64,000 bases of DNA, taken from assembly GCA_013152715.1 (NCBI GenBank), contig JAADFU010000200.1, positions 1 through 64,000 of the forward strand. Direction: 5' to 3'. The DNA comes from Calditrichota bacterium (GTDB lineage: Bacteria; Zhuqueibacterota; Zhuqueibacteria; Thermofontimicrobiales; Thermofontimicrobiaceae). A program made the translations under genes and the position numbers. Below are positions 1 through 64,000 of the stretch, one piece after another; within the stretch, counting starts at the first letter, position 1, and each line of letters opens with the position of its first letter. The notes beneath the pieces are model-generated. The model was not told where the DNA came from. It worked only from the letters and a program-made list of their open reading frames with translations, and searched no databases.

Positions 1-753
1 TGTGGTTTAATTTGGTTTTCATAATTTCTTTTATTTAACTATGAGTCCCCTCTAAAAAGCCCCTTTTCTCAAACCGCCAATTTGGCATTTTGGGGTAAGG
101 ATCGGGCATTTTTTTCAGCAATTGAAAGCAAAACGTAAAAAATATTTCGAGAATAAGACTTTTTTCGGTGTTCTTTGATAAAAAATAAAGAAAAGAGCAA
201 TAGCTCCTTTACTAATATGAATGACCAGTTGAAATTTTGAAATATTGGGAAAATTTCAACTGGTCATTCATATAAATTATTTTTATGTATAGCTTAACCT
301 ATTAATGTTAATAATGTTATCTATTTTTACTCTACGGAAAAGGGGGTAAAACTTAAAAAACCGTTGAAACGGTTGACGGATTTTTTCTTTAGCTTATCGA
401 ACACCATGATAAATCATAGTGATTATTCAAGGGAAAATTGAACCAGCACCGCATTTATTGTGATGTTAACAAAATATAAAATAAGTAGTTAACTGCTTCA
501 TTAGTTTTGTTGGTACTCACTCAATTTACTAAGTTTTCGGAATTGCTTCCCATCCCAGTGATAAAAAAACTTTAGTCCCCAATAAAGCAAAATGCAAAGC
601 ACTGCGTTGCTATGTCCAATTTAAAAATCGATTGAAAATTGCTTTTGCGGCTGTGGCGAGTTGGGATCATAGATTAGAATAGATGAACTGCACGGAACTT
701 TTTCCTGTTGGTGAGGTGAAAATCAAGAATTTTGAACAGTATGGGTTGGGTGA
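1..753. other. Long non-coding stretch before the first gene
   Basis: AT-rich region with no convincing gene. The only clear structure is the perfect inverted repeat at 215-273. A 150-base open frame at 533-682 on the plus strand (ending ...AAVASWDHRLE, then stop) reads like protein but has no start codon of its own, so it may be the decayed tail of a lost gene. No confident promoter was found for the gene at 754. Confidence 0.5.
215..273. repeat. Perfect inverted repeat, AACTGGTCATTC family copy A
   Basis: Two 24-base arms (215-238 and 250-273) are exact reverse complements around an 11-base loop. The arm core AACTGGTCATTCAT recurs near 11382 and 41543, so this is one member of a dispersed repeat family. 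Copy A consists of the arms only and lacks the internal hairpin seen in the copy at 41399. It could fold as RNA, but no T-run follows, so a simple terminator is less likely than a miniature mobile or REP-like element. Confidence 0.85.
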
Positions 754-1515
754 ATGTTTGAGAAGCAGAGATTTCTGGAAAAATATTCATTGACAGGCAA
801 AGAGTTAGCGGGTTTAGGAATTTCCTGGCAAACACTGAATAAAATTTACGATCATTATGCTGGCATTCGGGATTCTCATTTGCCGACAGCAAAATATGTT
901 GCCGGGGAATTGAGTCAGACACCGCATATTCATTTTGTAAAATATCGTTTGAAAGATCCGGATCATCTGATTGAGAAAATCATTCGTAAAAAGATGGAGC
1001 ATCCGGAACTGCAAATCGATGAATTGAATTATTCCGAAATTATTACAGATCTCATCGGCGTTCGCGCCATTCATTTGTTTAAGCGGGATTGGATTTACAT
1101 CCATAAATTTATCACTTCCACGTGGCCGCTGAAATCGGAGCCCAAAGCTTATGTTGGTTGCTCCACTGATGAGAAAATCATCCGCGAATATAGCAAAAAT
1201 CACTGCATTGTCCGAACCCACCCTTATGGCTATCAGTCGATCCATTATTTGGTCATTTGCCAGAATAAAAAAGCGGAACAAATCGTGGAAATTCAGATGA
1301 GAACTATTCTCGAAGAAGCCTGGAGCGAAATCGATCACCAGATTCGTTATCCGTATCAGAGCGATGATCCGCTGATTTCGGAATACTTGAAGATTTTCAA
1401 CGGACTGATTGAGCAGTTAGATCAAATGGGCGGCGTGATACGCTCGTTGAAAAATGGAAAGGCAAATGGGAAACTAATTTTAAACTCACCTCTCGGGAAG
1501 AAAAATAGGGAATGA
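754..1515 (+). CDS. RelA/SpoT-domain protein, probable small alarmone synthetase
   Basis: Predicted to transfer pyrophosphate from ATP to GDP or GTP, making (p)ppGpp in the cytoplasm. The 253-residue protein has the synthetase motifs in order: KYRLKDP at about 63-69, DLIGVR at 99-104, GYQSIHY at 159-165, EIQMRT at 179-184 and WSEIDH at 190-195. There is no HD hydrolase domain before it and no TGS or ACT domain after it, so it matches stand-alone synthetases rather than long RelA/Spo proteins. The N-terminal 45 residues are helical and family-specific. No strong ribosome-binding site precedes the ATG at 754. It stands alone, with a separate promoter following it for the ATPase operon. Domain call secure; catalytic activity is inferred. 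Confidence 0.85.
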   Translation: MFEKQRFLEKYSLTGKELAGLGISWQTLNKIYDHYAGIRDSHLPTAKYVAGELSQTPHIHFVKYRLKDPDHLIEKIIRKKMEHPELQIDELNYSEIITDLIGVRAIHLFKRDWIYIHKFITSTWPLKSEPKAYVGCSTDEKIIREYSKNHCIVRTHPYGYQSIHYLVICQNKKAEQIVEIQMRTILEEAWSEIDHQIRYPYQSDDPLISEYLKIFNGLIEQLDQMGGVIRSLKNGKANGKLILNSPLGKKNRE

Positions 1516-1521
1516 AAAAAT

Positions 1522-1550
1522 TTGACTCACTATTATTGGGACTTTAAAAT
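1522..1550 (+). promoter_or_regulatory. Sigma-70-type promoter for the V-ATPase operon
   Basis: TTGACT at 1522-1527, a 17-base spacer and TAAAAT at 1545-1550 match the housekeeping consensus well. It lies just after the alarmone synthetase gene and about 140 bases before the first small gene of the ATPase operon. Confidence 0.6.
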
Positions 1551-1690
1551 TATTTTACCCATAATTATTTTGTCTTTTTTTGTTGCGACGCCTCGATATT
1601 AAAAAATGAAAAACCACAAAAAACGCTTGCTTATTTTAGAGAAATTTAGTATTCTTTGGTTTCTCTTAAATGACGGAATCGAGGGATAAA

Positions 1691-1876
1691 ATGGGACAAT
1701 ATTCATCGCAAGCGAGGGTTCGGATTTGGTTTGGATTAGCCGCTACAATTACAGCGGGAATCGTACTGAGCAAATTAATGGAAAGCTGGATCGCCGGCTT
1801 GTTGCTCAGCATTCCGGTCGGGCTGGCGATCACGGTTCGCTGGGCAAAGGCGGCGATGAACAAAAATAAATCGTAA
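1691..1876 (+). CDS. Small two-helix membrane protein at the head of the V-ATPase operon
   Basis: Predicted protein of 61 residues with a basic N-terminus and two hydrophobic segments separated by a short polar turn, ending in a basic tail. The ATG at 1691 is preferred because GAGGG stands six bases upstream; an in-frame ATG at 1670 lacks such a site. No family is recognised. Its place between the promoter and subunit E suggests an ATPase assembly or accessory role, by analogy with small AtpI-like membrane proteins of F-type operons, but there is no sequence similarity to support this directly. Confidence 0.55.
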   Translation: MGQYSSQARVRIWFGLAATITAGIVLSKLMESWIAGLLLSIPVGLAITVRWAKAAMNKNKS

Positions 1877-1941
1877 CAAAAAAATTATCAGGCTTTTTTG
1901 TTGAGAGCGGATTTTTTATGATAAATGCAGGAGGAAGATCG

Positions 1942-2544
1942 ATGGATGTCAAGTTAGACAGCCTGATTGAAAAGATCAGAAAAGAAGGAATCGAGGAAGG
2001 AAAAAAGGGCGCTGATGAGTTGATTCGCGACGCACAGAAAAAGGCGGAAAAAATTGTCGCCGATGCGAAAAAAGAGGCAGAGAAGATTGTTGAAGATGGG
2101 AAGGAACAGGCGGCACATTTTCAAGCTAATGCCGAAGCTGACATTAATCAGGCGGCGCGAGATACGGAACTGCTGCTGAAAGAGAAAATTTTGGCGACAT
2201 TCGATTTGGTTTTCAAGCGGGAAGTGGACGCGACGCTGAAGCCTGATTTCATGGCTTCGCTGATTCAGAAATTAGTGACCGACTGGGTGAAAGGCCGCGA
2301 CGTGGACGTGATTGTCAGCGAAGATGACAAAAAGAAATTGGAGACGCTGCTATTTAAAGGTTTGAAAAAGGAAATCAAAGATACAATTTCTTTGCGCGTG
2401 AGTCGTGAAGTGAGCAGCGGATTTCGTGTTGGCATTAAAGAAGATCAGGTTTTTTATGATTTTAGTGATGATGCAATAATTGACGTGATGAGATCGTTGA
2501 TGAACCCGAAATTGAAAGAAATTCTGGACAGAAAAGATGGATAA
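1942..2544 (+). CDS. atpE: V-type ATP synthase/ATPase subunit E
   Basis: Peripheral-stalk subunit that joins the catalytic A3B3 head to membrane subunit I. The 200-residue product has a long charged N-terminal helix rich in Lys, Glu and Ala (residues about 1-85), followed by a globular C-terminal domain, the usual E-subunit layout and length. The ATG at 1942 is chosen because AGGAGG lies eight bases upstream; an earlier in-frame ATG at 1918 lies before that site. It overlaps the DUF2764 gene by eight bases, indicating translational coupling. Confidence 0.9.
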   Translation: MDVKLDSLIEKIRKEGIEEGKKGADELIRDAQKKAEKIVADAKKEAEKIVEDGKEQAAHFQANAEADINQAARDTELLLKEKILATFDLVFKREVDATLKPDFMASLIQKLVTDWVKGRDVDVIVSEDDKKKLETLLFKGLKKEIKDTISLRVSREVSSGFRVGIKEDQVFYDFSDDAIIDVMRSLMNPKLKEILDRKDG

Positions 2545-3064
2545 ATATTACTTCTTGGTGGCTGAGTTACCGACGTTATTTTTTAGCAAAGAACCGGAGC
2601 TTTCAGTTGAATATTTTTTGAGTGAAGCAGAAAAATGGATGTCGGCGCGAGATCTTCAAATTTTGTCTCGGGTTGACATTAATGATTATCTGGTGCACCC
2701 CAAAAGTCCCCGCGTTTTGCGAGATTTTCAACATTTTGAGTCAGCGCTCCGTACGGACCTGGCTCGATTTCGCGAAGAAAAAAAACAAAACATCGATTAC
2801 AAACTCACCTCTGTCCCGCCATCTCTGATCAAAGAAGGAAATCCGCTGGAAGTTGAAATTAAGCTGTTGGAGTTGCGCTGGAAATTGCTGGATGAGATGC
2901 AGCGGGAACACCATTTCGATTTAGCATATTTGATTTTGTACTATCTGAAATTGCAGATTTTGCAGCGGTATGGTACATTTAATAAGGAAAAAGGATTGGA
3001 AAAATTTCAAAAGTTATACGAGGTAATTTATGAGTCAGGCGACAGGAAAGATAACGGGAATTAG
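2537..3064 (+). CDS. DUF2764 family protein of V-ATPase operons
   Basis: A 175-residue, mostly helical soluble protein starting MDKYYFLVAELPTL. Proteins of this type occupy the same slot, between subunits E and A, in the V-ATPase operons of Chlamydia and Bacteroidota. No subunit C or F gene is present here, so this protein may fill a central-stalk role such as that of subunit C; that is inference from position, not motif. It overlaps subunit E by 8 bases and extends 35 bases into subunit A, so all three are probably co-translated. Confidence 0.8.
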   Translation: MDKYYFLVAELPTLFFSKEPELSVEYFLSEAEKWMSARDLQILSRVDINDYLVHPKSPRVLRDFQHFESALRTDLARFREEKKQNIDYKLTSVPPSLIKEGNPLEVEIKLLELRWKLLDEMQREHHFDLAYLILYYLKLQILQRYGTFNKEKGLEKFQKLYEVIYESGDRKDNGN

Positions 3065-4772
3065 CGGAAACATGGTGGCCGTTGCTTTTGACGGAAATAT
3101 CATGCAGAACGAAGTGGCATATATTATTAAAGCTGAAGAACGTTTGAAATCGGAGATCGTCCGCATCGGCGACGGTGTGGCGTACTTGCAGGTTTTCGAG
3201 AGCACTAAAGGTTTGAAAGTCGGTGATGATGTGGAATTTAGCGGCGAGCTCCTCTCGGTGCAGTTGGGTCCCGGGCTTTTGGGACAGATTTACGACGGAT
3301 TACAAAATCCGTTGCCCCATCTGGCGGAAAAGTACGGATTTTTCCTGCCGCGCGGCGTGGAATTGCCGCCTCTTGATGAAGAAAAGACTTGGGAATTTAC
3401 CCCGGCAGTGAAAAAGGGGGACGTTGTGGTTTCGGGTATTCCTCTGGGCCATGTGCCCGAAGGAATTTTTCAACATGCGATCATGATTCCTTTTTATTTT
3501 TCCGGAGAGTTCACGGTGGAGTCGATTGCCGGTAAAGGAAAATATAAGATTACCGATAAAATCGCCGTCATCAAAGACGAAAAGGGTCACAAACATGATA
3601 TCACGATGACATTTAGCTGGCCGGTAAAAATTTCTATTACTGCGTATCGGGACAAAATCGTTCCTACGGAGCCGCTGGTGACGCAGGCGAGAATTATTGA
3701 CACTTTTTTTCCGGTGGCAAAAGGCGGAACTTTTTGTATCCCCGGTCCTTTTGGCGCGGGAAAGACAGTGTTGCAGCACATTCTCAGTCGTCATGCACAG
3801 GTGGACATTGTGATCGTTGCTGCCTGCGGCGAGCGCGCCGGTGAAGTTGTTGAATTGCTGCGAGAATTTCCCGAACTGGAAGATCCGCGCACGGGAAAAA
3901 CTTTGATGGATCGAACAATTATCATTGTGAATACCAGTTCCATGCCCGTGGCGGCGCGCGAGGCATCGGTTTACACCGCAGTAACGCTGGGAGAATATTA
4001 TCGACAAATGGGATTGGATGTGCTACTGCTGGCGGATTCCACTTCCCGCTGGGCGCAGGCGATGCGCGAGCTTTCCGGGCGATTGGAAGAGATACCCGGC
4101 GAGGAAGCTTTTCCGGCATATCTGGAATCGAGAATTGCTGAATTTTATGAACGGTCGGGATTGGTGGAATTGCACACCGGAAAAATGGCGAGTTTGACCA
4201 TTGGCGGGACAGTGAGTCCGGCGGGCGGAAATTTCGAGGAGCCTGTAACACAGGCAACACTGAAAGTGGTCGGCGCCTTTCTCGGGTTGTCCAGGGATCG
4301 CGCCAATGCGCGGCGGTTTCCTTCGATTCATCCGCTGGAGAGCTGGAGTAAATACGATAGTTTTATTGATAAGCAAAAAATATTTGAATCTCAGGAAATG
4401 TTGAGAAGAGGAAATGAAGTCGGGCAAATGATGATGGTTGTCGGCGAAGAAGGCACGTCCATTGAGGATTTTCAAAATTATTTGAAATCAGAATTTTTGG
4501 ACAACGTCTATTTGCAGCAAAATGCTTTTGACAAAGTGGACGCTGCGACGAGCAAGGACAGGCAAATTTATATTTTTGATAAAGTAAAGAGAGTTCTGGA
4601 TACAAATTTTGCATCAAAAGACAAAGACGACGCGCGAAAGTTATTCAATCGCTTGCGTCAATTTTTCATTGATTGGAATTATATTGACATGGAGACGGCC
4701 GAGTTCAAAAAACAGGAACAGGCGATAGACGAATTAATAAAGGAGCACTCGGGAAATGAGAAAGGTTTATAA
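3030..4772 (+). CDS. atpA: V-type ATP synthase/ATPase catalytic subunit A
   Basis: Nucleotide-hydrolysing subunit of the V1 head. The 580-residue length is typical. The N-terminal beta-barrel (about 1-70) is followed by the subunit-A-specific insertion, then the Walker A loop GPFGAGKT at 239-246 (catalytic Lys245) and the signature around [16 protein letters not shown], where the arginine-containing segment and [16 protein letters not shown] are highly conserved. The helical C-terminal domain is complete. The start lies inside the preceding gene and the end overlaps subunit B by 17 bases, so expression is coupled. Confidence 0.97.
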
Positions 4773-6090
4773 TAAAATTTTACAAATCAGCGGCAATGTG
4801 ATTGCCGTGAAAGCGAGCGATGTGAGTTACGAAGAATTGGCGGAAATAACGACGCGCCGCGGCAAATCTCTGGCTCAGGTGATCAAAATCGAGGCCGACA
4901 TGGTTTCGCTGCAAGTTTTCGCTGGCAGCCGGGGCATTTCCGTGAATGACGAGGTGCGATTTTTGGGACGACCCATGGAAGTGACTTTCTCTGATGACAT
5001 GCTGGGCAGAATTTTTGACGGCGCCGGCAATCCGCGCGACAAAGGGCCGCAATTGACAGATTTGCTGATTCCTGTGGCGGGTCCCAGCGTCAATCCGGCG
5101 AAGCGAATCATTCCTAAACGCATGATCCGCACCAATATTCCCATGATTGATGTTTTTAATTCGCTGGTTGTGTCCCAGAAATTGCCCATTTTTTCCATTT
5201 CCGGCGAGCCGTACAACGAGTTGCTGGCGCGCGTGGCAATGCAGGCGGAAGTGGATATGATTATTTTGGGCGGCATCGGCCTGAAATATGACGAGTACAT
5301 GAAATTTAAAAATACGCTGGAAGAGGGAGGAGCCCTTTCTCGCTCCATATTTTTCATGAATACGGCGTCTGATCCTATCGTGGAAAGTTTGATGGTTCCG
5401 GATCTGGCGTTGGCTGTGGCGGAAAGATTTGCTTTGAAAGGCAAGGAAGTGCTGGTGTTGCTCAGCGACATGACTAATTTCTCCGATGCGCTCAAGGAAA
5501 TCGCCATTACCATGGAACAGGTTCCTTCCAATCGCGGCTATCCCGGCGATCTTTACAGTCAATTGGCGGCGCGTTACGAGAAGGCAGTCGATTTTGAAGG
5601 AGCGGGGTCAATTACAATTTTAGCGGTAACGACTATGCCCGGCGACGATGTCACGCATCCGGTTCCTGACAACACGGGCTACATTACCGAAGGCCAGTTT
5701 TATTTGCACAACGGCTACATTGACCCGTTCGGATCGCTGAGTCGTCTGAAACAAAATGTCAACAGCGCGGATCGCAGTCGGAAAGACCACCGCGCGATCA
5801 TGGATGGCATGATTCAGCTTTACGCTCAATACATGGAAACCGAGGAAAAACGCTCCATGGGTTTCCGTATGAGCGGTTGGGATCAAAAATTGCTCAAATA
5901 TGGCACTCTTTTCAGAAAGGAAATGATGGATTTGTCCGTGAATATTTCGCTGGAACAAGCGCTCGATTTGGGCTGGCAAATTTTGGCGGAATGTTTTACG
6001 CCGGAAGAAACTCGTTTACGCTCCGAATTGATCAAAGAATTTTGGCCTGATAATTCCAAAGCAAAGGTAGCGAGCGATGGCGAAAATTAA
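4756..6090 (+). CDS. atpB: V-type ATP synthase/ATPase regulatory subunit B
   Basis: Non-catalytic nucleotide-site subunit alternating with A in the V1 hexamer. The 444-residue protein has the beta-barrel, the central domain with [14 protein letters not shown] where a true P-loop is absent, and the typical [14 protein letters not shown] and [14 protein letters not shown] segments. The start is inside the end of subunit A and its end overlaps subunit D by 14 bases. Length and motifs are normal for archaeal and bacterial B subunits. Confidence 0.97.
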
Positions 6091-6688
6091 ATACACCAAA
6101 AATGAGCTCAAGGCGCAGAAGGAAAATCTGAAACGATTCACACGTTATCTGCCAACATTGGAATTGAAAAAAAAGCAACTGCTGGTAGAGATCCGCACGC
6201 GGCAAAATACAATTGATCAATTACAGTCGGAATTAGAGAGAATGGAAAAATCTGTCACCAAATGGGTGGATGTATTTGCCGAAGAAGTTGATTTGTCCCA
6301 GTTCTTCAAACTGAAAACCGTTCAATTAGGCGAAGATAACATCGCCGGAATAGACATTCCGGTTTTTGAAAAAGTCAATTTTGAAGATCGGGATTACAAT
6401 TTGATGGACACGCCGCTCTGGGTGGATTCGGGAATTGACGCTGCCAAGGCGCAGATTCGCAAAAGGGAAGAGTTGAAAGTGGCCAACGAGCAGCTTCATA
6501 TTTTGAACGAAGAATTGCGCATCACTATTCAGCGTATTAAATTGTTCGAGGAAGTCAAAATCCCTGAGGCGAAAGAAAATATTCGTACCATTCAAATTTT
6601 TCTGGGCGACCAGTTGACCGCGGAAGTCGTGCGAGGGAAGATTGCCAAGGCAAAGATAGAGAAGAAGAAAGAGGTGAGCCGCGTATGA
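6077..6688 (+). CDS. atpD: V-type ATP synthase/ATPase subunit D
   Basis: Central rotor shaft that turns inside the A3B3 head. The 203-residue product is two long coiled-coil helices (about 5-70 and 130-200) with a variable middle part, the expected subunit-D architecture. It overlaps subunit B at its start and subunit I by four bases (ATGA) at its end. No separate subunit F, the usual partner of D, is visible in the operon. Confidence 0.92.
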
Positions 6689-8457
6689 TTGTGAAGATGA
6701 AAAAAGTTGTGATTTTGCTTGCGGAACGCCATCGTGATTCAGCGCTCAAGAAATTACGCAAGTTGGGCGTTTTGCACCTGCAGCCGGTGCAGATGCCGAT
6801 TTCCGATGATATTCAGATGCTTGAAAATAAAATCGAGCAAGTCGATCGCGCGCTCAAATTGATTTCTTCTGAAACTGATAAAGAGAAAAAGCTCAGCTTT
6901 GAAAAATCAGCGAGCGCAGTAGAGAAGATTTTGTCTCTGCATCAGGAACAGGAAAAATTGTCCGCGGAAAAAGCGGAATTGCTTCCGATGCGAGACTGGT
7001 TTGAAAAATGGGGCGCGGTCTCCGGCGAGTCGCTGAAGGTGCTGAAAGAAAACGGAATTCTTGTTCGTTTTTATCAGGCGGACAAAAAGGCGCTGAAAGA
7101 AATACCGGAAGATAAAATTGTTCACATTGCCCACGAAGATCAGGGAATAGTCTATCTCGCGCTCTTCGGCAGAGATGAAGATGACCGGATCGACCTGCGC
7201 GAGGTGCAAATTCCGGCGAAGGAATTTGTTGAAATTCAATCGCGAATTGCAGAGATTGAATCGGAGCAGAAAAAGATCGAGAAAGAGTTGAGTGAATTTG
7301 CTCGAAGTCGCGGTGCGCTCATTGAGTATCGGCAAAGTTTAGAAAAACAATCAGAAATCAGCCGAGCGAAATACAGCATGGGGGAAGTCGGAGAGATTGT
7401 TTATCTGCAAGGATTTTGCCCCATCGAAACAGTGGAGAAAGTGGAAAGCTTAGCCGAGAAAGAAGGCTGGGGCTATTTGATCGATGATCCCGACGAGCCG
7501 GCGGACGTTCCCACGCTGCTGCGAAATCCGAAATGGGTGGAGATTATCAAGCCGTTGTTTGATTTCATGGGAACGCTACCCGGTTACAACGAAAAGGACG
7601 TCAGTCTCGTTTTTTTGGCGTTTTTCAGCGTATTTTACGCCATGATTGTCGGCGACGCCGGCTACGGCTTGATTTTTTTGCTGGGCACGCTGTTTTTTGA
7701 TTTGAAAAAGAAATCGAAATCGCGCGACTTTTTTCGGCTGATGTACCTGCTCAGCATCACGACCATTATCTGGGGCGTGATAACCGGCACTTACTTTGGC
7801 GCAGAAAAAATTTCCCAATTGCCATTTTTGAAAATTTTTATCATCAACGATATTTACAGCTTTAATCCGCGCTCGAGTGAATTTATCATGCAATTAACTT
7901 TTATCATCGGCGTCGTTCATTTGAGCATCGGACATTTGATGAGTGCATTTCAGCGGATAAATTCGCTCACAGCTCTGGCGGAAATCGGCTGGGTTTTGAT
8001 TTTGGGGTCGGTCTATTTTATCGCCGACAATATTGTACTCGGCAGCGATCTCTCGGCGCTGACACTGCCGCTGTTGATTGCTGGCGTGGCATTGGTGTTG
8101 CTTTTTGCCAATTTTCAAAAAAATATTATCAAAGGAATTCTATCGACGCTGGGGAATTTACCGCTGGACATCATCAGCGCTTTTTCCGATGTTGTGTCCT
8201 ACATTCGCTTGTTCGCCGTGGGATTGGCGACGGTGATTGTGGCGCAAAGTTTCAATCAGATGGCGCTTGGCTCCGGAATAAATTCAGTCGTGAGCGGCAT
8301 TATCGCTGCGCTGGTACTGTTGCTGGGGCACGGCATCAATCTGGCGCTTTGCGGGATGTCGATTTTGGTACACGGCGTGCGTTTGAACATGCTGGAATTT
8401 TCCGGCCACGTCGGCGTGCAATGGTCGGGCAAGCCGTACCAGCCGTTCAAAGAATGA
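6685..8457 (+). CDS. atpI: V-type ATP synthase/ATPase membrane subunit I
   Basis: Membrane stator subunit that forms the two ion half-channels against the K ring. The 590-residue protein has an N-terminal cytoplasmic half (about 1-290) with long coiled-coil stretches and a C-terminal half with about seven or eight membrane helices. The essential arginine lies in SYIRLFAVG at about residue 508, and a second conserved arginine in HGVRLNMLEF near 566. The ATG overlaps the subunit D stop by four bases. It is followed after about 100 bases by subunit K. Confidence 0.95.
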   Translation: MIVKMKKVVILLAERHRDSALKKLRKLGVLHLQPVQMPISDDIQMLENKIEQVDRALKLISSETDKEKKLSFEKSASAVEKILSLHQEQEKLSAEKAELLPMRDWFEKWGAVSGESLKVLKENGILVRFYQADKKALKEIPEDKIVHIAHEDQGIVYLALFGRDEDDRIDLREVQIPAKEFVEIQSRIAEIESEQKKIEKELSEFARSRGALIEYRQSLEKQSEISRAKYSMGEVGEIVYLQGFCPIETVEKVESLAEKEGWGYLIDDPDEPADVPTLLRNPKWVEIIKPLFDFMGTLPGYNEKDVSLVFLAFFSVFYAMIVGDAGYGLIFLLGTLFFDLKKKSKSRDFFRLMYLLSITTIIWGVITGTYFGAEKISQLPFLKIFIINDIYSFNPRSSEFIMQLTFIIGVVHLSIGHLMSAFQRINSLTALAEIGWVLILGSVYFIADNIVLGSDLSALTLPLLIAGVALVLLFANFQKNIIKGILSTLGNLPLDIISAFSDVVSYIRLFAVGLATVIVAQSFNQMALGSGINSVVSGIIAALVLLLGHGINLALCGMSILVHGVRLNMLEFSGHVGVQWSGKPYQPFKE

Positions 8458-8554
8458 GTTTAGCGAGTTTTTTTGCAAATAAAAAGTGAAAAATAAAACT
8501 GCGGTGAATTCCGCGGTTGAAGGGTTCAACTATTGGATTGAAAGGAGAAACATA

Positions 8555-8995
8555 ATGGTTGCAGGATTAGGAGACATGAGTTTGTCGTTGACGATTGCAG
8601 CGATTGGATCGGCGCTGGGAACAGGAGTCGCGGGCATGGCAGCTATCGGAGCCTGGAAACGCGCATTTCAACAGAACAAAGCAGCGCCGTTCATTTTGAT
8701 CGCCTTTGCCGGCGCGCCGTTGACACAGACGATTTACGGAATGATTTTGAGAAACGCCATTCAGGGAGCGAATTTACCTGCGGAAAGCTATCTTTTTCAA
8801 ATGTTGATCGGCTTCTTTGCTGGACTGGCAATGGGAATGTCTGCCTACATGCAGGGCAAAGCCGCCGCAAAAGCCGCCGACGCGCTCGCGGAAACGGGGA
8901 AAGGATTTGGAAATTATATCATGGTTATTGGAATTATTGAGACGGTGGCGTTGTTTGTGATGGTATTTACGATGACGGCGATACCGAAAGGATAA
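8555..8995 (+). CDS. atpK: V-type ATP synthase/ATPase rotor subunit K, Na+-type
   Basis: Proteolipid that forms the membrane rotor. The 146-residue form starting at 8555 has AAAGGAG just upstream and begins MVAGLGDMSLSLT; a longer in-frame extension has no such site. It is a duplicated hairpin of four membrane helices. The ion-binding Glu129 is in helix 4 (GIIETVALF). Thr57-Gln58 in PLTQ, Gln100 in MQGKA and Glu129 line up with Thr64, Gln65, Gln110 and Glu139 of Enterococcus hirae NtpK, the known Na+ ligands. Helix 2 has Gln where a single-hairpin subunit would have the acid, as in NtpK. Na+ coupling is inferred. Confidence 0.93.
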   Translation: MVAGLGDMSLSLTIAAIGSALGTGVAGMAAIGAWKRAFQQNKAAPFILIAFAGAPLTQTIYGMILRNAIQGANLPAESYLFQMLIGFFAGLAMGMSAYMQGKAAAKAADALAETGKGFGNYIMVIGIIETVALFVMVFTMTAIPKG

Positions 8996-9014
8996 AAAAA
9001 GAACAAAATTTGTT

Positions 9015-9050
9015 GGCTCCTTCTTTAAATTAGGGAGGAGCCTTTTTTTT
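9015..9050 (+). terminator. Rho-independent terminator of the V-ATPase operon
   Basis: GGCTCC at 9015-9020 pairs with GGAGCC at 9037-9042, directly followed by eight T. It lies 20 bases after the subunit K stop codon. Confidence 0.85.
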
Positions 9051-9452
9051 ATTGGCAACAATGGGAAACAGCCACTTTCTGCATAAATCAAAGGCTTCTG
9101 CTTTTCCCTTCTCACTTGTTTTTCTGAATGATTCAAAGTAAAAATTATTTCATTCCTCATTATCGAGAATAATTGAAATTTTTCAAGTGCATCAACTTTT
9201 TTATTGTTTTCCCGATACCCCAAATTTTTACTCCACTTTCTACCACCAATATTTTTCCGGACAAGATTTATAGATATTACTCATTGAGAAATAATAAATT
9301 AATGAGCTTTTCATAGTAAGCTGACCGTCGTAAATATTAGAATTTGTCGGAAATGTTATTTATTTTTTATGGCAAAATAGAGGCAAAAATACCCAGAAAG
9401 TTGCCTTTATCATGGATTTTTGGAAAAAAAATTAAAAAAATAAAAATTTTAC
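9051..9452. other. AT-rich intergenic region before the dcw promoter
   Basis: About 400 bases with no supportable gene on either strand. The notable content is the inverted copy, at 9231-9244, of the MraZ-operator 14-mer found at 9484-9497 (separate entry). The rest is low-complexity A/T. Confidence 0.5.
9231..9244 (-). promoter_or_regulatory. Possible second MraZ-box cluster, inverted
   Basis: Read on the minus strand this is GGTAGAAAGTGGAG, identical to 14 bases (9484-9497) of the operator in front of mraZ. Neighbouring minus-strand bases include TGGTG ten bases before GTGGA and a TGGGG further on, so the ten-base spacing of TGG boxes is partly kept. It may be a second MraZ site acting by looping, or the relic of a duplication. 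Confidence 0.4.
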
Positions 9453-9481
9453 TTGACAATAAGGGAAAAAGTTAGTATAAT
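9453..9481 (+). promoter_or_regulatory. Sigma-70 promoter of the dcw cluster
   Basis: TTGACA at 9453-9458 and TATAAT at 9476-9481 are perfect consensus boxes with a 17-base spacer. Transcription would begin near 9488, placing the MraZ boxes on and just after the start site. Confidence 0.85.
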
Positions 9482-9482
9482 A

Positions 9483-9517
9483 TGGTAGAAAGTGGAGGCA
9501 AAGGGCGCAAAGTGGGT
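9483..9517 (+). promoter_or_regulatory. mraZ: MraZ operator: TGG boxes every 10 bases
   Basis: Four boxes recur at exactly ten-base steps: TGGTA (9483), TGGAG (9493), GGGCG (9503) and TGGGT (9513). MraZ is known to bind TGGGN direct repeats separated by five bases in front of its own operon. The boxes overlap the expected start of transcription, which fits autorepression by MraZ. Confidence 0.7.
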
Positions 9518-9548
9518 ATAGTTCCCAGTACAAGATGCGAGAAAATTT

Positions 9549-10007
9549 ATGGTCTATCTTAAAGGTAAACATGAAGTTACATTGGATGAAAAGGGAAGAC
9601 TTATTCTTCCTTCAAAATTTAGAAAGCTAACTGTAGATGAATCGGATGGCCAATACATCGTTTATTTTGATGAAGAAGATTTATGTTTGAGACTTTATAC
9701 GGAGAAACAATTTGACAAAATTTATTCGGATTATTTTAAAAATCTTTCTCCAAACGATAAATATCATCGTGAATTTCTGACTCGAATGGGTGAAAATTCA
9801 GAAAGCATCAAAATTGACAATCAGGGTCGAATCAAAATTCCTCAAAATCTTTTAAAATTGGCAAAGATCCAGAAACAAGTGCTGATAATTGGCGCTATCA
9901 TTTATATTGAAATATGGGATCCGGAGACGAGGGCTAAGGTCAAAGAGAGCAGGGGCACAAAAGGGGAGATTGATGCAAAAGTAAAAAGAGATACCAGGGA
10001 AAAGTGA
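9549..10007 (+). CDS. mraZ: Transcriptional regulator MraZ
   Basis: DNA-binding regulator of the division and cell-wall cluster that normally represses its own promoter. The 152-residue length is usual. Two SpoVT/AbrB-like halves are visible, each with a version of the DXXXR signature: DEKGR at 13-17, then DNQGR at about 90-94. The operator upstream has the expected repeated boxes. The ribosome-binding site before ATG 9549 is weak. The stop overlaps the rsmH start (GTGA). Confidence 0.93.
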   Translation: MVYLKGKHEVTLDEKGRLILPSKFRKLTVDESDGQYIVYFDEEDLCLRLYTEKQFDKIYSDYFKNLSPNDKYHREFLTRMGENSESIKIDNQGRIKIPQNLLKLAKIQKQVLIIGAIIYIEIWDPETRAKVKESRGTKGEIDAKVKRDTREK

Positions 10008-10936
10008 AAAAAAATAATACTCATATTCCGGTTTTATTAGACGAGGTTGTCAAGTATCTTGTGCATGACCCCAATGGCATTTACGTGGACGGAACGCTCG
10101 GCGGGGCAGGTCACAGCCGCGAAATTCTGCGTCACCTGTCGTCGGAGGGCCGCCTTGTCGGCGTTGATTGGGACGAGGATGCGCTGAAAATTGCTTCGCA
10201 GCGTCTGGTTGAATTTGGCGATCGTGCGCAGATTGTCAAAGGAAATTACGCTGATTTACCGAAAATTTTACAGCGGATCGGGATTGAGAGGGTCGATGGC
10301 ATTTTGTTGGATTTGGGGATCAGTTCTTTTCAAATTGAATCGCCGAAAAGGGGATTCAGCTATTTGCTTTCCGGACCGCTGGATATGCGGATGTCACCAT
10401 CTCTACCGAAAACTGCTGCAGAAATTGTGAATAATGAATCTTTAGAGAGCCTGATACGAATTTTCAAAACCTACGGAGAAGAAAGGCGGTCGCGGAAAAT
10501 TGCCAGCGCGATTGTCGAAGCCAGAGCTCAGCGCCCGATTGAGCGCACTGATGAGCTGGCAAAAATTGTTTCCGCGGTCATTCCGGCCATTGATCGGATT
10601 AAAACGCAGTCGAGAATTTTTCAGTCAATTCGAATTGCGACGAATGCAGAGCTTGACAATTTGAAGCGATTTCTTGAGAATGTACTCGATTATTTGAATA
10701 AAGACGCGAGAATGGTCATCATCTCGTTTCATTCTTTGGAAGACCGAATGGTAAAGGAATTTCTAAAAAAACAGGCCAATCCCTGTGAGTGTCCCCCTGA
10801 GCTACCGGTTTGCGTGTGCGGAAAAACGCCGACGCTCAAAATCTTGACGCGTCGTGTGGTGACGCCGACGGCAGAAGAAATAAAAATGAATCCGCGTTCG
10901 AGAAGTTCAAAGCTCAGAGCAGCGCAAATTTTGTGA
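10004..10936 (+). CDS. rsmH: 16S rRNA (cytosine-1402-N4)-methyltransferase RsmH
   Basis: Methylates N4 of C1402 in 16S rRNA, using S-adenosylmethionine. The 310-residue protein has the family start HIPVLLDEVV, the SAM-binding loop DGTLGGAGHS at about 29-38, LLDLGISSFQI, a DMRM segment and the C-terminal ISFHSLEDRMVK and RSSKLRAA motifs. It starts with GTG overlapping the mraZ stop codon. mraZ-rsmH-ftsL is the classic cluster order. Confidence 0.96.
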   Translation: MKKNNTHIPVLLDEVVKYLVHDPNGIYVDGTLGGAGHSREILRHLSSEGRLVGVDWDEDALKIASQRLVEFGDRAQIVKGNYADLPKILQRIGIERVDGILLDLGISSFQIESPKRGFSYLLSGPLDMRMSPSLPKTAAEIVNNESLESLIRIFKTYGEERRSRKIASAIVEARAQRPIERTDELAKIVSAVIPAIDRIKTQSRIFQSIRIATNAELDNLKRFLENVLDYLNKDARMVIISFHSLEDRMVKEFLKKQANPCECPPELPVCVCGKTPTLKILTRRVVTPTAEEIKMNPRSRSSKLRAAQIL

Positions 10937-10943
10937 GGCAAAA

Positions 10944-11318
10944 ATGCGAGGCAAAAATAAACCGGTGCGCCGGAAGTTGTACGATACATTTGAAGTTGTC
11001 AATGAAGGGCTGCAGCGTCCTTCTGTGAGTCTAATATCGATTTTGCTTATTTTGCTCGTCGCGATCGTTTTGCTTGGTTTCGTCTGGCAGAAAGTCGCCA
11101 TCGTCAAATTAGTCACCGAAATCGATCAATTAGAAAAAGAAAGACAGAAATTGGAAGAAAATATCGGCACGCTGAATTCTCAAGCGCTGTCGCTTTCAGA
11201 CGAGGATCGATTAGTAAAAATAGGAGTCAATGATCTACACATGATTTATCCGAAGACAGAGGTCATCGAGCAGGAAAATATTTATCAGGACAGTGATTTT
11301 AAAAGACTAACGCCTTAA
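10944..11318 (+). CDS. ftsL: FtsL-like division protein
   Basis: Small bitopic protein expected in the FtsQLB divisome subcomplex. Its 124 residues comprise a basic cytoplasmic N-terminus, one membrane helix at about 31-50 and a short periplasmic coiled coil (about 55-85) with leucine-zipper spacing. FtsL sequences are poorly conserved, so the call rests on topology and position between rsmH and ftsI. The last codons and the stop lie within a sequence that resembles the internal hairpin of a repeat element (11297-11396), so the original C-terminus may have been replaced. Confidence 0.8.
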   Translation: MRGKNKPVRRKLYDTFEVVNEGLQRPSVSLISILLILLVAIVLLGFVWQKVAIVKLVTEIDQLEKERQKLEENIGTLNSQALSLSDEDRLVKIGVNDLHMIYPKTEVIEQENIYQDSDFKRLTP

Positions 11319-11396
11319 ATCCAACGCGGCACCGGAATTTAGTCGTAAGACTTTTTCTTCAATTCTCGATGCAAAAATTTGAACTGGTCATTCATT
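11297..11396. repeat. AACTGGTCATTC-family element copy B, between ftsL and ftsI
   Basis: Bases 11297-11359 resemble the internal hairpin of the 41399-41554 copy: AAAAGACTAACGCCTTAA here, AAAAGGCTGACGCCTTAA there, each followed by a TCGTAAGACTTTT or CCGTAAGGCTTTT arm. Bases 11382-11395 are the right terminal arm AACTGGTCATTCAT. The left arm is absent. The element supplies the ftsL stop codon and nearly all of the ftsL-ftsI spacer. Confidence 0.65.
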
Positions 11397-11416
11397 AGCA
11401 ATTCTTGAGAGAAAAA

Positions 11417-13552
11417 ATGGCAGCAAGAGGTAACAAAGCACAAATTAGTCTGAACCGCGTGGTCGCATTAGTGATTCTGGCGCATGGATTTTGTGCCCTG
11501 CTATTGCTTCGTCTGTTTCAGGTTCAGGTGGTGGATCGCTCGGAATACATTGAAATGGCGAAAAAGCAATACATTTTTGAGGCGGAATTGAAGTCGCAGC
11601 GCGGGATTATTTACGACAGAAATTTGAACCCTCTTGCCGTTAATAAAAGGACTTATTCCATCGGGCTGGATAATCGCAAGGTGACTAATCGTGATTCGGT
11701 GGCAACAATTTTTTCTCAAATTCTGGGAAAAGAAAAATCTTTTTATTTGAACAAGTTGGTGAGCGGAAAGTCTTTCATCTGGGTCGAGAGACCTGTCTCT
11801 GACGCGATTGCAGCCAAATTTGATTCGTTGAAAATTCCCGGCGTGCGCGTCATCAAGGAGGAACGACGCTATTATCCTCACGGAAGCTTATCTGCCCACG
11901 TTCTTGGATTTACAAATATCGACATGGATGGAATGAGCGGAATTGAATTAGCAAAAGATAATGATCTCAAGGGAAACGATGGTCTGGCGCTTTACAATCG
12001 GGATATGAGAGGCAATAAAATTTTAGATATTGAGCATCCGGTGAAAAAGCCGCGCGCCGGGAAAAATCTCATTCTCACCATCAACAGCACTTTTCAGTGG
12101 ATTGCCGAGGAAGAACTGAAATCCGCAGTGGAAAAATATGAGGCTGACGCCGGCGTGGTCATTGTATCTAATCCAAACACCGGGGAAATTCTTTCCATGG
12201 CGGTGTTTCCTGATTACGATTTGAATGCATTCAGCAGATACCCGGCGGACAAGCGGCGAAATCGAGCGATAACGGATGTTTATGAACCTGGTTCAACTTT
12301 TAAAGCCATGTTCATGGCGGCGATTTTGGAAGAAAATTTGAGGAAGCCGACCGATATTATTTTTTGTGAAAATGGCGTCTATCGAGTTTATGGTCGGGAA
12401 ATCAGAGATGTTGTTCCCCACGGTTGGTTGACTTTGTCTGATGTAATCAAAAAATCCAGCAATATTGGCATGTCAAAATTGGCTCAGGAAATCAATAGGA
12501 GAATTATTTATAAATACTTGAGGGATTTTGGTTTTGGATTGGAAACCGGAATTGAACTGCCGGGTGAAGTGTCCGGTGAGTTGCGGCATTACACAAAATG
12601 GACAGGTTACAAGCAAATCGGCATGGCTATCGGGTATGGCATTTCAGTGACGCCGTTACAGATGGTTATGGCATACGGCGCCATTGCTAACGGGGGCTAT
12701 CTGTTGAAGCCAAAAATTTGTCTTGGCGCTTTTGATAAAGTTACCGGAAAAGCGCCGCCGGTTCAGCCTGAGATCATTCGGCGCGTGATTTCCGATTCCA
12801 CGGCGAAAAAATTAGCCGGAATGCTGGAACAAGTAGTTTTCGACGGCACCGGTAAGCGCGCTTACATCAAAGGATTGCGCATTGCCGGCAAGACCGGCAC
12901 CGCCATGAAATATGATACGCAGTTAGGCGCTTATTCCGAGCATAAGTTTGTCAGCTCTTTCGTCGGATTTTTTCCTGCTGATTCGCCGCAACTGTTAATT
13001 TTTGTGATGATCGACAACCCGAAAAAAGGTCATTTGGGCGGAAAAGTCGCGGCGCCAACATTCAAAGAAATTTTAAAACGCATTTTGCGTTTCGCTGATT
13101 TGAAACAGGAAAAAGGTGATTCTCTGCGTTCGCTTCCCCGAGAAGATGACAATATTAAAATGTTGCAGCTTGTGGGCAGAAGAATCGATCTGGTGAGAAA
13201 AATAGCCAGAAAAAATGGCTGGAAATTAATTGAAAAAAATGAGGGTGATGTCGTTGCCGCGCAGCGCTTCAAACGTTCGAAAGAAAAAAACACGCCGTCG
13301 CAGTTGATTGTGACATTGAAAAAATTGGGAAGTCCGGGCAGTCGATACACTTTTGTTCCAAAAGTCATCGGAAAAACCATACGCGAGGCAGTTTCTGAAT
13401 TGGCAAAGAATCACCTGAAAGTTTACGTTCGTGGCAGCGGCAAAGTCGTCACTCAAATTCCGCCACCGGGAACCAAAATGAGAAGAGACGCGCGCTGCAT
13501 CATCGAATGCGAACCTCCGATTTCATTGACTAATTTCAAATCGTTTGAATGA
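11417..13552 (+). CDS. ftsI: Septal peptidoglycan transpeptidase FtsI (PBP3-type) with PASTA domain
   Basis: Cross-links peptidoglycan at the septum. The product (711 residues from ATG 11417) has one N-terminal membrane anchor (about 15-35), a dimerisation domain and a transpeptidase domain with Ser293 in GSTFK, SSN at 347-349 and KTG at 492-494. A PASTA-type domain (from about 640, with FVPKVIGKTIREAV and QIPPPGT) ends the protein, as in Gram-positive PBP2x and some FCB enzymes. GAGAG lies six bases before ATG 11417; a TTG at 11405 is an alternative start. Its stop overlaps murF. Confidence 0.95.
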   Translation: MAARGNKAQISLNRVVALVILAHGFCALLLLRLFQVQVVDRSEYIEMAKKQYIFEAELKSQRGIIYDRNLNPLAVNKRTYSIGLDNRKVTNRDSVATIFSQILGKEKSFYLNKLVSGKSFIWVERPVSDAIAAKFDSLKIPGVRVIKEERRYYPHGSLSAHVLGFTNIDMDGMSGIELAKDNDLKGNDGLALYNRDMRGNKILDIEHPVKKPRAGKNLILTINSTFQWIAEEELKSAVEKYEADAGVVIVSNPNTGEILSMAVFPDYDLNAFSRYPADKRRNRAITDVYEPGSTFKAMFMAAILEENLRKPTDIIFCENGVYRVYGREIRDVVPHGWLTLSDVIKKSSNIGMSKLAQEINRRIIYKYLRDFGFGLETGIELPGEVSGELRHYTKWTGYKQIGMAIGYGISVTPLQMVMAYGAIANGGYLLKPKICLGAFDKVTGKAPPVQPEIIRRVISDSTAKKLAGMLEQVVFDGTGKRAYIKGLRIAGKTGTAMKYDTQLGAYSEHKFVSSFVGFFPADSPQLLIFVMIDNPKKGHLGGKVAAPTFKEILKRILRFADLKQEKGDSLRSLPREDDNIKMLQLVGRRIDLVRKIARKNGWKLIEKNEGDVVAAQRFKRSKEKNTPSQLIVTLKKLGSPGSRYTFVPKVIGKTIREAVSELAKNHLKVYVRGSGKVVTQIPPPGTKMRRDARCIIECEPPISLTNFKSFE

Positions 13553-14958
13553 CGGGAATTGCAATGAATTTGACGCTAACTGAAATTTTGAAAATTAACA
13601 ATCTGGGCGGTTCGTTCCAGGGAGACGCGCAGGTTTTGAACAAGAAAATTCGTGCTGTTGGAATCAATTCCCGGACGCTGCAAAAAGGCGAAATTTTCGT
13701 GGCTATTCGCGGCGAACGGTTCGATGGTCACCAATTTATCGCGGATGCGGTTGCCAAAGAAGCTCTGGCTTGCATCGTGGCGAAAGATTGGTTCGGCGCA
13801 CAGGACGCAGATTCGCTGCGAGGCAATTTTTTAATTGTGTCAGACACGCTGCGTGCATTGCAGAAAATCAGTCATTTTTACCGGAAAAAATTTAGCGTCC
13901 CCATTTTGGCAATCACCGGCAGCAACGGCAAAACGACGACCAAAGAAATGATTGCCGCAGTTTTGCAGCAAAAACTTAATGTGCTGAAAAATCCTGGTAA
14001 TTTGAACAATCATATTGGCTTGCCTTTGACGCTGCTCAAATTAAATGAAAAGCATGAATTTGCCATTACGGAAATGGGCACGAATCATTTCGGTGAAATT
14101 GCGCGGCTGACAGCCATCGGCGCGCCAAATTACGGCTTGATTACGAATATCGGACCGGCGCATTTGGAATTTTTCGGCTCGCTGGATGGCGTTTATCGGG
14201 CAAAAAGAGAATTGTGGGAGTATCTGGAAATTTCCGGCAGCGGCGCTTTTGTGAACATGGACGATCCCTATTTGCGGAAAAAATTGCCTCACGTTCCCGA
14301 AGTTGTCGAATTTGGTCTTGAACATGCGAAGGATGTCCGGGGTGAACTTGTCGGCATGGATTCATCCGGACATCCCCGTTTTATTGTCGATGGTCTGGTA
14401 ATTCAACTTTCAGTGCCGGGCATGCACAATGTTTACAATGCCTTAGCTGCTGTCGCAGTGGGGAAAAAATTTGGCGTTCCGGATGAAAAAATTAGGCTGG
14501 CGCTGGAAACTTTTCAGTCCGCCGACAAAAGAATGGAAGTACTCGAGGTCGGGGGAATCAAAATTATCAATGATTGCTACAATTCAAACAGCGCTTCTGC
14601 AAAACGAGCTCTGGAGACGCTGTCGCAAATGGCAACGTCGGGTCGCAGAATTGCGGTTTTGGGAGACATGTTCGAATTGGGAGACGTCAGCGAGCGTGAA
14701 CATTTTTCTGTGGGCATGTATTGTGCAGATTTGAAAAATATCGATTTCCTGTTAGCCGTTGGCGCGATGGCTGAATTCATGGTCAAAGCTGCCAGCGGAA
14801 AGATGAAAACCAGCGCACTGCATTTTACAGGGAAGGACGATTTGAAAAATTATCTGCTGAAATTGCTTGCGCCGAAAGATTTGGTTTTGATTAAGGGCTC
14901 CCGCGGCATGGCAATGGAGGAAATCACACAATTCGTCATCGAAAAATTTGAAGGATAA
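13549..14958 (+). CDS. murF: UDP-N-acetylmuramoyl-tripeptide--D-alanyl-D-alanine ligase MurF
   Basis: Adds D-Ala-D-Ala to the UDP-MurNAc-tripeptide in the cytoplasm. The 469-residue protein has an N-terminal substrate domain, the ATP loop ITGSNGKTTTKE at about 122-133, the central segment NHIGLPLTLL and EMGTNHFGEI, and NDCYNSN in the C-terminal part. ATG 13549 overlaps the ftsI stop (ATGA); ATG 13564 is a possible alternative start. It is the only Mur ligase in this cluster: murE, murD and murC are absent here. Confidence 0.95.
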   Translation: MTGIAMNLTLTEILKINNLGGSFQGDAQVLNKKIRAVGINSRTLQKGEIFVAIRGERFDGHQFIADAVAKEALACIVAKDWFGAQDADSLRGNFLIVSDTLRALQKISHFYRKKFSVPILAITGSNGKTTTKEMIAAVLQQKLNVLKNPGNLNNHIGLPLTLLKLNEKHEFAITEMGTNHFGEIARLTAIGAPNYGLITNIGPAHLEFFGSLDGVYRAKRELWEYLEISGSGAFVNMDDPYLRKKLPHVPEVVEFGLEHAKDVRGELVGMDSSGHPRFIVDGLVIQLSVPGMHNVYNALAAVAVGKKFGVPDEKIRLALETFQSADKRMEVLEVGGIKIINDCYNSNSASAKRALETLSQMATSGRRIAVLGDMFELGDVSEREHFSVGMYCADLKNIDFLLAVGAMAEFMVKAASGKMKTSALHFTGKDDLKNYLLKLLAPKDLVLIKGSRGMAMEEITQFVIEKFEG

Positions 14959-14962
14959 GACT

Positions 14963-16051
14963 ATGTTTTATCATATTTTTTATCCCTTGCGCCATTATCT
15001 CTCGGGGCTAAATCTTTTTGGCTACATCACTTTTCGTAGCGCCTCGGCGGCGATTTTGGCGCTACTGATTAGTCTTTTCATCGGGCCTGTCATTATTAAT
15101 TTTCTCAAGAAAAAACAAATCGGCGAAGAAATTCGCGCCGAAGGCCCGAAAAGCCATCAGAAAAAAGCCGGTACCCCCACGATGGGCGGAATAATCATTT
15201 TGATTGCCGTGTTGGTGCCGACGATTTTGTTCGCGAGATTGGACAATATTTACGTGCTGCTCATTTTGTTGGCGACAATCTGGGGTGGAGCTTTAGGCCT
15301 GCTCGATGATTATTTGAAAGTTGTCAAGAAAATGCCGAAAGGCTTAATCGGAAGGTACAAGATCGTCGGACAGGTTACGCTGGGATTAATTATTGGCGGC
15401 GTGCTCTATTTTCACCCGGCATTTGCTGACGTGAAAGCTTTGTCCACTGTGCCATTTTTTAAAAATTTGAATTTAAATTTTGGCTATTTTTATATTCCTA
15501 TTGTGATTTTTGTGATTACCGCTACCTCAAACTCAGTAAATTTGACAGATGGGCTTGACGGTCTCGCCATCGGATTAGTGGGCATCACTGCGGCTGCCTG
15601 GGCGGCAATCAGCTATATTTCGGGACGTGTTGATTTTAGTAACTATTTGAATATTATTTACTTACCTGGCGCTGGAGAACTGACAGTGTACTCAGCGGCG
15701 TTGATCGGGGCGAGTCTCGGATTTTTGTGGTGGAATATTTATCCGAGTAAAATATTTATGGGTGATACCGGTTCATTGTCGCTTGGTTGCGCTGTGGGAG
15801 CGTTGGCGGTCATGCTACACAAGGAGTTGTTGCTCATCATTATTGGCGGAATATTCGTCGCTGAGTCGCTGTCAGTGATCATTCAGGTTACTTATTTCAA
15901 AAGAACGGGAGGAAAGAGGATTTTCCGCATGGCCCCACTTCATCACCATTTCGAATTAAAAGGCTGGCACGAAACGCAGGTGGTGGTCAGATTTTGGATT
16001 ATTGAAATATTGCTTATTCTGTTCGCACTTTCAACTTTTAAAGTGCGCTAA
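14963..16051 (+). CDS. mraY: Phospho-N-acetylmuramoyl-pentapeptide-transferase MraY
   Basis: Membrane enzyme that transfers phospho-MurNAc-pentapeptide to undecaprenyl phosphate, forming lipid I. About ten membrane helices are predicted. Family motifs are AGTPTMGGI, LLDDYLKV (catalytic Asp pair), NSVNLTDGLDGLA, FMGDTGSLSLG and the HHHFELKGWHE end. ATG 14963 has AAGGA seven bases upstream and lies just after the murF stop, giving 362 residues; the frame also contains a TTG at 14948. Confidence 0.96.
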   Translation: MFYHIFYPLRHYLSGLNLFGYITFRSASAAILALLISLFIGPVIINFLKKKQIGEEIRAEGPKSHQKKAGTPTMGGIIILIAVLVPTILFARLDNIYVLLILLATIWGGALGLLDDYLKVVKKMPKGLIGRYKIVGQVTLGLIIGGVLYFHPAFADVKALSTVPFFKNLNLNFGYFYIPIVIFVITATSNSVNLTDGLDGLAIGLVGITAAAWAAISYISGRVDFSNYLNIIYLPGAGELTVYSAALIGASLGFLWWNIYPSKIFMGDTGSLSLGCAVGALAVMLHKELLLIIIGGIFVAESLSVIIQVTYFKRTGGKRIFRMAPLHHHFELKGWHETQVVVRFWIIEILLILFALSTFKVR

Positions 16052-16092
16052 TCGGGAAAATTTTTGCGTTTTAAAGATTACAGGAGATGCAA

Positions 16093-17259
16093 TTGAGAAA
16101 GCGAATCTCATTCGATGTTTTATTTTTGATGATTGTGCTGATTTTGATCGTCATCGGCGCTACCGCCATTTACAGCGCCAGCAGCTATTTTGCCCAGGAG
16201 AAAATGCACGGCAATAGTCAATATTTTCTCATTGCGCATCTCATTCGGCTGGCAATCGGACTGGTGCTGATGATTTTATTCATCAAGATAGACTATCGGC
16301 AATTGTTGGAATTGTCACCGGCAATATTAGGATTAGCGTTTGTGTTGCTATTGTATGTTTTGTTCAACGGCGCATCTTACAACGGCAGCCGCAGAGCGTT
16401 ATTAATAGGTGGGATATCCTTTCAGCCGTCGGAAATGGCAAAATTTGCACTGATTATTTATCTGGCAAGTTTGCTCGCCGACAAGGGCAAAAAGATCGAG
16501 GATTTCAATCAGGGATTATTTCCGGCACTGCGAGTTTTGGTACTGGCGCTGATTCCCATCGCTCTGGAACCGGATTTGGGAAGTGCGGTCATTATTTTTA
16601 TGATTGCCGTCGTGATGATTTTTGTCGCCGGAGCCAGTCTTTATCATTTGACTGCGCTCGGCGCGACAACAATTATGGTAGTAAGTATTTTTTTGAAATT
16701 ATTTCCTTATCAATTGCAGCGTGTGCGGAGTTACATTAATGCCATTCGCGGCGCGGGGGATTTGTCCTATCAGATCAAGCAATCGCTCATCTCGTTTGGC
16801 GATGGCGGCGTTTTTGGCGTCGGTCTGGGGAATAGCCGCCAGAAGATGCATTTTTTGCCCTACCCGTACAATGATTTTATTTTCAGCATCATCGGCGAGG
16901 AAATGGGTCTCATCGGCTGTTTGATTGTGCTGACGCTGTTCCTGTTTCTGCTGTGGCGAGGCATGTGGATCGTCACTCATGCTCCGGACAAAAGCGGACA
17001 ATTATTAGCCATCGGGATTATTGCGTCCATTACTATTTACGCGTTATTCAATGCCGGAATTGCGCTAAATCTGTTGCCAGTGACGGGAATAACCATGCCT
17101 TTCATCAGTTACGGAGGCAGTTCGCTGATAATGAATTTGATCGGAGTTGGCATTTTACTCAATATTTCCGTGGAAAAGCGAGCGCGGCGAGGTTTCGTAA
17201 GCAGAACTTCGAATCATCGTGTTTCACGAAAGAAGTCAAAAAATGTCAGAAAACATTAG
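16093..17259 (+). CDS. ftsW: Septal glycosyltransferase FtsW (SEDS family)
   Basis: Polymerises lipid II at the septum together with FtsI. About ten membrane helices; SEDS signatures include the LEPDLGSA segment and FISYGGSSL near the C-terminus. A TTG start at 16093 is preferred because AGGAG lies six bases before it; an ATG at 16087 abuts that site too closely. The product is then about 388 residues, a normal length. murD, which often precedes ftsW, and murG and murC, which often follow it, are both missing. Confidence 0.92.
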   Translation: MRKRISFDVLFLMIVLILIVIGATAIYSASSYFAQEKMHGNSQYFLIAHLIRLAIGLVLMILFIKIDYRQLLELSPAILGLAFVLLLYVLFNGASYNGSRRALLIGGISFQPSEMAKFALIIYLASLLADKGKKIEDFNQGLFPALRVLVLALIPIALEPDLGSAVIIFMIAVVMIFVAGASLYHLTALGATTIMVVSIFLKLFPYQLQRVRSYINAIRGAGDLSYQIKQSLISFGDGGVFGVGLGNSRQKMHFLPYPYNDFIFSIIGEEMGLIGCLIVLTLFLFLLWRGMWIVTHAPDKSGQLLAIGIIASITIYALFNAGIALNLLPVTGITMPFISYGGSSLIMNLIGVGILLNISVEKRARRGFVSRTSNHRVSRKKSKNVRKH

Positions 17260-17289
17260 ATTCTCTGACACATGGCGGGAGTTAAGGCT

Positions 17290-18033
17290 ATGAAAAAGTT
17301 TAAAATTTTTCAGATATTTCTGATTTCATTTTTTTCTCTAGTGGTCATTTTTGCCATCTTTTACCTGCTGCGCAGCAATGGCGCTTTCCGTTTGCGTGCG
17401 GTGCAGATTGAAGGGAATCATTATGTGACCAGGGAGGACATCGCGCGGTTGGTAGACTTTGATTTTTCAAAGGATTTGTACCAAATCGATGTGGATTCAA
17501 TTAAGCGTGGTTTGGCGCGGCATCCGCTGGTTCGTTCCGTTTCCGTGTCGCGTTCCTATCCATCGGTTTTAAAAATAAAAATTTACGAGTATCAACTTGT
17601 TGCTGGCGTCGCCGGATCGGACATTGTCGCTGCCAGTGAATCGAAGAAACTGATTTTTGACTACCCGCCGGAGGCCCTTTACGATTTACCGATTATTACC
17701 GGAATTCACTTTAAGCGCGATGCATCAGGCAAACGGACGCCGGAAAATAGCGATTTGCTCAAATATTGCATTTCAGTGTTGGCGACAATCAGAGACCGAG
17801 ATCCGATTTTTTACTCTGACATTTCCGATTTACATTACGATCGCGAAGCCGGCATTAGTCTTTTTTTGAAAAATAGTAATTTGCCAGTCATCATTGGCAA
17901 GGGAAAAATCGCCGCGAAATTGAATGCATTTAGCGCATTGTATCATCAGAAATTACGGCGCAGGCTGCCCAAAGATGTGCTGGCCATCGACGCGAGGTTT
18001 CAGGGTCAGGTCATAATCAAAAGAAAAACATAG
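17290..18033 (+). CDS. ftsQ: Cell division protein FtsQ
   Basis: Divisome scaffold with a cytoplasmic N-terminus, one membrane helix (about 6-28) and a periplasmic POTRA domain recognisable as the VQIEGNHYVTREDI segment, followed by the beta domain with RSVSVSRSYPSVLKIKIYEY. ATG 17290 has GGGAG eight bases upstream, giving 247 residues. It is followed after 10 bases by ftsA, the usual order. Confidence 0.88.
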   Translation: MKKFKIFQIFLISFFSLVVIFAIFYLLRSNGAFRLRAVQIEGNHYVTREDIARLVDFDFSKDLYQIDVDSIKRGLARHPLVRSVSVSRSYPSVLKIKIYEYQLVAGVAGSDIVAASESKKLIFDYPPEALYDLPIITGIHFKRDASGKRTPENSDLLKYCISVLATIRDRDPIFYSDISDLHYDREAGISLFLKNSNLPVIIGKGKIAAKLNAFSALYHQKLRRRLPKDVLAIDARFQGQVIIKRKT

Positions 18034-18043
18034 GAGAAATCCC

Positions 18044-19294
18044 ATGGGAATGACAGAATATATTGCGGGAATAGATATTGGCACGACAAAAATTGGGACG
18101 ATTATTGCCGAAGTCTCCGAAGATGAACAGCCGAAAATTGTCGGAGTCGGCATGGCGCCGTCTGATGGATTGCGGAAAGGCGTTGTCGTGGATATCGAGA
18201 AAACCATTCGTTCTATTGAAGCTGCTGTGGCTCAGGCGGAGCAAATGGCAGATATTCAGGTGAACGAAGCCTATGTGGGAATCGCTGGCGATCACATTCG
18301 TAGTTTTAATGGCAGAGGCGTTGTCGCTGTCACCGGGCCGGATAACGAAGTCACTGAAGACGACGTGCGGCGCGTTATTGAAGCGGCAAAAGCCGTGATG
18401 ATGCCTGTGGATCGCGAAGTATTGCACATTATTCCGCAGGAATTTATTGTTGATGATCAGCGCGGTATTCGCAATCCCGTCGGGATTACCGGCGTGAGAT
18501 TAGAGACAGAGGTGCACATTGTGACCGGCGCGATTACTTCGGCGCAAAATATTTGCCGCAGCGTTGAGAGAGCGGGAATTGAAGTCAGAGATTTAGTGTT
18601 AGAACCGCTGGCGTCAAGCTATTCCGTACTCACAGAGGAGGAGAAAGAATTGGGAGTTATTGTAATTGACATGGGCGGCGGCACTACGGATGTTGCTATG
18701 TTTTTTGAAGGTTGCATTCGGAACACGGCCGTTGTCGCTCTTGGCGGCGGGAACGTTACCAGCGATATCGCCATCGTGTTGCGCACGCCAATGGATCAGG
18801 CGGAAATAGTCAAACAACGTTACGGGTGCTGCGACCGCAATTTGATTGAAAACCCGGAAGATCCGATCGAGGTTCCGGGGATCGGCGGCAGAAGCAGCAG
18901 AAAAATTGCCAAAGAGTTGCTCACCGATATTATCAGACCGCGAATGGAAGAGATATTTCAAATGGCAGCAACCCAGATTCGCAAATCCGATTTCGCGGAA
19001 TTGATGAGCACGGGCATCGTTTTGACCGGAGGCGGTTCGTTGATCAAAGGTGCCGCTGAATTGGCGGAAGAGATATTTGACATGCCGGTGAAATTGGGCA
19101 TTCCTAAAGGTTTCAGCGGTTTAATCGACCTGGCGCGCAGTCCGATTCATGCGACAGGCGTGGGACTGATTTTGTATGCGCTGAGCGGAGATTACGAGCA
19201 ATTGGACGGCTATTTTGTGACTTCAAAACCATCGTTTTGGAAAATAGTGGTGGAGAGATTGCAGAGCTTTATTGCGCCAAAAAAACTAAAATGA
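18044..19294 (+). CDS. ftsA: Cell division protein FtsA
   Basis: Actin-like ATPase that tethers FtsZ filaments to the membrane. The 416 residues show the phosphate-1 loop GIDIGTTKIG (about 9-18), the phosphate-2 motif VIDMGGGTTDVAMF, the adenosine motif VLTGGGSLIKGA and a C-terminal amphipathic helix (FWKIVVERLQSFIAP) for membrane binding. AGGAG precedes the start at good spacing. It sits directly before ftsZ. Confidence 0.96.
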   Translation: MGMTEYIAGIDIGTTKIGTIIAEVSEDEQPKIVGVGMAPSDGLRKGVVVDIEKTIRSIEAAVAQAEQMADIQVNEAYVGIAGDHIRSFNGRGVVAVTGPDNEVTEDDVRRVIEAAKAVMMPVDREVLHIIPQEFIVDDQRGIRNPVGITGVRLETEVHIVTGAITSAQNICRSVERAGIEVRDLVLEPLASSYSVLTEEEKELGVIVIDMGGGTTDVAMFFEGCIRNTAVVALGGGNVTSDIAIVLRTPMDQAEIVKQRYGCCDRNLIENPEDPIEVPGIGGRSSRKIAKELLTDIIRPRMEEIFQMAATQIRKSDFAELMSTGIVLTGGGSLIKGAAELAEEIFDMPVKLGIPKGFSGLIDLARSPIHATGVGLILYALSGDYEQLDGYFVTSKPSFWKIVVERLQSFIAPKKLK

Positions 19295-19361
19295 ATTTGA
19301 GTTAACTGCGAAAAATAAATGAAATAAACAATATCACCCATCCAAATAAGGAGGGCTGCTC

Positions 19362-20579
19362 ATGAAAGATTTAACTTTTAATTTTGACGAAAGCTCAACG
19401 CCGACAGCGCGAATGAAAGTGATCGGAGTTGGTGGCGCCGGCGGAAACGCCGTCAATCGAATGATTTCCGCGGGATTAGCCGGCGTGGAATTCGTAGCGA
19501 TAAATACGGACTTGCAGGCGTTGAACATTTGCAAGGCGCCGACGAGAATTCAGATCGGAAAAAATTTGACCAAAGGTCTGGGCGCCGGCGCCAATCCTGA
19601 CATCGGCCGGCGCGCCATCGAAGAAGACGAGGAAGCGGTGTACAATGCGCTCAAAGATGTGGATATGGTTTTTATCGCCGCAGGAATGGGCGGAGGCACC
19701 GGAACCGGCGCGGCCCCGGTAGTGGCGCAAATCGCCAAAGACCAGAATGCGTTGACGGTGGGCATTGTGACCAAACCGTTTATTTTTGAGGGTGCGAAAC
19801 GGATGAAACGCGCCGAAGAAGGAATACTTGAGTTGAAAAAGTGCGTCGATACCCTGATTGTGATTCCCAATCAGCGACTGTTGTCAATTGTCGATAAAAA
19901 CACCCGCCTGAGCAAAGCATTTCAGATGGCGGATGAGGTTTTGTACAATGCCACAAAAGGAATTTCCGATTTGATCACTGTCCCTGGCTTGATTAATTTA
20001 GATTTTGCCGATGTAAAAACCGTCATGTCTGAGATGGGCGACGCGCTGATGGGATCGGCGGTAGCTTCTGGCGAAGATCGCGCCGTTGAAGCGGCGCAAG
20101 CGGCAATATCCAGCCCGTTGCTTGAAGAAGTGTCCATCACCGGAGCGCTGGGATTGTTGGTCAATATTACCGGCGGGGAAGACATTACTTTGTCAGAAAT
20201 CGATTCGGCTACGCAAATTATTCAGGCAGCCGCCGGAGACGAGGCAAATATTATTTTTGGCGCGGTAATCGACGAAGCTTTCAAAGATAAAATTCGCGTC
20301 ACTGTGATTGCCACTGGTTTTAACAAGAAAGGGAAGAAACAAAACGTCCCTTTTCTTAAAAAGCGGATGGATTTTGTCCATACGGCGATTGATTATCTGG
20401 ACGTGCCTACTGTGCACCGTCAGGAACAAGAAGCAGAGTGGCTGGCAAAAAATGATTCGGATAATCATAACGGAGATGGTCACGATTCAGAATTGGAATT
20501 GCAGGAGGAATTACCAACGGAAATGAGGCCGGACCAGTACGAACTGCCGACCTTCCTCCGTCGCCGAATGCAGAATTAA
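19362..20579 (+). CDS. ftsZ: Cell division GTPase FtsZ
   Basis: Tubulin-like GTPase that forms the division ring. The 405 residues contain the N-terminal [13 protein letters not shown] segment, the tubulin signature [12 protein letters not shown] at about 108-119, and the C-terminal tail ending [13 protein letters not shown], the peptide that binds FtsA. The linker between the core and the tail is acidic and short. AAGGAGG lies upstream of the ATG. It closes the cluster; an inverted-repeat structure follows at 20703-20814. Confidence 0.98.
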
Positions 20580-20702
20580 TTTGGTAATTTTTTGTTCAAT
20601 GATATCTTTGGGCACATTGATTCATATTTATTGATTATATGAATTTGTAACCTGTTATTGGTAATTGTTTGCCAAATGGCTGGTTTTGTGGCTAAACTCA
20701 TC

Positions 20703-20814
20703 AATCCTGATAACCACAGATTTGCAGGAATTCGGGCGCTGTGCAACTTCTCGTCGGAAAGGCAGTTTAACAAAAGCTTTTCGGCCCTCAAATTCATTTT
20801 TGGTTATCAGGATT
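20703..20814. repeat. 112-base element with 14-base perfect terminal inverted repeats
   Basis: AATCCTGATAACCA at 20703-20716 is the exact reverse complement of 20801-20814, and six T follow at 20815-20820 after one G. It lies between ftsZ and the radical-SAM gene, and could act as a large-loop terminator for the dcw cluster or be a miniature repeat element. A long open frame runs through it into the next gene, but the start at 20832 with its ribosome-binding site argues that this part is not translated. Confidence 0.6.
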
Positions 20815-20831
20815 GTTTTTTTGAGAAGGGA

Positions 20832-22454
20832 ATGAAAAAATATACTAACGACAGACCTTTTGAGCAATTACGGCAACGAATTTTATCGCGGGAGAAAAAT
20901 GCGGCACAGGTAAAATCCGAAAGTGTGTTGTCCGTAGCTTTGGCGTTTCCCAATTCTTACGGCGTGGGCATGGCAAGTTTGGGATTTCAATCAGTTTACC
21001 GCATTTTCAATGAATTTGGCGAGGTACGTTGTGAGCGCGCTTTCTTCGATAAATCTTTTCCAGTGCGCACAAAAACAATCGAATCCGGTACTGAATTGCG
21101 CCATTTTGATGTTGTCGCTTTTTCAATTTCCTTCGAATTGGATATTCCGAATGTCGTTCGATTTTTAATGGAGAGCGGAATCGAGCCGCTGGCAAAAAAT
21201 CGAAATGAAAAAGAGCCGCTCGTGTTGCTTGGCGGAACAGCAGCGTTCATGAATCCGGCGCCGCTTTCTTTGTTTGCCGATATTGTTGTCATGGGAGAAA
21301 TCGAACCGATTTCGCATTTGCTGGTCGAAACTTTGCTTGAGTACAGAAAAAATGCGATCTCCAGGGCAGAGTTGTTTGAGATTTTTGCAAATTCTGCCGG
21401 ATTTTATGTGCCGCATTTTGCTCCTCAAAATGGCCAGATTGTCAAAGTTCACGCTGATTTAAAAAAGTTTTTGCCGCAGTACTCTGTCATTCAGTCGCCC
21501 GATAGCCATTTTAAAGATATGTTTCTGCTGGAAGTGGGAAGAGGCTGCGGCAGACGATGCCGGTTTTGCGCCGCGAGTCATATTTACCATCCTTATCGCA
21601 TTTTTCCCGAAGAAAAAATAATTGAGACTATTGAAGAAAACGCCGGCGAAACAAAGCGCGTAGGGTTGGTCGGCGCGGCGCTTTCGGATTATCCTGGTTT
21701 ACTGCGATTGTGCCGTGTATTAGCGGATAAAGGTTATGAGTTAGGTTTGTCCTCTTTTCGCTTGGACATGATTACGCCGGAATTTTTAGATATTTTTGAG
21801 CGTGCGCAAGTGAATTCCATCGCCTTTGCGCCGGAAGCTGGCTCCGAACGATTGAGAAAAATAATCAATAAAAATCTATCGCAGGAAGTCATCATGCAAG
21901 CGGCGGCTTCGTTGGGCGATTCAAATATCTCTCACATTAAATTGTATTTTTTGATTGGATTACCCGGAGAAACGCAGAATGATATTGACGCCATTGTCGA
22001 TTTGGTGAAAAACGTGAGTTCGATTTTTTTAAAAAAAAACAAAAAGCGAAAACTGACTTTGAGCATCAACGCTTTCATTCCGAAGCCGTGGACTCCTTTT
22101 CAGTGGGCACCGCTGGCGAGGCCTGAATATAGCCGGCGGACCAGAAAATACATTTCCGATAAACTGAAAAATTTCCGCAATGTCGAAATGTTGAAAAAAA
22201 GTTCAAAGGAAGAAGTTTTGCAAGCGGTCTTTTCCCAGGGCAATGAAAAAGTAGGACGGGCTGTCTATCTGAAAATTAGAGAGCGGCTTTCCTGGGAGAA
22301 AGCGTGGGAGCAAGCCGAAGTGAACGTTGAAAAGAGCGTCTTTCTGGAAAAAGGCCGTGATTACCGTTTTCCCTGGGAATATATGGGTTTCGGTTTGCGG
22401 CAAGACTTTCTGTGGAAAAATTGGTCTGCGGTATCTGTTGGTTCAAAATCTTGA
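20832..22454 (+). CDS. B12-binding-type radical SAM protein
   Basis: Predicted [4Fe-4S]/S-adenosylmethionine radical enzyme of unknown substrate. The 540-residue product has an N-terminal domain with FPNSYGVGMASLGFQ and LVLLGGTAAFMNP (cobalamin-binding-like fold) and a radical-SAM core with CGRRCRFC (Cys239, 243, 246). Later motifs include APEAGSERLR and LYFLIGLPGET. This resembles the family often annotated TIGR03960, which in other bacteria is linked to a DUF2344 partner; no partner is present here. ATG 20832 follows GAGAAGGGA; the frame is open further upstream, but that part covers the inverted repeat. Confidence 0.85.
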   Translation: MKKYTNDRPFEQLRQRILSREKNAAQVKSESVLSVALAFPNSYGVGMASLGFQSVYRIFNEFGEVRCERAFFDKSFPVRTKTIESGTELRHFDVVAFSISFELDIPNVVRFLMESGIEPLAKNRNEKEPLVLLGGTAAFMNPAPLSLFADIVVMGEIEPISHLLVETLLEYRKNAISRAELFEIFANSAGFYVPHFAPQNGQIVKVHADLKKFLPQYSVIQSPDSHFKDMFLLEVGRGCGRRCRFCAASHIYHPYRIFPEEKIIETIEENAGETKRVGLVGAALSDYPGLLRLCRVLADKGYELGLSSFRLDMITPEFLDIFERAQVNSIAFAPEAGSERLRKIINKNLSQEVIMQAAASLGDSNISHIKLYFLIGLPGETQNDIDAIVDLVKNVSSIFLKKNKKRKLTLSINAFIPKPWTPFQWAPLARPEYSRRTRKYISDKLKNFRNVEMLKKSSKEEVLQAVFSQGNEKVGRAVYLKIRERLSWEKAWEQAEVNVEKSVFLEKGRDYRFPWEYMGFGLRQDFLWKNWSAVSVGSKS

Positions 22455-22507
22455 TTTCTCACTTTTCCCCATGCCTCAAAAAAAACAAATCGATTTGTGA
22501 ATAAGAC

Positions 22508-22536
22508 TTGACTTTCAAAAAGGAATTGATTATATT
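22508..22536 (+). promoter_or_regulatory. Sigma-70-type promoter before the AI-2E permease gene
   Basis: TTGACT at 22508-22513 and TATATT at 22531-22536 with a 17-base spacer, about 170 bases before the next start codon. Confidence 0.55.
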
Positions 22537-22705
22537 TGTTAACGTTTTGAAATGATTGAGCTAATTTTGACAACAAAATCATTATTTCTTTGCGTGAAAT
22601 TGCGCTAACGATGTGTGATTAGCATGAAGCAACAACTCGCCATTGTTTGATATTTTGAAAAAACTGGTTTTCAGGCAAACTCATGGACAATTAGAATAAA
22701 GTCCC

Positions 22706-23791
22706 ATGCGCTTTTATTATATACGAAAAAAAAGTAAGCGAAAAACTCCGCCGGTTGTGCGCGATAGCAAGACTGTTAAAATTTCTCTCGCGGTGCTGGT
22801 TGTGTTTGCAGTGGGGTTTATTCTGCACTTGCTGCAAGCTATTTTCAAACCTTTATTTATTGCTATTATTCTGTCATATATTTTCGAACCGTTAATCAAT
22901 GTCATGAGACGGATCAAAATTCCCAAGGTCGTCGCTATTGTCGTTGTTTTGGTGATTACTTTCGTTTTCTTTTATCTTGTGGGTCTGATTATTTATGCAA
23001 ATGTGGCTGCATTTTCTGCTGAATTTCCCAAATATCAGGCTAAATTCAATGATTTGTATCTAAAAATCATTGGTATGCTTGAGATTCCGCGCGAACAAAT
23101 CGTCGCGTATTACCAACATATTGACTGGGGTGAATTATTACAAAAACTTTCCATCCCGTCGCTGTTGTCGTCAAGCATCGGATCATTCATTAATTTCATT
23201 GCCAATATTTTTCTTATCTTATTGTTTACCGTTTACATTTTGTTGGGCCGGGAACATTTGATTTCAAATATTGCCAAAGCTTTTCCAGGAAAACGGTCCC
23301 AAAAAATCTATTACATCATGGGTAATATTAATGATGGGATACAAAAATATTTCTTTGCCAAAACCCTGATCAGCCTCGGCACCGGGCTCAGCGCCACGGT
23401 CATTTTGCTTATTTTTGGCGTTGATTTTGCCTGGATCTGGGGATTGCTGACGTTTTTGTTGAATTTTATTCCTAATATCGGTTCGATAATCGCTACGGCG
23501 CCGCCGATCTTGGTCGCTATTTTTCAATTCGGAAGTTTTTTCCCGGCTGTCTGGGTGGGGAGTTTGTTGATTGGCGTGCAAATAACATGGGGCAACATTG
23601 TTGAACCCTCGGTTATGGGAAAAAGTCTAAACATGAGCCCGTTAGTCGTTATTGTTTCCTTAATTTTTTGGGGATTTGTCTGGGGACCGATTGGCATGAT
23701 ACTCGCTGTTCCCATTTCTTCTACTATTCAAATTATCTGTCGCAACATTGATCCGTTGAAACCAATTGCCATTTTGATTGCCGAAGAGTAG
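22706..23791 (+). CDS. AI-2E family transporter (PerM/YdjX-type permease)
   Basis: A 361-residue integral membrane protein with a basic N-terminus, about seven or eight membrane helices and the family pattern of two N-terminal helices, a soluble loop (about 110-145), then a cluster of helices including FIPNIGSIIATAPPI and the PLVVIVSLIFWGFVWGPIGM end. The family was named for autoinducer-2 export but members also include Na+/H+ antiporters, so the substrate is open. It has its own upstream promoter and no partner gene. Confidence 0.85.
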   Translation: MRFYYIRKKSKRKTPPVVRDSKTVKISLAVLVVFAVGFILHLLQAIFKPLFIAIILSYIFEPLINVMRRIKIPKVVAIVVVLVITFVFFYLVGLIIYANVAAFSAEFPKYQAKFNDLYLKIIGMLEIPREQIVAYYQHIDWGELLQKLSIPSLLSSSIGSFINFIANIFLILLFTVYILLGREHLISNIAKAFPGKRSQKIYYIMGNINDGIQKYFFAKTLISLGTGLSATVILLIFGVDFAWIWGLLTFLLNFIPNIGSIIATAPPILVAIFQFGSFFPAVWVGSLLIGVQITWGNIVEPSVMGKSLNMSPLVVIVSLIFWGFVWGPIGMILAVPISSTIQIICRNIDPLKPIAILIAEE

Positions 23792-24146
23792 CTTGTTGCC
23801 ATGCAAGAAAATGCACAATTAATTTGACATAATTTGCACATTAGCTGAAAAATGATTCTGATGTGATTATTGTTAACTATTTGATAATATTGGAAATAAT
23901 AGCTATTTATCATAAGTGGAATAAAAATTGCAAATTAGCTTCAGTTATTTTTGGAGGGCACTGATGCAAAATTTTTTGATAAATGTGAAAGGGATAAAAT
24001 AGTAAGGAGGTGGTGCTTTAAAAAAAGGGGACTTGACTATTTTAACAAGCGGAAGGAGGTGGTGCTTCAAAAACGAGGTTAGAATATTAGCGGAATGTTT
24101 TTTGTAATTTTAACGTTATTATTTGAGAAACCCTAACGGAGGAAAC
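23792..24146. other. Leader region of the outer-membrane gene set
   Basis: No gene of useful length is seen. The region carries two copies of a Shine-Dalgarno-rich 15-mer (24004-24018 and 24053-24067, separate entry) shortly before the TonB-receptor gene, so much of it is probably a transcribed leader. Confidence 0.45.
24004..24067 (+). repeat. Direct repeat of AAGGAGGTGGTGCTT, 49 bases apart
   Basis: The identical 15-mer occurs at 24004-24018 and 24053-24067. Each copy contains a perfect anti-16S sequence, but no start codon stands at the right distance and no reading frame follows. The copies lie 80-140 bases before the TonB-receptor ATG, in its probable leader. They may be a regulatory RNA motif or ribosome-standby site. 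Confidence 0.6.
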
Positions 24147-27074
24147 ATGAACAAAAAAATTCTTGTTGCGTTGATGGTGTTAATATTGGCGCCGACGCTC
24201 ATTTTTGCAGGAGTTACCGGTAAAATTTCCGGTAAAGTTGTGGACAAGGATACTGGTGAACCACTGCCGGGCGTCAATGTTATGCTGGAAGGTACCATGA
24301 TGGGAGCGGCTTCAGATATCAACGGCATTTTCATTATCTTGAACGTTCCGGTTGGGACCTACACGGTTACGGCTCGCTACATCGGCTATAAAACCGTTTC
24401 TATTAGCAACATTCGCGTACATCCGGATTTGACGACTGATGTCAATTTCGAATTGCCGACAACGGTTCTGGAGGGAGAGACCGTTAGCATCGTTGCAGAG
24501 CGACCTATCATCAATAAAAATGTAACCAGTACCGTGAAAACTCTACAAGCGGAAGATTTGAAAAATATTCCGATGCGTGGCGTAACAACGGTTATGAATT
24601 TATCGTCCGCGGTAGTCAGCGACAACGGTTTTCATGTTCGCGGCAGTAGGAGCGAGGAAAGCGTCACGTACGTGGACGGAGTGATGACTTCTCTGATTTC
24701 CAGCGGAACGACAAATGCGTTATCAGTGATTAACAACGCTATTGAAGAGACAAACTTTAACGTCGGTGGATTTAATGCTGAGTATGGCTTTGCCAATGGC
24801 GGCGTTCTGCTGACGACGACAAAATCCGGCGGGTCGGACTATAATTTCAGTTTTGAAGCTATTTCCGATGAAGCATTCAAAAACAATGAAGGAAAAACCT
24901 TAGGGACTCAATCCTGGGGCTACAACACCTATACGCTGACTGCCGGCGGTCCTGTGCCTTTTATCGCTGACAAAAAGATGAGATTCTTTGTCGCTGCCGA
25001 AAGAAACTATAATGGCGGCTATGCGACTAACTGGCACGGTATCGATTTCGATACGACGCTAGTATCCTTTGGCGATACTCTGGTTTATAATCCGCATTAC
25101 GGCCCCGGACCGATTCCCGGATACTATAACTCTACGTGGGACGTCAACGGAAATATGAGTTATTCTCCCAGCGCTGCATTTCGAGTTAAAGTCGGCGGAA
25201 CGTTTCACACTGGACAGGATAGAGGTGGCAGCCGCTGGGGCGCGCTGATGAATTTAGACAAACTTACACTGAATAAACGCTGGAACGCAAGTGCGTTTGT
25301 GAAATTCACACATCAGGTGAATCCTCGCTTGTTCTACACGTTCAATCTGAATTATTTCTACTATAAAACAGAGTACGGCGATCCTGATTTGTGGAGCGAC
25401 ATTCGCAAATACGGCGATCCTGCATACAATACGGGAATGCGCGATTGGGGATTAGGACATACTTATAATTTATTCGGTATACTCTTTCCCTCATTGCCTG
25501 GTCAGGTAATTTCACGTTATGGGAAAAATGCTCAAGAAAACTTTGGGCCCAAATTTGATTTAACCTGGCAGTTCAATAACTTCAACGAACTGAAAACAGG
25601 CTTTCAGTACGACTACTACACAGTGCGTCGTTATTTCCATTATTCGACTTCAGCCATTGCACTCGGACTTCATAGGCGCGATACCAACGCAGATGATAAC
25701 AGAACAGATTTTGATATTTTCCGAAATAATCTGATCAATTATGGCTACGATATCTGGGGCAACGAAATTAGTGGTAACAAGTTTTACGACGCAACCAATA
25801 ATCAGGGACAAATCGTTAAAGCGGACGGTAATGATGCACCACGCCATCCTATTCAATCGGCTTTTTACCTCCAGGATAAGATTGAGTTGAAAGACTTGAT
25901 TTTAAATGCAGGCATAAGAGTCGACTATTTTGATTCGGGAGTGAAAAGTTGGAAAGATCCGGCTCGCCTGCTTTTCACAAGCACGAACCTGATTGCCGAC
26001 AGCAGTTTTGGCGATTCAAAAAAATACACCGTGATCAGCCCCCGCTTGGGATGGTCGTTCCCTGTGACTGAAAAAACTGTATTTCATGCCCAGTTTGGCA
26101 GATTTGTGCAAATGCCGAAAACAAACGATATGTACGATGGCCACACAGCCGTGTCGCGTTTTCTGCAGGGCGGAAATGCGCGTTCCATGCCTAACCCGAA
26201 TCTGAAACCAATGAAAACCATTCAATACGAAGTGGGTTTGCAGCAGCAGATCGGTATGAACGCCAGTTTGAATATCACCGCATTTTACAAAGATATCAAA
26301 GATTATATCCAGTTGCGCGTTTTCTTCCCGGAAGCCGGCTACGGATATGCTTCTTATTTTCAGTATCAAAATGTTGATTACGGTACAACCAAAGGCTTGC
26401 AGATTAGCTTTAATCTCAGACGAACGAATCGTATTAGCGCTTCATTAGATTATACCTACTCCAAAGCCATGGGTACCGGTTCAAGCAGCGGTAGTCATTT
26501 CGATATTGCCTGGCAGGATCAACAGTTGCGTTTCCCGACAATCATTATGCCGCTGGATTATAACCAGGACCATGTCGGAAATGTGAACATTGACTTCCGT
26601 CTCAATAAAGATGACGGCCCGACTCTTTTCGGCGTTAAGCCATTTGCTAATTTTGGGCTGAATGTTTTTTACACGATTCATAGCGGTTCTCGTTATACCC
26701 GAATCGAACCGGGCGCTTTAGGCCTTTTCCCGCAGAATGCTCCTCATCCCATCGAGGCGCTGAATTCTTCTGTCTTGCCGTGGTACAACAGAATGGATCT
26801 CAAGATTGATCGAACAGTTTATGTTGGTAAATACAGGATTAAACCTTACATCTGGGTGTACAACGTATTCAACAAGAAAAACGTTACGGGTGTCTATGCG
26901 CAAAGCGGTGACCCGCATGATAACGGTTGGTTTCTGACTTCTGACGGAAAAGCCTGGTTAGAGATCAACGGTAAAGATGGCGAATATCTTGCCCGAGAAG
27001 CCCTGAGTGGCGGCGGCACAGCCAATGTGAGTACGCCTCGTATTTTGCGTTTTGGCCTGTTGGTGGAATTTTAA
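24147..27074 (+). CDS. TonB-dependent outer-membrane receptor with carboxypeptidase-like regulatory domain
   Basis: Predicted outer-membrane beta-barrel of about 975 residues. A signal peptide (cleaved near LIFA-GVTG) precedes a carboxypeptidase-regulatory-like beta domain (about 25-112, with GKVVDKDTGEPLPGVNVML), then a plug with FHVRGSRSEESVTYVDG, then a long aromatic-rich barrel with the sequence ending LRFGLLVEF (terminal Phe). The start at 24147 has GGAGG before it. The substrate is unknown; the adjacent secreted sorting-domain protein and PorV-like protein suggest a SusC/RagA-like or secretion-linked role. It is followed by the next gene after 61 bases. Confidence 0.88.
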   Translation: MNKKILVALMVLILAPTLIFAGVTGKISGKVVDKDTGEPLPGVNVMLEGTMMGAASDINGIFIILNVPVGTYTVTARYIGYKTVSISNIRVHPDLTTDVNFELPTTVLEGETVSIVAERPIINKNVTSTVKTLQAEDLKNIPMRGVTTVMNLSSAVVSDNGFHVRGSRSEESVTYVDGVMTSLISSGTTNALSVINNAIEETNFNVGGFNAEYGFANGGVLLTTTKSGGSDYNFSFEAISDEAFKNNEGKTLGTQSWGYNTYTLTAGGPVPFIADKKMRFFVAAERNYNGGYATNWHGIDFDTTLVSFGDTLVYNPHYGPGPIPGYYNSTWDVNGNMSYSPSAAFRVKVGGTFHTGQDRGGSRWGALMNLDKLTLNKRWNASAFVKFTHQVNPRLFYTFNLNYFYYKTEYGDPDLWSDIRKYGDPAYNTGMRDWGLGHTYNLFGILFPSLPGQVISRYGKNAQENFGPKFDLTWQFNNFNELKTGFQYDYYTVRRYFHYSTSAIALGLHRRDTNADDNRTDFDIFRNNLINYGYDIWGNEISGNKFYDATNNQGQIVKADGNDAPRHPIQSAFYLQDKIELKDLILNAGIRVDYFDSGVKSWKDPARLLFTSTNLIADSSFGDSKKYTVISPRLGWSFPVTEKTVFHAQFGRFVQMPKTNDMYDGHTAVSRFLQGGNARSMPNPNLKPMKTIQYEVGLQQQIGMNASLNITAFYKDIKDYIQLRVFFPEAGYGYASYFQYQNVDYGTTKGLQISFNLRRTNRISASLDYTYSKAMGTGSSSGSHFDIAWQDQQLRFPTIIMPLDYNQDHVGNVNIDFRLNKDDGPTLFGVKPFANFGLNVFYTIHSGSRYTRIEPGALGLFPQNAPHPIEALNSSVLPWYNRMDLKIDRTVYVGKYRIKPYIWVYNVFNKKNVTGVYAQSGDPHDNGWFLTSDGKAWLEINGKDGEYLAREALSGGGTANVSTPRILRFGLLVEF

Positions 27075-27135
27075 GTCGTAATATTTGTAAAAATAATCAA
27101 AAAGAAAAGCATTTTCTTTTTCAGGAGGAAAAGCA

Positions 27136-30100
27136 ATGATAAAAAAGATCATACCCGGATTGGTCGTGTGCCTGATGCTGCTATTTGTTGTCAGTGCAGC
27201 TTTGGCGGTTGAAGGGACACCTTCCGGAAAAACTCTAAATAAGAATTTGACCATAAGAGCGGTCAAGTATATCGATGTTAACCAAATCCGAAGTTCCGTG
27301 ATGAACAACGGGACCTTTACTCGCCATCCGATTACCGGCAACGCTGATATGGAATGGCCAAAAGGTTCCGGAAAATATATCTGTTACAACGCTGGAATTT
27401 GGATTGCCGGAAAAATAAATGGCGACATTCGTACGGCGTGTGCCGACTATAATGTCGAGTATCAACCCGGCAAGATTTTACCGGATGGGACAGCAGACGA
27501 TCCGTCAAAAGAGGAATACCGCGTGTACAAAGTGCATAAGGACTATCCGGATGGTGATGCGGCCCTTGAAATCGATTCTTGGGATACCTGGCGCACTTTT
27601 GCCGAGCAACAAGGCGCTCCTGCTGTGGCCGATGCTGATAATAATTGGATCGGTCTCGGTGATGAAATGCTGTATGCCGTTATGAACGATTTAGATCAAA
27701 ACTTGCATAATGGCTGCTACAATACTTTGCCCATTGGTATTGAACTTCATCTGATTGTATTTGGTTTTGATCGCGCCGGATCTCTCGGAAACACTATTTT
27801 CATTAAGTATATTGTCATTAATAAAGGTCAGAATGATTTGCAGGAAGCCTACATTGGCGCCTGGGCAGACGTGGATAATGGCGATGCAAATGATGACTTA
27901 ATTGGCTATGACCTCGATACCGGAATGAGCTATTGCTATGGCGGGAAACCTATAGATTCTACTTATGGACCGAAACCGCCGGCTTTAGGCTGGGATTATT
28001 TTCAGGGACCGATTGTCGATTCACCTGGCGATTCGGTGCAACTTCCCGATGGTACCGTTTACCATGACAAAAAAATGATCGGAGCGACCTCTTTCAATAA
28101 ATACTACAATGGTAATGCAACATACAGTGATCCTCCGTACAGCGCTCAGGGCGCGTTGGAAGTCTGGAATTACCTCAGTGGTACGCAAAAAGATGGCACT
28201 CCCTGGGTGAATCCTGTAACAGGAGAAGTCACCACTTTTTCGAATACAGGAGATCCTGTTACCGGTACTGGCTGGTTGTCAACTATGGAAAACCCACCTG
28301 ATGATATTCGTATGTTAACGGGTTCGGGTCCCTTTACTCTCTCGGTTGGTGACACGCAGAATATTGTTCTTGGTTGTGTCATTGCTCAGGGCAATAATCG
28401 TCTTTCAAGTGTGTCCAAGTTACGATTTTACGACAAGTTAGTGCAACAAGCTTATGATCTGAACTTTAGCATTCCGAGCCCGCCGCTTGCGCCGAATGTT
28501 GTCGTCACTGAAGATGATCGATCTGTTTTGGTAACCTGGAATAATGACGATGAGGATTATGTGCAAAAAGGTTATCAATTCGAAGGTTATAACGTTTATA
28601 TCGGCTCATCAGCCGGTGGCCCCTGGAAAAGGTTGGCGACTTACGATGAGAATGACGGAATTCTTGTCGTAAAAGACGAGACTTATGATGACAATAGCGG
28701 TGTTACAGTGGAGTTACCGAGCGCTTTTGGTGAAGATAAAGGCCTCAAATATTACTACCGTTACACTAAAGACTATGAAGATCTTCCCATGGCAAATGGG
28801 CGTAATTACTACGTTGCGGTTACAAGTTACGCCGTGGGGCTGGAAAGTGTGCCTCGAATTCTGGAAAGTTCAAAGAATGTCTTGACAGTTACGCCGCATA
28901 AACCGCCCCTGGGAACGGTAGTGAATCAGGATTTTGGCCAAACTATTCCTGTGGAGCACTATCAAGGCGCCGCAGATACTTCGAAATATGAAATCTGGGT
29001 GCAAGTATGGGATCCGCTCCACGTGGAAACTGCTGATTATGAAGTTGACTTTAATCCGGATAGCAGTTGGACATTGCTCAAAAACGGACAGGCTGTTGAA
29101 GGCTATACCAATGTGACAAATTATGGTGTCGATAAGCAGTTGTCCGAAAAAACATCAATCTATGACAGTCCAATCGATTTCTTCATCGGAGTTGATGCAG
29201 ATTTCGTTGCCAATGATGTTCTAACCTGGGTGCCCAAGCTTGTTGCAGACGCGGGTCCGGTAAATCCTGGCTTGGTGGATAGCCTCTCCCATCCGTATCT
29301 TAAGCTAAAATATAAAAATGATATGGCCAAATTTGGAACTTTTAAGAAAGGCACGTCAGATCCATCAATTTTATACAACAAGCTGGAAATTAGATTCACT
29401 GGTGTAATGGATTCCACAACGATGGAAGTTGTTTCCGGTGGTTCGATGTCCACATTGGAGTTCTCCTTTGGCGATGCGTCGCATTTTATTCCAGAGCATC
29501 CGAAGAATCCTAATCCTGGATCAAGAGATCCTTTCTTGCTAAGGGTTCCGTTTGAAGTTTGGGACATGGATCGCAATATCCAATTAAACACTGGATTTGC
29601 AGATTTTAAACAAAAAATTTCGGACTCCACGTTTGTCCCGACATGGACGCCAGAAGGTGATTGTATTATTTATGTGCTTGGTTCCGAATATGATGAGCAA
29701 GTCCACAATATCAGCTATACGGGCCAGGACACAATGGCAACATGGATGTTCACGTACCGCCCAGGAATGACGTGGAGCACTGGAGATATTGTTGAGCTCT
29801 CTTTTCCAGCGATTTATCCCGTCACAGGTAAAGAAGTGACCGTCCACATGAAAGGCCAGGATATTACGCTTACCCCTGACAAATTTAAATTTTCGATCAA
29901 GGGCCCTGAAACTGGCGTCTTGTCTGACGTAAAACAAAGATTGGATTTGATTAATGTATATCCGAATCCTTATTTTGCACACACGATCAGCGAAAAAGCT
30001 TTACATCAAGAGCATGTTACTTTCATCAATTTACCTGAACAATGCACGATTAGAATCTTCACTATCAGCGGGCAGTTAGTGCGAAAGATTGAGCACAATG

Positions 30101-30258
30101 ATCCGAATTCCACTGTACACAACTGGGATTTGCGCAATGCAAATAATCTCCCGGTGGCGAGCGGATTCTATATTGCCTATATTGAGATACCTAATGTTGG
30201 CACGAAGATTCTGAAAATGGCTGTTATTTTCAGGGAACAGAGATTGAAAAATCTGTAA
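27136..30258 (+). CDS. Large secreted protein with FnIII-like region and type-9 sorting domain
   Basis: A 1040-residue protein with a signal peptide (cleaved after about SAALA), an extracellular body without a recognised enzyme domain, a fibronectin-III-like region (about 455-570, PPLAPNVVVTEDD to YVAVTSYAVG) and a C-terminal domain starting with VYPNPYF at about 941, typical of type A sorting domains of type 9 secretion. AGGAGG precedes the start. It follows a TonB-dependent receptor and precedes a PorV/PorQ-like gene, fitting a surface protein handed to the secretion machinery. Function otherwise unknown. Confidence 0.8.
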   Translation: MIKKIIPGLVVCLMLLFVVSAALAVEGTPSGKTLNKNLTIRAVKYIDVNQIRSSVMNNGTFTRHPITGNADMEWPKGSGKYICYNAGIWIAGKINGDIRTACADYNVEYQPGKILPDGTADDPSKEEYRVYKVHKDYPDGDAALEIDSWDTWRTFAEQQGAPAVADADNNWIGLGDEMLYAVMNDLDQNLHNGCYNTLPIGIELHLIVFGFDRAGSLGNTIFIKYIVINKGQNDLQEAYIGAWADVDNGDANDDLIGYDLDTGMSYCYGGKPIDSTYGPKPPALGWDYFQGPIVDSPGDSVQLPDGTVYHDKKMIGATSFNKYYNGNATYSDPPYSAQGALEVWNYLSGTQKDGTPWVNPVTGEVTTFSNTGDPVTGTGWLSTMENPPDDIRMLTGSGPFTLSVGDTQNIVLGCVIAQGNNRLSSVSKLRFYDKLVQQAYDLNFSIPSPPLAPNVVVTEDDRSVLVTWNNDDEDYVQKGYQFEGYNVYIGSSAGGPWKRLATYDENDGILVVKDETYDDNSGVTVELPSAFGEDKGLKYYYRYTKDYEDLPMANGRNYYVAVTSYAVGLESVPRILESSKNVLTVTPHKPPLGTVVNQDFGQTIPVEHYQGAADTSKYEIWVQVWDPLHVETADYEVDFNPDSSWTLLKNGQAVEGYTNVTNYGVDKQLSEKTSIYDSPIDFFIGVDADFVANDVLTWVPKLVADAGPVNPGLVDSLSHPYLKLKYKNDMAKFGTFKKGTSDPSILYNKLEIRFTGVMDSTTMEVVSGGSMSTLEFSFGDASHFIPEHPKNPNPGSRDPFLLRVPFEVWDMDRNIQLNTGFADFKQKISDSTFVPTWTPEGDCIIYVLGSEYDEQVHNISYTGQDTMATWMFTYRPGMTWSTGDIVELSFPAIYPVTGKEVTVHMKGQDITLTPDKFKFSIKGPETGVLSDVKQRLDLINVYPNPYFAHTISEKALHQEHVTFINLPEQCTIRIFTISGQLVRKIEHNDPNSTVHNWDLRNANNLPVASGFYIAYIEIPNVGTKILKMAVIFREQRLKNL

Positions 30259-30308
30259 TTAAAGTTAATGTATCATTAAATTTGGAATAATAAATTGGAG
30301 ATAACACG

Positions 30309-31340
30309 ATGAAAATAAACAAGGTAGTTTTTCTAATCGCAGTTATCGCCATTGTCTTCAGTGTAACTGCGTTATTCGCAGGAAATAAGGACAAGGTTGG
30401 CGGAGCGGGCGCGCAGCAGCTCATGATACCCATTGGTTCGCGTTCTCTTGCTATGGGAGGCGCTTCCAATGCAATGGTGAGTGGCAATGAGGCGATCTAT
30501 TGGAACCCTGCCGGTTTAGCGGCGTCTGATGCGACGGCAGAGGCGACTTTCTCAAATATGCAGTGGATTGCCGATACTCAAGTTAATTTTGTGGCGGTTT
30601 CAGCAAAACTGGGAAACATCGGATCTTTTGGTGCCAGTGCGAAAATTTTCAGTTTCGGCAAGTTTGAGCAAACCACCGAATTTGAAACTGAGGGTACCGG
30701 TATTATGATTGACCCGACTATTAGTACGGTGGCATTAACTTACTCAAGACAAATGACGGACCGCATTTTCTTTGGTGTAAATGCGAAGCTCATTTCTGAA
30801 AATATTATGCGTACTTCAGCAACAGGAATGGCCTTCGATATTGGCGTTCAGTATATCAGCAGTCTCGGCGTACGCATGGGCTTGACGCTGAACAATTTTG
30901 GCGGTATGATGAAATACAGCGGTGGAGATCTGCAGAGAACAGTTGATCTTCCGCATACGGAAGCAGGCACTGAGCCAATGGATTTGCGTCTTGAAGCCCA
31001 GCAATTTGAACTGCCAAGCACATTTGAAATTGGTTTGGCTTATGACTATCGTTTGACTGATCAGCACGTTGTGACCGTGGCAGGAAATTTCAGAAGCCAA
31101 AACTACGGACTGGATGAAGTCCAGGGCGGCGTCGAATATGCTTTTAACAACATGTTTTTCCTCCGCGCCGGCTATGCTACTCAAACTGAAGATCAGGCAG
31201 ACAATATTTTTGGTATGTCCGCAGGAGCCGGATTCAGATATGCGTTGCCTTCCGGCACGGCATTTGTCATTGACTATGCCTATCGGCAAACAGACTATTT
31301 TGAATCCAACCAGTGTGTTACTTTCTCGGTTCAGTTTTAG
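30309..31340 (+). CDS. PorV/PorQ-family outer-membrane protein
   Basis: A 343-residue protein with a signal peptide (cleaved near ALFA-GNKD) and a FadL-like beta-barrel. The start GAQQLMIPIGSRSLAMGGASNAM and the EAIYWNPAGLA motif are diagnostic of the PorV/PorQ family, whose best-known members carry type-9-secreted proteins from the translocon to the attachment complex. It ends in VTFSVQF with a terminal Phe. Position between a sorting-domain protein and a GWxTD protein agrees. GGAG precedes the start. Confidence 0.88.
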   Translation: MKINKVVFLIAVIAIVFSVTALFAGNKDKVGGAGAQQLMIPIGSRSLAMGGASNAMVSGNEAIYWNPAGLAASDATAEATFSNMQWIADTQVNFVAVSAKLGNIGSFGASAKIFSFGKFEQTTEFETEGTGIMIDPTISTVALTYSRQMTDRIFFGVNAKLISENIMRTSATGMAFDIGVQYISSLGVRMGLTLNNFGGMMKYSGGDLQRTVDLPHTEAGTEPMDLRLEAQQFELPSTFEIGLAYDYRLTDQHVVTVAGNFRSQNYGLDEVQGGVEYAFNNMFFLRAGYATQTEDQADNIFGMSAGAGFRYALPSGTAFVIDYAYRQTDYFESNQCVTFSVQF

Positions 31341-31363
31341 CTAAGTTGTTGATGGAGTTTTTT

Positions 31364-31404
31364 GGAAAAGGATTGATACAAATTATTGGTGTCAATCCTT
31401 TTCC
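31364..31404 (+). terminator. Hairpin between the PorV-like and GWxTD genes
   Basis: GGAAAAGGATTGA at 31364-31376 pairs perfectly with 31392-31404. Only a short T-rich stretch (GCTTTT) follows, so it may be a partial terminator or an RNA processing/stability hairpin within the transcript. Confidence 0.5.
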
Positions 31405-31456
31405 TGCTTTTGGGGACCACAAGGAAGAAAAAACTAAACAAAAAAGAGCGGCCAAA

Positions 31457-32944
31457 ATGAAGAAGATGATTTTGCTGGTGTACCTTGTTCTCATTTCAGG
31501 TCTATTTCCGAGTAAGATATTGGCTCAGAATAAGATAAACCTTGGTTTGAATGTGAAACAATTCAGATTCAACGCGGATACTTCTTTAGTCGAAATCTAT
31601 TATGGACTACTCAGCGGCATTCACGCAAATCAAGCGAAAAAATCAGAATATGCCTTTGAATTGACCGCTAGCGCGGGAAAGCAAGATTTGTTTAGAAATA
31701 TCTGGAAAGTTGAGAATCACTCGGATTTCAATGATAGTTCCGGAGCAAAATTAAAAGTGGATGTTCTCCGCTATCTTCTTACTCCCGGAAAATATGATTT
31801 TCAACTGATAGCTAAAGATTTGGCGACACCAGATCGCATTGACAGCGTAAGAATTAAAAATTTTATCGTCCGAAAAAATGCTGAAAACGTCACAATGATG
31901 AGCGATATTGAACTATCACGAGAGATAGCTCCTGCAAGTAGAGCGGGCGCTGAAAAATTTGTGAAAAATAATTTTCGCGTGGTGCCAAGCGTTCTCAACT
32001 ATTATGATTTACAAAATCCCAATGTTTATTATTATCTTGAAATCTATCACGTTAAACAATCTTTCAAGGGAAAATATTTTTACATAAAAAGAACGATTTT
32101 GGATGGACAGGGATTGCCGGTTCCCTCTTTCCCTGTTTTCAACAAGAAAAAAAGAATTCGCGGAGATGATGATATTGAAGTGGGGATGTTTGGAATCCAA
32201 AATTTACCTTCTGGAAAATATAATTTGCATCTTGCTGTCGCCGATTCTTCCGGACATAATATTGCGGCGCGGCTCGTCGCCTTTTATGTAAATAATCCGA
32301 CCGTGCAGCCTGAAAATCAAGCAAACATGTCTCTTGAAGACCAGATGGCAAAAAGCGAGATAGCTCTGGTAGATGTGAATGATTTAGATATGTTACTTGG
32401 AGCTTTGAAATATTTACTTGCGGAAAGTGAGCGCAAGATCATAGATAATATTAACACTGAAAAAGGAAAGAGATTATATCTTTTCAGGTATTGGAAAGAA
32501 AATGACAATAATCCGGATACAAATTCGCTGGAGTCGTTTCGAGATTTTATCTGGCGTGTGCAATATGCCAATGCAAATTTCAGCGATATTCGCATGAAAG
32601 GGTGGATGTCTGATCGCGGACGAATCTTGATTACATACGGGAAACCATCGGAAATTCAGTATTACCCCAATGTGCCGGATTTCAAAGAATTTCAGGCGTG
32701 GAGTTATGATGAAATTGAAAATGGAGTGGTTTTCATTTTTGGAGTGGTGGGTAGCTTTGGTGATCTCAAATTGCTTCATTCGACCAAGACCGGTGAAGTT
32801 TACAATGCGGGTTGGTTGGATTTGCTCAAAGTGAGTCACGGCCGTACCGGAATTGCCGACGAGACCAGGGGCACCAATGCAAGAGATTACATGCGAAGAA
32901 TATTTCGGGATAACAATTTAGAATGGCCCCGGTATCTAAAATAA
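31457..32944 (+). CDS. GWxTD domain-containing secreted protein
   Basis: From ATG 31457 the product is 495 residues with a signal peptide (MKKMILLVYLVLISG... cleaved near ILAQ-NK). The N-terminal half is beta-rich and the C-terminal GWxTD domain begins at about residue 382 with GWMSDRGRILITYGKPSEI, the family hallmark (here with Ser in place of Thr). The longer open frame, starting inside the PorV-like gene, would bury the signal peptide, so it is rejected. The biochemical function of GWxTD proteins is unknown; they are common in FCB-related uncultured lineages. A terminator follows at 33027. Confidence 0.85.
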   Translation: MKKMILLVYLVLISGLFPSKILAQNKINLGLNVKQFRFNADTSLVEIYYGLLSGIHANQAKKSEYAFELTASAGKQDLFRNIWKVENHSDFNDSSGAKLKVDVLRYLLTPGKYDFQLIAKDLATPDRIDSVRIKNFIVRKNAENVTMMSDIELSREIAPASRAGAEKFVKNNFRVVPSVLNYYDLQNPNVYYYLEIYHVKQSFKGKYFYIKRTILDGQGLPVPSFPVFNKKKRIRGDDDIEVGMFGIQNLPSGKYNLHLAVADSSGHNIAARLVAFYVNNPTVQPENQANMSLEDQMAKSEIALVDVNDLDMLLGALKYLLAESERKIIDNINTEKGKRLYLFRYWKENDNNPDTNSLESFRDFIWRVQYANANFSDIRMKGWMSDRGRILITYGKPSEIQYYPNVPDFKEFQAWSYDEIENGVVFIFGVVGSFGDLKLLHSTKTGEVYNAGWLDLLKVSHGRTGIADETRGTNARDYMRRIFRDNNLEWPRYLK

Positions 32945-33026
32945 ATGAAATTTAATTTGTAAAAATTATTTCCTCAAGTGAAGATAGTCCTATAATCAAA
33001 ATTTAATAAAATATCAGTTTTTAAAC

Positions 33027-33068
33027 AGGCGCGATGTGGAGAATGATCCCTTCATTGCGCCTTTTTTT
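33027..33068 (+). terminator. Rho-independent terminator after the GWxTD gene
   Basis: AGGCGCGATG at 33027-33036 pairs with CATTGCGCCT at 33053-33062 (one wobble), followed by a run of T to 33068. Confidence 0.85.
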
Positions 33069-33246
33069 GTTAAAAAATTGTTTTTTTCTCCTCTCTCCGG
33101 CAATGGTTCCAATTAATAGTGGGCACATAAAGCACTCGTAAAATTATTAAAAAGGAGCATATTGCACCCTGATAAAACATCGTCGGAAAAGATAACAATG
33201 TACTAACTTTAGTAATATCAATGAATTAAAATTAAATGTGTATTGC

Positions 33247-33262
33247 TGGCACTCTAATTGCA
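33247..33262 (+). promoter_or_regulatory. Sigma-54 (RpoN) promoter of the metal-cofactor genes
   Basis: TGGCAC-TCTAA-TTGCA matches the -24/-12 consensus (TGGCAC, five bases, TTGC) exactly, 35 bases before the ATG of the first NifX-like gene. A palindrome TACTAACTTTAGTA at 33201-33214 could be part of an activator site. A matching sigma-54 activator gene lies at 48375. The Desulfovibrio ORP operons are likewise sigma-54 dependent. Confidence 0.8.
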
Positions 33263-33296
33263 TTAGAATATTTGCAATTTTGAAGGAGACTTGAAA

Positions 33297-33671
33297 ATGA
33301 ACATTTGTCTGGCAGCCTACGGGAATCGCATTGCATCATTGCTGGAAACATCGGACCGGTTAATTTTGCTTCATTCGCCTGACTTCGACAAATCAAATAT
33401 GAAGACGATTCCCCTCTACAGCGGAGCCTATAACGACATTCTGAAAATTTTACAGGAAAATGGCGTGAATACACTCATTTGCGGCGCAATCACTGCCTGT
33501 GTGCATGATTTGTTGCAGGCGCAAAATATAAAGATTATTCCCTGGATTACCGGCAATGTAGCAGAGATCATTGATGCGCTGAGTCAAAACAGAATGCTCA
33601 CTCCTGATTTCAACATGCCGGGCAGGGGCAAGAGAAGCCGTTTTCGCCATGGTTCAATGAGAAAACATTAA
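33297..33671 (+). CDS. NifX/NifB-type Mo-Fe cluster-binding domain protein (copy 1)
   Basis: A 124-residue single-domain protein of the dinitrogenase Fe-Mo-cofactor family (RNase H-like fold). The diagnostic part is TLICGAITACVHDLLQAQNIKIIPWITGNV, close to the NifB/NifX C-terminal pattern, followed by a basic tail (GRGKRSRFRHG). Such proteins bind preformed metal-sulfur clusters. AAGGAG precedes ATG 33297, just downstream of the sigma-54 promoter. No nitrogenase structural genes are nearby, so nitrogen fixation is not implied. It leads a probable operon running to 37800. Confidence 0.85.
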   Translation: MNICLAAYGNRIASLLETSDRLILLHSPDFDKSNMKTIPLYSGAYNDILKILQENGVNTLICGAITACVHDLLQAQNIKIIPWITGNVAEIIDALSQNRMLTPDFNMPGRGKRSRFRHGSMRKH

Positions 33672-33702
33672 GCTATTTCATACTAAAATGAGGAAAAGGA
33701 AA

Positions 33703-34056
33703 ATGAAAATTGCAGTAACAGCAATGGGAACAAATTTGCGAGCAAAAGTTGATCCTCGATTCGGTCGAGCGCAAAATTTCATCATTGTGGACCCTGAAAC
33801 ATCGGAATATGAAGCCATTTCAAACGAAGGGGTGAACGCGGCACATGGCGCCGGAACGCAGTCGGCGCTTTTGATGAGCCAGAATGGCGTGGAAGCAGTG
33901 ATTACGGGCAATGTCGGCCCTAATGCGCACCAAACTCTCGCAGCGGCTGGCATCAAGATGTATCAGCTCAGCGATGCTACTGTCGAGGAAGCAATTGAAA
34001 AATTCAAAAATAATGAGTTGCAAGAAATTACTCAAGCCGGTCCTGCCGGGCATTAA
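33703..34056 (+). CDS. NifX/MTH1175-type cluster-binding protein (copy 2, ORP-like)
   Basis: A 117-residue protein starting MKIAVTAMGTNLRAKVDPRFGRA, with the FGRA segment and ITGNVGPNAHQTL loop typical of the small MTH1175/orange-protein subfamily. It binds Mo, Fe or Cu-containing sulfur clusters in characterised relatives. The ATG at 33703 follows AGGAAAAGGA; an earlier in-frame ATG at 33688 is less likely. It is similar in layout to the protein at 49722. It lies 31 bases after copy 1. Confidence 0.9.
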   Translation: MKIAVTAMGTNLRAKVDPRFGRAQNFIIVDPETSEYEAISNEGVNAAHGAGTQSALLMSQNGVEAVITGNVGPNAHQTLAAAGIKMYQLSDATVEEAIEKFKNNELQEITQAGPAGH

Positions 34057-34076
34057 ACCAAAATTTTGGTGCTGAA

Positions 34077-34496
34077 ATGTACGCAATTAACAGTGCAAAA
34101 TGTGATGGGTGCAAACAATGCATGGAGGTCTGCGAGGCGGGAGCGATTTATTTGGTGGATGAAAAAGCTCGTGTTGAGCCAAATCTTTGTACAGAATGCG
34201 GATTGTGCATCGATGCCTGCCCGCAAAGTGCAATTGTTGTCAGCGGCTACGAATTGCAGGCAAAGTACTCGGACGAATTATCGCCGCAAAGGTCGTTTCT
34301 AACTCTTGCAAAAACAGGTCTGTCAGTCATGGGAAGTGTGCTGTTGCCTGTGCTCATGTCTAAAGTTAGTGACTTTCTTGTCTCGAAAGTAGAAGACGTC
34401 GGTGCACCCGCATCCCAGCAAAAGACTGGTGAGAAAATTATCCGCGGACAAGGGAGAAGAATAAGAAAACGAATGCGAAAAAAATTTAGCAGATAG
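34077..34496 (+). CDS. 2[4Fe-4S] ferredoxin with basic C-terminal extension
   Basis: A 139-residue protein. Two CxxCxxCxxxC clusters (Cys9, 12, 15, 19 and Cys38, 41, 44, 48) define a bacterial-type ferredoxin. The C-terminal 85 residues hold a hydrophobic segment (about 78-98, LSVMGSVLLPVLMSKV) and a strongly basic tail (GRRIRKRMRKKF), so it may associate with the membrane or an acidic partner. It probably passes electrons to the neighbouring cluster proteins; that role is inferred from context. Confidence 0.88.
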   Translation: MYAINSAKCDGCKQCMEVCEAGAIYLVDEKARVEPNLCTECGLCIDACPQSAIVVSGYELQAKYSDELSPQRSFLTLAKTGLSVMGSVLLPVLMSKVSDFLVSKVEDVGAPASQQKTGEKIIRGQGRRIRKRMRKKFSR

Positions 34497-34502
34497 GGAA
34501 GA

Positions 34503-34625
34503 GTGATTTTTCTGAAAAATGCTTTGTTGATTTTTTCGCTGCTGAGTTTTTTCCTGATGAAAAAGCAGCGGAGCATAACAAATACAATGGAAATTGCACC
34601 ATGGGAAAAGTTATTTTACAGGTAG
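34503..34625 (+). CDS. Possible 40-residue membrane peptide
   Basis: A GTG-initiated frame seven bases after the ferredoxin stop codes for a peptide with one hydrophobic helix (FLKNALLIFSLLSFFLM) then a basic, then mixed tail. AGGGAAGA stands close to the GTG. Its end overlaps the next gene by 25 bases, which would couple the two. A hairpin (CGCTGCT 34537-34543 with AGCAGCG 34564-34570) lies inside it, so the stretch could instead be a non-coding intercistronic structure. Confidence 0.35.
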   Translation: MIFLKNALLIFSLLSFFLMKKQRSITNTMEIAPWEKLFYR

Positions 34626-35329
34626 TCTTTGACAATCTGAGTTATTTGCCCGAACTGAAAACAGCCTGGGGATATAGCTGCATCGTCGAAACTGATTCAG
34701 ACACAATTTTATTCGACGCCGGCAGCGATGGCGAGATTTTGCTGCACAATTTGACCAAATTGAAAATTGATTTAAAATCTATCAGTGCGATGGTTATTTC
34801 CCACGAACATTGGGATCACGTTGGTGGTTTGTGTGCATTTTTGCAGAAAAATTCAAATGTCACAGTTTATGTGCCCTTTTCATTTTCAGCAGAGGGGGAA
34901 AATGAAATTTTCAGGATGGGCGCGAAAGTAACGCGCGTAAAAAATAAACTGCAAATTGCAGAAAAAATTTATTCGTTGGGGGAATTGCCGGGAAGTGTGT
35001 TAGAACAATCGCTGATAGTTGACATACCGGAAGGCATGGTAATTCTCACCGGCTGCGCGCATCCGGGCATTGTGAAAATTGTTGAAAATGCAAAATCACT
35101 GTTCCCTCAAAAGTCAGTTTTTCTGGTCATGGGCGGTTTTCATTTGAAAGACAATGCGATTTATCAGATCAGAGAAGTCGCTGATCAATTAAAACAACTT
35201 GGAGTGCAGAAAGTCGCTCCGAGTCACTGCTCAGGAAATTTTGCTTTGAAATATTTCGCGTCAGGATTTGGAAATAATTTTATCAATTCAGGGGTTGGTA
35301 AAAAAATTGAAATACAGAAGGGGCAATAG
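34601..35329 (+). CDS. MBL-fold metallohydrolase
   Basis: A 242-residue metallo-beta-lactamase-fold protein related to the dihydropteridine/RFA-P-synthase-like branch (COG1237). Metal motifs are HEHWDH at 68-73, the GCAHPG segment, GGFH and PSHCSG. The family binds two Zn or Fe/Mn ions. Substrate unknown. It sits in the sigma-54-led metal-cofactor series, overlapping the small frame before it. ATG 34601 lacks a strong ribosome-binding site, in keeping with coupling. Confidence 0.85.
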   Translation: MGKVILQVVFDNLSYLPELKTAWGYSCIVETDSDTILFDAGSDGEILLHNLTKLKIDLKSISAMVISHEHWDHVGGLCAFLQKNSNVTVYVPFSFSAEGENEIFRMGAKVTRVKNKLQIAEKIYSLGELPGSVLEQSLIVDIPEGMVILTGCAHPGIVKIVENAKSLFPQKSVFLVMGGFHLKDNAIYQIREVADQLKQLGVQKVAPSHCSGNFALKYFASGFGNNFINSGVGKKIEIQKGQ

Positions 35330-35407
35330 GGTGTTTATGATAATAGCCATTAATGGTATTTTCATTTAACAAAAAGAAAATCATTAATAAATCTGGAGGT
35401 GATAATT

Positions 35408-35632
35408 ATGCCAAGAGGAGACGGAACAGGACCTGCCGGACAGGGACCGGGAACCGGAAGGGGGCTGGGACGAGGAGGCGGACGTGGCAGAATGGGAGGA
35501 GCACGCCCGGGATCAGGTCCCGGCGGAAATTGCGTTTGTCCGTCATGCGGGACAGTGATTGCCCATCAGCGAGGAGTTCCCTGTTATCAATTGCAGTGTC
35601 CCAAATGCGGCGCCACAATGACCAAGGAATAG
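35408..35632 (+). CDS. Gly/Arg-rich protein with zinc-ribbon tail
   Basis: A 74-residue protein. The N-terminal 40 residues are a flexible Gly/Arg/Pro tract starting MPRGDGTGPAGQGPGTGRG, like the DUF5320 start; residues 42-74 carry CPSC and CPKC knuckles (Cys44/47 and 64/67, plus Cys42 and Cys59) around HQRGVPCYQLQ. The same knuckle sequence is found in the protein at 39151. GGAGG stands before ATG 35408. Probably binds Zn or an Fe-S unit; function unknown. Confidence 0.82.
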   Translation: MPRGDGTGPAGQGPGTGRGLGRGGGRGRMGGARPGSGPGGNCVCPSCGTVIAHQRGVPCYQLQCPKCGATMTKE

Positions 35633-35642
35633 CGGGTGTTCA

Positions 35643-36365
35643 ATGAAAATTTTGCACGATCTGGTAAATGCTGTCGATAGAAATTTTCCGGTGAAAGATG
35701 TTCAAGTCGGACTCCATTGGACGGCTGTAGTCAGTCGATTTTGCGGGCTGGCGTCGAGTCTGATCGATCCGCCACCGCATCAAAATCACAAAATTAGTGA
35801 TGCGGGGCGGCTTCATCAAAAGAGCATTGGCGAATTGTCCGCTTTGATTTTTTCTGCCAGTCTGTCGGAGGCAAGCGTTGGACTGGCGGCGCTCAATTCA
35901 CTGATTGAAATTGACGAAAGCAAATGCGAGCCGATAAATGCTTTTGAGATCATTGCTGAGAAGGGGACTGACAGGACCATTGGAATTATCGGACATTTTC
36001 CGTTTGTTTCTAAATTGAAAACAGTGGCGAAAAAAGTTTATGTTTTCGAGAAAAGGTTGCAGGAAGGTGATTTGCCTGCTTCAGAAATTGAGAATAAACT
36101 ACCCGAATGCGATATCGTTGCTATTTCAGCGACAACTTTGATCAACCACACGCTGGAAAATGTATTGAGTTTTTGCAGAAAAGATGCGTTGAAAATTATG
36201 CTTGGCGCGTCAACACCGATGTTGGAGTTACTATTTGACTATGGATTGGATGTTTTAGCAGGAAGTAAAGTGGAAAACCCAGAGGAGGTTTTGATGGCCG
36301 TGCGCCAGGGAGCAACGTTCAAACAAATTCACGGGATCAAATTGCTGGCGCGGATGAGGAAATAA
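35643..36365 (+). CDS. DUF4213/DUF364 putative heavy-metal chelation protein
   Basis: A 240-residue protein whose N-terminal enolase-like DUF4213 domain (about 1-85) is followed by a Rossmann-like DUF364 domain (about 100-235) with TIGIIGHFPFV and CDIVAISATTLINHTLE. Members are linked to metal-cofactor loci, and the structure of one member suggested heavy-metal chelation. It follows the zinc-ribbon gene after ten bases and precedes a membrane carrier after eighteen, so all three are probably one operon. Confidence 0.82.
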   Translation: MKILHDLVNAVDRNFPVKDVQVGLHWTAVVSRFCGLASSLIDPPPHQNHKISDAGRLHQKSIGELSALIFSASLSEASVGLAALNSLIEIDESKCEPINAFEIIAEKGTDRTIGIIGHFPFVSKLKTVAKKVYVFEKRLQEGDLPASEIENKLPECDIVAISATTLINHTLENVLSFCRKDALKIMLGASTPMLELLFDYGLDVLAGSKVENPEEVLMAVRQGATFKQIHGIKLLARMRK

Positions 36366-36383
36366 ATAAAGGAGATTTGTTGC

Positions 36384-37403
36384 ATGGTAGGTGTTTTAAA
36401 ACATTCACTAATGATCACAGTGTTTGTTTTTGTGATGATGTTGATTGTTGATTTTGTGAATGTGATTACCAAAGGCAAAATGTCCTCGAGTTTGAAAACC
36501 AATCGCTGGAGTCAATATTCAATCGCTTCTTTTTTGGGAGCGACTCCCGGCTGTCTCGGAGCTTATTTGAATGTTTCATTTTACGTCCATGGCTTGCTTT
36601 CTTTCGGTGCGATAGTGGGCGGGATGATCGCAACTTCCGGCGATGAGGCATTTGTCATGTTGACGCTTTTCCCGAAAACAGCCTTGTTGTTATTCGGTAT
36701 TTTGTTCGTTTTAGGTATCGTCCTTGCCTGGGTTACGGATAAGGTAACGCCACTGTTGCCCATTAAGCCATGTCACGAATGCAAGCTGCAACAAGTTCAT
36801 ACTGCCGATACATTTGCCGGTTTTGAAAAAGAAGATTTGATGAAAAATTTGTTGAAAATTTCGTGGCTGCGGTTGGGATTTTTGGCTTTCTCAATTTTGT
36901 TTCTTATGGCGTTAACCAGCGGCGCGATCGGGCCTCAGAACTGGGACTGGAAAAGAGTAACGATGACGAGTTTGATCGCGATTGCAGCTATCATCGTTGG
37001 TAGTGTTCCAGAGCACTTTTTGCGCGAACACGTCTGGAATCATATTGTGAAGAAACATTTGTGGCGAGTTTTTTTGTGGTCGTTTTTCGCTATTTTTCTG
37101 GTAGAAATCGGTTTCAAATATTGGAATTTGGAAGCATTTGTCAGAAATCACCATGCCTGGGTCGGAATTATTGCTGTGCTGATTGCGCTGCTGCCTGAGT
37201 CGGGTCCCCATTTGATTTTTGTAATGATGTTTGCTCAAGGAATGATTCCTTTCTCAATTCTATTAGCGAGTTCCATCGTGCAGGATGGGCATGGAATGCT
37301 TCCCTTGCTTTCTTATTCGATAAAAGATTCGGTTTTGATTAAATTGTTTAATTTGGCTTTTGGAGTCATTTTTGGTCTAACTTTTTATTTATTTGGCTTT
37401 TAA
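36384..37403 (+). CDS. Putative metal (manganese/arsenic-type) permease
   Basis: A 339-residue membrane protein with about nine or ten helices and two inverted motif copies: GATPGCLGAYLNVSFYVHG ... GGMIATSGDEAFVM in the first half and LPESGPHLIFVMMFAQG ... SSIVQDGHGMLPLL in the second. A polar middle loop has a CHEC pair. This matches the family annotated as putative manganese transporter or arsenic efflux. Substrate and direction are unproven. Located beside chelation and cluster-binding genes, it may move the metal that the locus uses. Confidence 0.8.
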   Translation: MVGVLKHSLMITVFVFVMMLIVDFVNVITKGKMSSSLKTNRWSQYSIASFLGATPGCLGAYLNVSFYVHGLLSFGAIVGGMIATSGDEAFVMLTLFPKTALLLFGILFVLGIVLAWVTDKVTPLLPIKPCHECKLQQVHTADTFAGFEKEDLMKNLLKISWLRLGFLAFSILFLMALTSGAIGPQNWDWKRVTMTSLIAIAAIIVGSVPEHFLREHVWNHIVKKHLWRVFLWSFFAIFLVEIGFKYWNLEAFVRNHHAWVGIIAVLIALLPESGPHLIFVMMFAQGMIPFSILLASSIVQDGHGMLPLLSYSIKDSVLIKLFNLAFGVIFGLTFYLFGF

Positions 37404-37425
37404 TCCCTGGAAGGAGGTGACGAAA

Positions 37426-37800
37426 ATGCCAGCAGGTGACGGAACAGGACCCATGGGAATGGGCCCCATGACCGGAAGAGCAGCAGGTTATTGCGCTGGT
37501 TACGGTAGACCTGGTTATGCGAATCCAATTTTCGGACGCGGCGGCTTTGGTTACGGACGCGGATTGGGCGGTTATGGTCGAGGACATCGTAATTGGTATT
37601 GGGCGACGGGACAGCCAGGTTGGGCGCGTTCGGGTTGGGGCGCGGCTTATCCGGTCAATTATGGCGTCGCTTATCAAGCGCCGGTTGCTCCTGAGCAAGA
37701 ATTGGATATTCTGAAAAATCAGGCGAAATCGTTTCAGGATGCCCTGGAAAATGTGAACAAACGCATTGAAGAATTGGAAAAAGAATCTCATAATGAATAA
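37426..37800 (+). CDS. DUF5320-type glycine-rich protein with C-terminal coiled coil
   Basis: A 124-residue protein: MPAGDGTGPMGMGPMTGRAAGYC start, a Gly/Tyr/Arg-rich middle (about 24-85) and a helical coiled-coil end (about 90-124). The family is common beside NifX and Mrp-type genes in anaerobes; its function is unknown. AAGGAGG lies six or seven bases before ATG 37426. It is the last gene before the inverted repeat at 37820-37920. Confidence 0.85.
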   Translation: MPAGDGTGPMGMGPMTGRAAGYCAGYGRPGYANPIFGRGGFGYGRGLGGYGRGHRNWYWATGQPGWARSGWGAAYPVNYGVAYQAPVAPEQELDILKNQAKSFQDALENVNKRIEELEKESHNE

Positions 37801-37819
37801 TTCTTCATGCACAAATGGG

Positions 37820-37920
37820 TGCTAAGGCTAATATATTTCTCCGGAATCGACAGCAACAGATACGAATTAGCCGCTACCAGAAACTGAATTCAAGTAACAG
37901 TAGGAATATTAGCCTTAGCA
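37820..37920. repeat. 101-base element with 15-base perfect inverted repeats
   Basis: TGCTAAGGCTAATAT at 37820-37834 is the exact reverse complement of 37906-37920; a short T run (ATTTTTATT) follows. It lies between the DUF5320 gene and the next radical-SAM gene. The size and layout resemble the elements at 20703 and 43802, but the sequence differs. It may act as a terminator with a long loop or encode a structured RNA. Confidence 0.6.
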
Positions 37921-38088
37921 TTTTTATTAATCAAAAGAATGTTTCAAATGCCAAAAACAAAACCGTTTGACGCAATGTGCAAAAGTTTCGCACTGGCTAC
38001 GGCGATGGTGGATTTGTGGTCATTAAGGCAGTTTTCTCGACAAACCGGTGATAAAAATGTGCAAAAAAATTGAAAGTGAAAAAATATT

Positions 38089-39048
38089 TTGAGCGGAAAT
38101 AAATTCAAACATTTATTCGGTCCCGTGCCTTCGCGGCGTTTGGGAATTTCGCTGGGAGTTGATCTGGTTCCGCATAAAACGTGTTCTTTGAATTGTGTCT
38201 ACTGTGAGTGCGGAAAAACGACTGATTTAACAGTTGAGCGGAAGCAATATATTCCAACAACGGATGTAATTGAAGAATTGGGCGAATTTCTCAAAGATCG
38301 TCCAAAATTGGATTTCATCACTTTTTCCGGTTCAGGCGAACCTACCCTGCATTCAGGAATCGGTGAAATTTGTGATTTCATAAAATCAAATTTCCCCGAA
38401 TACAAATTAGCGTTGCTGACAAACGGCACATTGTTTTTTGATCCGGCAGTAAGGCAGGAAGTCAAAAAGATTGACATTATTCTTCCGTCGCTGGATGCGG
38501 CGACCGAAGATATTTTCAAAAAAATCAATCACCCTCATCGAGATCTGAAAATTAACGCCATCATCGACGGGATCGTCAAATTGCGATCTGAATTCACCGG
38601 AAAAATGTGGCTGGAAATCTTCATTGTGCCCGGGCTTAATGACACATCGGAACAAATTGCGGCTTTGAAAGACGCGGTTCATTTTATTCAGCCTGATTTG
38701 GTGCAATTAAATACGCTTGACAGGCCCGGAACCGCCGAATGGGTTCGGCAGGCATCAAAAAAGACATTAGAAAAAATAGCTGAACAGTTAGATTGGGAAA
38801 CGGAGATAATTGCAAATTTTAAAAAGAGAGAACAAATAAGCAGCTACAGCATTGATGTGGAAAACGCAATATTGCAAATGCTGCGTCGCCGGCCCTGCAC
38901 AACGGCGGATCTTTCCGCATCTTTGGGGAAGCATGAAAATGAAATAAACAAATACATTGAAGCCTTGTTGGAGAAAAATATTATTGCTGCAAAAAGAATG
39001 TCGCGCGGTAATTTTTTTCTCACTCAAACTGAGGCTGAAGAAAATTGA
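38089..39048 (+). CDS. Radical SAM protein (COG0731-like) with winged-helix tail
   Basis: Predicted [4Fe-4S] radical enzyme of 319 residues. Early signature GPVPSRRLGISLGVD and the CSLNCVYC triad (Cys32, 36, 39) are followed by FSGSGEPTLH and LEIFIVPGLND. The C-terminal 70 residues look like a winged helix (ILQMLRRRPCTTADLSASLG). The GPVPSRR branch is common in anaerobes and its substrate is unsettled. The only usable start is TTG at 38089, without a strong ribosome-binding site, so the true start could differ by a few codons. Confidence 0.83.
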   Translation: MSGNKFKHLFGPVPSRRLGISLGVDLVPHKTCSLNCVYCECGKTTDLTVERKQYIPTTDVIEELGEFLKDRPKLDFITFSGSGEPTLHSGIGEICDFIKSNFPEYKLALLTNGTLFFDPAVRQEVKKIDIILPSLDAATEDIFKKINHPHRDLKINAIIDGIVKLRSEFTGKMWLEIFIVPGLNDTSEQIAALKDAVHFIQPDLVQLNTLDRPGTAEWVRQASKKTLEKIAEQLDWETEIIANFKKREQISSYSIDVENAILQMLRRRPCTTADLSASLGKHENEINKYIEALLEKNIIAAKRMSRGNFFLTQTEAEEN

Positions 39049-39150
39049 AAAACATGCTTTGATGATGAACAATGTCAAAAAAATGTGAGTAATTGATTAG
39101 AATTAACCGACAATGATTAGTTTTTGTTTAGTGACAAACTGGAGGTAGTT

Positions 39151-39597
39151 ATGCCATTTGGATTTGGAGGCGGAAGAGGACGTGGACGAGGTGGCGGCGG
39201 TGGCGGTCGCGGAATGGGCGGAGGAGGAAGAGGACGGTTTTTATCAGAAAAAAATAATTTTTGTATTTGTCCCAATTGCAAAACAGTTGTACCGCATCAG
39301 TTAGGAGTCCCTTGTTATCAGACGATTTGCCCCAATTGCGGCACTCCGATGACGCGACAATTTCAATCGGGTCTGCAAAACGCAGGACCAGTACCAACGG
39401 CAGCGCCAATGGCGCAGATCCCCAACGTAGATGCGGAAATGTGTACGGGCTGCAGAAAATGTCTCAATGTTTGTCCGGTAAATGCCATTAAAATGGTTGA
39501 TAACAACGCGGTCATTGATGCCAATCAATGCAGTGGCTGTTTAGTCTGCATTCCTGCTTGTCCGTTTGGGGCAATTAAGGTAGGAGAGAATGGCTGA
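39151..39597 (+). CDS. Gly-rich zinc-ribbon protein fused to 2[4Fe-4S] ferredoxin
   Basis: A 148-residue three-part protein: a Gly/Arg tract (1-30), a zinc-ribbon (Cys40/43 and 60/63 around HQLGVPCYQTI) and a ferredoxin (Cys98, 101, 104, 108 and 127, 130, 133, 137). The ribbon is nearly the same as in the protein at 35408, so one is a duplicated and fused version of the other. GGAGG precedes ATG 39151. Its end overlaps the cation-efflux gene by eight bases, so the two are coupled. Probably an electron or cluster carrier. Confidence 0.87.
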   Translation: MPFGFGGGRGRGRGGGGGGRGMGGGGRGRFLSEKNNFCICPNCKTVVPHQLGVPCYQTICPNCGTPMTRQFQSGLQNAGPVPTAAPMAQIPNVDAEMCTGCRKCLNVCPVNAIKMVDNNAVIDANQCSGCLVCIPACPFGAIKVGENG

Positions 39598-40867
39598 CAA
39601 AACAGCACAATTAAAAATGGGGCAGAAGATTGCATTTTGGGCGACTTTGATCACGTTGCTGCTTTCTGCGCTCAAAGGCGTGGTAGGCGTTGCGTTTGAT
39701 TCCAAAGTGTTGGTCGCTGATGCCTTTCATAGCGGTGCTGACAGTATCGCCATTTTCGCATCGGGATTCGGACTGTGGCTTGCGGCGAGAAAAAAAAGCG
39801 AGCGTTTTCCGTACGGTCTCTACAAAGCGGAGACATTTGTAACTTTGTTCATTGGCGGATTCATTGTGTGGGCAGGCGCGGAATTACTGATTGAAGGATA
39901 TCGCAAATTATTCGTTGTGCCTCCGATCATAAAATTTCCGATTTTGCCTGTTTGCGCATCGGTAATTTCGATCGTGATTGCCTTTTTTATCGCCAGAAAA
40001 GAGAAAAAAGTCGGCGAGCAGATTCACTCGCAATCTTTAATTGCCAACGGCAAGGAATCGTTTCTGGACATTTTCTCATCGACTGTGGTTTTGCTGGGCA
40101 TTCTCGTGGCTTATTGGCGCATTCCCTACGTGGAAAGCGCAATTATCATATTGATTTCCTTGCTGATTTTGAAATTGGGAATGGAAAATATCTGGAATTC
40201 GCTGCTGGTTTTGATGGATGCAAATTTGGACAAGCCTTTGCAGGGGGAGATAGAGAAGCTTGTTTCAGAAGTAACAGGCGTCAAGTCGGTGAATCATGTG
40301 AAAATCAGGCAAGCAGGTCCTTTTCGCCTGGTGGAAACCGAATTTGCCACAAATCCATCAATTACAATTTTTCAGGCGCATGAGATTGCCGATGATGTGG
40401 AAAAACAAATTATGGAAAAATTCCCTTCTGTGGAATCCGTATTTGTCCATGTGGAGCCGTCGCGCCAGCGAGAAATTCGTGCGATTATTCCGGTAAAAAA
40501 TATCGATGGTCTGCGTTCGCAGGTTAATAGTCATTTCGGCAGAGCGCCGTACTTTGTCATTTTGAAAATATTTGATGACAATGTTGAAATTGAAGACTTT
40601 TACCTCAATGAATTTTTAGATCGTAAACAGCACATTGGAGTGCACGTTGTTAAGGTAATCGTGAATTACGATCTGGACATGGTTTTCACAAGCCAAATCG
40701 GTGAAATCTCTTTTTACATGCTGAAGGAGAATTTTATTGATCTTTATCAGATTGGCAATGAGGATGCCAAGGTGGAAGACGTGATAGCGATGTACAAAGA
40801 AAACAAGCTTCCGCGCATTACCGCACCCACGCACTCTGTGGATGAAGCGGAAGTTGAAAAGGAGTAA
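39590..40867 (+). CDS. Cation diffusion facilitator fused to a NifX-type domain
   Basis: A 425-residue fusion. Residues 10-210 are a six-helix CDF carrier; the metal site would be His47 and Asp51 in DAFHSGAD (helix 2) with Glu156 and Asp160 in KESFLD (helix 5), instead of the more common HxxxD or DxxxD in helix 5. Residues 210-292 are the usual cytoplasmic domain. Residues 295-410 form a NifX/MTH1175-like domain (VNSHFGRAPYFVILKI). The metal is open: Fe, Mn, Co or Zn. Such a fusion links export to a cluster or metal-binding domain. Confidence 0.88.
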   Translation: MADKTAQLKMGQKIAFWATLITLLLSALKGVVGVAFDSKVLVADAFHSGADSIAIFASGFGLWLAARKKSERFPYGLYKAETFVTLFIGGFIVWAGAELLIEGYRKLFVVPPIIKFPILPVCASVISIVIAFFIARKEKKVGEQIHSQSLIANGKESFLDIFSSTVVLLGILVAYWRIPYVESAIIILISLLILKLGMENIWNSLLVLMDANLDKPLQGEIEKLVSEVTGVKSVNHVKIRQAGPFRLVETEFATNPSITIFQAHEIADDVEKQIMEKFPSVESVFVHVEPSRQREIRAIIPVKNIDGLRSQVNSHFGRAPYFVILKIFDDNVEIEDFYLNEFLDRKQHIGVHVVKVIVNYDLDMVFTSQIGEISFYMLKENFIDLYQIGNEDAKVEDVIAMYKENKLPRITAPTHSVDEAEVEKE

Positions 40868-40950
40868 ATCGTTTCCGGGGTTGTGTCATCTAAAAAGAAA
40901 AAAAGTGTCTCATAAATTAATCAGTTCATTCCATACAAGGAGTTTCAAAT

Positions 40951-41337
40951 ATGAAAATCGCCGTTGCAACCGACGATAAGATTTTCATTCGCAAGGGACA
41001 TTTTGGCGAAGGAAAATACTATCTGATTTATGAAATTCTGAACGGGAAAATATTTTCCGAAGAATTGCGGCCTAATCCGGACGTGCTTGAAGAAAAACAT
41101 CAACACGGTAATGCCGAGAGAGTTATGGAATTGCTCAATGATTGCCAGATTTTTATGGCGCAAAGCATGGGGAAAAAATCAATTAAAAAACTGGCGGAAA
41201 ACAGTTTTGAAGTGATCATTTCCACTATTGAAGAAGCCGAAAAAGCCGTTAGCTCTTACCTTGATGGCCAGGATGATTTGTTCAAGTATTACGACAAGGA
41301 AGCAGATGCCTTGCTTTCCTGCGCCAGCAGAAGTTAG
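40951..41337 (+). CDS. NifX-type cluster-binding domain protein (copy 3)
   Basis: A 128-residue protein starting MKIAVATDD, with the domain's GHFGEGKYYLIYEI and CQIFMAQSMGKKSIKKL segments. It is more divergent than the copies at 33703 and 49722 and has a short Cys-containing tail (LLSCASRS). AAGGAG stands before the ATG. It follows the CDF-NifX fusion, so the gene may have arisen with it. Confidence 0.82.
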   Translation: MKIAVATDDKIFIRKGHFGEGKYYLIYEILNGKIFSEELRPNPDVLEEKHQHGNAERVMELLNDCQIFMAQSMGKKSIKKLAENSFEVIISTIEEAEKAVSSYLDGQDDLFKYYDKEADALLSCASRS

Positions 41338-41681
41338 GGAGCTTTGCTGGAAAATAATTTTCGTCGGAGAAAGCAATTTCTGAAAGCACTTATAATGCGA
41401 ATGACCAGTTAAAATTGAACATAAGTCGCTAATTTATTGTTTTTAAAAGGCTGACGCCTTAACTCCACTCCAATTTAGGAATTTTAGGAATTAAGCCGTA
41501 AGGCTTTTATTATTTTCATTGCTATTTTACTTAAAATTTTCCAACTGGTCATTCATATTTATAGTCAAATTTGCAAAAGCCATTGACCGGGAACTTTTCT
41601 TTTTCTCTATTGCGATATCAAAGATTCAATTTTCGTGACCGAATTCAAAAAGATTATCCGCATTAAAAGGATCGACAAAAT
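41338..41681. other. Intergenic region carrying a repeat element
   Basis: Nearly half of this 344-base gap is the 41399-41554 repeat element. The remainder is AT-rich without a clear promoter; an AAGGA stands upstream of the small Cys-rich peptide at 41682. Confidence 0.6.
41399..41554. repeat. AACTGGTCATTC-family element copy C (complete)
   Basis: A 156-base element bounded by GAATGACCAGTT (41399-41410) and its exact reverse complement AACTGGTCATTC (41543-41554). Inside is a hairpin: AAAAGGCTGACGCCTTAA against TTAAGCCGTAAGGCTTTT with a few mismatches. Copy A at 215 has only the arms; copy B at 11297 has the hairpin and right arm. No reading frame is inside, so it is non-autonomous. Confidence 0.8.
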
Positions 41682-41762
41682 ATGTCCATCTTAATTAAAA
41701 ATAAAAACTGCGCCATTTGCAAGTTGCTGCATCACTGCGGCTCCGGAGGCCCGACTTGCTAA
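41682..41762 (+). CDS. 26-residue Cys-rich peptide
   Basis: ATG 41682 to TAA 41762 codes for a short peptide whose C-terminal half is CAICKLLHHCGSGGPTC: four Cys and two His within 17 residues, after a basic start. AAGGA stands about eleven bases upstream of the ATG. The compact C-x2-C-x5-C-x6-C pattern with His-His suits a metal or cluster ligand, or a modified peptide. It lies immediately before an old-yellow-enzyme gene and after a NifX-type gene. No family is recognised. Confidence 0.5.
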   Translation: MSILIKNKNCAICKLLHHCGSGGPTC

Positions 41763-41845
41763 TTTGTTTGTTACTAAAATGACAGATAACAATTAACCAT
41801 GTAATGGAATTAGCGGGCAAAAAAAGAAATGAAAGGTGATTTTTC

Positions 41846-43768
41846 ATGAAGGCGATTGATAAAACAAACATTAATGGCGTGGCGTTGAGAAACCGCTTTT
41901 TTATGGCTCCGGTGAAAACCTCGATGGGACTTCCCGGAGGAAAAGTGACTGAAGATAATATTAAATTCTACGAAAAAATAGCGAAAGGGGGGACGGCTGC
42001 CATTATTTTGGAGCCGATGGCTGTGCTTCCGAGCGGAAAAGAACATCCGAAACAGTTGAGTATTCATGATGACTCTTTTGTTGGCGACATCAAAAAACTT
42101 GTTGACACGATTCACAAAAATGGCGCTGTTGCTGGCATTCATCTGAATCATGCCGGTAGAGCCGCCAATCCTAAAGTCATTGGACAAACTCCATTGGCGC
42201 CGTCAAAAATGGTATGTCCGACTACGGGCACTGAAGCACAAGAAATGACAACAGAACAAATTCAGGAAATTGTAGCCGGTTTCGGCGCGGCAACGAGACG
42301 CGCGGTGGCTGCAGGAGCCGATTTTATCGAAATTCAGTTTGGTCACGGGTATCTCGTGGCGCAATTTTTTTCTGAAAGGACAAATAAAAGGACCGATGAA
42401 TACGGCGGGAGTCTGGAAAATCGGCTCCGCTTTGCCCGCGAAGTCCTTGACGAAGTGACTAAAAATAAGGGCAATTTGCCGTTCATCGTGCGCGTTTCCG
42501 GACAAGAATTTGTTGACGGCGGGCTTGTGCCGGAAGATTTAGCGCCGCTTTTTGAGTTGAGCGAAAACTACGGGGCGTCTGCGTTGCATGTTGGCTACGG
42601 AAATGCTTGCGATAATCCGCCCTGGTACTACAACCACATGGCGATGCCCGAGGATGAGCAATTTCGCGTTTTGAAAGCGATCAAAGAAATGACCAACTTG
42701 CCGCTGATAGCAGTGGGAAGAATGGGCTTTGTCCCGAAAATAGACAAGGTTTTAGGCGAAGGTTTGGCGGATTACATCGCCTTGGGTAGGCCGCTGATTG
42801 TTGACCCGGAATTTCCCAACAAAATGATTTCCGGCAAGGAAGAGGAAATTATTTTGTGCGGCGGTTGTCTGGAAGGATGTCTGCGTTCTGTGAAAAAAGG
42901 CGAGAAGATCAAATGTATCGTTAATCCCGATTTCAACATGCCGAAAATTACTCCGTCCGAGAAATCGCGAAAGGTGATGATTGTCGGCGGCGGAATAGCA
43001 GGAATTTCCGGAGCAATTCATCTGGCGCGCAAGGGACACAAAGTCACAATTTTCGAAAAAAGCGATCATCTTGGCGGTCAGGCGGAATATGCCCCGACGC
43101 TTTCATTTCTCAAACAGCAATTACAGCGCACCATTGACAGCGTAAAAAGACAGTTGAGAACTGTAGATGTGGACGTAAAACTTGCTACTGAAGTAACGCC
43201 GGAATTGGTGGAAAAAGAAAATCCGGATGTCCTAATTGTTGCCACGGGCTCAAGGCAGAATATCCCTGCGATTAAAAATCTCGAAACCCAGTACTATCTG
43301 ACCTCGCTGAATTTTTTCTCTGATCCGAGCAAAGTAAAAGGAGATCGAATTTTGATCGTTGGCCTTGGAATGATCGGATTGGAAGCAGCAGCAATTTTGG
43401 CAAATCAAAATAAAGAAGTGGTCGGTGTAGAGCCATTACCGGAGGCGGCAGCGAATATGGAGCCCATTACCAGGAAAGTTCTGCTGATGAAGTTGGCAAA
43501 AATGAAAAATGTGACGCTATACACCAATACATTAGTGAAAGGTTTTGCAGATGACGCCGCTATCATCAGCCGAAACGGAGAAGAAAAACAGCTTGCGCCT
43601 TTTGATACGGTGATTATTGCCGCGGGAATGAAGCCGATGACAGATTTAGCTGAAAAATTGCAATCGTGCTGCAACGGCGAAGTTTACGCCATTGGTGATG
43701 CTCACGAGGTCGGTGACATCAAATCCGCGTTCACAGAGGGGATGGAATTGATCAATAAGGTTAAGTGA
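41846..43768 (+). CDS. NADH:flavin oxidoreductase / 2,4-dienoyl-CoA reductase-like enzyme
   Basis: A 640-residue old-yellow-enzyme-type protein: FMN barrel (about 1-330), four Cys for one [4Fe-4S] cluster (338, 341, 345, 357), then an FAD/NAD(P)-binding half with GGGIAG at 381-386 and a second dinucleotide fold near 505 (GLGMIGLEAA). This layout is shared by 2,4-dienoyl-CoA reductase, trimethylamine dehydrogenase and bile-acid-type enoate reductases; the substrate cannot be fixed from sequence. AAAGGTGA precedes the ATG. Electrons would flow from NAD(P)H via FAD and the cluster to FMN. Confidence 0.88.
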   Translation: MKAIDKTNINGVALRNRFFMAPVKTSMGLPGGKVTEDNIKFYEKIAKGGTAAIILEPMAVLPSGKEHPKQLSIHDDSFVGDIKKLVDTIHKNGAVAGIHLNHAGRAANPKVIGQTPLAPSKMVCPTTGTEAQEMTTEQIQEIVAGFGAATRRAVAAGADFIEIQFGHGYLVAQFFSERTNKRTDEYGGSLENRLRFAREVLDEVTKNKGNLPFIVRVSGQEFVDGGLVPEDLAPLFELSENYGASALHVGYGNACDNPPWYYNHMAMPEDEQFRVLKAIKEMTNLPLIAVGRMGFVPKIDKVLGEGLADYIALGRPLIVDPEFPNKMISGKEEEIILCGGCLEGCLRSVKKGEKIKCIVNPDFNMPKITPSEKSRKVMIVGGGIAGISGAIHLARKGHKVTIFEKSDHLGGQAEYAPTLSFLKQQLQRTIDSVKRQLRTVDVDVKLATEVTPELVEKENPDVLIVATGSRQNIPAIKNLETQYYLTSLNFFSDPSKVKGDRILIVGLGMIGLEAAAILANQNKEVVGVEPLPEAAANMEPITRKVLLMKLAKMKNVTLYTNTLVKGFADDAAIISRNGEEKQLAPFDTVIIAAGMKPMTDLAEKLQSCCNGEVYAIGDAHEVGDIKSAFTEGMELINKVK

Positions 43769-43801
43769 TTTTTCCCTTGGTTTTTTGCGGCAAAAACGGA
43801 A

Positions 43802-43877
43802 ATGATGGTTTCCGTCGACTAATAATCGTGGGACCTCTCCCAACTTGGTTAAAACCGATTATGGCGGAAACCATCAT
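43802..43877. terminator. Two-step hairpin after the old-yellow-enzyme gene
   Basis: ATGATGGTTTCCG at 43802-43814 pairs exactly with 43865-43877, and a second helix (ATAATCG with CGATTAT) forms inside it. No T-run follows directly. It could terminate, stabilise the mRNA, or be a small structured RNA. Confidence 0.5.
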
Positions 43878-43947
43878 CTTGTTTACAAAAATTAGCGCGG
43901 CAGGCGAAGAGAATAAATTTTTATCATTTAAACGAAAGTGAGTAAAT

Positions 43948-44586
43948 ATGAGCGAATCAAAAGTAGAAGTGACTGGCTTTGAAGCTCGTCACTACGACAA
44001 GTTAATGAATTTCCTGACTTTTGGCAGCTATCCGCTTTTCATCCGTCGAGCAATTCAAAAAATGAATATCCGACCGAAAGATAAGATACTGGATATGGGC
44101 TGCGGCACTGGCAGAAATAGCTGCCTGATGGTGAAATATCTTTCCGATGCGGGAAGCATCATCGGACTGGATATTGGCGAGGAGATGATTCAAAATTTCG
44201 AGAGGAAGTGCCAGAAATTTTCTAATGTAATGTTGCAAAAGAGGAGAATTGAAGAACCCCTGCCTTTTGAAGGCGAATTTGATAAAGTTTTTATCTCATT
44301 TGTTTTCCACGGCTTCCCCGACGACCAAAAAGAATTCATTGTTAAAAATGCAAAAAAAGCGCTGAAAAAAGGCGGTGAATTCTTCATTCTGGATTACAAT
44401 GAATTTGATTTGGAACAGAAAAGCTGGCCGATTCGGAAAGGTTTCAAAAAAGTCGAGTGTCCGCTTGCTTTTGATTATATTAAAGGTGATTGGAAGAAGT
44501 GGTTATCGGAGCGAGGATTTGGAAATTTCACTGAAGATTTCTTTTATTGGAAAATTGTGCGACTTTTAAAAGCAGAAAAATTATAA
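43948..44586 (+). CDS. Class I SAM-dependent methyltransferase
   Basis: A 212-residue methyltransferase with the SAM-binding motif I ILDMGCGTGRN at about 47-57 and motif II IIGLDIGEEMI. The layout resembles UbiE/COQ5-like small-molecule methyltransferases. The substrate is unknown. It precedes an MFS carrier by about 60 bases on the same strand. The start at 43948 follows a purine-rich stretch (GAAAGTGAG). Confidence 0.8.
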   Translation: MSESKVEVTGFEARHYDKLMNFLTFGSYPLFIRRAIQKMNIRPKDKILDMGCGTGRNSCLMVKYLSDAGSIIGLDIGEEMIQNFERKCQKFSNVMLQKRRIEEPLPFEGEFDKVFISFVFHGFPDDQKEFIVKNAKKALKKGGEFFILDYNEFDLEQKSWPIRKGFKKVECPLAFDYIKGDWKKWLSERGFGNFTEDFFYWKIVRLLKAEKL

Positions 44587-44644
44587 GAGAATTGACAGAA
44601 TTGTTTGAGTAACTTGAGATTAGTTTGATTGACGAAAGTGATTG

Positions 44645-45919
44645 ATGAAACAAAAAGATCTTCCTGAAAATTATCGTTGGAACTTCACTATGGGGCTGAT
44701 CCATGGCGTGATGTTTAGTTTTGGCATGGCATTCAGCGAACCGTTTGCAGTTCTGCCTGTTTTTATGAATGCTTTTACCAAGTCGAAATTGCTCATTGGC
44801 TTGATGATCAGCATTATTAAGTCCGGCAGTGCTTTGCCGCAATTGCTTATCGCGCGAAAAATGCAGGGATTAGCAAAAAGCAAACCGATTTTGATCAAGG
44901 CGCTGTGGATCCGCTGGCTCGCCTGGGGATTTTTAGCCGTGGTCACTTTCGTTTGGGGCAGCGGCAATCCGGTTTTTGTCGTCATCGCATTTGTCGCTTT
45001 TCTGACGATTTTTTCCATTGGCGGCGGCATCGCGGCGATTCCCTACTTTAACATGATCGCGCACGCCATTCCGGCGGAACGCCGCGGAAAATTTTGGGGC
45101 ACAAAACAATTTTTAGGCGGGTTATTCGCTGTCGCTGCGGGCTACTTGGTGAAGCTCATTCTCAGTAGTAAGAAAATGGATTTCCCGCAAAATTACAGTA
45201 TGCTGTTCTTTGTGACATTTGTTGTTCTCGCTATTTCCTACACCGGCTTGTCCCTGTTTCGCGAGCATGAATTTGCGCCTAAAAATGGCAAAAAGCCACC
45301 GCTGTTGCGGCAAATAAAAACTCATCTGCGCCGTTATCCTCCGCTCGGCTATGGCGTTTTAACTAATATTTTGAGCTACAGTTTATTCCTTTCATTACCA
45401 TTTTTTGTGCTGTATGCCAAGGAAAAATTATCATTTCCCGCCGCGTGGATTGGCTATTTCATTTCAGCCCAAATGTCAGGTGCAATTTTGTCGAATTTAA
45501 TCTGGTCGAGAATATCCGATCGTGTGGGCCCGGCTACCGTAATTCGCGGCGCTGTTTCTATGGCGTTTCTGGCGGTCACCATGGCGCTGTTTGCCAATTC
45601 ATTCTGGAGTTATCTGCTGGTTTTCGTTTTTGTCGGTTTTTTTATGGATGGCGCCAATATTGGTTTCAGCAACTATTTTTTAGAAATCGGCAATGCAGAA
45701 CTGCGACCGCTGTTCCTGAGTATTAGCGGGACGTTGAAATTTCCGGTTTATTTTTTTCCGCTCGTCGGCGGCATCATTGTCGACAATTTTGGTTATCAAA
45801 TTTTGTTTCTGACCAATCTCGCGCTTATCGCCATTGGTTTTGTGCTATCTTTTTTGCTTTGCGAACCGAGACGCGGAGATAAGGAGTGCGAAATCACGTA
45901 TGAAATCACAGATATTTGA
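44645..45919 (+). CDS. MFS transporter
   Basis: A 424-residue carrier with twelve predicted membrane helices, including the N-terminal FSFGMAFSEPFAVLPVFMNAF segment, an RRGKFWG loop between helices 4 and 5 in the first half, and a central cytoplasmic loop near residue 210. Substrate unknown. ATG 44645 is the most likely start; a TTG lies one codon before. It is probably co-transcribed with the methyltransferase. Confidence 0.85.
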   Translation: MKQKDLPENYRWNFTMGLIHGVMFSFGMAFSEPFAVLPVFMNAFTKSKLLIGLMISIIKSGSALPQLLIARKMQGLAKSKPILIKALWIRWLAWGFLAVVTFVWGSGNPVFVVIAFVAFLTIFSIGGGIAAIPYFNMIAHAIPAERRGKFWGTKQFLGGLFAVAAGYLVKLILSSKKMDFPQNYSMLFFVTFVVLAISYTGLSLFREHEFAPKNGKKPPLLRQIKTHLRRYPPLGYGVLTNILSYSLFLSLPFFVLYAKEKLSFPAAWIGYFISAQMSGAILSNLIWSRISDRVGPATVIRGAVSMAFLAVTMALFANSFWSYLLVFVFVGFFMDGANIGFSNYFLEIGNAELRPLFLSISGTLKFPVYFFPLVGGIIVDNFGYQILFLTNLALIAIGFVLSFLLCEPRRGDKECEITYEITDI

Positions 45920-45931
45920 TGGAGAGTTGCT

Positions 45932-45979
45932 ATGAGAAGAAATTTAATCGTTTCGTCCGTCATTCTTTTGTTGATTTAA
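45932..45979 (+). pseudogene. Possible truncated secreted-protein gene (signal-peptide stub)
   Basis: GGAGAG is well placed before an ATG that codes for MRRNLIVSSVILLLI and then stops. This reads as the start of a signal peptide followed by a premature TAA. No matching continuation was found in the other frames of the next 280 bases. It could be a chance frame or the remnant of a deleted secreted protein. Confidence 0.25.
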
Positions 45980-46129
45980 AATATCCGATTTGTTCAAGTT
46001 TAAGCTTTAATGCTACTAAATTCCAATGGAAAGAATTTCTTTTTTGACATAATGAAGATTATTTACAAGATCAGAGAAACTGCAGGCGTGTTTTTCTGAA
46101 CCTAAGGCGAAGTCATTTTTAAAAATTTT

Positions 46130-46188
46130 CAATAAATCATTTGATTTATTGAAGGAATATGCTTATTTTTCATTTAAACCTGCAGGTT
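46130..46188. promoter_or_regulatory. Two palindromes before the cyclopropane synthase gene
   Basis: CAATAAATCA-TT-TGATTTATTG (46130-46151) and AACCTGCAGGTT (46177-46188) are perfect palindromes in the upstream region of the synthase gene (ATG at 46268). They look like operator sites or a small hairpin. A bound regulator is not identified. Confidence 0.45.
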
Positions 46189-46267
46189 AGGATTTTGTTG
46201 CCACAATGAGAGAAAATAACGGCTTTTATGAAAGCTAATAATCCAATCTGAAACCGGAGGTAGCAAA

Positions 46268-47380
46268 ATGAAAGCAGAGCAAATTGTACAGGGGCTTTTA
46301 TCGGAAGCTGGTATTAAAATCAACGGGCCTGAGCAATGGGATATTCAAGTTAAAGACAATCGTTTTTACCAAAGAATTTTGAGTGATCACGCGCTGGGGC
46401 TTGGCGAGTCTTACATGGACGATTGGTGGGAATGCGAAGCGCTGGATGAGTTTATCAGTCGGCTTCTCAAGGCGAGGATCGATGAGAAGGTAAAAGGCAA
46501 CTGGAAAATGGCGCTTTATATTTTGCAGAGCAAACTTTTCAATCGGCAAAAGAGGTCGCGCGCTTCTCAAGTCAGCGAGCAACATTATGATTTGGGAAAC
46601 GATTTTTACCAGACCATGTTGGATAAGCGAATGAATTACACCTGCGCTTATTGGAAAAATGCCAAAAATTTAGACCAAGCGCAGGAAGCAAAATTAGATC
46701 TTGTGTGCAAAAAAATTGGTCTGGAAAAAGGGATGACGGTGCTGGAACTCGGCTGCGGCTGGGGCAGTTTTGCTAAATTTGCCGCAGAAAAATATGGCGC
46801 CCACGTTGTCGCGGTCAATATTTCCACGCAGCAGGTCGAATTCGCCAGAGAGTATTGCAAAGCATTGCCTGTAGAAATTCGCCATCAAGATTACCGGGAA
46901 GCTGAGGGGAAATATGATCGGGTAATTTCCATCGGCATTTTGGAGCACGTGGGCTACAAGAATTACCGTACTTACATGGAGGTGGCACATCGCTGTCTGA
47001 AAGATGACGGCATCGCTTTCATTCACACCATCGGAAATAACGTCAGCACGACTTACGTCAATGCCTGGACCAACAAATACATTTTCCCGAACGGTATGCT
47101 TCCTTCCATCGCGCAAATTTCCAAAGCCCTGGAAGGTCTTTTTGTGATCGAAGATTTGCACAACATTGGCCCTGATTACGACAAGACGCTGCTGGCGTGG
47201 TACAATAATTTCGAAAAATCCTGGCCCAAATTCAAAGACAGATACGGCGAACGTTTTTTTCGCATGTGGCGGTTTTACTTATTGAGCAGCGCTGGCGGAT
47301 TTCGCTCCCGTCAGCATCAACTGTGGCAATTTGTTATGACCAAGCCGGGACGAAAACAGCCGCATTGCCGAATTTGCTAA
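46268..47380 (+). CDS. cfa: Cyclopropane-fatty-acyl-phospholipid synthase
   Basis: Adds a methylene from S-adenosylmethionine to unsaturated acyl chains of membrane phospholipids. The 370 residues show the family N-terminal domain (SDHALGLGESYMDDWWE), ISEQHYDLGNDFY-like (VSEQHYDLGNDFYQTMLD), CAYWKNAKNL, the SAM loop LELGCGWGSF and YDRVISIGILEHVG, and the C-terminal RMWRFYLLSSAGGFRSR. Length normal. GGAGG precedes the ATG. Followed after 18 bases by a flavoprotein gene of lipid type. Confidence 0.93.
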   Translation: MKAEQIVQGLLSEAGIKINGPEQWDIQVKDNRFYQRILSDHALGLGESYMDDWWECEALDEFISRLLKARIDEKVKGNWKMALYILQSKLFNRQKRSRASQVSEQHYDLGNDFYQTMLDKRMNYTCAYWKNAKNLDQAQEAKLDLVCKKIGLEKGMTVLELGCGWGSFAKFAAEKYGAHVVAVNISTQQVEFAREYCKALPVEIRHQDYREAEGKYDRVISIGILEHVGYKNYRTYMEVAHRCLKDDGIAFIHTIGNNVSTTYVNAWTNKYIFPNGMLPSIAQISKALEGLFVIEDLHNIGPDYDKTLLAWYNNFEKSWPKFKDRYGERFFRMWRFYLLSSAGGFRSRQHQLWQFVMTKPGRKQPHCRIC

Positions 47381-47398
47381 AGAAAGACAGGAGTGACT

Positions 47399-48382
47399 AT
47401 GGTTCGCGCTGAAGTAATAGTCGTCGGCGGCGGTCCCGCTGGCTCGACCTGCGCCTGGAAATTGAAGCAGCTTGGCATTGATGCGCTGATTTTGGATAAA
47501 AAACCATTCCCGCGGCTTAAATTATGTGCTGGCTGGATTCAGCCGGAAGTAATTTCGGATTTGGAAATTGAAATCGATGACTATCCGCACCGCATCGTGA
47601 GGTTTGATCGTTTTCGCGTGCACATTAAAAATAAAAATTTGAAGATCCCGGTGAATCAATACGCCATCCGAAGAATCGAATTTGACGAGTGGCTTTTGCA
47701 GCGTTCAGGCGCTGATGTTCACACGCACGAGGTGAAAAATATTGAACAGCGCGGTGAATTTTACGTGATCGATGAAAAATTCGAGTGCCGCTATCTCGTG
47801 GGCGCTGGCGGGACGTATTGTCCTGTTTATCGAACTTTTTTTAAAGAAAAGAAACCCAGACGCAAAAATTTAATGATCGCCAGCCTGGAGCATGAATTTG
47901 CATACGATTATCAGGACGAAAATTGTCATCTTTGGTTTGTGCAAAACAATCTGCCGGGTTACTCCTGGTACGTGCCCAAAGGAAATGGCGTCCTTAATCT
48001 TGGCGTTGGCGGCTACGCGGAGAAAATCAAGGCGAACAGGGATACAATCAAAAATCAGTGGGAATTCTTCGTCAAGGAACTCAAAAAGCTAAACTTGGTT
48101 CAAAAAGTCGATTTTGAGCCCAAAGGATATGTTTACTTTCTCCGCGATGATAACGATTTTGTTCAAAATGGACGTGCTTATGTAATTGGCGATGCTGCCG
48201 GTTTGGCAACGAGAGACATGGGCGAAGGAATCGGACCCGCGGTGCGCAGCGGCATTTTGGCGGCGGAATCGATAGTTCAGAAGAAACCTTTTTCGCTGAA
48301 AAGAATCAAAAAGAATAGTTTCTCGAAGCCGGGAATGTTGTACAAGTTAGGGCGAGCATATCTATTGAGAAGTTATGATTAA
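47399..48382 (+). CDS. Geranylgeranyl-reductase-family FAD oxidoreductase
   Basis: A 327-residue flavoprotein with the Rossmann dinucleotide loop VVGGGPAGSTCAWKL at the start and the GDAAGLATRDMGEGIGPAVRSG segment near the end, typical of the family that saturates isoprenoid double bonds or oxygenates rings. It has the conserved Cys in RLKLCAGW. With the cyclopropane synthase just upstream, a lipid or isoprenoid-quinone role is likely but unproven. AGGAG precedes ATG 47399. Its end overlaps the sigma-54 activator gene by eight bases. Confidence 0.82.
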   Translation: MVRAEVIVVGGGPAGSTCAWKLKQLGIDALILDKKPFPRLKLCAGWIQPEVISDLEIEIDDYPHRIVRFDRFRVHIKNKNLKIPVNQYAIRRIEFDEWLLQRSGADVHTHEVKNIEQRGEFYVIDEKFECRYLVGAGGTYCPVYRTFFKEKKPRRKNLMIASLEHEFAYDYQDENCHLWFVQNNLPGYSWYVPKGNGVLNLGVGGYAEKIKANRDTIKNQWEFFVKELKKLNLVQKVDFEPKGYVYFLRDDNDFVQNGRAYVIGDAAGLATRDMGEGIGPAVRSGILAAESIVQKKPFSLKRIKKNSFSKPGMLYKLGRAYLLRSYD

Positions 48383-49706
48383 AGATCAGAAACACAATGA
48401 AATAATTCTGGACAGCATCGCCGATGGCGTTTTTACTGTGGATTGCGACTGGCGAATAACGTCTTTCAATAAAGCCGCGGAAGGAATCACCGGCGTCTCT
48501 AAAAAAGAGGCGCTGGGAAGCATCTGTCGCGATGTTTTTCATTCCAATGTGTGCGATAGCCAGTGCGTTTTGAAACAGAGCATCAAAGAAAACAGGTATA
48601 TCAGGAATAAATCGATTTACATCGTGAATGCCAAAGGCGAACAGGTGCCGATTACCATCAGCGCTGCGCCTTTGAAAGATGAAAGTGGCAAAATTATCGG
48701 TGGCGTTGAATCATTTCGCGATGTTTCGGAAATCGTTGAATTACGAAAAAAGCTTGAAAAAAAATATTATTTTCAGGATATAATCAGCAAAAGCGCGGGA
48801 ATTCAGAAAATCTTTAGCATCTTGCCGGACATCGCTGTGAGCGACAGCACGGTTTTGATTCGAGGCGAGAGCGGAACCGGAAAGGAATTGTTCGCACAGG
48901 CGATTCACAATTTGAGCAATCGCGCTAAAAAACCGTTGATCATCGTCAACAGCGGAGCGCTGCCGGACACATTATTGGAATCTGAACTGTTTGGCTACAA
49001 AGCCGGCGCTTTCACCGACGCCAAAAGAGACAAGCCGGGAAGGTTTGCGCTGGCTGATAGCGGTACTATTTTCCTGGATGAAATAGGGGATGTTTCTCCG
49101 GCGCTGCAAGTTCGTTTGCTGCGCGTTTTGCAGGAGAAAACTTACGAGCCGTTGGGTTCCACAGAATCAATAAAATCGGATGTGCGTATCATTGCGGCGA
49201 CCAATAAAAATTTGGAAAAAATGGTTGAAGAGGGGACATTTCGGGAAGATCTGTATTATCGGCTCAATGTCGTTTCCATTTCTCTTCCGCCATTACGAGA
49301 GAGGAAAGAGGACGTTCCGCTGCTCGTTAATCAGTTTATCGACAGATTTAACAAATTAAAAAATAAAAATATTGAAGGCGTCTCCGATGAAGTGTTGACC
49401 GTGCTGATGAATTACGATTTTCCGGGAAATATCAGAGAATTGGAAAATATCATTGAGTACAGTTTTATTCTCTGTCACGGAAAAACGATTCACATCAACC
49501 ATCTCCCGGAGCAGTTGACGTCGAAATTCAGGAAAGTGAGTCAGCAAATCACTGCCGGAATGACTCTGGCCGAAATTCAAAAGCGTGCGGTGGAGCAGGC
49601 ACTAATTCGAAATAATTGGAAAAAAATGGCGACAGCCCGAGAATTGAATGTCGACAAAGGCACTTTGCGGAGAATGATTCAAAGATTGGGAATTGAAGAA
49701 CCTTAA
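48375..49706 (+). CDS. Sigma-54-dependent transcriptional activator with Cys-containing PAS domain
   Basis: Activates RNA polymerase-sigma-54 by ATP hydrolysis. The 443 residues: PAS domain (about 5-120) with Cys24, 51, 60 and 64, AAA+ domain (Walker A GESGTGKE 164-171, sigma-contact loop GAFTDA 211-216, Walker B FLDEIGD 233-239) and a Fis-type helix-turn-helix (about 405-440). The Cys set in the PAS suggests a cluster, haem or thiol redox sensor. The loop has Asp in place of the usual Gly (GAFTGA). Its position next to ORP-like genes matches the Desulfovibrio activator, and it probably acts at 33247. Confidence 0.93.
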   Translation: MIKDQKHNEIILDSIADGVFTVDCDWRITSFNKAAEGITGVSKKEALGSICRDVFHSNVCDSQCVLKQSIKENRYIRNKSIYIVNAKGEQVPITISAAPLKDESGKIIGGVESFRDVSEIVELRKKLEKKYYFQDIISKSAGIQKIFSILPDIAVSDSTVLIRGESGTGKELFAQAIHNLSNRAKKPLIIVNSGALPDTLLESELFGYKAGAFTDAKRDKPGRFALADSGTIFLDEIGDVSPALQVRLLRVLQEKTYEPLGSTESIKSDVRIIAATNKNLEKMVEEGTFREDLYYRLNVVSISLPPLRERKEDVPLLVNQFIDRFNKLKNKNIEGVSDEVLTVLMNYDFPGNIRELENIIEYSFILCHGKTIHINHLPEQLTSKFRKVSQQITAGMTLAEIQKRAVEQALIRNNWKKMATARELNVDKGTLRRMIQRLGIEEP

Positions 49707-49721
49707 AATAGAGGTACGAAG

Positions 49722-50042
49722 ATGAAAATTGCCGTGACAGCAAAAGGCGGCTCTATGAGCGCGCAAACAGATGAAAGATTTGGTAGATGCAAATATTTTG
49801 TGATTGTGGATTCTGAAACCATGGGCTTCACTATTTTTGAAAATCCAAGTTTCGGAGCAGCCAGTGGCGCGGGCCCTGCGGCAGCGCGAGAGATTTCCCG
49901 GCACAACGTAGAAGTTTTACTAACTGGCAATGTCGGCGTCAATGCGCAGCAGGCGCTGGACGCCGTTGGGGTTAAGGTGGTGACAGGAGTTGGCGGCTTG
50001 ACCGTGAAAGAGGCCGTAGAAAATTATTTGCAACAGCAATGA
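49722..50042 (+). CDS. NifX/MTH1175-type cluster-binding protein (copy 4, ORP-like)
   Basis: A 106-residue protein starting MKIAVTAKGGSMSAQTDERFGRCKYF and containing LLTGNVGVNAQQALDAVGV. It follows the sigma-54 activator gene by 15 bases, as in ORP-type loci, and shares its framework with copy 2 at 33703. The Desulfovibrio orange protein, its closest functional analogue, binds a Mo-Cu-sulfide cluster. Metal here unknown. Confidence 0.9.
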   Translation: MKIAVTAKGGSMSAQTDERFGRCKYFVIVDSETMGFTIFENPSFGAASGAGPAAAREISRHNVEVLLTGNVGVNAQQALDAVGVKVVTGVGGLTVKEAVENYLQQQ

Positions 50043-50045
50043 TTG

Positions 50046-50068
50046 AAGGCAGAAAGCATACGTGCCTT
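50046..50068 (+). terminator. Small hairpin after the ORP-like gene
   Basis: AAGGCA at 50046-50051 pairs with TGCCTT at 50063-50068. No T-run follows. It may attenuate or process the transcript between the cluster-binding gene and mrp. Confidence 0.4.
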
Positions 50069-50192
50069 GGTTAGCAAATCAATGAATTAGAGCAGTGGTT
50101 CAAATACAAAAAATTAAATTGTTTAAAATATTCAGATAGTTGTGAGGATATTTTAATTGTAAAGAAAAACGATTAGTTAGTGGAGGCTTTAA

Positions 50193-51041
50193 ATGAGTTT
50201 AAATACGATTGGTCTTGACGACAAAACAAAGCAAAAACAATTACTTGATGACATGATCAAGGAAAACATGACGCGCATAAAACATAAAATAATTGTCATG
50301 AGCGGCAAGGGCGGCGTTGGCAAAAGCACAGTGGCGACAAATTTGGCATTTGGATTGAAGAATGCCGGCTTCAGGGTTGGCGTGATGGATACCGATATTC
50401 ATGGCCCCTCTTTGGGAAAAATGTTAGGCATCGAGGGCCAGGCGCTGCGTCCCAGCGAAAAAGGAAATGGCTTGTTGCCCAATGAAATCGACGGCATCAA
50501 AGCAATTACTATGGCGACGTTGTTGCAAGATCCGGATGCGCCGGTTATTTGGCGCGGTCCTTTGAAAATGGGCGCCATTAAACAATTCCTCGGCGAAATC
50601 GAGTGGGGCGATCTGGATTATCTGGTTATCGATTCTCCTCCCGGAACAGGCGACGAGCCGCTGAGCGTTTGCCAGCTCATTCCGGAAGCTGACGGTTCCA
50701 TTATCGTCACCACGCCTCAGGATGTGGCGCTGATTGATTCCAGGAAAACCGTCCATTTTTCCCAAGCGTTGAAAATTCCGGTGCTGGGAATTATTGAAAA
50801 CATGAGCGGCTTCAAATGTCCGCATTGCGGGGAACCCATTGATTTGTTCAAAATCGGCGGCGGCGAACGGGCTGCGCATTCAATGAATGTGCCGTTTTTA
50901 GGAAGGATTCCCATTGATCCGAAAATTGTGGAAACCGGCGATGACGGCACGCCTTACATCACCGACTATGCCAAGTCCGAAGCCGGAAAAGCGATGCAGG
51001 AAATTGTGAATAATATCATCGAGAGAACCAATCAGAAGTAA
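50193..51041 (+). CDS. mrp: Mrp/NBP35-family iron-sulfur carrier ATPase
   Basis: Binds and passes [4Fe-4S] clusters to target proteins in the cytoplasm. A 282-residue protein with the deviant Walker A MSGKGGVGKST (about 36-46), the DTDIHGPS segment, VIDSPPGTGDE and the CPHC pair (Cys209/212) that bridges the cluster in the dimer. There is no N-terminal DUF59 domain; a separate DUF59 protein is coded at 53470. GGAGG stands before the ATG. ORP-type loci also contain an Mrp-like ATPase. Confidence 0.93.
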   Translation: MSLNTIGLDDKTKQKQLLDDMIKENMTRIKHKIIVMSGKGGVGKSTVATNLAFGLKNAGFRVGVMDTDIHGPSLGKMLGIEGQALRPSEKGNGLLPNEIDGIKAITMATLLQDPDAPVIWRGPLKMGAIKQFLGEIEWGDLDYLVIDSPPGTGDEPLSVCQLIPEADGSIIVTTPQDVALIDSRKTVHFSQALKIPVLGIIENMSGFKCPHCGEPIDLFKIGGGERAAHSMNVPFLGRIPIDPKIVETGDDGTPYITDYAKSEAGKAMQEIVNNIIERTNQK

Positions 51042-51061
51042 TCTCAATTAATTGAAAAGCA

Positions 51062-51102
51062 GGCTGCCGTTTTCACAGACGTTTACATGGCAAGCGGTAG
51101 CC
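51062..51102 (+). terminator. Hairpin between mrp and the first MinD-type gene
   Basis: GGCTGCCG at 51062-51069 pairs with CGGTAGCC at 51095-51102 with one wobble; ATTTTCG follows. It is probably a weak terminator or intercistronic stem. Confidence 0.5.
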
Positions 51103-51183
51103 TATTTTCGTGCTAATTTTGAGTTGTGAAAAAATGAACAAATTGCCGGCTGTGTAATTTGAAAATAGAAAGGCAGAATTGCC

Positions 51184-52023
51184 ATGATTATCAGCGTCGC
51201 CAGCGGAAAAGGCGGAACCGGTAAAACTACTCTTGCCATCAATTTGGCGCTTTCATTGGAAAAAAATGTCCAGTATCTCGATTGTGATGTGGAAGAACCA
51301 AACGGCCATATTTTTGTGAAGCCGAAATTTGATGATGAACTGAGTTTCGGGATGCCAATACCGGTTGTCGATTTTGACAAATGCGATTATTGCGGAAAGT
51401 GCGGCGAAATTTGTGAATACAACGCCATTGTCGTCATTAAGCAGAACGTGCTCGTTTTTCCTGACCTCTGTCATTCTTGCGCCGGGTGCTGGCTCGTTTG
51501 TCCACAGAAAGCAATTTCAACGGAAGACAGAGAGATCGGCAAATTAGAACGCGGAGACCGGAACGGAATAGAATTTATCCACGGAAAACTCAACGTTGGC
51601 GAGGCTTTGTCGCCGCCTTTGATTCGCGAAGTGAAGAAAAAAATGGACAAAAAGAAAACAGTGATCATCGATTCGCCTCCTGGGACATCCTGTCCGGTCA
51701 TCGAAGCGATCAAAGATAGCGATTTTGTCCTTTTGGTCACAGAACCGACGCCTTTCGGGCTAAATGATCTGAGATTGGCCGTGGAAATGGTGCGAAAAAT
51801 CGGCTTGAATTTCGGTGTGGTTATCAATCGCGCCGATGTGGGCAACAGAGAAGTACATGACTATTGCACCCGTGAAAATATCCCCATTTTGATGGAAATT
51901 AATAACGACAGAAAAATTGCAGAGGCTTATTCGCGCGGAATGCCCATTGTCGATTTGTATCCCGAATTTAAAGACAAGTTTTTGGCGTTGTATCGGGAAA
52001 TCGAAGGGAGGGTTGCCGCATGA
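51184..52023 (+). CDS. MinD/ParA-type ATPase with inserted 2[4Fe-4S] ferredoxin (first)
   Basis: A 279-residue protein: Walker A SGKGGTGKTT (about 7-16), a ferredoxin insertion with two clusters (Cys67, 70, 73, 77 and 96, 99, 102, 106), then the ATPase remainder with VIIDSPPGTSCP. The combination matches the MinD-like subunits of the ORP complex. The stop overlaps the second ATPase start by four bases, so the two probably form a heterodimer. Confidence 0.92.
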   Translation: MIISVASGKGGTGKTTLAINLALSLEKNVQYLDCDVEEPNGHIFVKPKFDDELSFGMPIPVVDFDKCDYCGKCGEICEYNAIVVIKQNVLVFPDLCHSCAGCWLVCPQKAISTEDREIGKLERGDRNGIEFIHGKLNVGEALSPPLIREVKKKMDKKKTVIIDSPPGTSCPVIEAIKDSDFVLLVTEPTPFGLNDLRLAVEMVRKIGLNFGVVINRADVGNREVHDYCTRENIPILMEINNDRKIAEAYSRGMPIVDLYPEFKDKFLALYREIEGRVAA

Positions 52024-52871
52024 GAGAGATAGTGATTATTAGCGGAAAAGGCGGTACCGGTAAAACAACTGTCACGTCTGCGTTTGCTTCGTTGGCAGGA
52101 AAAAAGGTGATGGCCGATTGCGATGTGGACGCTGCCGATCTTCATTTGATTCTAAAACCGGATATTAAGCATCGTGAAGATTTCCGCAGCGGAAGGAAGG
52201 CCTACATTCGCCAGCAGGATTGTATTGATTGCGGGAAATGCATTGAAGTGTGTCAGTTTGATGCCATTAGCGACGACTACGTTGTCGATCAGATTTCATG
52301 TGAGGGTTGCGGCGTTTGTGTCTATTTCTGCCCGGTGGACGCCATTGATTTTAATGAGGTTGTGAGCGGAGAATGGTTCATTTCGGAAACCCGTTTCGGG
52401 CCTCTCGTGCACGCAAAACTTGGCATCGCCGAAGAAAACTCCGGCAAATTAGTTTCTCTGGTACGCCGGCAGGCGAAATTGATCGCGGAAGAGAAGAATC
52501 TGGACTATGTCATTGTTGACGGTTCGCCTGGTGTGGGCTGTCCGGTTATTTCTTCGATTACCGGTGCAGATGCCGTACTCATTGTCACGGAACCGACGCT
52601 TTCCGGAGTTCACGATCTGGAGCGAGTCGTAAATTTATCCAAGGGGCATTTTGGCATCAACACCTACGTTTGCGTGAACAAATATGACTTGAACGAAGAA
52701 ATTACTGAAGAAGTCGAAAAATTTTGCCAGGAGAATGAGGTAATTTTCGCCGGAAAAATCCCTTACGATACCGAGGTTACGGCGGCGATGGTTGCGGGAA
52801 AGAACGTCATCGAGTATTCCGATGGCAGAATCGCGCAAGCGGTGCGATCGATTTGGGAAAAAGTTAAATGA
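52020..52871 (+). CDS. MinD/ParA-type ATPase with inserted 2[4Fe-4S] ferredoxin (second)
   Basis: A 283-residue paralogue of the preceding protein: Walker A SGKGGTGKTT (about 8-17), ferredoxin insertion with Cys68, 71, 74, 78 and 94, 97, 100, 104, and VIVDGSPGVGCPV. ATGA overlap couples it to the first. The pair corresponds to the two MinD-ferredoxin genes of the Desulfovibrio ORP operons. A terminator follows at 52924. Confidence 0.92.
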   Translation: MREIVIISGKGGTGKTTVTSAFASLAGKKVMADCDVDAADLHLILKPDIKHREDFRSGRKAYIRQQDCIDCGKCIEVCQFDAISDDYVVDQISCEGCGVCVYFCPVDAIDFNEVVSGEWFISETRFGPLVHAKLGIAEENSGKLVSLVRRQAKLIAEEKNLDYVIVDGSPGVGCPVISSITGADAVLIVTEPTLSGVHDLERVVNLSKGHFGINTYVCVNKYDLNEEITEEVEKFCQENEVIFAGKIPYDTEVTAAMVAGKNVIEYSDGRIAQAVRSIWEKVK

Positions 52872-52923
52872 GTTTCTGGTTTGTCGTTTCGGGTTTCGAG
52901 TTAGCGCGTTTCAGTTTGATAAT

Positions 52924-52976
52924 GCCGCTTTCTTTGCAAACAAAAGAAAATTTCTGTGACCTCTGCGGCTTTTTTT
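52924..52976 (+). terminator. Terminator after the paired MinD-type genes
   Basis: GCCGC at 52924-52928 pairs with GCGGC at 52965-52969, then seven T. The loop is long (36 bases), so efficiency may be modest and the genes beyond may be read through. Confidence 0.55.
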
Positions 52977-53004
52977 AAATTTACAAGAAATCGGAGGTGT
53001 AATC

Positions 53005-53451
53005 GTGAGCAAATCTGTGAAAATCGGGATCATTATCTGCGACCGCTACCGAACGTGCGCTGGCGGCAAATGTCTGCGGGCACTGCGTAATCGGGAAGGG
53101 GCTTTTGCTATTTATCAAGGAAAAGACGTCGAATTGGTCGGTTACACGACTTGCGACGGCTGTCCGGGCGGAAATATCGAATATGCACCGGAGGAAATGA
53201 AAAGTAATGGCGCTGAAGTCATCCATTTAGCGACTGGGCTTTTGGTCGGCTATCCGCCGTGTCCGTATCTGACTCATTTTCGGGATTTTATTGAAAACAA
53301 ATATGGCTTGAAAGTCGTTTATGGCACACATCCGATTCCTGAAAAATATTTGAAAACGCATCAGGAATTGAAAACGTGGGCATCGCCGGAGTGGGAGGAA
53401 ATTTTAGCGCCCACAATGGCGGACCAAGAGACGAGATTGACTTATAACTAA
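53005..53451 (+). CDS. CGGC domain-containing protein
   Basis: A 148-residue protein with Cys-rich N-terminal half: CDRYRTCAGGKCLRAL and TTCDGCPGGNIEYAPEEM, then GLLVGYPPCPYLTHF. The CGGC family is a putative metal-binding domain found in anaerobes and methanogens. GTG 53005 follows GGAGG at good spacing. It sits between the MinD-type ATPases and the DUF59 gene, so a part in cluster assembly is likely. Confidence 0.83.
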   Translation: MSKSVKIGIIICDRYRTCAGGKCLRALRNREGAFAIYQGKDVELVGYTTCDGCPGGNIEYAPEEMKSNGAEVIHLATGLLVGYPPCPYLTHFRDFIENKYGLKVVYGTHPIPEKYLKTHQELKTWASPEWEEILAPTMADQETRLTYN

Positions 53452-53469
53452 AAATACCGGTGTGAAAAA

Positions 53470-53757
53470 ATGGAATTACGAGAAAAAGTCATTCAAGCGT
53501 TGAGCCAGGTGATCGACCCTGAGACCAGCCTGGACGTGGTACGCATGAGATTAGTGATAGACCTCAAGGTGACAGACGACGGTGTGGTTTCTTTGACTTT
53601 TATTCCGTCGTCGCCGGTTTGTCCGCTGGGATTTCAACTGGCGATTAGCATCCAGGAAGCATTGAAAAAAGTAGAGGGTGTAAAAGACATTAAAATTGAA
53701 GTGAAAAACTTCGTCTATGCTGAACAGGTGAAAATAGCGCTGGAGCAAAACAAATGA
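53470..53757 (+). CDS. DUF59/MIP18-type metal-sulfur cluster assembly factor
   Basis: A 95-residue single-domain protein with IDPETSLDVVRM near the start and IPSSPVCPLG, where the conserved Cys lies (about residue 51). Related proteins (PaaD, SufT, CIA2) help insert Fe-S clusters. Here it complements an Mrp protein that lacks the fused version of this domain. The stop overlaps the next gene by four bases. Confidence 0.88.
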   Translation: MELREKVIQALSQVIDPETSLDVVRMRLVIDLKVTDDGVVSLTFIPSSPVCPLGFQLAISIQEALKKVEGVKDIKIEVKNFVYAEQVKIALEQNK

Positions 53758-54236
53758 AGCCGATAACATTAAAACCCATCGGCGTGATTCATTCGCCGTA
53801 CAAAAATTCTAAGGACATGCCTATTCAGGGTATATTTAAACCTGAAGTGGTGGCGTGGGTTGAGTTGGCTGAAAAATATGTCCCCGGTTTGAAAGACCTG
53901 GACGAATTTAGCCATGCGATTCTCATTTATTATTTCCATCTGACAGAAGAAGAGCGTTTGCGGGGGAGACCCTATCTGGAAGATGAAAAGCACGGCGTTT
54001 TTGCCATTCGCAGTCCACACAGGCCTAACCATCTCGGTTTCACCGTTGTAAAGATCCAAAAGATCGAAGGAAACAGACTCTATTTCAGCGACGTAGACAT
54101 GATCGACGGCACTCCGTTGCTGGATATTAAACCTTATTGTCCGGAGTTCGATCAGAGGGAAAATGTGAAGTATGGCTGGATTGAAAAGCATTTTTCCGGA
54201 AAGAAAATTCCCGAGAGAACTATTTTGAAAAAATGA
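53754..54236 (+). CDS. TsaA/TrmO-family SAM-dependent methyltransferase
   Basis: A 160-residue beta-barrel enzyme of the TrmO type, which N6-methylates t6A37 in some tRNAs. Family motifs are LKPIGVIHSPY, FSHAILIYYFH, GVFAIRSPHRPNHLGFTVV and IDGTPLLDIKPY. In anaerobes this gene is often found in metal-cofactor loci rather than beside tRNA genes, so another substrate is possible here. It overlaps the DUF59 gene by four bases and ends the cofactor region. Confidence 0.85.
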   Translation: MKPITLKPIGVIHSPYKNSKDMPIQGIFKPEVVAWVELAEKYVPGLKDLDEFSHAILIYYFHLTEEERLRGRPYLEDEKHGVFAIRSPHRPNHLGFTVVKIQKIEGNRLYFSDVDMIDGTPLLDIKPYCPEFDQRENVKYGWIEKHFSGKKIPERTILKK

Positions 54237-54332
54237 TCGGGAAAGAAGGGGAACAATTTTGTTGCTGATTAGTAATATTTTCTTAAACAATTTCAATGAT
54301 GTTTTGGTTCAAATCACAAAAGTGGCAAACTA

Positions 54333-54689
54333 ATGGGAAACAGAGCCAAAAAAGTTCTTGCAATCATCACTTTGCTGACTTTCATCGTCACCACTTTTTT
54401 GGTTTATTCGAATTTACATTTTCACATCGTTGATTCGCATTATGTGATTCATGGACACCCATACCAGAAAAAATCGCATAATGCAGCAACTGTACCTTGT
54501 CACCAACATTCTGCTGCGGGATTTTTATTTTATTCCTCAATTTTCAACCTCGCTTCATTTTTTATCCTTTTGTTAATTATTTTTGTCTTGCTATTTGCCC
54601 ATGAATTAGCTTTCAGAAAACAGAGTTTCTATTACAGAACACCAACCTACTCATCTCCCTCATTGCGTGCTCCGCCACATGCGGCTTAA
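54333..54689 (+). CDS. Small His-rich membrane protein of the metal-uptake locus
   Basis: A 118-residue protein with two membrane helices (about 9-26 and 68-92). The outside loop between them has about nine His and one Cys (HFHIVDSHYVIHGHPY, KKSHNAATVPCHQH), which suits Zn or Cu binding. The position before an outer-membrane protein and a ZnuA-like binding protein suggests a periplasmic metal buffer or sensor. No family name is recognised with confidence. Confidence 0.7.
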   Translation: MGNRAKKVLAIITLLTFIVTTFLVYSNLHFHIVDSHYVIHGHPYQKKSHNAATVPCHQHSAAGFLFYSSIFNLASFFILLLIIFVLLFAHELAFRKQSFYYRTPTYSSPSLRAPPHAA

Positions 54690-54933
54690 AATCTTCATTT
54701 TTATCAGCAATTTTTAATTCCATCTTTTTTTGTCGAAGGGACAGGAATACACTTATTGGTATGACATGGCAATCGCGGATTATTTCAGCCCGGCATTGAA
54801 TCACAAGTCGAGGCAGGAATGTTATGTTCAATGTAGCGCTATGGTGTATCCTGACTTTGACCGGAAAAAAGTTTGAGACAAATTAAATCTGATAATTTAA
54901 ATTTGTAATTGCTTATTTGAAGGAGGAGCTCGT

Positions 54934-56238
54934 ATGTCCAGAAAAATATTGATCTTTGTGCTATTTTTGTTTTTATTGCCGGGATTTTTGGCAAAAGAGG
55001 CTTTTTCTCAGAAAAAAACAACTGCTCAAGATTCGACCCAACAAAAAATTCTGGAGTTAGAAAAAATCGTACAGCAATTGAAAGCCAGAATTGAAAAAAA
55101 AGAGCAGGAAAATGAACTGAAAAAACTCATGGAAGAAGCTTCGCAGCTCACGACCGTGAAAAATAAAGAAACTATCGGCATTGGTAAAAGATTCCACACT
55201 GGTGTGCGGCAGCAATCTGTCCTGAATCCCAACATCAGCGTCGGTGGTGATTTTTTCGGCAGCATCAGCACTTCAAAGTCTGATTTTATAAATAAACCGA
55301 GTGAAATTGCTTACGGCAATAATGGATTTTATCTGCGCGAGTTGCATTTGAGTCTGATTTCCCCGCTTGATCCGTTCACTCGCGGGAAAACGTTTCTTTC
55401 AATAAATAGTGAGGGAATTGAAGTAGAGGAAGCCTACATGGAGTGGCTCAACTTGCCGCTCAATATGAATTTGAAAATAGGAAAATTCAAAACCGAATTC
55501 GGCGGTCTCAACCGTTGGCACGATCATGCTTTGCCGCAATTCGACAGGCCAAAACCTCTGATCGATTTGTTCGGGAGAGAAGGCGTCTCCGGCTTTGGTT
55601 TGGCAGGAAATTTCTTGTTACCCAGATTGTTAGGCGCCGATGCCACAAGTTTTGATGCCGCACTTATCAGAGGCGGCAATGGTTTCAGCTTTACTGATAA
55701 TGGGAAATACAATTTGCTTTTCTCGGGTCATTTCAAAAACTATTACGACCTCAGCCGATCCACATATTTTGAGTTCACTTTGAGCGGTGTCACCGGAAAA
55801 AACGATCCCGCTGAAAAATACAGCAGCTACGTTGGTGATCTTGGACTGACATTGAAGTGGATTCCTGTTGGTAGGTCAAAATACCGCACTTTTGAATGGC
55901 GCACTGAATTGCTTTACAGTAAAAAAGAAACTGTTGGAGGCGATGTCACCAGTAAGGGGTTTTTTACTTCCCTGCAGAATAAATTGAATGCCAGTTGGTG
56001 GATTTCCGGGCGTTTTGATTATTCGGAACTGCCTTACGATCCCAGCCAAAAAGAGTGGACGGCTACGGCGTGCCTCGATTATTGGCAGAGCGAATTCGTT
56101 TATTACCGAATTCAATACCAGTATTCCAATCGCGATTTCACTAATGTGTTTGGCCTTGCCGGCCCATATCCCGACGAAAGTACGCTTACTTTTCACGTAA
56201 ATTGGGCGATGGGACCGCATAAGCATGAGAAATATTAG
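54934..56238 (+). CDS. Outer-membrane beta-barrel protein with N-terminal coiled coil
   Basis: A 434-residue protein with a signal peptide (cleaved near AFS-QKKT), a coiled coil of about 40 residues (ILELEKIVQQLKARIEKKE), and a beta-rich barrel with alternating aromatic residues. The layout resembles porins of the OprP/OprO or TolC-independent type, but no specific family is sure. AAGGAGGAG precedes the ATG. Being next to the ZnuA-like gene suggests metal entry through the outer membrane. The last residues (HKHEKY) are not the typical terminal Phe. Confidence 0.7.
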   Translation: MSRKILIFVLFLFLLPGFLAKEAFSQKKTTAQDSTQQKILELEKIVQQLKARIEKKEQENELKKLMEEASQLTTVKNKETIGIGKRFHTGVRQQSVLNPNISVGGDFFGSISTSKSDFINKPSEIAYGNNGFYLRELHLSLISPLDPFTRGKTFLSINSEGIEVEEAYMEWLNLPLNMNLKIGKFKTEFGGLNRWHDHALPQFDRPKPLIDLFGREGVSGFGLAGNFLLPRLLGADATSFDAALIRGGNGFSFTDNGKYNLLFSGHFKNYYDLSRSTYFEFTLSGVTGKNDPAEKYSSYVGDLGLTLKWIPVGRSKYRTFEWRTELLYSKKETVGGDVTSKGFFTSLQNKLNASWWISGRFDYSELPYDPSQKEWTATACLDYWQSEFVYYRIQYQYSNRDFTNVFGLAGPYPDESTLTFHVNWAMGPHKHEKY

Positions 56239-56336
56239 TTTGGCGTTCGTAGTTTTAGTTCAGAGTTTTCGTGATTAGGAAAAATATGCTAAAATCAGAA
56301 CGGTTGGATGAGTTCAAATAAAATAGGAGAAATAAA

Positions 56337-57413
56337 ATGAAAGTTAAAATAAGAGCTCTTTTTGTGATTTTATTATCTGTATTTTTATTGTCTTCGGCTA
56401 CTTTTGCGCAAAAGAGACATCAGCGCAGACAGGGTCAAAAAGTAAAACGCGAAAAGAAATTGAAAATCGTCGCTTCATTTTCGGATTATGCTTCCATTGC
56501 TAAAGAAATCGCCGGTGACAAAGCGGTCGTCGATTACATCGCTTCCGGAGAGGATGACCCCCATTTTGTGCCGCCGAAACCAAGCTATGCCATGAAACTG
56601 CGCGATGCAGATATGTGGATCACGACAGGAATGGATTTAGAAATTTGGTCAACGACGCTACTGGATAAAGCGCGGAATAAAAAAATCATGGACGGTGAGA
56701 TTGGCTTTGTCGCGGTGTCTGAGGGTTGCCATATCATTGATATCCCTGCTCACGCGGATCGTACCGAAGGAGACATTCATGCGTTGGGCAATCCTCACAT
56801 CAATACCGGCCCGCTGAATTGGCGCGTCATTGCGAGAAATATCACCATCGGCTTGCAAAAAGTGGATCCTGCTAATGCGGATTACTACATTGCAAATCGG
56901 GATAAATTCATTGACAAGGTGGATCGCACTTTGTTTGGCGATGAATTAGTGGACATGTTCGGCGGCGAAACACTGGCGAAATTGCTGGATAACGGCACGC
57001 TGTTCACCTTTCTGCAGAAAAATTACAAAGGCGAAAAATTGATCGACCATTTGGGCGGCTGGCTGAAAAAAGCGCTGCCTTTTCGTGGGAAAAAAATCAT
57101 TGCCTACCACAAAAATTGGGGATATTTTGCCAAAACATTCGGGCTGGAAATTGCCGGTTACATTGAACCCAAACCGGGAATACCGCCGTCGGCAAAACAT
57201 GTGCAGAAAATGATTAAGATGATCAAAGACCAGAATATCAGTTTAATGCTGGTGGCAAGTTATTTCGAGAAGAAAACTCCGCGCATGATCGAAAGCAAAA
57301 CCGGAATCAGGGCGCTTTTCATTCCCATGTTTGTTAATTGTATTCCTGCAGTGTCCGATAATTTCAAATTAGTGGATTACTGGATTGATCAAATCAACGC
57401 AAATATCAAATAA
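56337..57413 (+). CDS. Zinc/manganese ABC transporter binding protein, ZnuA-like
   Basis: A 358-residue periplasmic binding protein (cluster A-I). A signal peptide (cleaved near ATFA-QKRH) is followed by a short basic stretch and a two-lobe fold. Likely metal ligands are His76 in DDPHFVPP, His154 in GNPHINTGP and later residues near AYHKNWGYF. There is no long His-rich loop, which is frequent in ZnuA, so Mn or Fe are also possible. AGGAG precedes the ATG. The two permeases follow. Confidence 0.88.
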   Translation: MKVKIRALFVILLSVFLLSSATFAQKRHQRRQGQKVKREKKLKIVASFSDYASIAKEIAGDKAVVDYIASGEDDPHFVPPKPSYAMKLRDADMWITTGMDLEIWSTTLLDKARNKKIMDGEIGFVAVSEGCHIIDIPAHADRTEGDIHALGNPHINTGPLNWRVIARNITIGLQKVDPANADYYIANRDKFIDKVDRTLFGDELVDMFGGETLAKLLDNGTLFTFLQKNYKGEKLIDHLGGWLKKALPFRGKKIIAYHKNWGYFAKTFGLEIAGYIEPKPGIPPSAKHVQKMIKMIKDQNISLMLVASYFEKKTPRMIESKTGIRALFIPMFVNCIPAVSDNFKLVDYWIDQINANIK

Positions 57414-57425
57414 CGGGGAGCTGAA

Positions 57426-58256
57426 ATGATTGAAAATATTATTTTTCTCGCTGCACCGATTACCATCAGCGTGCTGCTGGCTGGAATTTTGAGCTATTTT
57501 GGCAATCATATTTTGACGCGGGGAATTATTTTCATCGACATTGCTTTGGCGCAAATTGCTGCCTTGGGAACGATGATCGGTTTGCTCGCCGGACTTGCGG
57601 AAGGTTCGACCGGGGTGGAACTTGTTTCTCTTATTTTTACGTTGATAGTGATCTCCATTTTTGCTTTGACAAAATTTGAAAAACAGGCGATTCCGCAGGA
57701 GGCGATTATTGGAATTATTTACGGCTTGGGGTTGGGACTTGCCATGTTATTGGCGGATAAAATTCCCGGCGGCTCAAATTATATCACGAAAACCATTACC
57801 GGAAATATTCTCTGGGTGACTTGGAGCGATGTGATTTCCTCGGCGATTTTAATTGCCATCGTCGCTGTCATTCATTTTATTTTTCGCAAACAGTTCATTG
57901 CCATTTCCGAATCAAAAGAAAATCTGCCCTTTTCCATCGGCAGAGTGCGCATTTACGAATTGATTTTTTACATCACTTTTGGCTTTGTGGTGGTAAAGGC
58001 AGTTCCCATCGCAGGAATTTTCTTGATTTTTGTACTTCTGATTGCGCCGACTGCCATTGCCACGCTGTTCACTCAAAAGTGGGTCAATCGATTCGCCTGG
58101 AGCTGGGTCATTGGGATTTTGGGCTCAATCATCGGCATTTATTTTTCTTATGATTTAAATATTTCCAATGGGCCTGCAATTGTGACTCTGCTGGGCGTTA
58201 CTGTGTTTGTTCTGGCATTTGTGAAAATTGCCATGGGGAAAGTGAAAGAGGCTTAA
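57426..58256 (+). CDS. Metal ABC transporter permease, ZnuB-like (first)
   Basis: A 276-residue membrane protein with about eight helices, starting MIENIIFLAAPITI and with the family motifs GIIFIDIALAQIAALG and KAVPIAGIFLIFVLLIAPTA. It starts 12 bases after the binding-protein gene. It is similar to the next permease and would pair with it as a heterodimer, as in TroCD or MntCD-type carriers. No ATPase gene lies in this locus. Confidence 0.9.
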   Translation: MIENIIFLAAPITISVLLAGILSYFGNHILTRGIIFIDIALAQIAALGTMIGLLAGLAEGSTGVELVSLIFTLIVISIFALTKFEKQAIPQEAIIGIIYGLGLGLAMLLADKIPGGSNYITKTITGNILWVTWSDVISSAILIAIVAVIHFIFRKQFIAISESKENLPFSIGRVRIYELIFYITFGFVVVKAVPIAGIFLIFVLLIAPTAIATLFTQKWVNRFAWSWVIGILGSIIGIYFSYDLNISNGPAIVTLLGVTVFVLAFVKIAMGKVKEA

Positions 58257-58300
58257 TGAAAATCTAAACCAAATTCACAACTGAAAAAATAGGAGCATTT

Positions 58301-59143
58301 ATGTTAACAGCAATTGAGTTCATGTTTGCCCCGTTTGTGGTTTGCCTGCTTCTAATTGGCATCAACATCTATTTTGGCATTCATGTTATCAAGAGAGAAA
58401 TTATTTTTATTGATATCGCTCTTGCGCAAATTGCTGCGTTGGGAGCAACGGTGGCGACAATCACCGGGTGGGCGCCGCACGCGCACGATCAGGTTTCTTT
58501 TGCGGGATATTTACTGAGTATCGCTTTTACGACGATGGCGGCGTTTGTGTTTGCGACGCTGAAAAGCAAGAAGTTGCCCATTCCGCTGGAATCTCTCATC
58601 GGAATTGCCTACGCGGTCGCGGCGACCGGCGCTGTGATTTTGCTGGACAAAGCTGCCGGCGGTGATGTGCACGTTCACGAAATGGTTGCGGGATCAATTT
58701 TGTGGGTGAAATGGTCACAGATTTTAGAGTTATTTCTTGTGTTCGGCGTCATTGGTCTGTTTCATCTCTTGTTCCGAGAAAAATTTCTCTCATTGACCGA
58801 TTCCTATCACAACGGGAAAAGCGGAAGTTATTCTTTCTGGTGGGATTTTCTGTTTTATGCGACATTCGGCATTGCCGTGGTGCATTCCGTGCGCGTGGGC
58901 GGAATTTTGACGGTGTTCGCTTTCCTCATCATCCCTGCCAGCATTTCGGCGCTGTTTTCACAAAAATGGCTGGCCAGAATTCTCATTGGCTGGGGCCTGG
59001 GAACTGTTGTGAGCGTTTTAGGCCTTTATTTGTCATGGGTATTGGACGTCCCAAGCTCGCCGACAGTAATTTTGTTTTTGGGCGTATTTTTGCTATTAGC
59101 GCTGCTGGCAAAATCACTGGGTATTGTAAAAAGACCTTCATGA
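58301..59143 (+). CDS. Metal ABC transporter permease, ZnuB-like (second)
   Basis: A 280-residue paralogue of the preceding permease, with EIIFIDIALAQIAALGATVA and HSVRVGGILTVFAFLIIPA. It has a His-containing loop near residue 60 (WAPHAHD) and another near 128 (DVHVHEM), which the first lacks. AGGAG stands before ATG 58301. A hairpin at 59144-59189 ends the operon. Confidence 0.9.
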   Translation: MLTAIEFMFAPFVVCLLLIGINIYFGIHVIKREIIFIDIALAQIAALGATVATITGWAPHAHDQVSFAGYLLSIAFTTMAAFVFATLKSKKLPIPLESLIGIAYAVAATGAVILLDKAAGGDVHVHEMVAGSILWVKWSQILELFLVFGVIGLFHLLFREKFLSLTDSYHNGKSGSYSFWWDFLFYATFGIAVVHSVRVGGILTVFAFLIIPASISALFSQKWLARILIGWGLGTVVSVLGLYLSWVLDVPSSPTVILFLGVFLLLALLAKSLGIVKRPS

Positions 59144-59189
59144 AGCATATAGGTGTACTTCAACCTCAAAGGTGGGGTACACCTATGCT
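59144..59189. terminator. Bidirectional hairpin between the permease genes and the secreted-protein genes
   Basis: AGCATATAGGTGTAC (59144-59158) pairs with GTACACCTATGCT (59177-59189) with a two-base bulge. It stands directly after the permease stop and overlaps the end of the small minus-strand frame at 59183. No long T-run is present on either side, so a factor-dependent or weak terminator is likely. Confidence 0.6.
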
Positions 59190-59338
59190 GTGATTTCCTC
59201 AAGCGTGTCTTCCAACAATATCAGAATTAGATAAGCTACAATTTTCAAATCATATTTTTTCGCCCAGTTGATCACTTTGATAAAAATATTCGCGATTTTG
59301 GCGGTGGTAAATTTTTCGCTGGACTTCGTCGGCTCCAC
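59183..59338 (-). CDS. Possible 51-residue small protein
   Basis: A GTG-initiated frame on the minus strand starts 15 bases after the stop of the large secreted protein, with GGA nine bases before it. The predicted peptide reads EPTKSSEKFTTAKIANIF, then a helical, amphipathic middle (KVINWAKKYDLKIVAYL) and an acidic end (LLEDTLEEITA). Its composition is protein-like. It could be the last gene of this operon or a leftover of a longer one. No family recognised. Confidence 0.4.
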   Translation of the reverse strand: MEPTKSSEKFTTAKIANIFIKVINWAKKYDLKIVAYLILILLEDTLEEITA

Positions 59339-59353
59339 TGACTAATTCCATCT

Positions 59354-61780
59354 TCAACGCAGAAACATCATTTTTTTTGAAAGAATAAAATCGCCTGCTT
59401 TTAATTGATAAACATAAATCCCGCTCGCAACATTTTCACTTTCTTGGTTTTTTCCATTCCAGTTAATTTGAAACGAACCTGCCGATTGATGCTTATCCAC
59501 CAGTGTGACAATCCGCTGCCCCTGCAAATTAAAAATAGCAATTTCAACATGGGAAGCTCGCGGAAGATGATATTCGATTGTTGTCTCCGGATTGAACGGA
59601 TTGGGATAGTTTTGTTGCAAAGAATAATCGGTTATAACCTTTTCATTAGAAATGGCTACTTTGGTTACCAGTGTTTTTCCAATTGGGGTTATTGGTATAA
59701 TGCTGCCATCCGAACTATTTGCCAGAACTCCGGCAAAATCAAATTCTACCTGGACACCGGTTGCTGCCTTAAATTTCAAAGATAACAAAATCCCGTGTCC
59801 GGAACTACTGCCGGATGTCTGATACATTGAGGCACTAATCTTACCATTAGCATCATCAGCCAAAACAGTTGCCTGACCTTCTGGCATAAAACTGCCTTGT
59901 TCATAACTTAAATAGTCAATATTAGCGGTGTTCGTGTAAGTCAATTCGAAAGACACGACTCTGAGGTCGGATACTTGGTCGCTGGCTGAACCTATGATGA
60001 CATCAATCCAGAATTCTTGACTGGTAGGATCATAATCCCTTTCTTCAAGATAAATCGGTGGATCGGCTAATGTGTTTTCTGCATCGGAAAGATTCAACCC
60101 TGTCATCCTACTGTGCGTTTTACCAAAATTTATAATGACGGCGTTAATATCAAATATGTTGACGATTCCGTCACCGTTACAATCGGCATAGGTAGCTGCC
60201 TGCGGATTCCATGACGGACACGGTTGATCAACCCATTGCATGGATGCGTTGGGTCTTGTTGGGCCTGTTTTTTCCCAATAAATAGCAACGATTGAATTGA
60301 TATCAAAAATCGAAACAACACCATCGTTATTGGCATCACCGGGCCAGACTGACAGACCTGCGCTAATTTCGGTGCAGACAGGTGCGGAAGGAGACAGAAC
60401 AATTGTTTCTCCGGTTGAGCTGTTTGCTTGAACCGCACCAATACTAAAACAGATTGTTTGACCTGGCGTTGCCGAGTCTAATACCTGGAATTTCAAACGA
60501 AGCACAGTACCGACACCCGAATTTCCCCCCGATGTTTTGTACACCGATGCGCTTATCTTTCCATTGGGATCGTCAGGAATCACGCTGGCTTGTGCGCCGG
60601 TGAGAAAAGAACCGATTTCATAAGTCAGGTAATCGACTATTGAAGTATTGGTGAAATCTAATTCCAATGAAATTATCTTTAAGTCTGTTACGGGATTTGC
60701 GTTATCCCCGACAATTATATCCACCCAGAATTCACTTCCGATGGTTTGAGTATTTGAAGTGTTGGGATAGATGGGTATACCAACACTTCCATCGCCAACT
60801 AAAATAGTCATATTGTCGAAATAAACATCGGCTGTTGAATTGCCAACATCAATATAGAAAATCGCTTCATTGTCGGTCGCTTCGTTCATTACAAAGGAAT
60901 ACGAATAAGTCTGCTTTGTTGTGCTCAAAGAGAATGATTGATAATCGTGATAACCCAGCCAGGGTCCGTTACCACCTCGTTTAATAGAAGGACTGATCTG
61001 GCGGGGACTTGCAGCGTAAGCCTCAAACGATACATCATATTGTTTACCGTTTTCGATCAACAAATCTGATTGTCCCAGTTGAATATGCCAGTCTTCAGAA
61101 CCACCGTTACTAATGGAAACATGATATTCACCATTTTCAACTGAACCAGTGGCAGAAGCTGACTCATGGACATATAACCACCAGCCATTATTGCCGTCTG
61201 AGAAATCTCCATTAACTAATAAATTTCCAGATGAAGCTTTACTTATGTTCACGGTTACATTTTGGCTGCCGCCATTAGAGGCAACTATTAGTGTCCCTGT
61301 GTCATCGTTTCCGCTCATTTGGCTACGATCCACTGTTACGGTCACAGTAGCATCATCGCTGCCACTAATGGGAGAGATGGAGGTAATCCACGGTTTATTT
61401 TGGCTTTGGGTTACCGTCCAGGTGAGTGTACCTGTACCGGTATTACTTATCTGAAAGGTTTTGCTGTCATCGGTTGTCCCAAAATCAAGCGTTGTCGGAG
61501 AAACGGAAAGTGTTGGATTAACAGATACTTCCCCCTCAGAAAAAAATCCTGATGATTCGCGATAGCTACTGCTAAGTGCTGCGCCTATTCCACCTGACTG
61601 AGCTACAGCATCGACCAATTGATAATTAGCTGATTGGGCAGGAGCGCCGCCCATATCAACAACATCCTTCTTTAGTGTGTAGTTGGCGCTGGATTGGCTT
61701 TGTGCAGTTCCCGCTTTTAAAAACAGAAATATAAACGGAAGGAGCACAATAAACGCCAGCCATTTTTTATGTTTCAGCAT
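59354..61780 (-). CDS. Secreted protein with cohesin-like, dockerin-like and type-9 sorting domains
   Basis: An 808-residue surface protein: signal peptide, a repeat-rich start, a BACON-like beta domain (about 90-180), a carbohydrate-binding-like module (about 185-328, LLVNGDFSDGNNGWW), a cohesin-like domain (about 335-472), a dockerin type I pair (GDANNDGVVSIFDINSIVAI at 481, DCNGDGIVNIFDINAVI at 533), a second cohesin-like domain (about 575-705) and a type A sorting domain (from NYPNPFNPETTIEYHL, about 724, to the C-terminus). Having both partners on one chain suggests assembly into surface complexes. GGGAGG precedes the start at 61780; the next upstream gene ends 14 bases before it. Confidence 0.87.
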   Translation of the reverse strand: MLKHKKWLAFIVLLPFIFLFLKAGTAQSQSSANYTLKKDVVDMGGAPAQSANYQLVDAVAQSGGIGAALSSSYRESSGFFSEGEVSVNPTLSVSPTTLDFGTTDDSKTFQISNTGTGTLTWTVTQSQNKPWITSISPISGSDDATVTVTVDRSQMSGNDDTGTLIVASNGGSQNVTVNISKASSGNLLVNGDFSDGNNGWWLYVHESASATGSVENGEYHVSISNGGSEDWHIQLGQSDLLIENGKQYDVSFEAYAASPRQISPSIKRGGNGPWLGYHDYQSFSLSTTKQTYSYSFVMNEATDNEAIFYIDVGNSTADVYFDNMTILVGDGSVGIPIYPNTSNTQTIGSEFWVDIIVGDNANPVTDLKIISLELDFTNTSIVDYLTYEIGSFLTGAQASVIPDDPNGKISASVYKTSGGNSGVGTVLRLKFQVLDSATPGQTICFSIGAVQANSSTGETIVLSPSAPVCTEISAGLSVWPGDANNDGVVSIFDINSIVAIYWEKTGPTRPNASMQWVDQPCPSWNPQAATYADCNGDGIVNIFDINAVIINFGKTHSRMTGLNLSDAENTLADPPIYLEERDYDPTSQEFWIDVIIGSASDQVSDLRVVSFELTYTNTANIDYLSYEQGSFMPEGQATVLADDANGKISASMYQTSGSSSGHGILLSLKFKAATGVQVEFDFAGVLANSSDGSIIPITPIGKTLVTKVAISNEKVITDYSLQQNYPNPFNPETTIEYHLPRASHVEIAIFNLQGQRIVTLVDKHQSAGSFQINWNGKNQESENVASGIYVYQLKAGDFILSKKMMFLR

Positions 61781-61794
61781 TGTGAACCTCCCTT

Positions 61795-63612
61795 TTAATC
61801 ATTTTTGTTTATTTGATTTTGTAAAGCTTCAATCATTTTCTGCTGCTGTTTGATGGCTTCAATTAACACAGGAATAATTTCATTGTAAGCCACTCCCTTT
61901 TCGCCATTCTCGTCTGTTTTAACCATTTCTGGAAAGACCTTTTCAAGTTCCTGGGAGATGACGCCAAAATGTTTTCCTTCGGGAAGCTCTCTATCTTTAT
62001 ACTCCAAAGTTTTCCAGTTATAACTTACTCCTTTTATATTTAATAATTTTTTCAAAGGATTTTTAATATCAGCGATATTTTTTTTAAGTTTGATGTCTGA
62101 TGAGTAATAACCACCTGTTGCGTACACCGATCCATGCACATAAAGTGCATACGTTGCGCTTGTGCCAGTACCATTGATTACAGCATGATCTTTGACTATG
62201 AGATCATCATCACAACTGAGATCGTCACCAGCAACGACATCAGCATCAGCATAGACATCAACAAGTCCATGAACCATCCGTCCTTGTACAAAGTCATCAG
62301 CAATCACATCATTTGATGCAACGACGCAATCGCTTCCATAAGATGATGACGGCGAACCAGCAATGACGCAATCGGCTGCTTTCACATCGTTATTCGCAAA
62401 AATCGACCCGGATACTGGCGACCAAATACCGCTACCCACCTTAAGTGAATTCATTTGTATGTTGGCGGATGAAGATATATCACTACCGGTTATGGTGCCA
62501 TTGGTTATCATACTGGTGGTGATGCTATTGTTTTGTCCTTCGTTAACATAGCGGCCGTCGGTGTAGGATGTTTTTAAGGCGACATTATTGGAATTGACAG
62601 TAATTCCTGTTCCAGCTCCCACATTCACAGTCACATCACCTGATGTTCCTCCGCCCGTTAAACCGCTGCCGGCATTAACAGCGGTAATGTCTCCTCCACC
62701 GCCAGAGGCAGAAATGGTAATTTTGTTTTGTGAATCGTTAGGATTAATTGAGATTCCTGAGCCAGCGACAAGATCAATATTCCCGCCATCGTTTTTAACG
62801 CCATCAATACTGCTCACAAAATCTGGAGTGATTTTAGCGGCGGTAACAGCATTACTCTGAATCATAGAGCTGCTAACACTGTTGCTTTGTCCTTCGTTCA
62901 CGTAACGTCCGTCGGTGTAAGAAGTCTTTAATGCCACATCATTGGAATTGACTGTAATACCGGTCCCAGCGCCGACATCCAATTTTGCATCACCGGATTC
63001 AGCTCCACCGGTCAAGCCATTTCCTGCTTCAACTTTTGTGATGTCACCACCGCCGGCACCTCCGGATGATGATATAGTAATTTTATTCCCTGCAGCGTTT
63101 GGTGTAATGTTAACGTTACTTCCGGCGACAAGGTCAATATTACCGCTGCTATTGGGAACAACATTATTCAATTTTTGTAAGAAAGCCGAGGCATCTTTGC
63201 CGCCCAATTTATCAGCTTCGTAAGCACGGAAACTGTTGCCCACGCTGACTAATTTTTTGCGCGGTGTCATTTCCGCATCAGTTCCGACTTTGATACCAAG
63301 ATATCTGATACTGCCATTGAAGACCGTATTGGGAATTTCTTTATTGGCACCCAGGTAGTCAGGATCACCAAGCAAAATGTTAAATCTGCCTGCCGTGACA
63401 TCCACTTTATAAGTTGCTTGCCATAAAAAAGAAGTTGTTGTTTCTGAACTGTAAATTGAAAAAGTTATCTCAAGAGGGGTACTCGTGGTAATCGGAGCTC
63501 CTGTGTTATCTGTTAGATAGCCTTGATAATTAATCTTTTGGGGAATGGTAGCATACGCCACAAAAGCTAAAAATAGAAAAAGCAGCACGGACAAAAATGA
63601 TTTTTTTAACAT
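61795..63612 (-). CDS. Secreted fibre-like protein with C-terminal S74 chaperone domain
   Basis: A 605-residue protein with a signal peptide (MLKKSFLSVLLFLFLAFVAYA), a beta domain (about 25-120), two repeats of about 94 residues (157-251 and 277-369; GNIDLVAGS ... SYTDGRYVNEG) and a C-terminal intramolecular chaperone of the peptidase S74 type (about 504-605: SSDIKLKKNI, FGVISQELEKVFPEMV, YNEIIPVLIEAIKQQ). S74 domains trimerise fibre proteins such as phage tail spikes and are often removed autocatalytically. No phage genes surround it, so it is more likely a cellular surface fibre. AAAGGAG precedes the start. Confidence 0.85.
   Translation of the reverse strand: MLKKSFLSVLLFLFLAFVAYATIPQKINYQGYLTDNTGAPITTSTPLEITFSIYSSETTTSFLWQATYKVDVTAGRFNILLGDPDYLGANKEIPNTVFNGSIRYLGIKVGTDAEMTPRKKLVSVGNSFRAYEADKLGGKDASAFLQKLNNVVPNSSGNIDLVAGSNVNITPNAAGNKITISSSGGAGGGDITKVEAGNGLTGGAESGDAKLDVGAGTGITVNSNDVALKTSYTDGRYVNEGQSNSVSSSMIQSNAVTAAKITPDFVSSIDGVKNDGGNIDLVAGSGISINPNDSQNKITISASGGGGDITAVNAGSGLTGGGTSGDVTVNVGAGTGITVNSNNVALKTSYTDGRYVNEGQNNSITTSMITNGTITGSDISSSANIQMNSLKVGSGIWSPVSGSIFANNDVKAADCVIAGSPSSSYGSDCVVASNDVIADDFVQGRMVHGLVDVYADADVVAGDDLSCDDDLIVKDHAVINGTGTSATYALYVHGSVYATGGYYSSDIKLKKNIADIKNPLKKLLNIKGVSYNWKTLEYKDRELPEGKHFGVISQELEKVFPEMVKTDENGEKGVAYNEIIPVLIEAIKQQQKMIEALQNQINKND
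62506..63144 (-). repeat. Two in-frame ~280-base direct repeats within the S74 fibre gene
   Basis: Bases 62506-62784 and 62860-63144 code for the homologous segments 277-369 and 157-251. Both end in VALKTSYTDGRYVNEGQ and share GAGTGITVNSN. DNA identity is partial but clear, so the duplication is not very recent. Confidence 0.8.
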
Positions 63613-63678
63613 GACTTTTCTCCTTTTGATAATTAAATCTATTGAGTTAATTAGGAAATAACCGTTAGTTATAGGGCA

Positions 63679-64000
63679 TTATTTAAGCAAAAACATCTTC
63701 TTGTTAGAATTAAAACCATCGGATTCCAATCGGTATAAGTAAAGTCCGGCAGGTAAATCTTTCGCCTCCCAGGTTACGCTGTAATGACCTTGAGATTGAA
63801 ATTCATTGACAAGAACCTCTATTTGTTGACCGAGTGTGTTAAAAATTGTTATTTTCACATGAGAGTCATCTGCTAATGAATAAGAAATATTTGTCTTGGG
63901 ATTAAAGGGATTGGGATAGTTTTGTTCAAGGTCAAATTCTGCGGGAGCAGAAGTTTCCGTTTCAATTTGATCATCTGCAAGTTGTTTCCCCAACGAGCCA
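63679..64000 (-). CDS. C-terminal part of a secreted protein with type-9 sorting domain (partial)
   Basis: Only the 3' end of this minus-strand gene is in the window; the frame stays open to base 64000. It ends with a type A sorting domain (EQNYPNPFNPKTNISYSL ... GLYLYRLESDGFNSNKKMFLLK). The preceding residues are rich in Glu, Thr and Ser (linker). The full protein is unknown. It stands upstream of the S74 fibre gene by about 65 bases, likely in the same series. Confidence 0.85.
   Translation of the reverse strand, partial: GSLGKQLADDQIETETSAPAEFDLEQNYPNPFNPKTNISYSLADDSHVKITIFNTLGQQIEVLVNEFQSQGHYSVTWEAKDLPAGLYLYRLESDGFNSNKKMFLLK

Follow-up and report, generated by a model that had tools for sequence, protein, structure and literature searches.

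A variant ORP-type gene system with a double-palindrome sigma-54 promoter in a Calditrichota genome

In the 64,000-nucleotide stretch of DNA from an uncultured Calditrichota bacterium analysed here (the window), genes for NifX-like proteins and for Mrp- and MinD-type ATPases lie in two blocks, at 33.3-37.8 kb and 48.4-53.8 kb, which raises the question whether they belong to one ORP-type system or to two. The poorly understood ORP (orange protein) system has been studied almost solely in Desulfovibrio. We consider it probable (about 0.6) that the two blocks are the two transcription units of a single ORP-type metal-sulfur system, with unit 1 under a sigma-54 activator (EBP) and with proposed roles in cluster and metal handling. 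We class it as an ORP-type variant to which metal exporters have been added.

Gene content of the two units

Gene identities, promoter anatomy and conserved linkage are direct observations on the sequence. Each gene family named in an earlier note on this DNA was matched by a Pfam search of the window proteins, among them DUF364/DUF4213, ArsP_2, DUF5320, Mrp, CGGC, DUF59 and the sigma-54 activator. The four separate NifX/MTH1175-type proteins plus one CDF fusion that the note had counted were likewise recovered, as PF02579 scores above cut-off in NifX1, NifX2, NifX3, NifX4 and the C-terminus of the CDF protein; five of the six PF02579 domains of the whole genome lie inside the window. A mixed NifX profile of seven domains proved too loose for scanning and a profile of three closer rows worked. 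All genes of both units, and all features described below, lie on the + strand.

Unit 1 opens with NifX1 (33297..33671), a degenerate NifX-fold protein (LICGAI...MPG) with a weak PF02579 match (about 27.4-27.5 bits, cut-off 26.3), most likely starting at ATG 33297. Of the NifX1 family, 26 of 27 members match PF02579, and the AF2 model (pLDDT 87.6) has NifX, MTH1175 and ORP structures as its top PDB matches. NifX1 is the gene adjoining the EBP gene in Desulfovibrionaceae orp loci and in many other loci, and by position only it may be the counterpart of DVU2107. It is followed by the ORP homologue NifX2 (33688..34056; 43% identical to D. gigas ORP; 2wfb, E=2.1e-21), a two-[4Fe-4S] ferredoxin-like protein with a C-terminal extension (Fd1, 34077..34496; Pfam Fer4) and an MBL-fold hydrolase (34601..35329; PF00753), which recurs in the clusters of G004, G008, G003 and L144. 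Of the zinc-ribbon proteins of the earlier note, the small zinc-ribbon/DUF5320-like protein at 35399..35632 stays just under the Pfam threshold (PF17253, 26.4 bits) but does contain two CxxC pairs (CPSC and CPKC). The unit continues with a DUF4213-DUF364 protein (35643..36365; PF04016, PF13938; 3l5o, 3npg), the putative 10TM metal/arsenic exporter ArsP_2 (36384..37403; PF11449, NF037962) and a DUF5320 protein (37426..37800; PF17253, 102 bits; alignment A4). Further downstream lie genes for a radical SAM protein (38089..39048; PF04055), a protein with a DUF5320-like N-terminus and a two-[4Fe-4S] ferredoxin (39151..39597; Fer4), a CDF cation exporter with a C-terminal NifX domain (39590..40867; PF01545, PF16916, PF02579) and NifX3 (40951..41337; PF02579; TIGR02663, 34 bits). 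Between the two blocks, 10 kb hold unrelated genes for a methyltransferase, an MFS protein, a CFA synthase and a reductase.

In unit 2, the EBP gene is followed by a second ORP homologue, NifX4 (49722..50042), which has 2wfb as top PDB match (E=2e-18), is 43% identical to D. gigas ORP and matches the Di-Nase part of MrpORP with 43.5 bits. The Mrp protein (50193..51041) is of the MrpORP type (NF041136, 371 bits, against 225 for ApbC) and contains CPHC; its match to NF041136 spans positions 1-254, corresponding to the Mrp/NBP35 P-loop of the MrpORP type. With 282 aa it ends before the Di-Nase domain, the part matched by the adjoining NifX4, and this domain is also missing in two Desulfovibrionaceae-type loci. 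MinD1 (51184..52023; Orp3/Orp4 type) and MinD2 (52020..52871), assigned by Pfam and tree, are the two MinD ATPases with ferredoxin inserts of the earlier note, and Pfam bears this out with CbiA/ParA ATPases containing two Fer4 motifs apiece. Nearly every ORP-bearing genome searched has one adjacent MinD pair. Grouping of the pair with the ORP clade, whose failure would have spoken against the note's inference, holds only in the wider sense: the pair falls inside the ORP-linked family but outside the Desulfovibrionaceae ORP clade, with MinD1 excluded from a 33-row clade (98/96) that contains all Desulfovibrionaceae. A CGGC protein (53005..53451; PF08821) and a DUF59 Fe-S assembly protein (53470..53757; PF01883) complete the unit. 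NifX3 or the CGGC protein could replace the Orp5 (DVU2105-type) subunit.

The sigma-54 promoter and its candidate activator

Two palindromes, both candidate EBP sites, lie upstream of NifX1. Palindrome 1, GGGCACATAAAGCACTC (33121..33137), matches GGGYGCA-N3-TGCRCCC at 11 of 14 positions and occupies the same position in order-level relatives; palindrome 2, AGGAGCATATTGCACCC (33153..33169), matches at 12 of 14, follows 32 bp after palindrome 1 and is the sole exact match genome-wide to RGGNGCA-N3-TGCNCCY. Between the palindromes and the promoter lies TATCAATGAATTA (33216..33228), which agrees with the IHF consensus WATCAR-N4-TTR (consensus from PMC3897727). The sigma-54 promoter itself, TGGCACTCTAATTGC (33247..33261), is, as had been claimed, perfect: it is the only exact TGGCAC-N5-TTGC in the window, reversed and complemented control sequences of the window contain none, and it is conserved before NifX1 in relatives. 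The order of palindromes, IHF site and sigma-54 site is, on sequence grounds, that reported for D. vulgaris orp (PMC3897727). Genome-wide, TGGCAY-N5-TTGCW has 21 matches against 5 for the reversed pattern, and among these 21 strict sites the palindrome pair accompanies only that at 33247. The genome has one RpoN gene and three HU/IHF-family genes.

A sigma-54 site with at most one mismatch lies ahead of 19 of 42 NifX1 genes (reversed control 0/42) and ahead of none of 56 EBP genes. Tandem palindromes 30-35 bp apart occur in 36 of 49 NifX1 promoters versus 5 of 392 shuffles, and the pair is also found in all six (6/6) NifX1 promoters left out of motif building. The IHF consensus is present in 9 of 49 NifX1 promoters, with 0.63 expected. 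When trained on all relatives, a palindrome matrix missed the window because the sites of the window's order are 17 bp long, with a spacer of 3 bp, versus 18 bp; the window sites were found by the order-level pattern, which was drawn by eye with the window's own promoter among its inputs. Several Desulfovibrionaceae promoters are without the same palindrome motif, which counts against the one-system explanation. Terminator and sigma-70 scans were both at chance level. The window scan gave no sigma-54 site (at most one mismatch) before the 48.4-53 kb genes; therefore, the 33.3 kb operon alone is sigma-54-led, which leaves co-regulation of the two units only a possibility and counts against the one-system explanation.

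The EBP (48375..49706), which we propose as the activator for the 33.3 kb operon, comprises PAS, AAA+ (GAFTDA) and Fis HTH domains, as assigned by Pfam, sequence and tree. In a quick tree it belongs to an ORP-linked clade of 40 rows (SH-aLRT 99), where it clusters with the Desulfovibrionaceae orp-locus EBPs (support 90); of the remaining 22 EBPs in the genome, the same tree places 21 outside the wider ORP-linked group. The note's claim that the system is of ORP type and has its own sigma-54 activator is upheld by the EBP clade, the 43% identity of NifX2 and NifX4 to D. gigas ORP and the MrpORP-type Mrp. The EBP gene is located 15 kb away from the proposed target promoter, a distance that counts against the one-system explanation. 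The GAFTDA motif is as in DVU2106 (PMC4641369); as an ORP signature it was rejected, the variant occurring in only 16 of 40 close EBP relatives (16 D, 16 G, 7 N).

One system or several

The earlier note had seen an ORP core (48.4-52.9 kb) and a second, sigma-54-led set (33.3-37.8 kb) that it did not recognise as a described unit; on this view a new metal unit would merely be situated close to the core. The unrelated genes that keep the blocks 10 kb apart, the absence of DUF364 and ArsP_2 from classic ORP and the sigma-54 site at the first block only speak for such a separation, which we nevertheless consider improbable, as the first genes of unit 1, NifX1 and an ORP homologue, are those of Desulfovibrio-type loci, and as the same genes are clustered together with Mrp and the MinD pair both in relatives and in Desulfobacterota. 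In L144 (Desulfobacterales), EBP-NifX1-DUF5320-NifX2-Mrp-CGGC-MinD1-MinD2-DUF364-MBL form one cluster, and both window sets are likewise united in L056, L229, L054 and L063. Moreover, the EBP gene, ahead of NifX1 in many relatives, sits in the second block here. Within the phylum, the MinD pair and DUF5320 co-occur (Fisher p=1e-9). Of the 33-38 kb genes, those for NifX1, NifX2, ferredoxin, zinc ribbon and DUF5320 do recur together in other genomes, whereas DUF364 is seldom present (4 of 60 relatives) and the presence of ArsP_2 varies.

The system would serve to handle metal-sulfur clusters and keep metals in balance, or else act in cell division. The latter is the published view of ORP, which counts against the one-system explanation: ORP proteins have been assigned a putative part in septum positioning, MrpORP has a polar location and Orp3/Orp4 carry an amphipathic helix at the C-terminus (PMC3897727, PMC6345978, PMC4672049), so that a MinD pair at poles or septum with accessory metal proteins, as proposed for D. 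vulgaris, could be envisaged. We regard this as no likelier than separate units, since the genes that recur with the system are not division genes but encode ferredoxins, zinc ribbons, DUF59, CGGC, radical SAM, CDF-NifX and a putative metal exporter, MinD1 and MinD2 stay far under the cut-off of MinD models (TIGR01968, 39 and 58 bits against 213, so that the equivalog level is missed), and the published link is a hypothesis in its own authors' wording (PMC4672049). In a published transcriptome of strain G20 on copper coupons, Dde_3197-3199, probably neighbours of the MrpORP gene Dde_3202 judging from locus numbers, change together with feoA and flavodoxin (PMC10533852), which fits a metal-homeostasis role. 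Still less probable is cofactor assembly for one enzyme, nitrogenase- or F430-like, with NifX proteins shuttling the finished cofactor. The NifX1 model does resemble, among others, NifX of the NifEN-NifX complex (9ian), and an ANME-2a locus with CDF, ferredoxins, NifX and P-loop NTPase has been read as an F430 shuttle (PMC12622379); against this, the scanned window NifX proteins reach at most 34 (TIGR02663) and 22 bits (TIGR01290) versus equivalog cut-offs of 112 and 344, the stretches read contain no nif or mcr gene, and the many lineages carrying the system have no common client enzyme in view nearby.

According to the one-system explanation, the EBP encoded at 48.4 kb would turn on unit 1 by binding the two palindromes 32 bp apart, its predicted sites, and, with the DNA between palindromes and promoter bent by IHF, would drive sigma-54 polymerase at 33247; NifX1 and then the ORP homologue NifX2 would be the first two products. 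Unit 2 would supply the EBP, NifX4, the Mrp carrier, the MinD1/MinD2 pair, CGGC and DUF59. MinD1, MinD2 and the ferredoxin may receive their [4Fe-4S] clusters from DUF59 and Mrp, and the MinD pair may then use ATP and electrons to load a metal-sulfide cluster on, or release it from, the ORP-like NifX proteins. Excess metal would be removed by the CDF-NifX fusion and ArsP_2, and NifX1, as first operon gene, might report cluster status to the EBP. In this scheme we infer EBP binding to the upstream sites, cluster chemistry, export role and feedback. A far-reaching joint reading, which we hold to be speculative and unlikely, would make ORP-type systems a widespread anaerobic metal-sulfide homeostasis circuit, in which NifX1 is a cluster sensor gating a dedicated EBP via the conserved double-palindrome enhancer, the MinD pair a nitrogenase-reductase-like loader and CDF-NifX an exporter taking metal straight from an ORP-type domain.

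Distant relatives share the control switch of two palindromes, bending site and sigma-54 promoter, which eases both the definition and the testing of a poorly understood gene set. Together with NifX1 as the constant first gene and with metal exporters from the same gene pool, this enhancer code offers a portable system definition and a direct test of a metal-homeostasis versus a cell-division role.

Comparison with known systems

ANME-2a C5S33_05750-05780 (CDF, two 4Fe-4S proteins, NifX, P-loop NTPase; PMC12622379), likened here by description, has the same set of protein types close together, with F430 delivery as its authors' reading. The MrpORP of D. vulgaris hands Fe-S on to Orp proteins, and the orp promoters of this species need EBP, IHF and sigma-54 (PMC6345978, PMC3897727); its orp expression was unchanged after deletion of one IHF subunit gene (PMC3897727), which counts against the one-system explanation. 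The D. vulgaris ORP system (DVU2103-DVU2109) shares with the window the ORP-type NifX, the MinD pair with two [4Fe-4S] motifs apiece, the MrpORP-type Mrp, an EBP of one clade and the palindrome-IHF-sigma-54 promoter order. Its two operons are divergent around the EBP and both sigma-54-dependent, whereas the window has two separate units on one strand, an Mrp without Di-Nase domain, a MinD1 outside the Desulfovibrionaceae clade and, as extra genes, DUF5320, zinc ribbon, DUF364, MBL, ArsP_2, CDF-NifX and DUF59. ORP-like Desulfobacterota loci without the Desulfovibrio layout (e.g. L144, L083, L155) form a contiguous single cluster with 18-bp palindromes (AGTYGCA-N4-TGCRACT), in contrast to the split arrangement of the window and the 17-bp sites of its order, and have in common with it EBP-NifX1-DUF5320-NifX2-Mrp-CGGC-MinD1-MinD2, joined in L144 by DUF364 and MBL.

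Both gene sets in relatives

Every gene named in the earlier note was found in the window. The assembly (4.15 Mb, 211 contigs, 98% complete) contains one RpoN gene and six PF02579 domains, five of these within the window. The sixth NifX gene (L005:9354-9719, contig C147) lies away from ORP genes, close to two genes resembling TauE/SafE permeases and one for an FmdE-like protein.

Gene clusters of the window's phylum were searched with the window proteins (DUF5320 occurs in 39 of 82 genomes), and 80 loci, mostly from Desulfobacterota, were retrieved with the D. gigas ORP sequence. In both collections the window genes recur as neighbours. Among order-level relatives, NifX1-NifX2-ZnR-DUF5320-rSAM is followed by EBP-Mrp-MinD1-MinD2 (locus L056), NifX1-NifX2-Fd-ZnR-DUF5320 by MinD1-MinD2 (L054) and NifX1-NifX2-Fd-MBL-ZnR-DUF364 by DUF5320, in the gene order of the window (L036), while a fourth locus (L229) reads NifX1-NifX2-Fd-ZnR-MinD1-MinD2. 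In Desulfobacterales, almost every component of the two window sets is gathered in a single cluster (L144), DUF364 and MBL among them, and the 44.6-54.2 kb block is found in identical order within the same genus (L234); DUF364 and ArsP_2 vary across relatives. Across the phylum, the MinD pair and DUF5320 are both present in 29 genomes, singly in 4 and 10, and both missing from 39 (p=1e-9). Since the same genes recur together in relatives and in Desulfobacterota, the 33.3-37.8 kb genes are not a separate system: the set previously described as unrecognised belongs to the same ORP-type system, as its sigma-54-led half.

Between the two units (43948-48382) stand methyltransferase, MFS, CFA synthase and reductase genes, the last three of which also lie upstream of EBP in L234. 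A BaiCD-like FMN/FAD oxidoreductase (41846-43768) adjoins NifX3, as it does elsewhere in the genus (L043).

Promoter of the 33.3 kb operon and its regulator

The sigma-54 promoter proposed at 33247 stands as the sole exact TGGCAC-N5-TTGC in the window. Genome-wide, the sigma-54 pattern TGGCAY-N5-TTGCW yields 21 matches versus 5 for a reversed control, and a sigma-54 site lies ≤350 nt upstream of 19 of the 42 NifX1 genes (0 in the control); none was found within this distance upstream of EBP genes. Two 17-bp palindromes, GGGYGCA-N3-TGCRCCC, lying about 176 and 144 nt before the start codon, characterize the window's order; outside it they measure 18 bp (AGTYGCA-N4-TGCRACT). Pairs 30-35 bp apart occur in 36/49 promoters versus 5/392 shuffles; because many of these 49 had contributed to the patterns themselves, the fair test is provided by six later-fetched promoters left out of pattern building, all of which carry the pair. 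The palindrome at 33153 is the genome's single exact match to its pattern, and no pair was found at any other strict sigma-54 site of the genome. Between palindromes and promoter the window has a perfect IHF consensus (9/49 promoters, 0.63 expected). The D. vulgaris orp promoter is reported to show the same order of palindrome, IHF site and sigma-54 element (PMC3897727).

In a tree made by a quick method, the window EBP falls within a 40-row ORP-linked clade (support 99) and groups with EBPs of Desulfovibrionaceae orp loci (support 90), while 21 of the genome's 22 other EBPs lie outside the wider ORP-linked group. We infer that EBP binds the candidate palindromes. A second EBP of this genome (L206, C192:27610-28920; 44% identical over nearly the whole length) sits at the edge of the ORP-linked clade.

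NifX1 and the MinD pair

NifX1, the operon's first gene, encodes a degenerate NifX protein: PF02579 matches 26 of 27 aligned members, in which CG...G...PG positions are conserved, and the AlphaFold model (pLDDT 87.6) adopts a NifX fold with 2yx6, 1o13, 1rdu, 1eo1 and the ORP structure 2wfb as top matches. In many loci it immediately follows EBP, including those of Desulfovibrionaceae and kin (L115, L102). One relative, G004, carries two copies (L036:5976-6362 and 13983-14366), each with its own sigma-54 site and palindromes.

In almost all genomes that have them, the two MinD genes lie side by side as one pair. The expected grouping of this pair with the ORP clade held in part: MinD1 lies outside a 33-row clade containing all Desulfovibrionaceae (98/96), yet inside a family whose sampled members sit at NifX-bearing loci. 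Several relatives have MinD1-MinD2 fused into a single open frame of 611-670 aa, which suggests that the two work as a heterodimer. Examples of such fusions are L044:6938-8776 and L045:8044-9951 (613-636 aa).

Comparison with known ORP systems

In D. vulgaris, Orp proteins receive Fe-S clusters from MrpORP, and a Mo-Cu sulfide cluster is found in ORP homologues (PMC6345978). For DUF364 proteins, a heavy-metal or pterin role has been proposed (PMC2954201). From this D. vulgaris chemistry, together with the window's DUF364 protein, putative metal exporter and CDF-NifX fusion, the predicted role favoured over cell division is the handling of metal-sulfur clusters, combined with export of metal. 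In ANME-2a, a locus interpreted as an F430 shuttle (C5S33_05750-05780; CDF, ferredoxins, NifX, P-loop NTPase) combines the protein types found in an ORP-like cluster (PMC12622379).

That the window system is a genuine variant of the ORP kind is well supported; new here are the enhancer common across phyla and the constant NifX1 gene. By its position directly behind EBP, NifX1 would correspond to DVU2107 of the regulated D. vulgaris operon DVU2107-2109 (PMC4641369). The window Mrp corresponds to MrpORP's P-loop portion (371 bits versus 225 for ApbC) but lacks the Di-Nase domain, which the neighbouring NifX4 matches instead. Compared to the D. vulgaris system, the window additionally has the DUF364 protein, the putative metal exporter and the fusion of a CDF exporter to NifX.

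Follow-up and report, generated by a model that had tools for sequence, protein, structure and literature searches.

The cysteine arrangement closest to that of the peptide described here is the Aux II loop of SPASM domains (PF13186). In anSMEcpe, the Aux II ligands are Cys317, Cys320, Cys326 and Cys348, which corresponds to C-x2-C-x5-C plus a distal cysteine (PMC5715301). The complete SPASM motif has seven cysteines (CX9-15GX4C-Xn-CX2CX5CX3C-Xn-C) and sits on a radical-SAM protein. A further point of comparison is the SEC-C site (PF02810), C-x-C-x8-C-[CH].

We analyzed a stretch of 64,000 nucleotides, hereafter the window, in which a preliminary description had singled out a 26-residue frame with the motif C-x2-C-x5-C-x6-C and a His-His pair, preceded by a plausible ribosome-binding site and lying between a NifX-type gene and a flavin oxidoreductase gene, with two radical-SAM genes elsewhere in the window. 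Its sequence, coordinates and motif proved exact, and the ribosome-binding site, both neighbors and both radical-SAM genes were likewise found. The relevant features are as follows, with G001 denoting KSB1 genome 4484_87.

20658 to 22454 and 38089 to 39048: the two radical-SAM genes
40951 to 41337, + strand: upstream neighbor, NifX-like (Nitro_FeMo-Co), 128 aa; same neighbor in G001
41395 to 41559, no strand: MITE-like repeat, 165 bp, between the NifX-like and peptide genes; absent at this place in G001
41667 to 41671, + strand: probable ribosome-binding site AAGGA, with the ATG 10 nt downstream (predicted from sequence)
41682 to 41762, + strand: microprotein gene, 26 aa, MSILIKNKNCAICKLLHHCGSGGPTC; open reading frame, syntenic same-genus copy, second copy and pN/pS of 0.054
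41846 to 43768, + strand: downstream neighbor, Oxidored_FMN plus Pyr_redox_2 flavin oxidoreductase, 640 aa; same neighbor in G001

Conservation of the microprotein gene

The microprotein frame opens with the ATG at 41682 and is closed by a TAA ending at 41762. The preliminary description held that such a composition is rarely random, a statement that does not stand, as 8 of the 406 ATG-started frames of 15–45 aa in the whole window have at least four cysteines. Cysteine content by itself is thus not rare, and it is conservation that lifts this frame above chance. Among 60 related genomes searched, G001 is the sole member of the same genus, and it contains a match at E = 3e-11 with 83% identity that is flanked by the same NifX-like and flavin oxidoreductase genes. 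Ten of the 20 alignable sense codons differ between the window and G001, with nine of these changes being synonymous and only one a replacement (L to E, TTG to GAA). When the stop codon is counted, substitutions at codon positions 1, 2 and 3 number 1, 2 and 10, respectively. When an equal number of changes was placed at random over the peptide codons, 20,000 times, so few replacements never arose. The pN/pS of the peptide gene, an estimate from 20 codons with synonymous sites close to saturation, is lower (0.054) than that of the NifX-like gene (0.099), which in turn is lower than that of the start of the oxidoreductase gene (0.140).

The preliminary description would have given up the frame had it been disrupted or not conserved in close relatives. 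In G001 the frame is unbroken, with strong purifying selection acting on its amino acid sequence, and we conclude that 41682–41762 is almost certainly a real gene. It is below the length that most gene finders call; it was picked out of the bare sequence, and both selection and the existence of a second copy bear it out. Antisense frames over the peptide gene were also considered and rejected. The 58-aa antisense frame of the window meets a different, shifted sequence in G001, and the concentration of changes at third positions of the + frame disfavors such frames as well.

The MITE-like repeat upstream of the peptide gene has inverted ends (AATGACCAGTT) and about 20 or more near-full copies in the genome at 71–99% identity, and it holds a terminator-like hairpin. 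The upstream flank of the peptide has diverged between the window genome and G001.

A second copy and the extent of the family

A second copy of 37 aa, MNRDRYFSQKRCFVCHKLHYCGSGGPTRSCKFFTKIS, was detected elsewhere in the window's own genome (G000:C43) with E = 6.5e-5. All three members share C-x2-C-x2-L-H-x-C-G-S-G-G-P-T plus a fourth cysteine, giving 13 invariant columns (K, C, C, L, H, C, G, S, G, G, P, T and C). The fourth cysteine is retained in the second copy despite a shift in spacing from x6 to x8, and the last residues are not alike between the copies. Good ribosome-binding sites precede two of the three members, namely the window copy and the G000:C43 copy. The G000:C43 copy is followed by genes for a thioredoxin and then glutaredoxin-like and GroES-like proteins, as named by eye from their translations. 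In each case the next oxidoreductase-type gene begins 83–151 nt beyond the peptide on the same strand. That the second copy is missing from G001 carries little weight, because this genome is only 73% complete and has no ortholog of the G000:C43 thioredoxin.

A strict pattern, C..C..(hydrophobic)H.CG.GGP, searched over 84,980 species matched only G001, the window's own genome possibly being outside that collection. Since this genome-wide scan used the strict pattern only, more distant members may exist. A relaxed pattern, C..C.....CG.GG, recovered exactly the three known sites among 12 genomes of the order. The peptide was found neither in plasmids nor in viral contigs, and phages gave one chance match. 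Of the weak matches in other KSB1 genomes (E 0.006–10), those inspected individually, in G081 and twelve others, were rejected as pieces of unrelated frames. Pfam and NCBIfam scans of the peptide returned no family, a search of PDB sequences gave chance CxxC matches only, and a text search of papers for CGSGGPTC gave no match. From these searches the microprotein appears to be new to the family libraries searched and to form a family with three known members of 24–37 aa, so far seen in a single KSB1 genus.

Metal and redox genes around the two loci

In addition to its immediate neighbors, the window peptide is surrounded by several Nitro_FeMo-Co proteins, ferredoxins, an ArsP_2 exporter, DUF5320, a radical-SAM protein, a methyltransferase and DUF364, the last a putative heavy-metal chelation domain. 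NUBPL-type NTPases, a CGGC protein and zinc-uptake-type genes are located farther along the window. We also note that positions 39590–40867 encode a single fusion of a cation-efflux transporter, a zinc-transporter dimerization domain and a C-terminal Nitro_FeMo-Co domain, and that G001 and G009 each have a frame that nearly matches it in both respects, length and sequence. Between the fusion gene and the NifX-like gene, an interval of only 83 bp in the window, G001 has an FmdB-like zinc-ribbon frame (G001:C57).

The neighborhoods of the two peptide loci come together in other genomes. In G008, which is of the same order, a thioredoxin, a methyltransferase, two NifX-like proteins, a Sir2-like protein, a flavin oxidoreductase, a CGGC protein and DUF5320 are clustered (G008:C31:11000-22000), with the thioredoxin, methyltransferase, NifX-like, oxidoreductase, CGGC and DUF5320 genes lying within ∼10 kb and most assignments made by eye. 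The nearest counterparts of the second-locus thioredoxin (71% identity), those of G002 and G004, adjoin a relative of the window's methyltransferase. The single G008 cluster and the G002/G004 pairing suggest that both peptide loci are part of one metal/redox gene set. No equivalent of the peptide was found within the G008 cluster, next to the NifX-like genes of G009–G011 or upstream of the G002/G004 thioredoxin. As neither G008 nor any other relative examined has it, the peptide looks like a genus-level addition, and the occurrence of same-order loci with the same neighbors but no peptide indicates that it is not essential to the gene set.

Proposed metal or cluster binding, and its alternatives

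We somewhat favor metal or cluster binding (Zn or 4Fe-4S) as the main function of the microprotein, since it has four invariant cysteines, an invariant histidine and a Gly-rich loop, and has metal and thiol-redox genes as neighbors. In this model the four cysteines, possibly together with His17, would form one compact site around which the Gly-rich loop would wrap, and what is bound there would be Zn2+ or a 4Fe-4S cluster. The peptide would then be a small carrier of metal or clusters, a redox partner or an accessory subunit for the surrounding metal and thiol-redox gene set, comprising the NifX-like protein, the cation-efflux/NifX fusion, the flavin oxidoreductase, the thioredoxin and the glutaredoxin-like protein. 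The preliminary description had likewise suggested a metal carrier or cluster ligand, which is plausible from the invariant cysteines and the neighborhood; what counts against it is that no homology to known metal-binding families was found in Pfam, NCBIfam or the PDB. AlphaFold2, run with five untranslated upstream codons added, gave a mean pLDDT of 56 and no confident fold, which says little for a peptide this short modeled from two sequences.

Cys-rich peptides without metal can still be redox-active, which also counts against a metal site. The main rival explanation is a thiol-only redox peptide whose cysteine pairs would form reversible disulfides, and which would serve thioredoxin, glutaredoxin or the flavin oxidoreductase as carrier or substrate. 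The CxxC pair present in all three members fits this explanation, as do the redox genes downstream of both copies (an oxidoreductase in one case, thioredoxin and then a glutaredoxin-like protein in the other), but the invariant L-H-x-C-G-S-G-G-P-T suggests a structured site rather than a simple dithiol, and we regard the thiol-only explanation as possible but improbable. Three further explanations are less likely than this one. The position of each copy shortly before a same-strand oxidoreductase-type gene could also be that of a leader or arrest peptide, the translation of which would respond to metal, to redox state or to the supply of Cys/His and control, in cis, the oxidoreductase or thioredoxin gene that follows. 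The peptides do contain GGP, a type of sequence able to slow ribosomes. However, there are no terminator-like sites in the gap between the peptide and the next gene, folding z-scores of only −0.8 to −1.5 leave attenuator hairpins unsupported, and no Rfam family was matched. In addition, conservation is at the amino acid level across the Gly/Ser/Pro/Thr part and not in codon runs, and the end residues vary between copies. Cis control of this kind thus seems unlikely.

The preliminary description had also raised a ribosomally made, modified peptide precursor. A small, Cys-rich peptide with a radical-SAM gene 2.6 kb upstream, the nearest of the two, would be in keeping with a precursor modified by this or another enzyme. 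However, neither radical-SAM protein of the window has a SPASM domain by Pfam and neither gene is adjacent to the peptide; moreover, there is no maturase or exporter next to the peptide at either locus, no maturase common to both and no leader/core organization. The idea consequently fares poorly and we consider it very improbable. Even less probable is that the frame arose by chance or is the remaining tail of a larger Cys-rich protein that has decayed, as its short length and weak SPASM-like spacing might suggest, given the low pN/pS, the outcome of the random placements and the 13 columns held invariant across two independent loci.

Returning to metal or cluster binding, comparison with described sites gives partial likenesses. 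The peptide and the SPASM Aux II loop have in common C-x2-C-x5-C plus a distal cysteine, a Leu three residues past the second cysteine and a Gly-rich turn past the third. In contrast to SPASM, the peptide is free-standing at 24–37 aa, without a radical-SAM domain and without the CX3C ligand of Aux I, and with C-x2-C-x5-C and one further Cys in 26 aa it does not match the seven-Cys motif. No Pfam match of the peptide to SPASM profiles was obtained at E up to 10. Against two local SPASM cores, Cys-fixed shuffles gave only a weak signal (p of about 0.02–0.05, uncorrected). A match of the second copy to NCBIfam DynA (E 0.049, 12.6 bits) was rejected as far below its cut-off of 450. The likeness to SEC-C, seen by eye, lies in the C-G-S-G turn, where C-GSGGPTRS-C of the second copy shares the x8 spacing of C-GSGKKYKK-C. 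Unlike SEC-C, the peptides lack the C-x-C pair and the C-[CH] end, having H-x-C-x6/8-C only, and gave no Pfam match; shuffles against local SEC-C sequences were unconvincing (p of about 0.04–0.13). With the SPASM likeness weak and the SEC-C turn matched by eye, neither decides between iron-sulfur and zinc.

Small zinc ribbons of the FmdB type are likewise short and bear CxxC, and FmdB-like frames, recognized by eye, occur in the neighborhood in G001 and G002. The peptide differs from FmdB in having no paired CxxCG/CPxCG knuckles, in being less than half the length and in showing no visible sequence similarity. Should the peptide prove able to bind a metal or cluster unaided, few natural proteins with that ability would be smaller. 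A more specific and improbable version of this function is that the free-standing, ribosomally made peptide of 24–37 residues suffices to bind a 4Fe-4S cluster through an Aux II-like loop and diffuses as a carrier of clusters or electrons for the flavin oxidoreductase and thioredoxin set. Were this true, the peptide would be a natural counterpart of the designed ferredoxin maquettes.
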